Shown here piece after piece: positions 1 through 64,000 of a DNA stretch of 64,000 nucleotides. The DNA is taken from contig NC_037593.1 in NCBI RefSeq assembly GCF_003073045.1, positions 13,524,735-13,588,734 of the forward strand. The letters are read 5' to 3'. The stretch's first letter is position 1. Each line of letters begins with the position of its first letter. The stretch is from Pomacea canaliculata. Taxonomy: Eukaryota > Mollusca > Gastropoda > Architaenioglossa > Ampullariidae. The notes under the pieces were generated by a model that was not told where the DNA came from, did no database searches, and was given only the letters and a program-made list of their open reading frames with translations. The translations under genes were made by a program, and so were the position numbers.

Positions 1-253
1 CCCAAATTACTGCCAGTACATGCACATGTGTATGACTGTGTGTTGATAAATAACTCAAGGAATGATATTTTAAACATTCTATTACATTTTATTGAACACG
101 TGGAATCTGAAACTAGAAGAAGATTGCCTTTGAACTGAAAAATGGCTTTTTTGAAGTGCATTTGAATTACTTTTTAAATTTGTACCATGGAGTAAAGTTT
201 GTAGTGATAAGTGTGTTGAATAAATGATTTAAAAAGTCTCATATACTCTACAG

Positions 254-1419
254 GGTGAATTTGTGGGTCTGGTGCCTCTGATTAATACATACTTGAACAA
301 TATTGAATGTGACGTGGAAACACGATGCACTGTGCAGCAATACCTGCAGTTGATTGCAAAGAGAGCCTCAGGTATGATTGTGTCTCAGGTGTGACTAAAA
401 TCTCTTCAGACTACTGCCAGTTTGGCTCCAACCAGGTGTCAGAGCGATAGGTTGTTTATAAAGACAAGTCAGTTCCAAATAAATTGATTTTATAGGTAAG
501 ATCAAAGAATAATAATAAAAAAATAGTGAGAAGGTGGGAACTTACAGTTAGGATTTTCAGCTCTTGTAAATTATAAAAGCAGTGAGTTATCAGAAATGCT
601 TTGTGAGATGTGGGCAAACATAGCTCGCATACCAAGAATCTGTGTAAGAGGGTTGTGTTGGGGACCTCTAGAAAGGGATTCCTTTGCATTGCTGCAGGGG
701 AGCTCAAGACAACAGCATGCTGGATCAGGGACTTTGTGGCTGCCCACCCCGAGTACAACAAAGACTCTGTTGTGTCTGAGCGCATTGCCTATGATCTACT
801 TAAGAAAATTTCACAGGTGAGAAAGTAAACCATAATTTGCAATTATCTTTTAATTTTAGCTAAGTGCATTTTGTTAAAGCATCGTTTGTTTATTGAGCTT
901 ATTTCTGCTGTACTTGAAGTTAAATGAGTGGACATACCATGCAGTACTGATCCTTACACAGCTAATGGCACTTCACACATGAAAGGACAAATAGAGATAA
1001 ATTATAAACAGCACACAAACATAATCAGACCTATACATCAGCATACCTAGACTTTATCAGGAACCATGTACACAGAGTATGTTTCAACATCAGCGCCATT
1101 GTCTGGTATTATTTAAACCTGTATGCTATAAGTAGACAAAAAGGTTGTCTGTTGTATGAATTGGAGATGAAAATTTTCAGACTAACTGTAATGTTATATG
1201 AAGGCTTGTTTTGATTTAAGTCTTGATTATTTCCCCCCACTGCTTTCACAGTTATCTCGAGAGGAGGTAGAGGAACCTGGGCTCTTGCCAGGACACCAAA
1301 CGCTGTCAGCAGACACAATCCCGGCAGCTGTGTCGCTTGCAGAAAATTATCTTAATAACAGGAGTCCCATGTCCTCAGTTGCCTCAGCAAATTCTGAACT
1401 TCCAACTGCCAGTAACTAA
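254..1419 (+). CDS. GCLC: Glutamate-cysteine ligase catalytic subunit, last three coding exons (partial)
   Basis: Glutamate-cysteine ligase joins glutamate and cysteine by ATP-driven ligation, the rate-limiting cytosolic step of glutathione synthesis. Only the C-terminal end lies here, in exons 254-371, 698-816 and 1252-1419, ending at a TAA. All junctions are AG/GT and the phases join cleanly (1, then 0). The first exon reads GLVPLINTYL...VETRC...YLQLIAKRASG, the second ELKTTACWIRDF...HPEY, both closely matching the conserved animal GCLC C-terminus (GLIPILNSYL, RASGELMTVARWMREF, HPDY). The last exon (LSREEVEEPGLLPGH onward) is a divergent Ser/Asn-rich tail, as expected for this poorly conserved end. 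The catalytic core and upstream exons lie to the left of the window. Possible poly(A) signals AATAAA occur at 2095 and 2150, so the 3' UTR may reach about 2.17 kb. Confidence 0.93.
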
Positions 1420-2403
1420 AAGAAAACAATCAGGTCCTCACCTTGGAGCAACAGTCTTTGTAATTTTTTGTTATTTTTTCTGTTAAACTGGAGAAGATTC
1501 TAACAGCACTTAATTGTTTTTTCTCACATTCTATGATAATAGTGAATGATGAAGTGGAATATAAAGAAATCAGTTTCACTAAGCTTGATCTAAAGAAGAA
1601 TCTGAGAGATGGTGATTGTACAGCATGAACATGTATATAACAGTTTAAGGTTCAAAAAGTTCTGAGTAAATGAGCCTCAGAATCTGTAACAAATGAATCT
1701 CTATCGTTCAAGATGTAGATTTATTTTGCTGTTTTCATTGCAACTTATTATGTTACTTGTAAAAACATAGCAAAAGTTATCAATATGTGAAACTAGATGT
1801 GCACAAAAATAATTTTGAAAGTCAGGAACTCTAAGGCCAAGGAACTGCAACAGCAGCATTATTTTATTTGAAGATATGAAGACAAAAGTGTAGAAATATC
1901 CAGATGACATTCAGACATGCTTCTCCATTAAACACGCTAGCTTATTTTTATGATTCTATTAAGTTCTTCATTTTACATTTATTTCCTTCATTTGCTCTTT
2001 GTTATATAAATTGCAAATGTAATTGACTCTGCCTAACAAGAAACCTGTTGTTTAGTAAAGCTTTGGAAATTGGACGCAGGAAACAAAACTAAAAAATAAA
2101 AAAACAACCACTTTAACAGTTATCTTAAATACTGCTCTAACACATTTTGAATAAATCGTAATATTAGAGCAAATCATCCATAGCAATATGTTTCACCAGC
2201 TCTGACCTTTCACCTCTTTACGTTTATTTTAGTCATTACTAACGGGAGCAAAATAATAAAAAAAAAAAGGTTCAGAACCCTGGAGGAAGTGTGTTGCTAA
2301 ACAAATTTAAGTGAGCCATGCTATTCGCAATGTATGTCTGTTTTGCAATAGTGAGTGCTTATATGATCCTGAGTTTGTTTAACTAGGTGGTTTGCTGTTT
2401 TCA
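1420..2403. other. GCLC 3' UTR and AT-rich spacer
   Basis: No credible reading frame. The stretch is AT-rich and contains AATAAA at 2095-2100 and 2150-2155. Either could end the GCLC transcript, but I cannot choose between them from sequence alone. Confidence 0.5.
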
Positions 2404-2800
2404 TCACCATCCACTGCACATGTACGAAATTTTCTGAGTCTTCAGTCCTGAAGTTGAGCTCTGATCCTCTTCAGTTACTTTAATGTATCTGTTGCCCGAT
2501 TGTAGAACCATCACATCCAAGCAACTGTTCTTTAGTCTCAGGATCTGGTCACCGCTTGTCAAATTCTTGAATCCTGGAATAGTTGCCGCAAAGGCTTGGA
2601 TTTTATTTGCTGCGGGTTCTATCTGGGCTGCCTCTGACTCAGCACACTGCGGCAAACCGGCTTGGAAATCATCGTTTTGAAGGCAGCTACCAACGTAGCG
2701 ATGAGACACCTGTCGGCATCAGTTAAATCATCAAAAGCGTTGATCGTATAGCACAATAAATCTCTGGAAACTCTGCTTAAGCTTTCACTTGGCATGTCAT
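2404..2800 (-). pseudogene. Nuclear receptor ligand-binding-domain fragment (NR1 / vitamin D receptor-like), frameshifted
   Basis: Nuclear receptors of the NR1 group are ligand-activated transcription factors. On the minus strand, from about 2795 down to 2640, one frame reads PSESLSRVSRDLL then INAFDDLTDADRCLIATLVA. A second frame, from about 2660 down to 2404, reads EPAANKIQAFAATIPGF, then LTSGDQILRLKNSCLDVMVL. The second part is the classic LBD signature (A..IPGF..L...DQI.LLK....E...L) of the VDR/NR1I/NR1J group. The two parts are adjacent and collinear but in different frames, so a one-base shift lies near 2640-2670. No in-frame start is present upstream and the frame ends TGA at 2404. A GT (gtgatg) just after the last conserved codons could be a relict donor. 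No DNA-binding domain is nearby. It is either a decayed exon of a duplicated receptor, a retrocopy fragment, or a real exon with a sequencing indel; the first seems most likely. Confidence 0.7.
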
Positions 2801-4608
2801 TTTAGGACAATCCTAGTGTGTTTTCTTAGGAGCATACGAAATTTTTAATAAAACGATTTAAACCGAAACCATCTTTTCATAAGACATTAGTATTAATGTA
2901 CTTATGTAATTTAAAATCATTTAAAAGCAAACTCTGGAAATCTTGTTGATTATGTATGTATAGTTTTGTTATTTTGTTTTGTTTTTTGTTTTTTTTTCCT
3001 CTGGAGTAAACTGCACGTATGCATGAAAATAAAGGCACAGACAGGCATGAACGTGTCCACTCACATGCGCACACACTCTTCTTTGTTCTTTTAAGCAATT
3101 TGGAGACACTAGTAGTTGATGTTGCCTTTCGTGCTTACCATCAAGACACTTGCAGTCACATTTTTTTTGCTGGTTTAAAATTATTGCATTATTCATTGTC
3201 TGAAGGATCTCTCTTGGCATGAATCTGTTGCCTCCTAGGTTTTTGAAATGTGTGATAAAGCACATGACCAATTTTGAAAGAAATTTTGTTCTCATTTAGC
3301 TTACGATCATGTTTTATCTTGTTCAGGCATTTGCTTCCAATAACCCCCTGTGATCCATTCAAAACGATGTTATTCACCACTGCTGCATTTAAAGGGTTTT
3401 TGTACATCGCTGACTGTATCTAGGCAAATTGTGTACAGGTTTTTTTGACATTAGTGTTCAGCTATCAAAATATATGGTTGTTAGTATTTCAGAATACTGT
3501 GGCAGTGTAAAATATTATAAATATTTGTTTATTGTTATCTTTTGTATAGTATGCACAAATATAGTATTGATAACACTTCTGAGGAGTTAGGTTGTAGGGA
3601 CAATCATGATGCAAAGATGTGATTCAGGAAGGCATCCAAGGTTAAGGATTACTAAAATGAGGTTACATTTGCACACGGACAAGCCGATCTGAGTCTTACA
3701 TTCCACTTTATGGACACAAACATAGAATAAAGTATTGTGCTACTGTATAAATATCCCATCATTGTAAGGAATGCTGAAAGGATCTGGGAGTATGGAGTCC
3801 ACATTCTCATGGGTTCGGGGAGGCTGGTTAGAACAGTTAGGCAAGTGTTCAGCAGCGGTCACTTAAGGTTTTGCCTTAAGAATTTTTGTTTTAAAAGTAC
3901 GACTTCTTTCTCGGGTTCAAAATGCTAACATTGTGGCGAGTTTGATAACCCCTTTAGTTTAAAAAGAAAACCTGAAGGAAAAACAAGGAATATTAGTATT
4001 TGAATCATTTTTTTAAAAAAAGCATGATTATAATTCCATAGTATACACTTGTCTGAAGTTGTGCAGTATATGTACTGTCCTGTAATCAGAATGGATCTTA
4101 GAGATGTAAGGATACAAATTTGAGGAGGATCTGCCAGTTCCAAAAGAAGTTATCTGTGTGTATGCACTATTATGAAAAACTTTGAGCTCATTTGGGAAAA
4201 AGAAATGCGTTAGATATTTGTAAAACATTTTTAATATTTCAACAATATTTATGGACATTTATTATTTGCAGTACAGACCAGAAAGGCTGCTTTTTTTCTT
4301 GTTAAGTAAGGGTAAATATAATTAATGTCTTTTGGGGATACTGGTGGCTAGGAAAGGGGGTAGTAGTTTTTTCTACGTAAGATTTCCAGCTTGTATCACT
4401 ACAACTTCAGCAGATATTTGTAGGATGCCTCCTCCAGTTCCTGACGATAAGATAAAAGCCACCAAACTTGTGTATGATTGTTTTATTGACAATCTCATTG
4501 TCCACATTATAAGGACCCACCAGGGACGCATGCTATAATGTTCATGTAGAATGCCACGCTGTTATAATGTTTAGTTCTCTGGGTATTAAATACTGTTTTT
4601 GGTAAACT

Positions 4609-4631
4609 GTTCCTACGCCATACGTAGGAAC
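4609..4631. repeat. Short perfect inverted repeat (hairpin)
   Basis: GTTCCTACG and CGTAGGAAC flank the 5-base loop CCATA. The arm shares the core CCTACG / CGTAGG with the terminal repeats of the small foldback element at 46023-46159, so it may be the joined ends of a deleted element of the same kind. Confidence 0.4.
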
Positions 4632-7214
4632 GCTGTCACGGAAGACATGTTTGCTTTGTTTCGCTTCTCTACACAATTATCCTGCTGAATGTCGAACCCG
4701 TTGAAGGAACGTGTCTTCCATGATAACCAAAACCGGTTGAGTCTATATAACCCAAATACCAAAGGCTTAGTGCACAATATGTCACTATCCACTAGAGGTT
4801 AGCTGGATAGCTATAGTATACGTTATTAGCAGTTTCACTAACTGCTAGGCATTGACTAGCAGAGTATTGCTTTCGGCTTCAGTTCGTATCCGCACGATGT
4901 GGCACATTAATGTCTTGCTAGACACATCATATGTCTGCAAATGAAGCACGAGGCACTTCTCGTAACCAGCCATTGTCTGAAATATGGATAATAGCTACAT
5001 CATGCGTTTTGACATCTGATTGCTGTTGCATAATAAATTCTCGGAACTTTTGTTATCATGTCTGCCGATCGTTTTTGTGCTGTTGAACACTCGCATATAT
5101 ACTAGAGAACAGAAATATAATGAATCTTAATTTACTGAAGATGGCATATTTTTTTTTTTTTTAAAAAGCTGAGCATTTGGTATTTAAATCGCAGACAGGT
5201 CACATTTCATCTTCACTTAAGGGTCTTTAAAGCCAGATGAGGTCGCAGACAGAAATATTAAAATTTTCTTTCGCGTCTTGCCAAACAAATAAACCTAGAA
5301 AAAACTAGGGCCCGACTAACTGAAGGTGCAGATGGCCTGATCGAGTGGTTTCATTATCTTGATTGCTTCATTGTCTGCGCGAATGACGTTAAACGGCGCC
5401 TGATTGTATATTTCATCTTTGCAAAAGTTCTTGAGCGTGTGCTTCTAATTGCCAGAGTATTGATGTCTCAGCAATGATTCTTGCAGTCTGTTTGCACCTG
5501 GGGGCGACTAGTATTCCAGAAACTCGCATCCTTCGCCGGGTTACGCGGCTTTGTATTCATCTCATCTGTTCCTCACATTTTTGAAACAGTTTATTTGTCG
5601 TGTTAAGGAAGCCACCTACTGAATGCTCTTTACTTCTTTCTTATTACTTTGTTTTGCGATTAGCTGTTCACATATATTTTTTAATATATAATTTACTTTC
5701 ATGGTGATGCCCGCCTGGTTCAATTTTTTCCCCTCGGGTCCAGGCCTGATCGAGCAGTTAATGTGACCGTTGCTTTAATTAAAATATTTTTGTATTTTTT
5801 ACAACATTTGATTGGTTGCACAAATGCGATGATAACATGAACAGTTTCATATCTGCCTTCGGTGTTTCGTTTCTTGAAGTGAATCGTGGAGTTGTCTCCC
5901 TCGTCACTTGTCTCCCCTGAAGGTGTTCGTCTGTCAGCTCCTGTCTTTCTCCTTCCTTAACTCTCTTTTATTTGTTTCTATATTTATCTCCACGTTTGCC
6001 TCTTTCTCTTTGCGTCTTACGTGTTGTTTGTTTTGCTATTTGCGGTGGAGTGACGGAGAGAGGGGGTTGGCTTGCCAACGGAGCCGCCAGCTAAAGGCAA
6101 ACAAGCCGCTCAGCAAGTCGGCAGCACCTGCACAAGATCGATCTGAATCTTACAGACTGATGATCAGAATACAGATTGGACATTTCCGCGAGTGTGTCCT
6201 ATACTTCGACTGTAACTTCACTTTAGGATGAAGAAGACTAGATGACTTCACTTCTCCCCAAACGGCCTTTTGTCTCTTGAACTCTACATGATGTGTCTCA
6301 CAAGATCTCTTTTAACCCTTTCAGTGTCGGCTTGTTCCGCCTTCGTCTCTACAGAAAGTGGGGGACAACATAATACGCGATCCTGCGACAGACAAGTGAA
6401 TTAGATTGCGATTTCCATCACTTGAGAACAAGTCTCACATCGCCCGACGAAAGGATTTAAACCAACGAGTCAGCTTCTCATCGCAACAGAACACTAATTA
6501 ATCCATCAAAATCACTAAAGACTGGCAGAATGTCGCTTCAAATCTCAAACCAGCGATAGAAAAAAAAAAACTTCACAGAAGTCCCACTAAAAGGTTATTT
6601 AAAATCCTGATTTTAAAAAAGTCGGTATTTTTTATGCTAGCTTCGGAAGATAAATTTCCACAATGCATTGAACTACTGTCAGTATTCCTGGCTACATACT
6701 GAATTCATACACCGACATTGCACTATAAGCTGTGTTTGCTCCCTTTTCAGTGACTTGAAATGTAGACAGGTCTGGGGGAAAACATGGTCACGTTTTGATT
6801 CACGAAATTAACAACTGGATTTACTTTTTAGAAATTAAAGTTAAAAACAATTCTCGAGATGACGTGTAGTTATTTATGGGACTACAAGAAAATACAGCGA
6901 AATAATTATTTCACACAAAAAAAATGTGGTTCAACCTAAAAATATGTACATGACGCAAAACATAGCAGGAGATAATAAGATATTTAATCAAAGATTTTTT
7001 AAGCTTTTTGACTTGTGCTTTAGAAAGAGTTTCATTTTTTTGTGAAATAGAGTGATGTCGCACCCAATTAAATATATTTATAAAACATAACGGAGTAGAA
7101 GGGTAAAAACGGCTGCTGGAAAGATTGCACACGACTGCTCTAAAATTATATAATTATATATAACACGGGTAAAACAATCACGAAATTCAAGTTAATTAGC
7201 CGTAGTTTGATTAC

Positions 7215-7242
7215 TGTGTGTGTGTGTGTGCGCGCGCGCGCG
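7215..7242. repeat. (TG)n(CG)n dinucleotide repeat
   Basis: An uninterrupted TG run passes directly into a CG run. Alternating purine-pyrimidine tracts of this kind can adopt Z-DNA. No gene is adjacent. Confidence 0.85.
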
Positions 7243-8773
7243 TTCATATGTGTGAGACACGAGGAGTCGGGATGGAAGAAGGAAGGCAGAAATGTGATGG
7301 GTGGGATGAAAAATAACTGCTGACCCGGAAAACGGACAAGGGTTGACTGGATTGTATACTGTTTTTATAGCTTATCTAACATGTTTTTGATTTTAAAGCC
7401 TCTTGTAATTATTTATCGGTTCCCTTCCAAGTCTACTTCTGTGAATTAATTTAAACGACAGATGCAATTTCATAAGTAGGCACTTTTGAAAAGCTCATCT
7501 AACTCAAAAAACGAAACGAAATTAATAGGCATTTTTACAACAAATGTCAACAGCAGAAGGTTCTTCGAGTTCTGTATAGCTTTGTTTGCAGCTGTGGTAG
7601 CAATGGACAGAATGCGAGGCCTGGATTAGGAGCAAAAGTGTACATAGACAAGCCATCAGAAAAATAAACGGAAGGCGAGCCAATAAGGAAGCTGTAGCAG
7701 ACAGATGAGATGTTTGTCCCGATGAGCAGCCAGGGAAGGACAAGCAGAAGTATGATTCGGATTTGAGAGCTTGGACAAGGAGTCGGGCATCAGACTTTCT
7801 GAGGCTTATGAATAAGGTGCAGTGGTCAGCCAGCAAGACAACAGTTACAATAGTTTATTTTGGACAAAGCAAAACAACAAAAAACAAAAACGAAAATCTT
7901 AGAAGCTTGGACTCTGAAGCATGGCGAATGGAGCTGATCTTAAAGAGTTTTCATGTGTTTCAATGCCGATGCTTGATTCGAACCGTGAACTGAGATTGGG
8001 AAGAAGTATTGCTTGATGCTTGTCTGAGGAAGAAGGCATCGCATTTTACGATCAGAATTAGATAATCAATGAAAGTAAAATCAAACACTTACACAACCAA
8101 ACGCTAGAACGTTCTAGAGCTGTAAAGAACACTCAGTGCGCTCGCAGACCAGATCAAAGGGCAGCGCGGAGTGTTCCCGTCGTCAAAGTCAAAGGGAGAT
8201 AAACGTCGCGCTGCAGTCGGTCACCGAGCGTCTCTCTGTGCGCGAGCGCATGTTCATCATCAATTCAGATTTTAAATGTCTTCTGAGGAGACGTTTATCT
8301 AATCTTAAGTAATATTAAGCTCTCACGTAGCGTTCTGGAATTATTAATTTAAAGAAATACAATTAATCATTTCATATTCTTTAAAATTAAAAAAAAAAAA
8401 ACATCTAAAAGCACAACCACCTGCTTGCTTTCAGCTGAGTACGTAAAAATGCTTTCCTCTCTGCAATATTTTAATCCTGGCAGCTGCCTTTCATCCATTA
8501 CTCCTAGTCACAGTAAGACGTAGCAGCAGAGGGAGGTGGAGGGGACTGGAAAAAAAGGAAGATTTTTTTCTGTAAAAGACATCTGTATCTTTCACAAAGA
8601 ATGTGAAATCATGTGCCGCAAGCACATTTGACGCAACTGAAATGCGCACGCAGAAGTATCCCCACGCACACAGACACAAAGAGAGAGAGATGATGAAAAG
8701 GTTGTCTCTAACCTTTTACTGGCCACATGATACAACACGTGCTTCTGATGGCATAAAAATTGGCGTCTGTCGA

Positions 8774-8779
8774 TATAAA
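8774..8779 (+). promoter_or_regulatory. TATA box of the small secreted-protein gene
   Basis: TATAAA in the context cgaTATAAAttc, about 225 bp before the ATG at 9000 on the same strand. A transcript starting about 30 bp downstream would have a roughly 195-nt leader. The call rests on motif and position only. Confidence 0.45.
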
Positions 8780-8999
8780 TTCAGGAGTCTTCCAAAAGTG
8801 AATAAACGAGTTAATCTGTGCTGCAGTTCATTGTGCAGTGCTTGGCACAGACAATACTCAGGCATCAATCTGGCGCTGGATGAAGTCCGACACGTGTTCT
8901 GTCAAAGTTGGCAGATTTGGTAGGTACGTGGACGATTGAAGAAGACAGGAAGGAAAAACAACCAAGCACAAAACGAACAAGTATTTTTAGACAGACTTT

Positions 9000-10317
9000 A
9001 TGCGTCAGAACGAGACTATGCATCGTGTCGCCGTTTATCTTATTCTTATTTGCCTCATCTGTGGCGCCAGAGCAGAAGGTATGTTTTATTTTTTCTTTCA
9101 TGTTAAGATATAACAATATTTATATAAGATATTGAGTGAAATAAACGAATTTCCAAAGTATTGATCATGAACAAGTTTTCTTTTTCTTTTTTTTCTTCCT
9201 TTTCATTCTCTTCCACTCTGTTCGTCTCTCTTCCTCCTTCTTTTAAGAATTGGTCTTCTGTTCTCGTGTGTCTGCATGTGGGACCATTTAACCACTTTTG
9301 TTTGGCAACTTTTAACATTTTTTTTATTCACGCTTTTGTCTATACCTCTTTGTGTCTGCATGTCATTGGATGCATTGTCTTTATTTGTGTGTGTGTGTGT
9401 GTAAAACATCTGTTCTTATGTCGTGGAGCTGCTGGCAGCTTTCTCATCAGTCTGCTAAACAGTCACTCCATCAATAATTCAACACATCGGTAAACAGGTT
9501 CCCACGCAAAGACTTCACTAATATAATGCAATAGCCCTTTAACCCGTGTCGAGAAAGCCATCTTGCTCATGGATACTAAATTAGTCTTACTTTTTATGTA
9601 CATTTTTTTTTCACATTGGGAAATACAAAAATGAGTCAGTCAACACGCGACAAACAATTCTGTGATGATGTTTTTCTCAACCATTTACTCGGGATATTAG
9701 TGTTGTTGTTGTTGTTGTTGCTGTTAATAAAAATAAAAATAATAAAAAATAAGAACCAATCGGAATCCATTACACATTCGATCGCTTTATTCTTTTTAAA
9801 ATTTCCTGGGTTGCTATGCAATATCGTGTGCAATTTTTAACGCCTGATTCTTCCGCTCTTGAAACAGCGCTGCGCAGACGCGGCCTATCATCACCGCGAA
9901 CATCCCAAACAACAGAAATACTCAGAATATCGTCACGGTCCAACACTCAACCGGCACGGCGAGACCTTGACCTTTGCTAGCAGTAGCAGCAGCAGCAGCA
10001 GCGACGACGACGACAACACTCCAGCAAACTCGCCGCTGGCATCGCACCCAGCAAAGCACGACGATGCCTCCAGAGGACTTCCGGACGCGCAGACTCCTGA
10101 GCTCTTCCGGCCGCTGGAGGTGGACGAGTACATCTCGGACAGAAGTGATGCAAAGAGAGCTCGCACGATTCAGACCCTCAGCGAACAGATCATGCGTAAC
10201 TCGGACATCTTGTACGACGAACTCGCGGACAGTTTCAACAAAGTCGTCCTGTCGAGACACGTGTCCAAAAAACTGGAACAGCCGAGAAAAATACGTTACG
10301 AGTTTGTGGGCAGATAA
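9000..10317 (+). CDS. Small secreted protein, peptide-precursor-like, two exons
   Basis: I do not recognise the family. Exon 1 (9000-9078) encodes MRQNETMHRVAVYLI then LICLICGARAE, a strong signal peptide, with an in-frame TAG just upstream at 8988 supporting this start. A GT donor follows at 9079. The frame that stays open continues if exon 2 starts at 9878 (AG acceptor ...gcgcag), phase 1, giving ARAE-DAAYHHREHPK. Exon 2 ends with TAA at 10315-10317. The product is about 172 aa. After the signal peptide come a His/Pro/Arg-rich stretch, a run of eight Ser then four Asp, an acidic/proline-rich linker, a dibasic KR in SDAKRARTIQ, and a Cys-free, probably helical C-terminal stretch of about 50 residues ending PRKIRYEFVGR. 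Signal peptide, linker, dibasic site and short Cys-free C-terminus fit a neuropeptide or hormone precursor, but I match it to no known peptide. An alternative acceptor at 9867 would put the message out of frame. A poly(A) signal lies at 10513. Confidence 0.65.
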
Positions 10318-11736
10318 CTGGCGGAATCGGTTAAGCATTCTGCAAATGCTCCTTGGACTAAACTCTTATTTGATGGACAACAGGTCGAGAATTGATATAT
10401 TTTTAACTGACCTACAAGTGACATTTATTAATTTATTGGAGGATACGTTGTTTCGTTGTTTGTTTTCTAAGCTGAAAAAATTTTACTGTTAGAAAATGTG
10501 TTAGTGAACAGGAATAAAAGGTACAAGCTGAAGTTGCGATTTTGAATTTTTACAGAATATTTTATGAAAATGAACAGCTTCATCGCCAGATAAGTTGACT
10601 TACTCAAACGTATCAAGAGTCTTACTGACATTTGAGACGATATAGAAGCGCTAGTCCGTGGCTGTTGAATAAGAATAAGCACTAGCGCCTTTGCCCTTAA
10701 ATCTCACACTACTGTCGGCTGTAAAGTGTCAGGAAACCGGTCACGCTAAAACAAAGCAAAATAAAAACACAAAAAAAATAAAAGTGGATGATAACAGGCA
10801 CAAAAATATATCTACCGATACAGTAAAATTTCTGTTGATTGTTAACAGTTATAAAGATGTAATGATCTCGTATATTAGCAGTCAAACAATATATATATTT
10901 TTCTTCCTTCGTCTGTGCAGCATTATTATTACCATTTCAGCATCTACTATTACATCTACCACCATCAACACCACCTCACCACCGCCAACATCCCGGTCAC
11001 CAAAATCTTTCACCCTCGGGCAGTTCTTGCTGCTGTGTAACGAAATTTCCTTCTGAAGATAAAATAAAGAATAAACGAAATAACAAGTAAATTTGATTTA
11101 GAAACTAAGATGTGAAGTGTGGATGGGAGCATATTAAATGAAAAGTTTCACTGGTCAGTTGGCGGAAATGCATGCCTATCTGTATTTTCTTCTTAGTGTT
11201 CGTCGTGAGGGGTACATCTCTCTCCCGCCAGCTGTCTCTTGTATGAGTGACAGGCTGATGAATGGAGAAGCGAATTCATGATGTATATGTTAAATAAGAT
11301 AAGTGATGTGTGTGTATGTGAGGGGGTGAACGAGTCCAGCGATTTATTACAATAGTTTCTGGAGCAATACAACCAATTGAATGATTTAGAATTTGGACTT
11401 CGTAGTGTTAGGTGTCAGGTCCTATCTCAGGTCATACAGCATTTTTAATATGGGTGTTTTGAGCCTAAACGGACTAGGCTACAACAAAATCCCCCTTTTT
11501 AAAACTCTGGAATATCGGAAACTTTCCGAGAACATCACTGAGATGCAATATTTTCCATTTTCTGTCCACATTGTGTGTCAATCTGATTCCCAAAGCGAGT
11601 GAATGTCTTCGCCAACTTGGAAAACAGATTAAGTTGAGAGGTAACTTGCGGACTCGTAGTACTTTTAAATTTATCATTTTAATTTAAATATTTTAAATTA
11701 AATTCATCGTATCCTATCCATTACTCCCTTTTTAAG
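10318..11736. other. 3' UTR of the secreted-protein gene, then spacer
   Basis: AATAAA at 10513-10518 lies about 195 bp after the stop codon and probably ends the transcript. The rest is AT-rich with no recognisable gene. A Thr-rich frame near 10.92-11.04 kb is low-complexity. Confidence 0.5.
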
Positions 11737-12448
11737 TTTATCGTCACTGCAAATTAAAAAAAAATAATATTCGTTTTTGTATTAAATTGGAAGGCTGATT
11801 TTCTTGTAGGTGCATTCAAAGGAACAGACATTTGTTCGGCATGTAAACAGAGTTCTCACAACAAATCTCGGTTACTAGCGTAAACAAGGAAGACTTCACT
11901 AGAAACCCACAGAACTACATTCAGGGGACTCATTACAATGTAGTTATCTACTGTGTTCTTTAGGTCAACAAGTTCTTTAGATAAATAGAGACGGGAGAAG
12001 CTAGTTCTCTCTGAGGTTGTGCCATCTCGTTTACTTGCTGAGAATGAAGTTCAAATCACGAGGTGACATGTACGCTCCAGTGCGCGATCAACAGCGCGTA
12101 TCAATATCTGAGCATCGAGATTTTGTTGTCGAGCTTCACTTAGGTCGTGGTCCGGCAAATGTGGGGACACTAATCAAGCCACTGAGAACTGCACAGGCAG
12201 ACACCTTTTCAAATTATCTCAGGTTTTGTCGTGAATACCGTGGTCGGCTTATATTTGCTTCTTCAAGACCAAGTAGGAGATAGCGGATCCACGTACACAA
12301 AACGTGAGAGTCTGCGATCGATTCCACGTAGTCGCAACGATTTAATCAGGGCAAGTGAAATCTGTAGGGAATATTTCACTCTCAAAAAAAAAAAAAAAAA
12401 TCGCTCTGTGGCTTTCAGGGAGCATTGACAGGGACTTTGACAAAGATC

Positions 12449-12575
12449 CATGGTGGGAGGGGCAGACGACTTGTCTTGGCTTTTGTTTTTTTTTTTTTTT
12501 TTTTGGTTTGGTTTGGTACGCAGTGACGTTTAAGCGTGTGACGACCTTTCTCTACCTGAACACTTCGCCTACACT
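12449..12575 (+). pseudogene. Decayed solo first exon of the PAN/EGF family, inside unit A
   Basis: Two pieces match exon 1 of the family. At 12449-12485 there is a match to the start region (gtgggagcagacgacctgtc), and at 12520-12575 a match to the first part of the mature protein region, including GTGACGACC and CTGAACACTTCGCCTAC. The part between them, including most of the signal-peptide coding region, is gone and is replaced by a run of about 20 T. No donor, EGF exon or large exon follows. It is a host gene relic, not functional. Confidence 0.7.
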
Positions 12576-13664
12576 AATTATTTAAGTTGGTCTGTTCGTC
12601 TCTCTGTCTATAGGTCAGTCCGTCTGTCTATCGTTCTGAATCGTCAAGTTGCCCGGTTTTTTTAAAAATATATTTATGTCCGTTTTCCCAAAGTGATGAC
12701 TCAATGGGTATGAAATAGAGGGACAATACTTCAAATATTAACAAAACAATGTAAACAAAGGGAAGAAATGGGAGGACGTTGTAGACATCTTGTTTTGTGT
12801 CAAGGTTACTCGAAATTGGAACCAAATGAGGGAACTGATTGCAACCCCAGGAACACCTGATAATATATTCATACCATCGTTTCACGCCTTTTTTATCGCA
12901 AGAATGAACAAATGTTCTTGATTTCTAGATATAGGAGAGAGCACGTTAGGATGGGGTGGGAGGGAGAGAAGGTATGGGTGATAAGACTACAGTAGTCTAC
13001 TCGCTGGTATAAGTTTGGTCTCCGTACTGTGAGGACGTAACGGCGACGTGACACTTGCAAGGCTGGCACATCAGAGACTAGCGAGTCCAGGCTTCTGATA
13101 TTTTGATTTGTGTTCATCCACTTTCAGTTCACATGTAAACTTTAGAGCCACGACATACTGGAAAGTGAAGCAATGGCAATTAGTTATTTTCGTCCTATTA
13201 AAATCTTCGTGAAAACAAAGACAAAAAACTAAAGGTGATGACCATTACCTTTCGGCGTTGATCGACTTGAGGTAAGAAATTCAATCTATTCTCTGTGGGG
13301 TCAATCTGTGGACAAAAGCAGTGGACGAAATTTATGCTAAAAATGTTAGTGATTACAATTAACTGATAAATATGAGTGGAAAAGTTAATTACTTATAAAT
13401 GTGGATGTTTCTTTTGTGGGAATCTAACGTTGTGGTATACTCCAAGACTAAACAATATGGTCAAGAAATGGCTAAAACATAAATGTCAAGTTTTCAATTA
13501 ATTAAAGTTGTTTGGAAATGAAAAGCCAGTAAGTAAAAGTCACTAAAGGTGTCTGAGATTTGAGATTTCAGTGACTACAAAGTCTTGATTGTTTTTCTTT
13601 TTTTTGTAATGCCAGAGAGAATTAACAGTGGCTCCAACAAAGACCGTGAGTGTTTCTAACCACG

Positions 13665-16517
<2,853 letters not shown>

Positions 16518-17012
16518 TTGATACCCCTTCATTTTTTTTATCTCTTTCATTCATGCCTTCTTCCTTTTTGTTCTCTATTCTTTCGTTTTCCGTTTTCCTA
16601 GACAAAGGGTTACCAACTTTTACATTATGGCTTCGGAAGGTGATGGTTTTTTTTAAAAAAGAAAATCATCATGTCAGTATGTCAAGGATAATGTAAGTCA
16701 GTGTATTAAGTTACAATCTTGGATCCTGTGGACAAAAAGAGACTCTAATGACCGTTTGTACTGTAGTTTGTCACGCTGTTGTACCCACTTCCTTAAAGTT
16801 TTTCTATATTATCTAGCACTAACGTTTCTTAGTTTAACACTAAGATTTTCCATTTGTCATCACTATATATATATTATGCTGAATGTGACTTGTACTTCAT
16901 TTTGAACATTCTTTCCCTAATGAAAAATTCGTACACTAACGCGAACAATGATGTTATTTGGTGAAGATTGATGTTTTCTTTATATATCCTTCGACAAGAA
17001 TGCAAAGCTAAA

Positions 17013-17018
17013 AATAAA
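17013..17018 (+). promoter_or_regulatory. Poly(A) signal, copy A
   Basis: AATAAA about 500 bp after the stop codon, with a second at 17039-17044. The first is conserved in copy B at 24477-24482. Confidence 0.45.
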
Positions 17019-18870
17019 TATAAAGAAATATTTAGAGGAATAAAATGAAAGTTTCTTTAACGGAATTTTGTGAATGTTTGAGTGGTTACATTGTACAAGA
17101 AGTGCTCAATTACTCATAGATAATAGATGTATGGTGTCATCTGGACAGCTGTCTACATACCCAGACATAAAAGTTGCCTGAAATGTGTATATATATATAT
17201 AATATTGTCTCATTATGATGTAACTGTAACCTGACCAACATTTTAATTATAACCTCAATTCTCCTTAAGACAGGGACATTACATTGTTGTGTCCTCGTTT
17301 GCGATATTACTTATTTAATGTTATCTGTGTTTGGTAGACCAGATGTGGGATGAGGCTGTATTGCGTCCAGATCATGATAATTTATTACAACTTTGGACAA
17401 ATTAATTCTTCGATAAATACTTCTAATGTTAAAATAGTCAGATTTAATCCTGAATACTTGGAAAGCAAATGTTTTAGTAAATAACACTTTTTGCTTGAGA
17501 GTTCTGTTACTATTTGTGCACATTGTGAAGATAAATCTTATTTTAATATAGATAGATATATGATTTTTTTAGATGTCGTGAAAAAGGATAACATCATGCT
17601 TTTACCTTTTATTTATATGAGAGTCAGCATTAAAAACTTATGCACGCCATTTTATTTACTGTATAAAATTACAGTGACAATAAATAAATATAAAAAAATT
17701 ATCTTTTTGTTCTGTCAATATTTTCTGGTTTAAGAAACTTACTGAGCGTAAAGTGAAGTTTGTGATCTGAGTGTACAACACAGTTTTTTGTTTTTCATTT
17801 CCATATAAAGTACGAGTTTTTTGTGACGTTATATTTGTTTACATTTAACCGATATTTACAAAATGCTTACGGATGCATTTATATAACTTCAACATATACA
17901 TTAACAGAATAATCAAGTACAGGTAAATACGACAAGGCTATGTTTTTCGGAGACACCACTTTGAGGTGTTTTATAAACTTAGATTTTTTTTTTCGTTAAA
18001 ACAAAATTGAGCATTCGTAATTAAACCAGCCAAAATTACACAAACAGTTTTGGTTTTGTTTTCACACGAGAAAGAAAATCGCCTCCTAACAAAGTGATCT
18101 ACTACTACTGCACACACACACACACACACTGTAGCTGTATATTCATTGATATTAATACTTGACAAGTTAATATTCAAATATCACTGGAGGTTGTACAAAT
18201 AATCCACGTCATCTAAAGACAGGTGCAATATAAACTGTCAATAGCAAACATTTTAATTTAAAAAATCGCAGATCGAGTAAATATTTTTACTTGACGGAGA
18301 CATCTATTGCTTTGACTTTTCAAATTTTGCTGACCTTATAAACATACTTTCCAGAAGAAAGTTTACAACTGCTGACAACTGTAGCTACGGGTCATTCCTC
18401 GCTTCTCTATATGAATTTATAATTATATAATTACTAATGAATATAGAATTACTAATCAACGTTAGCGCAGCTGACAAAGGGACTCACAAACATAACATTA
18501 AACTTTGTCTCCAGACTTGGCGTGCCTTTAAACCAGATAATCTTTTTGTGGCCTAAGGTCAGGAAGGTTCATCTGTAATTGGGAACGAATGTGCTGTAGA
18601 ACGTTCATCATAAAATATTTGTACCTACTCAGTCTCAAAAACAAGCTCGGGAGAAATTTTCACAAATATGGAATACGTCGCAATGCAATGTGTGCGCTAA
18701 TGTGTGCGTGTGTTTCATTGCGTTTCTTGTGCAAAGGGAAATAACTGGGTTATCAGGGGACACCATCATTGTTTGTTCTTGCCAACTTATGACAATTAAA
18801 GAAAAATCTCATGAAGTCTGGTCTTTATTAAAGCCGAAATCTGACACACTCACACACCTCTTAATGCAAA

Positions 18871-18916
18871 AATAAATAAATAAATAAAAGAAATAAAATA
18901 AATAAATAAAAAATAA
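18871..18916. repeat. (AAAT)n microsatellite at the A/B unit junction
   Basis: AAATA-type repeats lie between the end of the unit A homology (about 18860) and the start of unit B (about 18995). The block 18861-18994 is absent from the B/C junction near 26271. Confidence 0.8.
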
Positions 18917-21633
18917 AGTTGTAATGTAACGTGGATGCGTAGAGCTTCTAACTCAAACATTTTAAAGTAAATTGTCCACTTCCATTCATTCCTTCCCTCG
19001 TTTAAAATTTTGTTTTCACTGCAAAATAATTTTTTCAGAAAAAGATGTTTTCTGTATTAAATTGAAAGAGGTTTTTTTCATGTGCATTCATACAAACATT
19101 TGTTCGGCATTTAAACACACAAAGAAGCTTTGACGACAAAACCAAAGGACTGACAACTACATCCAGGAGGCTCATTGAAATGTAGTTATCTATTATGTTC
19201 TTTCGGTCAACAAGTTCTTTAGATAAATAGAAATGGGAGAAGCTAGTTTTCTCTTAAGTTGTGCCATCTCGTTTACTTGCTGAGAATGAAGTTGAAATCA
19301 CGAGGTGACCTGCACGCTCCAGCGCGCGATCAACAGCGCGTATCAGCTTCTGAGCATCGAGAACCATCGAGATTTTGTTGTCGAGCTTTCACCTAGGTCG
19401 TGGTCCAGCAAATATGGGGACACTAATCAAGCCACTGAGAACTGCACAGGCAGACACCTTCGCAAATTATCTCAGGTTTTGTCGTGGATACCGTGGTCGG
19501 CTTATATTTGCTTCTTCAAGACCAAGTAGGAGATAGCTGATCCACGTACACAAAACGTGAGAGTCGGCGATCGATTCCACGTGGTTGCAACGATTTAATC
19601 AGGGCAGGTGAAATCTGTCATTTTTTGGTTGTTGTCATCTTACTCTCACTTCACAGCATCTTCTGTCATTTGTTAAATTCCTTGAGTTTGTCCACAGGCT
19701 ATACAAATGCCGATAAGGTCCTGTTTGATTGACAGACAACCTCGGAAACTCTTTTACGAATTTAATGGTACAAAAATGACAAAATAAATTATGTGTAGTT
19801 CATAATAAAGGCATTCATTTAGTGTGGGTGTTAGTGTTGTGTGGTGCATCGTATGTAGTCCACATCAATTAAGCCACAATGAAGTGCCCAGACACGTGTG
19901 CTAGGTGTGTTTGAGGTCACCGAGGTCGTGTGATGCTTGCCTGATCGCGATGCAGTGATAACGGATACACGCGCACATCACGTGACAGCTGGCGTGTTTG
20001 GCGCTCGATTCCACGTGGCTACAACGATGGGCCGTGGGGCAAGTCTGCAGGACTAAAGTCTTTTACAAAACAGTGTGACGTCTTGAAGTTTGAAGAAGCA
20101 CAATCAATATTTTCCTAAAGCACCTTTATCCATCCTCATCTCACTTTCATAACACAAACGTGTTTGTCATCTTCCCACCCCACCTTTCAAGAAACACACA
20201 CACACAACCTGAATTAACTCTCACGGCAAGAACTCGATTCCAGAAATTCGATGACAGTCTCTGCTTCTACATTTTTTTCATAATGGAATAATTATATAGT
20301 ATATTGTATAAAGTGTAATATATAATTGTGAATCGTATTACTATTTGATTATCTAACTTGGTTTGTAGTTTCGAAGTTTCTCGCCGATCGTAATGTTGAC
20401 AGGTGAAATATAGACAGAAGTATCTGTTTGGCTTTCTGGCTGACTGTTCGTCTCTCTGTCTGTATGTCAGTCCGTCTGTCTGTCCTTCTGAAGCGGGAAA
20501 ATCGTTGCCCGTTTTTCATATTTAAGTCAGTCTTCTCAAAGTGATGAATCAATGGGTTTGAAATAGAGGGACAATACTTTAAATATTAACAAAACAAAGT
20601 AAACAAGATAAAGATACGGGAGACGTCGACATCTTGCCTTGTGCCAAAGTGATATGAAAGTTGGAACTGAATGATGGAACTGATTGCAACCCCAGGAACA
20701 CCTGATAATGTATTCATGCCATCTTTTCACAACTTTTTATCGCAAGAATCTTCGAATGTTCTTTATTTTTAGACAAAGGAGAGAGCACGTTGGGGTGGGG
20801 TGGGAGGGAGAGAAGGTATGGGTGATAAGACTGCAGTAGTCTACTCGCTGGTATAAGTTTGGTCTCCGTGTTGTGAGGACGTAACGGCGCCGTAACATTT
20901 GCCAGGCTCACACATCGGGGACACGCGAGTCCAGAAGGCTTCTGATATTTTGATTCGTGTTCATCCACTTTCAGTTCACATGTAATCCTTAGAACCACTA
21001 CAGACTGAAAAGTGAAGCTTTGGCAATTATCTGCAACCTATAAAAAACTTCGTAAAAACAAAGACAAAGAAAACAAGGAAAGCTGGTAACCATTACCTTT
21101 CGGCGTTGATCGACTTAAGGTAAGAAATTCAATCTATTTTTTATGTAGTAAATTATAACTTTTTAATTCTGTATCTTTCTTAATTAGTCTTGGAATTCAT
21201 CTGTGCGTTGATCTTTCCTAAACTGCCTGCTTCAAGTTCATAGTCTAAATTAGGGCAAAATCAAAGCTATAAATGTCAATTATAACAATTACCTGACACA
21301 TATCCATTGAAAACTTTCTGATGTTGTGGTAAACAGTAAAACACAGCAACATTGACAAGAAACTGCTAGAAAATAGCTATAACAATAACTGTCACATTTT
21401 CACTAAATAAAAAAAAAATTACTTTAAAAAGCCAGAAAATAAAAGTCACTAAGGTGTTAGAGATGAGTTGGACAATAGGAATCTGACGTAACTTCCTAAT
21501 TCACGATCATCTCCTCCATCAAACTCATCCTTAAATTATCATTGAACATCTCATTGATTACAAATTTTTGCTTTTTTAGGTCAGCGAGCATAAACAGTGA
21601 CTCCAACAAAGACCGTAGGTGTTTCTAACCACG

Positions 21634-23975
21634 ATGGGTGGGAGCAGACGACCTGTCTTGCTCTTTTTGTCGCCAGTCAGCCTGCTGACCATTTATGTCG
21701 CTTGTGTCATGAGACACATTTCCTGCGCCGTTGGTGACGTTCTGGAAGTGAACAGTGACGTTCGAGCGTGTGACGACACGTCTCTACCTGAACACTTCGC
21801 CTACGCTAGGGTAGTTGACGTTCATCCCGTCAGGAGCAAGATTTCCTGTCTGGCGTCATGCTTTCGTCACAACCTGTGCAGCCACGCAGCCTACACTGCG
21901 ACCTCTGACGTCAGCCGTGCGTCATGCGTTCTGTTCGGAGGCCAGACGATGAGGACGCGACGTACAACGGACGAGCTGCGAGACGAATCTTGTCGTTTCC
22001 TGATCATGGTAAGAGTCCTCGATGGAGAAACGTCTTTGCACGAAAAGTCATGTTGAGCGAGTTAGAGAATAGTTTTATGTTGCTGAACGTGCCACCATTA
22101 CATTTCCGTTTATATTGTAATAAAGCCTTTTGAGAGTTGTATTATTGAGAAGTTTATAACCATAAACAACATGCAGCAGGGTAAAAACAGTTATAGAAAG
22201 CAAAGTACAACCGCAATTGTATTTTGTGTATGTGTGGGTGTGTGCGCGCACGTGTGTGAGTGAGTGTGCGTGAATGTGCGTGCTTTATATAATTCAAAGC
22301 TTTAAATCACTAGTGACATGTATGTTAAAATTCAAAAAGTTTCAGCTAGTTGTAGTTCTGTCCACAGAAGCCTTGCGCTAATGGCGGATACCACGACCGA
22401 GGCTTTTGTCACTGTGAAGACGGATTCACTGGACAACGCTGTGAACTTAAGAATCCAGGTACGATTTTATGTTTGTAATTGTGTGTGTGTGTGAGTGAAG
22501 TTTGAAATGTGTGATGTTGCTGACATGATCTCGTGACCACTGATACATTCAGTTGACCCAACACGAAAATTTCATGATAATGTTTGTTTTCAGATGAATG
22601 CAAAAGTCGCTGGGCAGTGATTTTCTCTACCAATACCAAGGGTTCACTGGTGTCCGGAAATAAAACATTATTTAAAGACAACATAGCCCCTTCCAGCATA
22701 GGATCCATCGCTAAGGTGAAGATTCAGGAAGCCGACCAAGACATTATTCTCCAAGGAACAGTTTTTATAGGAAATAAAGGCACAAACTTCTCCATTCAAA
22801 CTAGCTCTACTATGATGAAACAGGACTGGAACCACTTTGCAAACGTCCCAACGCGACTGTTTCGCTACATCAGTCAAGATGGGTGGGTTCAGATGTTGCA
22901 AGAAGACACTGATAACATTCGTGTACAAATGAGAGCCATTACATGGTATGCGCGAATGCCTCACTATCTTCTCAACATAAGCAACACTCCTACTGGCAAT
23001 CTTTTTCAAGCTGTGACGGATGGCAAGGAACTGTTGACATTTTCGGCGCTAAAGTTCAACCAGACTTCACTTGATGTCGTAGGCCATTGGTTTGAAGTTT
23101 ACATTGATTCCTTTGATACCCTTAAATATGTCACGCCGACAAACTGGTATCATCGTACGGTCAACGCTTCTAAACATGCTGAAATAGTTTATGTCACAGT
23201 TTCCAGTGAAACATTGTCTCAATGGAGTTCATGGGAAAGTACAGAAAATTTTTATATTGATTCTTGTTGGACAAAAGCAACGAAAGAAAGGACTGGACAC
23301 GAAAACAGCGTTGGCTATCTTATCGGAGCAGTCCTCAGTGGTCATCGCACTCGCGTCATTGTCAACGACATGGCTCTCAACGTGGACCAGGTTCTCGTCG
23401 TCGATAACACGGTTTTCTTTGACGCGGGGTATTTCTTAGAGCCAGGGGACAACAGTCAGCCTCTAAGGAACCCCAGGTCTGCCCGCCTGGTGGTGGCCAG
23501 CGATGGGCGAGTCGTGTCATGTAGTCGGAGTTTACTGGCATCCTGGGACATGATGAAATCCTCCTACAATGCCAGCTTCCTCACCTGGTTCGTCCACACA
23601 CGTCAGTGGTCACGTGTTTTCACCATCACGACACAAGGGGAAATTCTTCACGGGTCAGAGAGTGCTCTCGTTGATGCTGTCAGCAAAGGTGCTTCTCTCC
23701 AGATTGGCCTCACCCTGGACAGCTCTTCCTCTTACAGGTATCTCCTTCTGACTATCCGTTCTATTCAGACAACCTCCGAGGGTCACGTGGTGGCGGAGCT
23801 GGAGGGACTTTCACGTCTGCTAGAAGACCCAGGTGTGGACTGTTCTTCCATTGCAATGCTGATGACATCACTGGGTGAGGTGCGAATATATAATTATTGG
23901 CGCCGACATGCTGGAAACCACACTGTGGGTGAGAACATGACGATGGACTGGTTCGTGGAGAGCTATCAGCCCTGA
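21634..23975 (+). CDS. Secreted PAN/apple-like + EGF-like + four-module protein, copy B
   Basis: Second tandem paralogue, 615 aa. Coding exons are 21634-22008, 22368-22458 and 22594-23975 (TGA), with the same phases as A. The probable leader exon ends at 21119. The signal peptide and six-Cys domain are almost identical to A (SDVRACDDTSLPEHFAY here). The EGF exon reads KPCANGGYHDRGFCHCED. Exon 3 differs from A in two places: the start of module 1 (STNTKGSLVSGNKTLFKDNI) and residues just after VVGHW in module 2 (FEVYIDSFDTLKYV...), about 23.09-23.26 kb. From ENSVGYLIGAVLSGH to the end it is nearly identical to A. The intron before the EGF exon is shorter than in A and C because a block of about 0.3 kb upstream of the acceptor is missing. 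Confidence 0.85.
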
Positions 23976-24476
23976 TTAATACTACCTTCATTTTTTTTTA
24001 TCTCTTTCATTCATGCCTTCTTCCTTTTTGTTCTCTATTCTCTCGTTTTTCGTTTTAATAGACAAAGGGTTACCAACTTTTACATTATGGCTTAGACACG
24101 TGATGGGTTTTTTTAAAAGAAAATCATTATGTCAGTATGTCAAGGATAATGTAAGTCAGTGTATTAAGTTACAAGCTTGGATCCTGTGGACAAATAGGAG
24201 ACTCTAATGGCCGTTTGTACTGTAGTTTTTCACGCTGTTGTGCTCACTTCCTTAAATTATTTCTATATTATCTAGCACAAACCTTTCTTAGTATAACACT
24301 AAGATTTTCCATTTCTCATCACTATATATATATTATGGTGAATGTGACTTGTACTTCATTTTGAACATTCTTTCCCTAATGAAAAACTCGTACACTAACG
24401 CGAACAATGATGTTATTTGATGAAGGTTGATGTTACGTTTGCTTTGCACATCCTTCGACAAGAATGCAAAGCTAAA

Positions 24477-24482
24477 AATAAA
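24477..24482 (+). promoter_or_regulatory. Poly(A) signal, copy B
   Basis: AATAAA about 500 bp after the stop codon, at the same place as the copy A signal at 17013. Confidence 0.45.
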
Positions 24483-26270
24483 TATAAAGAAATATTTAGA
24501 GGACTAAAATGAAAGTTTCTTTAACTGAATTTTGTGAATGTTTGACTGGTTACGTTTTACAAGAAGTGTTCAATTACTCATAGATAACAGATTTATGGTG
24601 TCATCTGGACAACTGTCCACATACCCGGACATAAACATTGCCTGAAATGTGTATATATATATATAATATTGTCTCATTATGATGTAACTGTAACCTGACC
24701 AACATTTTAATTATAACCTCAATTCTGCTTAAGACAGGGACAGGACATTGTTGTGTCGTCGTTTGTTATGTTATTTATTTAATGTTATCTGTGTTGGGTA
24801 GACCACATGTTCAATTAGGCTGTATTGGGGCAAACACATTATTATTTATTACAACTTTGGATAAATTAATACTTCGATAAATACTTCTAATGTTGAAATA
24901 GTCAAATTGAATCCTTAATATTTGGAAAGCAAATGTTTAAGTAAATAACACTTTTTGCTTGAGAGTTCTGTTACTATTTATTTACATGGTAAAAATAAAT
25001 CTTATTTTAATATAGATAAATATATGATCTTTCTAGATGTAGTGAAAAAGGATAACATCATGCTTTTACCTTTTATTTATATGAGAGTCAGCATTAAAAA
25101 CTTTGCACGCCATTTTATTTGCTGTATAAAATTACGACAATAAAAAAATAAAAAAAATTATGTGTTTGTTCTGTCAATCTTTGCTGGTTTAAGAAACTTG
25201 CTGAGCATAAAGTGAATTTTGTGATCTGAGTGTACAACACAGTTTTTTGTTTTTCATTTCCATATAAAGTACGAGTTTTTTGTGACGTTATATTTGTTTA
25301 CATTTAACCGATATTTACAAAATACTTACGGATACATTTATATAACTTCAACATATACATTAACAGAATAATCAAGTACAGGTAAATACGACAAGGCTAT
25401 GTTTTTCGGAGAGACCAGTTTGAGGTGTTTTATAAACGTAGAATTTTTTTTCGTTAAAAAAATGGAATATTTGTAATTAAACCAGCCAAAAACACGCAAA
25501 CAGTTTTGGTTTTGTTTCCACACGAAAAAGAAAATCGCCTCCTAGTAGAGTGCTCTACTACTACACACACTTACTGTAGCTTATGTTCATAGACATTAAT
25601 GCTTGACAAGTTAATATTTAAATATCACTGGAGGTTGTGCAAATAATCCACGTCATCTAAAGACAGGTGTAATATAAACTGTCAATAACAAACATTTTAA
25701 TTCAAAAAATCGCAGATCGAGACATTAAATATTTTCACTTGGTGGAGACATCTATTGCTTTGACTTTTCAAATTTTGCTGACTTTTAAGTTAATAAACAT
25801 ACTTTCAAAAAGAAAGCTTACAACTATTTACAACTGTAGCTACGGTAATTCATCGCTTCCCTATATGAATGTGCAATTACTAATCAACGTTAGCGCAGCT
25901 GACAAAGGGATTCACCAACATAACATTAAACTTTGTCTCCAGACTTGGCGTGCCTTTAAACCAGATAATCTTTTTGTGGCCTAAGGTCAAGAAGGTTTAT
26001 CTATAATTGTCAACGCATGTGCTGTAAAACGTTCATCATAAAATATTTGTACTTAGTCTGCCTCAAAAGCAAGCTAGGGAGAAATTTTCACAAATATAGA
26101 ATACGTCGCAAAACAAGGTTCATGTGTGTGTCATGACGTTTCGCATGCAAAGGGAAATAACTGGGCTATCAGGGGACACCATCATTGTTTGTTCTTGCCA
26201 ACATATAACAATTGAAGAAAAATCTCATGAAGTCTGGTCTTTATTAAAGCCGAAATCTGACACATACACC

Positions 26271-29200
26271 GTTTAAAATTTTGTTTTCACTGCAAAATAA
26301 TTTTGTCAGAAAAATATATTTTTTCTGTATTAAATTGAAAGAGTTTTTTTTCATGTGCATTCATACAAACAAATAAGCCTTGACGACAAAGCCAAAGGAC
26401 TGACAACTACATCCAGGAGGCTAATTGAAATGTGGTTATCTATTATGTTCTTCAGGTCAACAAGTTCTTTCGATAAATAGAAATGGGAGAAGCTAGTTTT
26501 CTCTTAAGTTGTGCCATCTCGTTTACTTGCTGAGAATGAAGTGGAAATCACTAGGTGACATGCACGCTCCAGTGCGCGATCAACATCGCGTATCAGCTTC
26601 TGAGCTTCGAGAACCATCGAGATTTTGTTGTCTAGCTTTCACCTAGGTCGTGGTCCAGCAAATGTGGGGACACTAATCAAGCCACTGAGAACTGCACAGG
26701 CAGACACCTTCGCAAATTATTTCAGGTTTTGTCGTGGACACCGTGGTCGGCTTATATTTGCTTCTTAAAGACCAAGTAGGAGATAGCGGATCCACGTACA
26801 CAAAACGTGAGAGTCAGAGATCGATTCCACGTGGTCGCAACGATTTAATCAGGGCATTTTTTGTTGTTGTCACCTTACTCTCACTTCACACCATCTTCTG
26901 TCATTTGTTAAATTACTTGAGTTTGTCCACAGGCTATACAGATGCTGGTAAGGTCCTGTGTGATTGACAGACAACTTCGGAAACTCTTTTACGAATTTAA
27001 TGGTACAAAAATGACAAAATAAATTATGTGTAGTTCATAATGAAGACATTCATTTAGTGTGTGTGTTAGTGTTGTGTGGTGCATCGTATGTAGTCCACAT
27101 CAATTAAGCCACAATGAAGTGCCCAGACAACTGTGCTAGGTATGTTTGAGGTCACCGAGGTCGTGTGGTGCTTGCCTGATCGCGATGCAGTGATAACGGA
27201 TACACGCGCACATCACGTGACAGCTGGCGTGTTTGGCGCTCGATTCCACGTGGCTACAACGATGGGCCGTGGGGCAAGTCTGCAGGAACGAAGTCTTTTA
27301 AAAAACAGTGTGACGTCTTGAAGTTTGAAGAAGCACAATCAATATTTTCCTAAAGCACCTTTATCCATCCTCATCACACTTTCATAACACAAGCGTGTTT
27401 GCCATCTTTCCACCCCAGCTCCCACGAAACACACACACAACATGAATTAACTTTCATGCCAAGAAAGTGTTTCCACAAATTCTATGCCAGTCTCTACTTC
27501 TTCATTTTTACAATGGAATAATTATATATTATATTGTATAAAGTGTTATATATTATTATTATGATTAAATGTAGGGAGAAATGTCTGTTTGGCTTTCTAG
27601 CTGACTGTTCGTCTCTGTCTGTATGTCAGTCCGTCTGTCTGTCGTTCCGAAAGGTGAAAAACCGTTGCCCGTTTTTCATATTTAAGTCCGTCTTCACCAA
27701 GTGATGAATCAATGAATATGAAATAGAGGGACAATACTTCAAATATTAACAAAACAAAGTAAACAAAGTTAAGACACGGGAGACGTTGTCGACATCTTGC
27801 CTTGTGAAAAAGTGAGATGAAAGTTGGAACCGAATGATGGAACTGATTGCAACCCCAGGAACACCTGATAATGTATTCATGCCATCTTTTCACAACTTTT
27901 TATCGCAAGAATCTTCGAAATTTCTCGACTTTTAGACAAAGAATGAGCACGTTTGGGGCAGGGGTGGGAGGGAGAGAAGGTATGGGTGATAAGACTGCAG
28001 TAGTCTACTCGCTGATATAAGTTTGGTCTCCGTGCTGTGAGGACGTAACGGGGCCGTGACACTTGCAAGGCTGACACATCAGGGACGAGCGAGTCCAGAA
28101 GGCTTCTGACATTTTGATTCCTGTTCATCCACTTTCAGTTCACATGTAATCCTTAGAACCGCGACACACTGGAAATTGAAATATCTGCAACATATAAAAA
28201 AACAAAGACAAAAAAAAAAAAAACCTAAATAAATCTGATAACCATCACATATCGGAGTTGATCAACAAAAGGTAAGGAATTCAATCTACTTTCTATGTGG
28301 TAAATTATAACTTTTTAATTCTGTATCTTTCTTAATCAGTCTTGGAATTCATCTGTACTTTGATCTTTCCTAAACTGCCTGCTTTAAATTCATAGTCTAA
28401 ATTAGGACAGAATCAAAGCTATAAATGTTAATGATAACCTGACGCACATCTGCATCTGTTAAAAACTTCATTTCTTCACAGCTAGATGTTCGCTTTGTGT
28501 GCATCATACGTTGTGGTAAACAGTAAAACATAGCACGATGGACAAGAAACTGGTAGAACATAGATATAACTATAATTGTAACATTTTCACTTAATTAAAT
28601 AAAAGTCCCGAAGGTGTCTGATACTGATCGAGGTTCACTATGACTCACGATCATCTCCTCCATCAAACTCATCTTTAAATTATTATTTAACACCTCGGTG
28701 ATGACAAAGTCTTGCTTTTTTCAGGTCAGGGAGAATTAACAGTGACTCCAACAAAGACCGTGAGTGTTTCTAACCACGATGGGTGGGAGCAGACGACCTG
28801 TCTTACTCTTTTTGTCGCCAGTCAGCCTGCTGACCATTTATGTCGCTTACGTCATAAGACACATTTCCTGCGCCCTTGGTGACGTTCTGGAAGTGAACAG
28901 TGACGTCCGAAGGTGTGACGACCCGTCTCTACCTGAACACTTCGCCTACGCTAGAGTAGTTGACGTTCATCCCGTCAGGAGCAAGAGTTCGTGTCTGGCG
29001 TCATGCTTTCGTCACAGCCTGTGCAGCCACGCAGCCTACACTGCGACCTCTGACGTCAGCCGTGCGTCATGCGTTCTGTTCGGAGGGCAGACGATGAGAA
29101 CGCGACGTACAACGGAGGAGCTGCGAGACGAATCTTGTCGTTTCCTGATCATGGTAAGAGTCCTCGATGGAGAAACGTCTTTTCACGAAAAGTTCAATTA

Positions 29201-31200
29201 TTATTGCGAGTTAGAGAATCGTTTTATGTTGCTGAACGCTCCACCATTACATTTCCGTTTGTACTATAATAAGGCCTTTAGAGAGTCGTATTATTGAGAG
29301 GATTAGAACCACAAACAACATGCATCAGGGAAAAACCGTTCAAAAAAGCAAAAGTGTGTGTGGGTATGCGTGTGAGATTGTGCGTGACTGTGTGTGCTTT
29401 ATATAAAGTCAAAGCTTTAAGTCACTAGAAACATGTATTTTACAATTCATAGAGTTTCAACTAGTTGTAGATACCTCCAGGTTTATGTGTCGTAATTTAG
29501 TCCGAAGAGCCTTAAGGCTACACTAGGGTACATGCATGGACGATTTTCTACAGTTAGGTGGACATCAAAGCAAGCTGTACATCAAGCGCCGCCAATACTT
29601 CATGGATTGTTATGTCCACAGAAGCCTTGCGCTAATGGCGGATACCAGGACCGAGGCTTTTGTCACTGTAAAGACGGATTCACTGGACAGAGCTGTGAAC
29701 TTAAGAATCCAGGTACGATTTTAGGTTTGTAAATTTGTGTGTCAGTGACGTTTGAAATGTGTGATGTTGATGACATGATCTCGTGACCCTACACGAAAAT
29801 TTCATGATAATGTTTGTTTTCAGACGAATGCAAAAGTCGCTGGGCAGAGATTTTCTCTACCAACGGTTCACAAGTGTCCGGAAATAAAACTTTATTTAAA
29901 GTCAATATAGTCCCTTCCGGCAGAGGATCCATCGCTAAGGTGAAAATTCAGGAAGCTGACCAAGACATTATTCTCCAAGGCACAGTTATCGTACAGAATA
30001 CAAGGACAAACTTCTCCATTCAAACTAGCTCTACTATGATGAAACAGGACTGGAACCACTTTGCAAACGTCCCAACGCGACTGTTTCGCTTCATCAATCA
30101 AGATGGGTGGGTTCAAGTGTTGCAAGAAGACACTGGTAACATTCGTGTACAAATGAGAGCCATTACATGGTATGCGCGAATGCCTCACTATCTTCTCAAC
30201 ATAAGCAACACTCCTACTGGCAATCTTTTTCAAACTGTGTCTGATGGCAAGGAACTGTTGACATTTTCGGCGCTGAAGTTCAACCAGACGTCGCTTGATG
30301 TCGTAGGCCATTGGTTTGAAGTTTTCATTAATTCCTACGAAACTCTTGATTATATCACTCCGACAAACTGGTATCATTGTACGGCCAAGGCTTCTAGCCG
30401 TGAAGAAGGAGTTCAGATATACATTTCGAGTGAAACATTCTGTGGGCGCTCTACAGGGGTAAGTCCAGAAATTTTTTACGTTGATTCTTGTTGGACAAAA
30501 GCAAGCCAAGAAAGGACTGGACACGAAAACAGCGTTGGCTATCTTATCGGAGCAGTCCTCAGTGGTCATCGCACTCGCGTCATTGTCAACGACATGGCTC
30601 TCAACGTGGACCAGGTTCTCGTCGTCGATAACACGGTTTTCTTTGACGCGGGGTATTTCTTAGAGCCAGGGGACAGCAGTCAGCCTCTAACGAACCCCAG
30701 GTCTGCCCGCCTGGTGGTGGCCAGCGATGGGCGAGTCGTGTCATGTAGTCGGCGTTTACTGTCTACCTGGGACATGATGAAATCTTCTTACAATGCCAGC
30801 TTCCTCACCTGGTTCGTCCACACACGTCAGTGGTCACGTGTTTTCACCGTCACGACACAAGGGGAAATTCTTCACGGGTCAGAGAGTGCTCTCTTTGATG
30901 CTGTCAGTCGAGGCGCTTCTCTCCAGATTGGCCTCACCCTGGACAACTCTTCCTCTTACAGGTATCTCCTTCTGACTATCCGTTCTATTCAGACAACCTC
31001 CGAGGGTCACGTGGTGGCGGAGCTGGAGGGACTTTCACGTCTTCTGGAAGACCCAGGTGTGGACTGTACCTCCATTGCAATGCTGATGACATCACTGGGT
31101 GAAGTGCGAATATATAATTATTGGCGCCGACATGCTGGAAACCACACTGTGGGTGAGAACATGACGATGGACTGGTTCGTGGAGAGCTATCAGCCCTGAT
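26271..31200 (+). repeat. Tandem duplication unit C (about 4.9 kb, 3' flank largely missing)
   Basis: Third direct copy. The 5' flank, introns and coding exons follow B and A, but homology fades shortly after the stop codon at 31199. Most of the 2.3-kb 3' block of A and B is absent; only a short patch near 31330-31385 (gacgggatgtgcgatgaggc) recalls it (17.34 kb in A). The array therefore ends here by truncation. Confidence 0.8.
28779..31199 (+). CDS. Secreted PAN/apple-like + EGF-like + four-module protein, copy C
   Basis: Third tandem paralogue, 613 aa. Coding exons are 28779-29153, 29622-29712 and 29824-31199 (TGA). The probable leader exon ends at 28271, with an acceptor at 28724 (tttttcag). 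Its module 1 start is two residues shorter than B (STNGSQVSGNKTL). The module 2 variable window (about 30.31-30.48 kb) is its own: FEVFINSYETLDYI, then SSREEGVQIYISSETF and an extra Cys (FCGRS) not present in A or B. The C-terminal half matches A and B almost base for base. It is intact over its whole length. Confidence 0.85.
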
Positions 31201-33960
31201 TCTCTTACTTTCGTTCTTTTATCTCTTTGTCTTTTACTCATCCTTCCCTCTTTTCACATTTTCACGTTTTTTTTTTTGTTTTTTTTCCTTTTTTATTCTT
31301 GTGTGGTCGTATGTTATGCTATGATATGTTAATTAAAGTTATTTGTAATTGAAAGACGGGATGTGCGATGAGGCAATATTCCTCTATCATACAGGACTTG
31401 TGCGAGGGATGTTCTACTTCCGCCGGGACTTTTATACTTCGCGAGCTTTCGGCGAGTGCAGACTATGCGGACTCGATAGAGTGAGTCCTCGGGGTGTTTG
31501 CACATTTTTCTTTTAATTCTTCCCCTCCTAGTTTTCCCAGGATGGAGAGGAGAAACAAGACGATGAAAGCTCCACCGAGTAATCCACTAGCTTTGTGACT
31601 TTCGAGTGATCATGCTGTATCACTGTGGGCTTGGCTTTTGGGTGTTGACAGTTTGCAAGATCTGAAAGAAATTTATGGCAGTGATGCTCCATATGAAACT
31701 GTTACAGACTGGTTTCGGCGATTTGTCAGGTGCGAGAGTGTTAACCAAGGCCAGACAATTCCGACAAAGGGTCTTGTACTTGTGTGATGAGTTAAGGGAG
31801 AGAATGCTGATTCAAATGATAGACAACATGTCCGGCTTTGCGCGATCGTCGTGTGCGTGACCAAGGCTTAAACAAAAGCCATTTCGGGTATCAGCGAGAA
31901 GTTTTGAAAGAAAATCGGTGAGGGCAGATGTGAAAAATGAAATTAAAATAAATATTTTTCAACAAAACACATTTGAGCATTATGCATATTAAAGTATCCA
32001 AATTTGTACTCTCAAATTTGACCAGATCTACGTCCCCCCAAATCGGTTTTTTTTTTTCTCGCGCCCACAGGCTGAAGGCGGAACGGAATGAGAAAGATAT
32101 CTTGAAATAGTCTACCATGACTTTGCAATGAACACTTTATATAAAAATGCGTCTCACTTCTACATCTTTTTTCTGGGCAATTCAGTGTAGTATGCATCAG
32201 TGACTCGGTAAACATCGTGGAGGGGTTTGGATGACTGGATTTGCTTCTATCATTAGGTGCGAACAAAGCGGACAATGTTCTGTTGTCCTGTTGTTCTCAC
32301 AGACCTTTACTAGGGAGCTTTTGTGGACATGATACGACTTGTAAATATTAAGGAGGCGAACCATGGGCAAGACAATGTCTTCTTTGTAAACTTACAAAGT
32401 CGATGAATTTTCTTTCCCAGAGTCCGAAACGTTTGAGGACAGCCTTGATGTTTTAGTGGTCAGAGAAACACATCATACAAAAAGTTGGCTAAGCGAACGA
32501 GGCTCTATTTTATCGGCAGATCGCTTTAAAAGCGCCTTTCTGGACTAAAATATTGCCAGAGGCACAAGTAAACAAGAAAACTATTTGTAATTCTTCGCGA
32601 ATGCACGAACTTTCAAGAGCTTTCAAGATTTTTCTCAATCCTGCCGTCGCACTCGCATTAAGGAGCTCTTTGCTCGCATCGTCATGGATGACATGGATTT
32701 TAACACAGTAGGAATACAACAGTAGGATGGATACGTTATGTTGTGAATACTTCGTCAAATAAAAATAAAATTCTTTACGAGCGTTCGGCATTGACGGATT
32801 GTAAAAGGAATAGAGGAATGTGCTTCAATTAATGTGCATATTTTTTGTTTCAACCTCGGGCTGCGCAATTAGAGCCATCAACTCAGTGCAATTTGCATGT
32901 CTTGCGCTTCTCGTCAACGAATATGTAGAGAACACTCAGTAAAGGGATTTCTTTTGTACACAGTTCTCAGAAAATTGACTGTCGTCAAGGGAGACGTGCC
33001 AGCGATGTAAATATATAGATCACCAGCAAGCAAACACGTAAATGTTTAATAGGTTTAAACGGGTAGAACGCTCGACTGTACGCTTTCGGAGTTAGCTGGA
33101 CAAAAATTCGCGTATCTTAAATGTATGTCGCGTATGTCTAAATTCTCATTTTCTAATAGTGAACATGTTAAGCAGGCAAAAGGGGAACATCATATAATGT
33201 ACAAAGACTCACTTCTATGTGCGGACAAGCGGCGAGAAAGCACGCAGATGTTCTCAAATTTCTGGTCCTGTCAACATTCCTTAAGTTTCTGTTCACTCCG
33301 AGACTACGCTTTTGTATCTTCTCTTCTCATAAAAGTGTCTCTAAATTTCGATGTCTACCAAGCACAACTGAAACTTTAATATGTGAAATAAAGGATAATA
33401 AAGCTTTCACAACCGGCATACTTTTATTATTTATACCTTCTTACTTTTAAAGTCATCGTACCGAAGCAAACAATTCGTGAAAAATTCAGAAACAAAGGAA
33501 ACACGTGGACAATTCAAAGTTTAAAAATATTTTGTTGATAAAAAAAGCTCATGCAACAACTTCTCCGAAAGTATTCATTTTTTTCTTTTTTTACTAACTT
33601 TGAAACTTCAAGACTGGTGATTTTTAAAAAAAAATACTTCAGCCAGTAACAGGGACTGATAACAGGATGCATCTTAACAGGTGAACAATTTCAAAATACA
33701 GAGGTAGGGAAAAGGGCATTAATTGTGATGAGGCTTCCGTGAGATGCCCTGTTCAGTCTAGCCAATAAGCCCATTAATTGTTGTGATTACGAGTCTTTTT
33801 TTCATTGTATCTATTCTCGTGTTTAGTGGCTACTTAGAGTCAGGCGTCTCTGAAGATGGCGACCTGGTAAATGCGGTTTGTGCCGCGATATCATGTCTGT
33901 CACAATTCTGACAATTTAATGTCACAACCACTGACATCGGACTGCACACCGCCTGTGACG
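31201..33960. other. Spacer after the tandem array
   Basis: No intact gene. It contains the possible mariner-like relic at about 31.65-31.86 kb (own entry), T-rich runs and otherwise unremarkable AT-rich sequence. I find no EGF or large-exon remnants of the family here. Confidence 0.45.
31651..31860 (+). mobile_element. Possible relic of a mariner-like transposase N-terminus
   Basis: One frame reads LQDLKEIYGSDAPYETVTDW then FRRFVRCESVNQG. This resembles the helix-turn-helix region of mariner transposases (LQ..YG.dA....tV..W..RF..G..sv.D). A second frame nearby reads ELRERMLIQMIDN, which could be the next helix. No DDE catalytic region or terminal repeat is visible, so this is a weak call. 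Confidence 0.3.
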
Positions 33961-33961
33961 C

Positions 33962-34169
33962 TGCTGGTGTTCAGTGCAGGGTGACGTCGGAGCTTGTGAC
34001 GACATAATTTTGTCTGAACACATGGCCTACGCTAGAGTTGTCGTCATTTGTCCAGCCAGGAACAAGAGTACATGTCTGGCGTCATGCCTTCGTCATAGAG
34101 TGTGTAGCTACCCGGCCTCTGACGTCAACAGACCAGCTGTGAGGTCAATTGTGTCGTTTTGTCATCATG
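33962..34169 (+). pseudogene. Decayed solo first exon of the PAN/EGF family between copies C and D
   Basis: The frame MQGDVGACDDIILSEHMAYA, then RNKSTCLASCLRHRVCSYPAS, matches the mature part of exon 1 (SDVRRCDDPSLPEHFAYA, SKSLCLASCFRHSLCSH). The region after the fourth Cys is shortened and the fifth Cys is gone. The signal-peptide part is lost. The exon end (catcatg, then gtaagg at 34170) is still preserved. No EGF or large exon follows before copy D, so this is a relic rather than a gene. Confidence 0.8.
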
Positions 34170-36085
34170 GTAAGGAGTAACTATTCAAGATTAAGCTATT
34201 CTGCTTAAAATAAATGATAATTATAATGCAAAGCGGGATTGCGGGATTTATTATTATTCTCACAGCTCCATTTACCCACAACCACCACAACAACTTTATG
34301 CTAAAATAAAAACCATGAAGGATAATTATAAATATTGATGTTGTTGCTATTGTTGTATATCTTGTAGTACTAGTGATGTAATTTCAATCATAATTATTTC
34401 TGTGAAGTACTTGGTGTCAGAAACATGTCTTTAAAAGCGCAAATGCCACAACTTGTTTTCTTTATGTAATTTGTACTAAAAACACAAGTTCTGACTACCA
34501 GGTGATTAATAATTGAGCCTCTCATTCCTAGCTGACATGTATCTTTTTTCCATCTCAGTCTTACATACTTTGATAGATGGATGCCCTCTGGATGACATCC
34601 AATTGCAATTCTTAGCTGTTATTGCTTTAATTTATGATGATAATGTTGTTATGGTATATTTTACAAAATTGTATTAACTTACCATTTAAGTTTATAAATA
34701 GGATGTTTACTTTTGCTATTGTTGCTCGTTTCTCTCCTCTAAATGCGCTTAGGCCTAAACAATAAAAAGTTCGATTTCAAGTTGCTCCTCTCCGATGTAG
34801 TCTCGACACGCATCTTGATCATAGGTGTATTCCCTTTTTCTTAACTCACAAATAATAAAACTTTAATGAATACTTTTCATCGAGTTTTTTTCTTGTTCTT
34901 GTGTCTGTGTGAGGTCTTGAGTTTTAGATATCTGTCCTTTTTCGGTCGCGAAAACTTTCTGTTAACTTCACTCACGACCTACTTGCCACCATCTGAGAGA
35001 ATACCGTTAGCAGGGACTCTCTGTAAATTATGGGATAAGAAGTTTGGATAGCTCTATCTAGAGGTTGCAAATACGTCATTCAACCGTTACCTGCGAAAAC
35101 CAAATTAGTCTAGCCACACACCATAAACACACATCTTTTGTCATTCCAAGACCTGACGGTTCGACAGATAATTCTTGACAAACATCATCTAGTTTGCGTT
35201 CTCAGTGTGGCCAGCAACGAGTTCGCGCTCAAGTGTTTGGAAATGGCTGAACGGTTGGAGGCTCTTGACATTTCTAGACACTCCCACACTGAGCACCTCC
35301 AGAACTTTGTTTCTTCTTGGCTCACAAACTGCCTATAAATTTCTGAGAACGAGCAGGTTTGGCAGACATGTTCTGCGTGAAGAAAAAGAAGAAATGTCAT
35401 ACAGTCTTCCAGTTTATTAATTATTAAAAGTGTGCGGACTGGAAAGCTGCTGCGTCTGAACAATAAGGCTTTAAATAAAGAAACCCTACGAAATAGAGAA
35501 CTCCGACAGCACAAGAAGAAAAATCGCAATGCTTTGGTAATGAAAAGATCGCGAGAAACGAAGCACAAAAGTTTTAAAATGCCTTTTTGTTTTGTTCATT
35601 TGTTTGTATCTCAGTGATCAATGCTTCACCCAAGTACAATGGAAATGCTCTGGCACCCAAGGAACAAGTTGGTAAGTGCGTTAAAACGTTAAAACGCGCA
35701 GTTAACCAATCACAAAACCGTTCACAAATCTTAAGCTCAGCGAGTCGGTGTCATTTGAGAGGCAAGAACAGAGAAAAGTCATTTCAAATACGAAGTCTGA
35801 AAGGATGACGATTTACACAAAGCGAGTGGTACAAGTGTGTAAAACCGATTTATAGCCATTGTATTCAGCAATGTTCACAGATTTTTGTGCTCAACCAGGT
35901 GTGCGGTGTCCGATGAGACATAGCATCCACATTGGACTATAGCCTGCAAATAAAAATCGAAAACATCGAAAGGTAAGTCAACAATCGTGTCGGATTTCGG
36001 AGAGGAACCGGAATGAATACACTTCGTTAAGACAATCTGACATTTTCGTTTTTATTCAACTCACGAGTTTTCTATGTTTATGTAG
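34170..36085. other. Spacer and promoter side of copy D
   Basis: AT-rich with no recognised gene. The only functional signal I see is a donor AAAG|GTAAGT after 35972, which fits the end of a non-coding leader exon for copy D, with an acceptor TAG at 36083-36085 eleven bases before its ATG region. Confidence 0.45.
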
Positions 36086-36094
36086 AGTGTAAAC

Positions 36095-38661
36095 ATGGAA
36101 ACGCGCCCTTTTCTGATGATGTTGACCCTCGTCCTGCACACCAAATGTGCTCTTGGTGACGTTTTGCCGGTGCACAGTGACGTTCGAAAGTGTGACGACC
36201 CGTCTCTACCTGAACACTTCGCCTACGCTAGAGTAGTTGACGTTCATCCCGTCAGGAGCAAGAGTTCGTGTCTGGCGTCATGCTTTCGTCACAGCCTGTG
36301 CAGCCACGCAGCCTACACTGCGACCTCTGACGTCAGCCGTGCGTCATGCGTTCTGTTCGGAGGGCAGATGATGAGAACGCGACGTACAACGGGCCAGCTG
36401 GGAGGTGACTCATGTCGCTTCCTGATCATGGTAAGAGTTCTCGAAGGAGGAACCTGTGTAGTATACGTTAAATTATATTCAGGGTTATCCATCATCAAAG
36501 ATCTCTTCTTTGTTTGTTTGTTTGTTTGTTTGTTTGTTTGTTTGTTTGTTTGTTTGTTTTTTGCGTCCCTCAAAGTCAAACACCAGGACGAGAGGGTCTT
36601 ACACAAAAGGGACATAGTATGAGTCTTCTGGTTATGAATACAGCGGTTCTTGCAAATATTGCTTTTTCTTACTACCAACGCGTGTGTGTGTGTGTGAGAG
36701 AGGGAGAGAGAAAAAGGAAAGAGAGATAGAGCATATGTATGCATGCATGTGTACATGTCCTTGCGTGCATCAGTGTCTATGTTGATAGAAGTGGGGGATA
36801 CCCCGAAACAGCAGGTAAGCCTGTCTAAAGGACAAGGAGCCGACCCTGTAAACAGATGCCGGATGCACACACAAAAACAAAAAAACTTGCCAGAGATGGT
36901 ATCTGAACTCGGGACAGCCAATCAACACCTAGCGGTTGTATCACTGGATCTTGCAAAGAAAGAGAATAGAGATGGATGAATGGAGAGGAGAGTTATTCCA
37001 GTGTAAATATTATTTTGTTTTAAATTTTGTTTTGCAGAAATCTTGCAATAACGGTGGTTCCTTCGATCGTGGTTTTTGCTCCTGTCCAGAAACAGCCACT
37101 GGTCAGCGCTGTGAGATTGAAAATTCAGGTGCGTTTCATGTATGGTTGCGTGTTTGTGTGAGTATCAGTAGGTATTGATGCGAGTATTTTTTGCACAGTA
37201 ATTCACAAAATTAACTTGAAGACCATTTTAACAGCAATTTGAACTGTCTCTACAGCGGATTGCTTGAATCGATGGAAAGAGATGTACGCTACCAACACCG
37301 CGGGTGTCCTCGTATCAGGAGAAAAGTCGATTTTGAGAAACATCAGCTCCACACTGGTAGGATCCTACGCCAAGGTGAGCATTGAACAGGGCGGCACATA
37401 CCTACTACTCCAAGGCAAAGGCATTTACACGTTTGGAAGTTCCACGTTCTCTCTACAGCTCAGCTCGACCTTTACCAAACAGGCTTGGAACCAGTTCGAA
37501 GAACTCCCTTCTAGACAGTTTCGCTACGTCAGCGAGAACGGACGCGTACAAACGTTAAACGAAGGCAATGGCAGTGTTACCGTCCAACAGACGGCCACTA
37601 CGTGGTACGCACGTGTTCCTCACGTGCGTCGTGTTATCTATACCTTTGACTCCTCGGGGAAACCTGTTGGAACGCCAATAGCCGATCTTTTTAAGGCAGT
37701 GAAGGATGGAAAGGAAATAATAGGTTATTCAGGTCTTAGGTTCAACGTCACATCGCAACAAGCTGTTGCGAATCAATTCGAGCATGATGTTGGATCGTAT
37801 CCAGATCAGACATTTTTCACTCCTTGCTATTGGTACAATAACAAAATCAGCACTTCTGGCAGTATGGAAGTATTCAGAGTTTATATTGTAGATGAAAAAC
37901 TTTATTTTAGAAGTGCAATTGTTTATGGAGAATCTTTTCAAGTTGACTCGTGCTGGACAAAGGCCACGCAAGATCGGACTGGCAAAGAAAACAGCGTTGG
38001 ATATCTCATCGGAGCGATTCTTAGTGGCCACCGCACCCGCATCGTCGTCGATGACTTGGCTTTAAACGTTGAGCAAGTGTTCGTCGTCGATGACACTGTT
38101 TTCTTTGACGCCGGATCCTTCATGCAGCCTGCGGACAGCAGTACGTTAGACAGCAGCGCCACTTCCGCCCGCCTGGTGGTGGCCAGCGATGGGCGAGTCG
38201 TGTCATGTAGTCGGCGTTTACTGCCTACCTGGGACATGAGAAAATCCTCCTACAATGCCAGCTTCCTCAGCTGGTTCGTCCACACACGTCAATGGTCACG
38301 TGTTTTCACCGTCACGACACAAGGGGAAATTCTTAACGGGTCAGAAAATGCTCTCTTTGATGCTGTCAGCAGAGGTGCCTCTCTCCAGATTGGCCTCACC
38401 CTAGAGAACTCCTCCTCTTACAGATATCTCCTTCTTACCATCCATTCTCTTCAGTTAACGTATAACGGTCACGTGGTAGCAGAAGCGCTGGGACTCTCAC
38501 GTCTGCTGGAGGTGCCGGATGTGGATTGCGTCTCTTTAGCGGTGCTGGTGACGTCACAGGGAGAGGTGCGTATGTACAGTTACTTTCGCCGAGTGGCTGG
38601 TAACCACACTGAGGGTCTGAACATGACGATTGACTGGTTCGTCGACAGTTATCAGCCTTGA
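36095..38661 (+). CDS. Secreted PAN/apple-like + EGF-like + four-module protein, copy D (diverged paralogue)
   Basis: 610 aa. Coding exons are 36095-36430, 37038-37128 and 37256-38661 (TGA), with phases 0 and 1 as in A-C. A leader exon probably ends at 35972. The signal peptide is unrelated to A-C (METRPFLMMLTLVLHTKCAL), yet from GDVL onward the six-Cys domain is almost base-identical to copy C. The EGF exon is diverged: KSCNNGGSFDRGFCSCPETA then TGQRC. Modules 1 and 2 in the large exon are strongly diverged (module 2 starts YTFDSSGKPVG). From about 38168 to 38440 the DNA again matches A-C nearly exactly (RLVVASDGRVVSCSRRLL). Module 4 then diverges in part. This alternation points to gene conversion from the array. 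Intron 1 contains a (TTTG)n run and a possible SINE fragment. Confidence 0.85.
36508..36558. repeat. (TTTG)n microsatellite, intron 1 of copy D
   Basis: About twelve TTTG units, 80 bp after the first-exon donor. A mixed GT/GA run follows at about 36681-36735. Confidence 0.9.
36790..36965 (-). repeat. Possible tRNA-derived SINE fragment, minus strand
   Basis: On the minus strand the segment reads a box-A-like stretch near 36950 and a box-B-like stretch (GAGTTCAGATACC) near 36905, followed by a GC-rich body with TACCCCGAAACAGC-type motifs on the plus strand. A related GC-rich body with a similar end (gtcccgagaagagatctgaa) lies at 40490-40570. The Pol III boxes are degenerate, so this remains tentative. 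Confidence 0.3.
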
Positions 38662-41216
38662 TTATATCGCCAAATTGGTCAAAGTTAATCCCGCAACTAA
38701 ATTAAACTCAGTACTGTTGACAACTAACTACCACTCACTTTTCTATTTAATTGCCAAAAATTCATGTGTAAATGCTAAATAATTTTTAGGATGATACACG
38801 TGGATTAATCGAAATTATATCTACTGCTGCCACTAAAGCGAGAGCTCTATGTTAAGCCAATGAGCAAGCCCACTTTTTTTTTTTTTTACTTATTTGACTA
38901 AAGATGGCACAGACTCCTTCAGAAGCCAGCGTGCTGACCATGTGTTGCCCTTTATTTTTGTTTGGAGAATCTCTGAACAGATCGACAAATCTGATTGATC
39001 AGTGCACTTACCTGTTTTCTCATTTTATAACGAATTAATTATTCTCTAAGTATCTGTTTGCTTCAGTGTACATTCTAGGAATCCTTGATGATCTCCGTTA
39101 TAATCTCGGACTGTGACTTCTTTTATATTTTATCTGTGGGCACCACTGGCAGATGGATCCATAATTCTGCGATAATTTCTCACACAAATTCGCATGTTCT
39201 GATGGTGAAGTTCTGACTACCATGAACATTTCCCTGTTTTTAGTGATCGTTTGGTGAGCATCTAAACTGTCAGTTGATGAAGGTCTTCACCAGTGAAAAC
39301 CATCACTCTTTTTTTTCTCTTTCCATGTTCTTTCTTGAACATATCCATTTTTTCTGATATTTCCTTTAGAATATTCAGCGTTTAGTGTAGTTTGTGACTT
39401 TAACGCACCGTTTTCTCACTTGTTGTCTGCCGCTTTGATAAAAAGTGATATGTGCTTTTTTCTTCTTGTCATCGTATGTTTATTCTTTTTTTCAAAACCC
39501 AGACATGAGATGCTGTATTGAAAAGCGTGTAAAACGTGAAAATTTAATCTCTCAGATTTCGACAATTAGTATCTTATCATAAACCAGAACCTCTTATGTA
39601 AAACTATTTTTGATTGTCTCATTACCCACATGGTAATGTATCATGTATCATCTATTGAAGGGATTAAAATATCTTCATTTGATGAGTCCTAAACTGACAT
39701 TTCTCTATATTTGTACAACACAAAAGCACACCTTCGTGGAAACTGTGTAGAATTATAGAATACATATGAATTGATCAAGTGTATGCATCTTTTCAGTAAT
39801 AAATGCAGGTTGCTGTGCTAATTGTGATTGTTTTGGCGTTTTGTCTCCTTTCTATACAAGTTATTATTTCCTAGCAATACAAATACAAATATCTTTATTT
39901 ATCCCAAAGGGTATTTAGACAGCTTAAATAGTAAAAACTTAGCTCCATCGTATAGCCAGTTACACAAGCACACATTCAAACCCCATCGCACAGATGATAA
40001 GTATCACACCCACATATGCAATAACATTTCACCTCTCTCTCACGCAACACATACAGAGTATCATAAAGTCTTTGTACAAGATATTTCAGACAAACACAAT
40101 GGCATCATCAACACTTCTCTTGGTCATTGCACCTCGTGGTTTTCTAAAATAATTTTTGTTACCTTTTCGTAACCAAGAATGCAAAATGAACTGATCTATA
40201 ACCGCTGATGAAATATGTTTGTCTATTTTTTTATCTTCGCAAACAAAACAAAAAAAACCCCAAAAAATCGAAAAATTGAGCATTCAGTAATGAAGTCCAA
40301 ATAGACTTTCTATGTAAATGGGATAATAATAAGATCCCCTTATATAACTCCTTCTTATCCGGGTTGATATGACAATCTGTTGGCGGTGCTGTAACGCTTC
40401 TCTCTGACTTGTGAGTCCACTTGTGGTTGGTTGGTTGGTTGGTTTCTTTAGCAGGAAAGTGCTTCCACCTTGAGGCGATTTTGCACTATGTGGTTAGGGC
40501 GGGGGAAACCCGCAGAAAACAGCCCTGCCCACAGGCGTCACATACAGTGTCCCGAGAAGAGATCTGAATCCAAATAATAATAATGAAAAAAAAAAAATGT
40601 TGCCACCACAGTCGTGTTTTAAAATTTTAAATTCTGATGAGAGGAAAGTCTAATGAGAAAGATATGGCTTAAAAGTAATGCGCAAACGGAATCAGAGACG
40701 GAATTTGCTTTTACTCCTCTGAAAGGGGAGGCGATTTGAGTTCTTGAAATTTCAAAGACTGTGAAAACTTGTGGATTATCTCCCGGGTACCATATATCCA
40801 CCCCGCAACAATCCATAAGTGTGTCAGAAGTACAAAAATATGCTATATACAATTATGTACATTACATAATATACTGCATGTATATTGTATCTATATGTAC
40901 ATTTAATAATATGTTAATAAACAACTAGGTTTGTGTACGTACACTGTACGTGATTTTCACAAAACGTAACCTATATCGTTGAGGGTTAATGAACGATGCG
41001 CGCAGTCTTCACCATTTAAATCTTGATTACGATAACGATCTCAAAGCATGCGCTTTACCGTTTCTGTACTTCAATTCATCATGTGTGCCTGACCGTTGAA
41101 CCTTTTTGCCTTTCGATGCATCAATTTTCTACGATTTAATCAGTGACGGATTGGAAAAAAAAAAATGATCAAAGAACGGAGATACAGAACAAGGGAGGTT
41201 ACTCATTGTTTTCAAA
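38662..41216. other. Spacer between copy D and ECHDC3
   Basis: AT-rich. It contains a stretch from about 39887 that begins atctttatttatcccaaagg, like the end of some non-LTR-derived repeats; a TTGG run at 40427-40445; and the GC-rich repeat body at 40490-40570. I see no open gene. No 5' regulatory motif for ECHDC3 stands out. Confidence 0.45.
40427..40575. repeat. (TTGG)n run followed by a dispersed-repeat body
   Basis: Four to five TTGG units, then a GC-rich segment with the hairpin GCGGGGGAAACCCGC and an end ggtcccgag-like motif resembling the block at 36790-36965 in copy D. Probably a fragment of the same dispersed repeat family. Confidence 0.35.
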
Positions 41217-44200
41217 ATGGCTAGCCTTAGCAGACGGCTTTTAACTTTACGCGACCTCGGGAGTGCTGTGTTATTCCAGGTTTTAGTTATGTTTTAGTCA
41301 ACATCATTATAGTAGATAGTAGCTGGTAGTTTATTTGTTATGTGCCTTTGGCAGGTTGTATTGTTTTGTCCTGGATCATTTTCCAAATTTACAAGCCAAA
41401 ATTGCATTTACACCTGTAGGATAAGTAATAATTCCCATGAAAACACACACACAGATTAAAGCAAATTCAGCAACAAATGGCACGCTCACTGACAGTATGG
41501 TACAGTCGTTATAAGTGAAAACGACAAAAATATGCACTCAAAATTTCAGTCGATTTGCCTTATGGCTATATTGATCGGATAGTATCTCCTCTAGCCCACC
41601 AGATGTATTTCCACATCACGGCAGGCTTGGTCACAAGCCAAGGCGGCGCTTAAACCTCTGCTTGCAACATCCCAAGACAATGGAGTTCGCATAATATGCC
41701 TCAGTAATCCCAAACAACGGTAAGCTGCTAACAAATTATTTATTGTGTAGCAGGATGGGCTGTCAGTTCCAGTATACGGCTTTGCCATTCAAATATAAGA
41801 AAATGTTCATTTCACTTTACCTTAACACAGCACTCACTCTTGGTGATGAAAAAAGAAAAACCTTATGAAAATAAATACTCAACACTCAAAGCATTTTGCC
41901 CTCTCTTCTGTATCTCAACGATGATATGCCATTAGGGACTCATTTAGCTATTAATGGAAGTCTGTTTCAAACTCAGTTGATTAAGTGAAGTCTAATTAGT
42001 CAAGTCTAATAAATCATTAGATACACTGTATAAAAGATCCAAAAAGGATTGAAATAATAGCAGTCCAATGTAAATGTCAGGTAATGTAAGCTTCTGTGTG
42101 CAGCAATGCCCTGTCACTCAGAATGTTAACCGAGCTCCATGCTGCACTCTCAGATGAGGACAAAGACCTGAGAGTGATTATTATTACACACAAAGGGCCT
42201 GTTTTCTCTGCTGGCCATGATTTGAAAGAACTGGTGAATATGAAGATTTGTTTTCTTTGACATCTCTCTTGCTTTCTTTTTCTCTTTTTTTCTATCTGAA
42301 TCCCTCTCTCTCTCTTTCTGTCCCTTTTCTCCCCATTCCCACTTTTCTGTCTGTGTGTTTTATGTCCACATACATGCGCACAAGGGACTTTTGTGAACAT
42401 ATCTTATAAAATATGTTTATTATATAAATTTATAAACAGTGCATTTGTACTTTAATAATAAGTACATGTGACATGATATGCACACAGTGGCTGCATTGAT
42501 ATATTAGCAATAATTTTATATAAGTTTGTATATCCATGTTCATGTGCACAGTATTTTCAGTGACTCTATTCTAGTAGTATTAAAAATTTTAAATAGTAAT
42601 ATCCCATTTTTTAAATGTCTCTATTTACAGACACAGGAAACAGGCAAAGAGTACCATGAGAAAGTGTTCTCTACCTGCACCTCTGTCATGAACCTTATTC
42701 AGGTGAGAAATTTGATTCTGTTACTTGCTGTGTGGTTAGTACCATCTCAGTGGTTTGATACTATGCTTGTCATGATGAAAACTTCAACCAGTTGAATGTA
42801 TGTGTTGATTGTTATGTCTTCTTATCTTTGTTTTTCTTTATGTTCAACCATCCACAGCAATAACATTTGCTGGTATCTCTTTGTTGTTTGTGCTTTATGG
42901 ATTTATTTGCCTTGTGATTATGCAGTATGCTTTAAAGAGATTGCAATGCAACCGACCATGTTAGTTTTTTTCCCCCTTGCAGACTCTTGTTAGAGAAATT
43001 TAATCATTTTTATTTTAAAAAGACATTGAAATCTTTATGATTTCTGCATCTCATTTCTGTTGTTTCTACCAGGATCTTCCAGTGCCTGTGATTGCACAAG
43101 TCAAAGGTGAGTTAGAATCATATTTCTAATGGAAAAGCTTTGAAGATGTGAATGACTTCAATATTTGAAACAGTGTATTGTGTCTTGTTCCTTTTGGAAC
43201 AGATGTTTCAAACAATTTCATTGTGAAAATGTTAAATGTTTAAAAACAGATTTATTTTTAAAATGTTTCATCATCATATTATGAAATCCACAGAAAAAAA
43301 ATTGTATTTCATCAAATAAAATACTATTCACTTGAAATCTTTTTTAAATCACTCTCCATGAGATTTCCTTTCTACCTTTAAATTTACCATTCATTTATTC
43401 TTTGAAACTCTAGCATGATACAAGTCACCAGATTTGTGCTCATCTTTTGCAATAAACAGCAACTATATATATATCAAAAGAATTAAATCCCATGTAAGCT
43501 GGCAAAGACAGCAAGAACAACAACACCAACATAAGCAAATGATGGGAGGGGCATGACTTTCTTTATGGCGAAAAACCTGAAGTTATTTCTGCGATCAATA
43601 CAGTCTGTACATGGACTTTTCATCACAACATTAACACGTAATTGACATTGAACTGTGTAATTACAAATATAATTTAACACTTATCACTTCAGTATATAAA
43701 TATATTTCTTTGTAAGGAATTTTGATGGAATATCATCCTGTTTGCAGGGTTGGCAACTGCTGCAGGCTGCCAGCTTGTAGCCACCTGTGACATAGCAGTG
43801 GCATCAGAGGAATCACGTTTCGCTACACCTGGGTGGAGTTTTATGTTTTAATTATTACAACTTTTTATAAACTTACTCAATTTGTTAAAAAGATATCTTG
43901 ACTTATAGTAGCTTTTTATGCCTGTGTCTCATCTTTTTTTGTATCTTTTCATATTGATATATGTTGCCTAGGTAAAAAAAAAATTGTCCTTAGTGATTGA
44001 TGTGTTGAATTTGCCTATGGCATATCTTACATTAAACATCTGATAGAGTATATTGTGAACACCACATGTAAGATTTTTAGAGTCTTTTAGCAGGTGTAGA
44101 GCAACAGTACCTTTAATTATGTATAAATTAGAATTAAGCAGCACGCATGCAATAACTAATGCTTGAATTGTCATAGCATCCATGTTGGTGTGTTCTGTAC

Positions 44201-45633
44201 CACTCCTGGTGTGGCAGTGGGAAGAGTACTACCTAGAAAAGTAGCACTGGAGATGATGTTTACAGGCCAGCCAATATCTGCAAAAGGTAAGGATATTTGG
44301 CCATAAAGGAGATGACATGACTGTGCTCACATGCACCGTTAGATGCATACCAGAGAATCAGTCAAGTGGTTTCTTCCTGATCATTGCTACTGCTTTTGGC
44401 AGACATCCTGTGTACATTTATCATTTTTGGTCTTCTACACAAGCATCTTTATTCCTGTATGGCCCTAAGAAACAAAAAAGTATATGTTCATGCAAGTTTC
44501 CATGTCTTACCAGCCACCACTACCTAGGAATAGCAAAACAGGAATGAAAATGAATATATGGGAAAACGAGAAAAAGAGAAAGAGTGTGAAATGAGAAGAC
44601 AGAAGATCATTTTATTTCTACATCCCAGAAAGCATTTATGTTTGGACAGTTGGTGGCACAGTGGCTAAAAAGCCTGTTACTGCACAGTGAGAAAAACATG
44701 TGGTGGGTTCAAATCTTAGCTTCAACTCTCTCTGGATGTGACACCAGCTTGTTGATTGAGGATGGTTTTTATTTGGGTTCTCCAGTTTCCTTCACAGTCT
44801 GTATAAATGCTCTATGTTGTGCGAAATGTTGGTGTGCTCAAACACCTGTAAAGTGCTTTTATACCAGCTTTGCTGCTTGGAAAAAGGCGACATATAAATG
44901 TGCTTTATTTTTATTCCTAAGTTTCAGAATAATTTTTCTCTAAGGCACCGTAATGTCTTGTCTGCAGATGCCTTGCTTCATGGACTAATCAGCAAAGTGG
45001 TAGCTGAGGAAAAGGTGGAAGAAGAAGTAAGTGATATATATATAGGTGTCAGTGAGAAACTGTGTTACTGTTTTAACTGCATTGTTAATGTGATGTGGTT
45101 CATTTATTTTTGGGTTTTCCTTATTTTAGACACTAAAGATAGCAAATCACATCTGCCAGTTCAGCAAAGAAGTGATAACACATGGCAAAGCTGCCTTCTA
45201 TGCACAAATGAGCCTTGAAAAAAGAGCTGCTTACAGGTAAGTACTAATCACAGTATCAAAAATATTGTCCTTATTTTTTCTGTGAATGTTCATGCCAAGA
45301 AACATGAAGTAACTTTGTTTTGTGGACATAGCTTTGCACAAATTTACATTATAATGGGAAGTGACATAGACTGGTTGTTTTCGCATTTGACAATGGAGCA
45401 GACATTCTCTGGTCAAGGCCTGTGACCTAAAGTCTTGATCTGCCTACTTCGAACAAGGAAACTAGGATTTGTATTCTACATACTACATGCCTTAACATAG
45501 TGTATATATATACACAAAATGTGTTTTTTCTAGATTTGCAGAAAGGGCAATGGTTGATAATCTTCAGCTTCCTGATGCGCAGGAAGGCATTAGGGCCTTT
45601 ATAGAGAAGCGTCCACCACAATGGAAGTACTAA
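41217..45633 (+). CDS. ECHDC3: Enoyl-CoA hydratase domain-containing protein 3, mitochondrial, complete
   Basis: A crotonase-fold protein of the mitochondrion; the family binds acyl-CoA, but no reaction is firmly established for ECHDC3. Ten exons, all AG/GT with consistent phases: 41217-41279, 41595-41719, 42104-42233, 42631-42702, 43073-43106, 43748-43832, 44177-44286, 44968-45026, 45130-45236 and 45534-45633 (TAA). They sum to 885 nt and 294 aa, close to the roughly 300 aa of vertebrate ECHDC3. The start [15 protein letters not shown] is basic, with no acidic residue before D13, as expected of a mitochondrial targeting peptide. Diagnostic stretches are [21 protein letters not shown] (CoA-binding oxyanion loop), [20 protein letters not shown] (second oxyanion-hole strand), [21 protein letters not shown] and [14 protein letters not shown]. 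Poly(A) signal at 45861. It sits between copies D and E of the secreted family and appears intact. Confidence 0.95.
44640..44930 (+). mobile_element. tRNA-derived SINE in ECHDC3 intron 7
   Basis: Starts with a perfect Pol III box A (TGGCACAGTGG, 44652-44662) and, 40 bp later, a box B (GGGTTCAAATC, about 44705-44715). The body ends in the motif GTAAAGTGCTTTTATA...ATATAAATGTGCTTTATT typical of animal SINE/LINE-shared tails. Length is about 290 bp, on the same strand as the gene. Confidence 0.75.
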
Positions 45634-46022
45634 TCAACAATAACAGCTGCTTCTTGCTGCATAATGAAGATTTCTAAGCAGTTTATTTATCAAGAAACTG
45701 CTGGCTTTAGAGAAGGCTGAATCCTTTTTTTGTGGAGTATTATGCATTGCCTTTTCTTAGCCTGTCTGCGAAGGAAATGGATGTTTGGGGTGGATGCCTC
45801 ATAGTGCATAAATAAGCCAAAAGATATTTCTTTGTTGCCTGATGAGTTCAATAGCTGCTAAATAAAAATGACCTTTAGCAGTTATAAGCTGGGTGCTTTT
45901 AATCTGAATGCGTTACGAAATGTAAGAAAGGTAAAAAAAATGTGAAATTTAAAAAAATTTGGCACTGTTGTGTAATACTGTGTTGGTGTAATATGATGCT
46001 GAACATTTAGAACAATAATATT
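45634..46022. other. ECHDC3 3' UTR and spacer
   Basis: AATAAA at 45861-45866, about 230 bp after the stop, is the likely poly(A) signal. Nothing else is recognised. Confidence 0.6.
45861..45866 (+). promoter_or_regulatory. Poly(A) signal, ECHDC3
   Basis: AATAAA in context gctaAATAAAaatg, downstream of the ECHDC3 stop codon. Confidence 0.6.
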
Positions 46023-46159
46023 CAGTGGCGTAGGAAGATGCTTGGCTTTGGGAGGAAGGAGGAGGGAGCAAACTCCATGCTCACATTCTTGCCTCCTCGG
46101 TATCTTTTTTTGAGAAGGCGCTGCCCCCTCCCCCTTTGCCTCAGGTTCCTACGTCACTA
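46023..46159. mobile_element. Small hAT-like foldback element (MITE)
   Basis: About 137 bp bounded by inverted ends: CAGTGGCGTAGGAAG on the left and the complement of TAGTGACGTAGGAAC on the right. The inner sequences (ctttgggaggaaggaggagg and ccccctccccctttgcctc) are also partly complementary, so the whole element folds back. Ends of the form CAGTGGCGTA are typical of hAT MITEs. I see no clear 8-bp target duplication. Confidence 0.55.
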
Positions 46160-47533
46160 TTGTTTCTGTAGTTAGAGATGTACAAGAGTAATTACATGGA
46201 AGTAGCTAACAATTTATTTTTCAATGGCAGCTGTGAAGAGTTCTAACTATGTCTTCAGGGGAGATGGATCTAGTATGAAGAAAAAATGTGATACACTCCT
46301 CTAAAAGGCCTTTCTATGGGTGAAACTGTGCAAGATTTAAGTATGAAATTATATGGTATTTTGAGTGATTTGAAATACACTGGTGTCAACTTTCTGTACT
46401 GTTTTTCTGTTTGATGCGTGTGTGTGCTTCCAATCACGTCTACTGCAAGAGAAAATAGAAAATTACCTGCATGCTTGTTTTTACTATACATATTTGTTAT
46501 GACATTTTTATGATGTTAATGTAATGCATTAGAAAACGTAAATTTGCACCTCCTTCATTAGTGTTTTAGAATTGGTAGCACTTAAATTTTACTCCAAGCT
46601 TTCGTATTTTGTGCTATTACTATTTGACCGCTGGGAGTGGGGAGGGGGGGGCCAAGGATCCACTCTAACAAGTGCGTATGCTGTACCGGCATCCAAAGGC
46701 CCCACAATTCTATTTGCCCGAGGCCCGCATAACCCTAGCGCCGTCTCTGGAACACTATTTCTAAACCAAAGCAGAAAGTTTGAAACTTGGTAACAGGGTT
46801 CCATGCTACAGCAACGCAGGAGTGCTGTAACGCAAACGCTTCCATGGCGGATATATATAAATAATAGTGTAAGGGACATAACTCATCCAGAACGATTCTT
46901 TGCTATTCTGACAAAGGTTACCTCCCATCTTTTCTTTCCGGCAACATCGCAAAACTTTTATCAAGTAATTTCGCGAAATTTTAATCTGTGCGTAACTGAA
47001 TAAAACGATTTCTATTTTTCTTTGCCAAAGTATGATAAGAAATAGTTTAGGGTCCAATCTCTGAGCAGTGATCACTTGTTTCCACAATCTTTAAGCATAT
47101 CAGCGAAGGTTGGGAAACGGCAATGATGGCGAGTCTACTAAGGCCCCCCCCCCCCCCCCGCACGCACACACGTAGCAGCCGTGATCGAGAGGTTGTCTAC
47201 AGTCAAAATTTTCCTTTCAGTTCGCAAAGAACCTATCAACTCGCCTTTGAAGCTGCCGACGAGAAAAAAAAAAATGTGAAACGAAAGTAAAAGAACAGTG
47301 TTGATAATCAGTGTTTATTTAATTAAGGACACACAAAAAAAGAGGTGGTGGGGAGGGGGGGGGACAGAATCGATATTTCATTTTATAGAGCTCTCTTCGG
47401 CTGATGAATTGAAAATCTGCAACACAAACCTTTAGCTCAACCTCCAATCTATAAAGAAAAAAAAAAACCCCACCCCAAAACAAGCAAACACAAACACGTT
47501 CAGTGTCTGTGAGTTATTGTTTCAGTATTGACT
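46160..47533. other. Convergent spacer between ECHDC3 and copy E
   Basis: No gene. It holds a C run at about 47143-47159, a G-rich stretch at 47344-47364, and the poly(A) signal of copy E at 47314-47319 on the minus strand. Confidence 0.5.
47314..47319 (-). promoter_or_regulatory. Poly(A) signal, copy E
   Basis: AATAAA on the minus strand, about 215 bp after the copy E stop codon. Confidence 0.5.
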
Positions 47534-50124
47534 TTATGTCGGCTGATAATCGTCGACAAACCAGTCGATCGTCATGTTCCGACCCACAGTGTGGTTTCCT
47601 TCTTCTCGGTGTCTGTAACTGTACATCCGCACCTCTCCTAGTGAAGACACCAGTATCGATAGGGACAGGCAGTCCACTTCTATTGTGGTGAGCAGATCCC
47701 ACAGTCCTTCGGCCTCCGCAACCACGTGACCCGACTGCGCCACCACCAGCGCGTGGATGGTCAGAAGGAAGTAAGCGCCAGCGGGACGGGGGAGTTCAGT
47801 GGCGAGGCCGATCTGTACAGTAGCACCCCCGCTGACAGCGCGGAGGAGGGCACTCTCCGACCCGTGCAGAACTTCCCCTTCCGTGGTGACGGTGAAGATG
47901 CGCGACCAGCGTCGAGTGTGGACGAACCAGGTCAGGGAACCGGCACGGTGCGTGGTTCTATTTGTCCCCCAGTTAGGCAGCAAGCGTCGGCTGCACTCCA
48001 CCACATCCCCATCGCTGGCCACCACCAGCCGCACCGCTGCAGGGTTCTGCGTCAACGGCGACTCGCTGTCGGCCGGCTCCACGAACGAGGCTGTGTCAAA
48101 GAGAACGACATTGCCGACTACCCTGACTTGCTCCACGCTTAAGGCCATGTCATCGACCACGACACGGACGCGGTGGCCGTTGACGATGGCGGCGATCAGG
48201 TAGGCGACGCTGTTTTCGTTCTGGCCTGTCCCCGTACGGTCCGAAGTGGCCCTTGTCCAGCAGGCGTCGACGTACAGGCTGCGGGCCACCCTATAGGACG
48301 GCGTATAATCGTGCAGCGTTTCTGATGTCACAAGCACGCGCACCGTTTCCAGGCGCCCGCAGGTGCACAGCTTGCTGTGGAACCAATACGGTGGGTGCAC
48401 GAAGGTGCGTGTCACGTTGTCCACCCCTAGTTCCCACCCGAACTTGTTCAGCATGACGTTGCCTTTGGCACGGTCCACCTGCACTGCCGGAAAGCCGACT
48501 ACCTCTGCCCCCTCTTCAAGCGCCCTCAGAAGACCCTCCACTGTTCCGTTTAACGTTCTTCCGGACGAGTCGAACGCTAACGCGAGATGAGGGACGTGGG
48601 GCATGCGCGCTAGCCACTCCGTGGCCACTTCCGCCTGAGTTATTGTCCCGTCCCGCTCGTCAGCGGTGTAAAGCGAGCTGTCGTCTTTCAGCAGGCGCAT
48701 CTGCCGTACCGGCACGTCCCTGAACGCATTCCACATCTTCTTGGTCAATGTCGGGCTGAGTTGCATGGAGTAGAAAGGCGTGGCGAACGTGTGAAAGCCT
48801 GTGCCTCGAGCCACCAGGGTGGCGTTGTGCAGTTGCACCTTGACTTTCACGAACCCGCCGGCAGAGAGGCTGTTGATGCCGGACACCATACTCTTGCCGC
48901 CAGCTGTGGTGTCACCGTTCATGTCAGTGGCGTACACTTTGGTCCATCTGCCAAGGCAGTCGTCTGTAAAGGTAGATAGCATCTATAGTATCAATGGCAA
49001 TTTAATAACTAATGGGTCGATTGTGGAGTAGTGGGCTGGGAAGTTCAACAAAACAGTATAGCACAAATATAAACAGACCAACAGATAATACAATATCTTC
49101 TGATAATTTGGCCCGTTAATCTATCTGACCAGAATTTTGGCACTGCGGTTCTTGATCGCTCTTCTACATGTACAAAGTTATTTTCTTCGTCACAAAGACT
49201 GAAAAAAATGATCCTTTATTCCTGTATGCAACTGTAAAGCAACTGTATGATGCAGATACATTGAAAGCAAGAAAAACATACAGACGACGGAATGCAAAAA
49301 TACTGCATGCCCATCCGGCCGACCATCACTGAAGACAAACTGACAGTTTTTACCTGGTTTGTGCAGCTCGCACCTAGCCCCTGTGAATCCGTCAGGGCAG
49401 TGGCAAAAGCTTCGAATGAATGATCCACCATTGTGGCATGGATTCTGTGGATAACACAATTTGTCAGTGCATCTGACTATTGTGTTTCTTAACACCACCA
49501 TCGAATGAACCAGTGGCGCAAGAAACTGATGCATGTGGGCAAGCGTAGTGTTTGTGTATATGTGTGTGTGCTTTTGATGAATAGATGTTAACATTTGCAT
49601 ATGCAGTACATGTACTTGTTCTCTTCGAATTTCCTAACAAATTTAAAGTAAAGGTCGTCCCCTAACCTTTTCTTAGACCGTTTCTGGAAAGCACTTTTTA
49701 TCCCAAACCCTTTATAAAAACACGAAAGGGTCAGGGTTAGGGTTACAATTTTTATGTAATGTTTGTAACTTACCATAGTCAGAATATGACAAGTGTGACC
49801 CCGAAACTCCTGTCCTGTAGTCCGTGACCTGAGCTGGCCGCCGAGCATCACGCATGATGGAGGGCTGCGGCCAGACCCACCTACGTACACCGCATGGCTG
49901 CACAGACTGTAGCGAAAGCACGCTGCCAGACAGGAAAGCTTGCTTCTGGTCGACTGCACGTGCAGCACCCTTGAGCGTGCGTACTCCTTGTTCTTCTCAC
50001 GTGCGTCACACGCAATGACGTTCCCGTAACTCGTTTGAACATCGAGAACTGATGACGTCTGCGGGTCAGGGTCCGTTGCCTTGGAGAGCATGGCCAGCAA
50101 GGCCAGTAGAAACAACTTGATCAT
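47534..50124 (-). CDS. Secreted PAN/apple-like + EGF-like + four-module protein, copy E (GC-rich, inverted paralogue)
   Basis: 623 aa on the minus strand. Coding exons, in order, are 50124-49774, 49444-49354 and 48963-47534, again phases 0 and 1. I choose ATG 50124 because MIKLFLLALLAMLSKA is a clean signal peptide; an acceptor (ttcctgcag) lies about 20 bp upstream, and longer in-frame starts would bury the signal. The first domain keeps six Cys (IAC, LSC, AAC, LCS, PSC, HTC). The EGF exon reads NPCHNGG...CHCPDGFTGARC. The large exon shows the four-module layout most clearly: module 2 begins AFDSSGRTLNG...GLLRALEEGAEVVGF, module 4 begins WSRIFTVTTEGEVLHG...LLRAVSGGATVQIGL. The large exon is markedly GC-rich with many C/G third positions, unlike A-D. 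No conversion tract with A-D is obvious. Confidence 0.85.
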
Positions 50125-53056
50125 GGATGTGACTTTAACACTGCAGGAAGTCACGATGAAAGCTGAGCCGCGTGCAGAGGACATCGTTGTTAACGCCTGT
50201 GACAAGGACCCACGTTTGTCTCAACAATCTGAAACTAAGTATTTTTTTAGACCAGAGGTTTCACTGGTTTGTATGTCGAACATACAAATGATGAATGGTC
50301 ACTTCTGATTATTACAAATAAAATTTTATTGTAATATCACGAAAAAAAGTTTCAGAAAATCAAAACATTGTAGCTTTAGAAAAGCGAAACAGACAAACCG
50401 TGACTATGGTTGAGAGTGCAGCATCATAGTTAAATAATCCTTTGAAGTTCTATCACGAAAATAAGTCGCAACTAATCACAATAGAAGCTTTTACAACAGG
50501 GGAGGTTGGCTTTCCTAAGCTGCTGGGGTGGTAAACGAGTCTGGATACTACGTTCTAAGATGAAAATTGGATGTAATTGAATTTGCTAATGCTATTTGGC
50601 TTCAGAATTAAGGTTCGTTTAGTTTTGGAAAAATCACCAGCAGTCTATACTTCCGAAAAGTTCGTACATATCTCTTATCAAGATCATTTAATCTATGCAA
50701 AACTGATTCGTATTCGTACCTTTTCCCAGCCTGTATAGTGTTACGATGTGTGGATGGGACAGACGATGTGCCTCTGATGGTCCTCTTCGCTTCCAGGTGA
50801 CAGTGCCAGCAAAACAGTTCACGTGACTTTGTTTATTCTGTTGGTCGGTGTTTTACTGCACGTTATATTCTTGTTTATTTGGGTTTTTTTCAGCAAACAG
50901 TCGTGGTGAGATTCGTCCATCCAATCATTTTTCCCTACACACCCCCACATCCCTCCAGCATCAGCCCGAGGGGCAATCGGGCTAAACCAAGAGCATAATG
51001 GAATCAAAGTCAATACCACACCGACAAGCAGATAAATGCTGTAACCCATGATCGATTAGATGAAAAGGATTATTATTTTTTGCTCATCATTCCTGAGACT
51101 ATCGTGATTCATTTATGAGATATTCTGGGATAAAAGATGACTGATTTAGCTCGAAGTCAGCATCGTTTTATTCGGATAATGTTTTTATTGGTCGCAGTCA
51201 AAAGTTGCATCCAGTGCCGTTGGTGTGTCAACTGCTGGAAAGTGAGAAACAATCCAACTTTGCCATGGAGCAAACACCTTGTTAGCGATTTCGTGTAACG
51301 CACAGGCAGTGATTCGACCACCTTGGGATGCCAGATATGAAACAAACTTTTCATTTCAGGGATGGTGGAAGAGCTAATGTAGGTAAAATGATCACAAATC
51401 AAAGTAATGGTCGCCACGATGAAAATGTGGCCATTGTGATAGACCTGTGGAGATGGCGACGACTATGACAATGTATTCCATTTGATATACATGTACTGGA
51501 GACCGTGACCGACCTCAGGAAGACTCTTCACTTGGCTGAGTTGGCTCTCAATACAATTTTTAGTCCGCGAGGTTGCGCCATTGCCAGACCTGTATGCATT
51601 TTTTTTCGCCTTCATCTTTCAGATGGCATCAGCCCATGAATGTTCACAAAGGCGCTTTCAATGCCTGAAGTCTATGAAGCTTATCTGTAGTACCTGTGAC
51701 TAGGCCAGTGGCAGCACTGTACACCATGCTATAGTCAAGACTGGAGTACTGTGTTTGGGCTTGATAACCAGTACTGTTTAATCAACTTCTTTAATTTTCT
51801 GCACCCATTTCCCTTAAAAATAGATTTTGATAATACCAATTCAGAAAACAACTTAGATGTTGGGGCAATGCATATAAACTTGAGTTATTTTTCAAAGAAT
51901 CCATGGCCTAGGACCACATGAATCTTCTAAAAAACACTTGCCGATTTTAAATACAGTTCGATCAATCCTGTGTAGACGGATGGAAACTGAAATATTTATT
52001 TGATGGGTCGACGACCCTTTCAAAACAGGGCAAGATATAAATATCATCATCAGCCGTGGCACATACACAGGCAGGAGACGTAAACTACATGAAGTACCTA
52101 AATACATTCGTATCACTTCAACAACACATTACCTAGCACTTACACTCATGCCAACCATTCTTCGTTTGACCCCCTCCTCCCCCATCTTTTCCATATACAG
52201 CCTGCACGCACACACAGAAACCAATTTTGACCAGTCCTGTGAGCCCAACCACATGGGATCACATTGTTTGTCCAGTTCTTCCAACATTCTCGTTGCACCT
52301 CAAGATAAAAATGAACATGGCAACATTTCTGATATAGTTTGTTTCCCCGCTAGAGATCAACACACCAAACTTCGTCTGCTGATATCCACTGTTTATCAGG
52401 GTGTAAGATACTAGGCCCTATATCCACATAGGTGTGACCCTGTAGCAGAGTCTTCATCTTCTGTTTTGACGTGGCAAAAAAAAAAAGGGCAGTTTTTTAT
52501 CAAAGTGTTAAAATATTTGTTTATTTCGCAAATTCCTAGTCTAAATCGTATTTCTGATTTTTTTATATTACTTTTTAAACTGTAGGTTGAGTACCTATCA
52601 CTCGTCTGAATTTTTTTACAAAGCTGTCTTTCAGTCTTTGTTTCAGCAGCAAAGATAAAAAGCTCTGGCATCTCCTACCCATTGTTCCCACAGGTCTAAA
52701 TCCGTAGTCGTGCAGTGTATCTTCCATTGTCCTTGCTCATGGTTTAGCTGCATGTTATAAGCTTGTCCTGTCCATGGCATTTAGTTTTAACCATTATTTT
52801 ACAGCTCGCATTGTGCTATTGATAAACAGAAGGTATCTCCCGCTCTCGCTATATACCATATAGTTGGCAGTTTTAATGTAGACAGGTAAGAGTGGGTTGG
52901 AGAAGGTAAAACATGACAACTTCACCTTATACAGAACATTCACACATCAAATAGTACTAGGCCGAAATCACAAATCTGCATGATTTTATTTATATCTGCA
53001 GATTTTAGTGAAACGAGAGTCTTTTTGAAAAGAGATTGGTGTCCACAGCAAGCAGC
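50125..53056. other. Spacer between copy E and RPL11
   Basis: The promoter side of copy E and the 3' end of RPL11. There is a probable acceptor for copy E at about 50145 on the minus strand, implying a leader exon that I could not place. Nothing else resembles a gene; several short frames are unsupported. RPL11's poly(A) signal is at 52985. Confidence 0.5.
52985..52990 (-). promoter_or_regulatory. Poly(A) signal, RPL11
   Basis: AATAAA on the minus strand about 70 bp after the RPL11 stop codon, a short 3' UTR as usual for ribosomal-protein genes. Confidence 0.65.
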
Positions 53057-58260
<5,204 letters not shown>

Positions 58261-58522
58261 GTTGACGATCGTGAAAGGAAGTTCGGTCACATCACTTCCG
58301 GGGACAACAACTCTAAATTTTTATTTATTACTTCGAACATTAGTAAATATGTAATAAGAAGTACTTAAAACTTTATTTGCTTTAATAAATCGGGAATAAA
58401 CATCGAACTAAAAACTTAACCAAACGTAAAATTTAAAAAATGTCACGTGACATATGGCGGCGTAACATAGCAACACTGTATGCTATCTTTCATGGTGGTC
58501 AGTGAGAAATAGCGCAAACAAC
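58261..58522. promoter_or_regulatory. Bidirectional promoter interval, RPL11 and DRC1
   Basis: 262 bp between the divergent start codons of RPL11 (58260, minus) and DRC1 (58523, plus). No TATA box is obvious at either side. The RPL11 side has a pyrimidine initiator CTTCCTTTC on the minus strand at 58281-58273 and an ACTTCCGG ETS-like site at about 58293-58300 (plus strand). The DRC1 side contains tcacgtgaca (E-box CACGTG) at 58443-58448. Confidence 0.6.

Positions 58523-64000
<5,478 letters not shown>

Follow-up and report, generated by a model that had tools for sequence, protein, structure and literature searches.

The window, the whole stretch of 64,000 nucleotides analysed here (contig C4, 13,524,735-13,588,734), carries five intact genes that make up a tandem family of secreted, probably glycosylated proteins. 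The predicted product opens with a PAN-type domain at the N terminus, continues with a small EGF-like spacer in which two disulfides are expected, and ends in four alpha/beta modules. What is new in this family is a mosaic of silent divergence, low in the PAN exon and in modules 3-4 and high in modules 1-2. Within module 2, a patch of 50 codons has evolved far more quickly than the sequence around it, with an excess of replacement changes, a pattern that a recognition surface might show. Our preferred reading, a tentative one, is that these are secreted snail recognition proteins whose frame has been homogenised between copies while one face diversifies, and for which a humoral, immune-type use seems the most likely.

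Four of the genes (A, B, C and D) lie on the forward strand and E on the reverse. The first three form tandem units of about 7.2 kb, D comes next, and E is found about 9 kb further on (Table 1). Every gene starts with an ATG and a signal-peptide-like stretch, and the reading frames are unbroken in all five, with 611 to 624 codons including the stop. The architecture described in the first-pass annotation was recovered in each, except for its non-coding leader exon, which stays putative: a PAN-type exon with six Cys (375, 375, 375, 336 and 351 bp in A to E), an EGF-like exon with four Cys that is always 91 bp long, and a final exon of about 1.4 kb (1370, 1382, 1376, 1406 and 1430 bp). Intron phases, 0 and then 1, are conserved in the five genes as that annotation had claimed, and all ten introns are GT-AG. 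The C-terminal DWFV..YQP that it had pointed out is likewise present in every product. Sites of the NxS/T type number 10, 8, 9, 8 and 6 in A to E, as raw counts with no chance expectation. The differences between A, B and C run through their whole length, which makes an assembly artefact unlikely. Intron 2 of gene A contains a TG dinucleotide run of about 100 bp (14928-15028 of the window).

Table 1. Exons, tandem units, variable patches and exon relic of the cluster, in window positions.
Feature	Position	Strand	Remark
Gene A exon 1	13665..14039	+	signal peptide + six-Cys PAN-type domain
Gene A exon 2	14826..14916	+	four-Cys EGF-like, 91 bp
Gene A exon 3	15148..16517	+	four modules, stop TGA
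Gene B exon 1	21634..22008	+	signal peptide + PAN-type domain
Gene B exon 2	22368..22458	+	EGF-like, 91 bp
Gene B exon 3	22594..23975	+	four modules
Gene C exon 1	28779..29153	+	signal peptide + PAN-type domain
Gene C exon 2	29622..29712	+	EGF-like, 91 bp
Gene C exon 3	29824..31199	+	four modules
Gene D exon 1	36095..36430	+	signal peptide + PAN-type domain
Gene D exon 2	37038..37128	+	EGF-like, 91 bp
Gene D exon 3	37256..38661	+	four modules
Gene E exon 1	49774..50124	-	signal peptide + PAN-type domain
Gene E exon 2	49354..49444	-	EGF-like, 91 bp
Gene E exon 3	47534..48963	-	four modules, stop TAA
Tandem unit A, ~7.2 kb	11677..18848	+	gene A plus flanks
Tandem unit B, ~7.3 kb	18946..26264	+	gene B plus flanks
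Tandem unit C	26270..31277	+	3' flank non-homologous to 3' flanks of A and B
Variable patch, module 2, gene A	15663..15812	+	coordinates by counting
Variable patch, module 2, gene B	23121..23270	+	coordinates by counting
Variable patch, module 2, gene C	30345..30494	+	coordinates by counting
Gene D counterpart of variable patch	37807..37956	+	coordinates by counting
Gene E counterpart of variable patch	48257..48409	-	coordinates by counting
Degraded PAN-type exon, relic of lost sixth copy	~33,972-34,172	+	between genes C and D

PAN/apple domains have four to six Cys in a characteristic spacing, and the six Cys of the cluster's first exon lie downstream of the leader in all five genes. Among the four PAN exon products scanned (A, C, D and E), PAN_1 of Pfam reached 19.1 bits in A, 20.4 in C and 19.2-20.1 in D, for a cut-off of 21.4. 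Gene E gave a PAN_4 match of 14.5 bits (cut-off 27) and no other PAN match. As for the second exon, EGF domains have six Cys forming three disulfides, and all five EGF-like exons have four. By their position, the two absent Cys are presumably the partners of one disulfide. The Pfam EGF score of this exon in gene E is 17.8 bits, compared with a cut-off of 21.5.

When the PAN exon of gene D was searched against the whole genome (440,159,624 bases in 24 contigs), only six places matched, namely the five genes and one relic (6 matches among 7 candidates scored, E up to 1). The relic is a degraded PAN-type exon that matches the cluster's own PAN profile with an E of 3e-15 and is followed by a donor-like ATG/GTAAG; neither an EGF nor a module exon was found to accompany it. 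The first-pass annotation had listed neither this relic nor the relatives outside the cluster. The published genome of Pomacea canaliculata, in the part of the source available, amounts to 440,071,717 bases with 14 chromosome-size scaffolds (PMC6129957).

The last exon has no counterpart at cut-off in the curated collections. Pfam returned no family for any of the five products, NCBIfam none among the three cluster products scanned, and no PDB chain was better than E 0.59 by sequence, with none by profile. A known domain family for this exon was discarded on these grounds, nothing in Pfam, NCBIfam or PDB by sequence being above cut-off; the same result applies to the characterised, broadly conserved family that the first-pass annotation had named as the outcome contrary to its view. 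The best rows under the Pfam threshold, Strep_pep (E 0.0066) and NUMOD4 (E 0.13), have the wrong length and fold. The description “lectin-like” found no support in the sequence, with no lectin family among the Pfam matches of the scanned products. Bacterial, viral or plasmid relatives were absent from the viral, genome and plasmid contig sets, which are sets without animals, and a keyword search of the literature brought up no described family of this kind that we recognised, although a word search cannot prove absence. Structure prediction of the whole last-exon product had a pLDDT of 36.9, at which matches from the model are meaningless. Viral structures gave no match at E up to 0.001. The repeated module falls outside the curated families used here.

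Relatives of the last exon exist in the same genome. Four distant ones were found on contig C8, at about 0.06, 17.8, 21.839 and 21.847 Mb, so the module family has at least four further loci besides the cluster. These relatives rule out an orphan domain, and the earlier statement that the cluster is unassignable to a known family stands in one part (no curated family matches) and falls in the other (the module is not an orphan). One of the four has the four modules in a single open frame, and the other three have pieces of the four modules across several frames, one of these being frame-broken in module 2. In this last locus (L028, about 66.4-66.9 kb of C8) the break lies between two overlapping open frames and could mean that an intron is present, that the assembly is wrong there or that the gene is broken. 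By eye, one C8 gene has a signal-peptide-like stretch immediately upstream of module 1. PAN and EGF profiles on four 10-kb stretches around these loci gave noise-level matches only, at E 0.3 or worse.

The C8 relatives also supplied the profile with which the four-module repeat became detectable. Profiles of the five genes' own modules had given no signal of an internal repeat, with all probabilities under 2. A profile from nine C8 modules, built without any module of the five cluster genes, scored the last-exon products A to E at 39.1, 23.4, 20.0, 40.4 and 55.8 bits, while the best of 2000 shuffles reached 9.7 bits, which bears out the four modules claimed for the large exon. This is the fair test; a mixed module profile includes the modules of one C8 gene, whose own scores with it follow from its construction. 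The module periods start near residues 6, 125-155, 235-250 and 334-352. Products B and C have clear scores for modules 3 and 4 only, with modules 1 and 2 placed via the alignment to A, D and E.

The module fold was also compared with the VirK family. In Foldseek, the VirK structure 5xta ranked only 22nd with an E of 0.29. Searched against the complete genome, the VirK profile (Pfam PF06903) found nothing at E up to 10, VirK was absent from the Pfam scans of the cluster products, and a keyword listing of literature on VirK in molluscs contained nothing that looked relevant. We regard it as quite unlikely that the cluster represents an uncatalogued animal recognition system, in which one snail lineage acquired four VirK-like modules as a secreted array and placed them behind PAN and EGF-like exons. 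Gene conversion would then have divided the array into a frame that stays constant and a cassette that varies (modules 1-2), and diversifying selection would act on one face of a beta sheet. If this were true, snails would have another way of pairing variable with constant parts alongside the FREPs, with an unrelated fold. The link of the module to a bacterial fold is weak yet checkable.

Next, divergence along the genes is uneven. When D is compared with A, B or C, silent divergence is 0.09-0.13 for the PAN exon, rises to 0.64-0.66 for modules 1+2 and lies at 0.36-0.39 for modules 3+4; in each of these three pairings the contrast of PAN with modules 1+2 is strong (Fisher 1e-13 to 4e-15). Within the A/B/C group the corresponding values are 0.03-0.10, 0.17-0.35 and 0.06-0.08, the B-C contrast between PAN and modules 1+2 reaching only p = 0.086. 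Divergence of D and E is near saturation throughout (PAN 0.68, modules 1+2 0.76, modules 3+4 0.57). The simplest reading of these silent sites is that the PAN exon would have been exchanged recently between D and A/B/C, and modules 3-4 among copies, with modules 1-2 spared. No donor of the divergent modules 1-2 of gene A was identified.

The fastest part lies in module 2. Over about 150 bp at 15,635-15,784 of gene A, the DNA of A, B and C differs by 0.40, 0.41 and 0.28, compared with 0.04-0.14 in adjacent exon windows; some upstream non-coding windows also differ by 0.24-0.63, in places where the alignment is gapped or non-homologous. In the best 50-codon window the three pairs accumulate 125 replacement and 23 silent differences, with pN 0.352 and pS 0.243, and elsewhere pN is 0.060 and pS 0.132. 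A window as strong was reached in 6 of 1000 column shuffles, the window being picked as the maximum. Replacement changes make up a different share of all changes inside the patch than outside it (Fisher p 0.0002 for A-B, 0.011 for A-C and 0.008 for B-C). All these statistics come from three close copies in one assembled genome, the three pairs being non-independent. Since the bootstrap support for pN > pS in the patch is 0.98, 0.85 and 0.75, which is not secure pair by pair, selection on the patch is likely but short of proof. Silent divergence is raised in the patch as well, so some of the signal reflects age and not selection.

The residues of the patch follow a pattern. Each of the five genes has V, I or F at alignment columns 370, 372 and 374, while columns 371 and 373 have four kinds of residue each; a P, a W, two E, a D, a C and a further W are invariant. 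The V-x-V-x-V stretch, with alternate positions variable and the hydrophobic ones kept, would fit a strand with one of its faces exposed. Among the C8 paralogs it is the patch segment that is better conserved, with 26, 27 and 27 of 45 positions conserved versus 25/54, 24/54 and 23/56 in the preceding part of module 2 (three of the four C8 genes, the fourth being omitted for the frame breaks inside its module 2). The order is opposite among A, B and C, with 17-25 of 46 in the patch and 33-41 of 49 before it. In the comparisons A-E, B-E, C-E and D-E, the patch is no less conserved than the preceding part of module 2.

In terms of function, gene conversion would prevent the copies from drifting apart in the PAN exon and in modules 3-4, which would serve as a shared frame in docking or assembly, and modules 1-2 would escape it. 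One beta-sheet face in module 2 may then be diversified by selection to bind changing ligands. The use, as far as the pattern can suggest it, would be humoral recognition of microbes or parasites by secreted paralogs that differ in specificity. The patch lends indirect support to the first-pass guess of an immune or reproductive role, and between these two we lean, by analogy, towards immunity: FREP-type proteins of snail blood are known to combine conserved with variable regions, to undergo gene conversion and in some cases to include PAN or EGF parts.

Reproductive proteins, too, are expected to show tandem duplication, gene conversion and a rapidly changing patch, and we give a rather low probability to egg-fluid, albumen-gland, seminal or gamete-recognition proteins: the sequence gives no pointer to gonad or egg over blood, and keyword searches of papers (words, not sequences) found no such proteins described in apple snail egg fluid. 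It is unlikely that the genes encode structural or matrix proteins of mucus, shell or cuticle, with PAN and EGF as adhesive parts, the modules as filler and the patch unconstrained. Secreted repeat proteins are frequent in matrices, and the excess of pN over pS is insecure in single pairs; however, W, E, V/I/F and C are kept in the patch of all five genes while their neighbours vary, a pattern not predicted by loss of constraint, and the segment is well conserved in the C8 paralogs. Finally, the genes could be plain tandem duplicates whose flanks were homogenised by gene conversion while an older, mildly relaxed middle (modules 1-2) was left out; this would explain why silent sites are likewise more diverged in modules 1+2 and in the A/B/C patch window (0.243 vs 0.132), but age alone is insufficient for a replacement share that differs in three of three pairs, and we hold an absence of special biology to be decidedly improbable.

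For invertebrates, which lack antibodies, families with a constant frame and one differing patch show a possible route to specificity. The cluster offers a concrete testable case of this, with a 50-codon patch, five named genes and conserved relatives as a baseline.

As for other features of the window, neither Rfam families nor tRNA were found in it. An open frame at 55585-56841 (-) has a hAT dimerisation match of 21.7 bits (cut-off 21.4) and represents a hAT transposon remnant, flanked by repeats at 54.8-57.5 kb; a burst of hAT elements is mentioned for the Pomacea canaliculata genome in the available part of PMC6129957. By eye, frames at 60342-62107 (+) look like fragments of the endonuclease and reverse transcriptase of a non-LTR retrotransposon, although Pfam gave them no match up to an E of 0.06. 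A 104-codon frame at 2407-2718 (-) is possibly a receptor exon, with a nuclear hormone receptor ligand-binding match of 16.6 bits vs 23.5, and a 158-codon frame at 9841-10314 (+), with a poly-Ser and an acidic stretch and no family above cut-off, is perhaps an exon of an unrelated gene.

Lastly, the cluster can be compared with four known or related systems. It resembles animal proteins with PAN/apple and EGF-like domains in the six Cys of its PAN exon and in its scores (up to 20.4 bits for PAN_1, 17.8 bits for EGF in gene E), and differs from them in that these are under the Pfam cut-offs of 21.4 and 21.5 and the EGF-like exon is two Cys short. With the four C8 loci it shares the same four-module array (20.0-55.8 bits with the C8-only profile on the cluster). 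Those loci differ in having no PAN or EGF exon in the 10-kb stretches, extra introns in three of the four, and a module 2 that is conserved where that of the cluster varies (three C8 genes compared). The VirK family is bacterial and has no sequence match to the cluster, and four modules in a row are undescribed for VirK in the material seen.

A parallel in biology is offered by the FREPs and FReMs (fibrinogen-related proteins) of the snail Biomphalaria glabrata. What defines a FREP is a fibrinogen domain at the C terminus together with IgSF domains, and neither was matched by Pfam in the five last-exon products (E up to 10) or in the four PAN exon products scanned (E up to 1), so membership of the cluster among FREPs fails. 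Furthermore, the variable face of the cluster sits in another kind of module, and its variation is seen between germ-line paralogs only. According to the available part of PMC7588048, gene conversion and point mutation generate variants in FREPs and FReMs, one FREP has a PAN/Apple domain and a FReM has an EGF-like domain. On the basis of that same part of the source, the likeness is that both are families of secreted, multi-domain snail proteins in which one part is conserved and another diversifies (PMC7588048).
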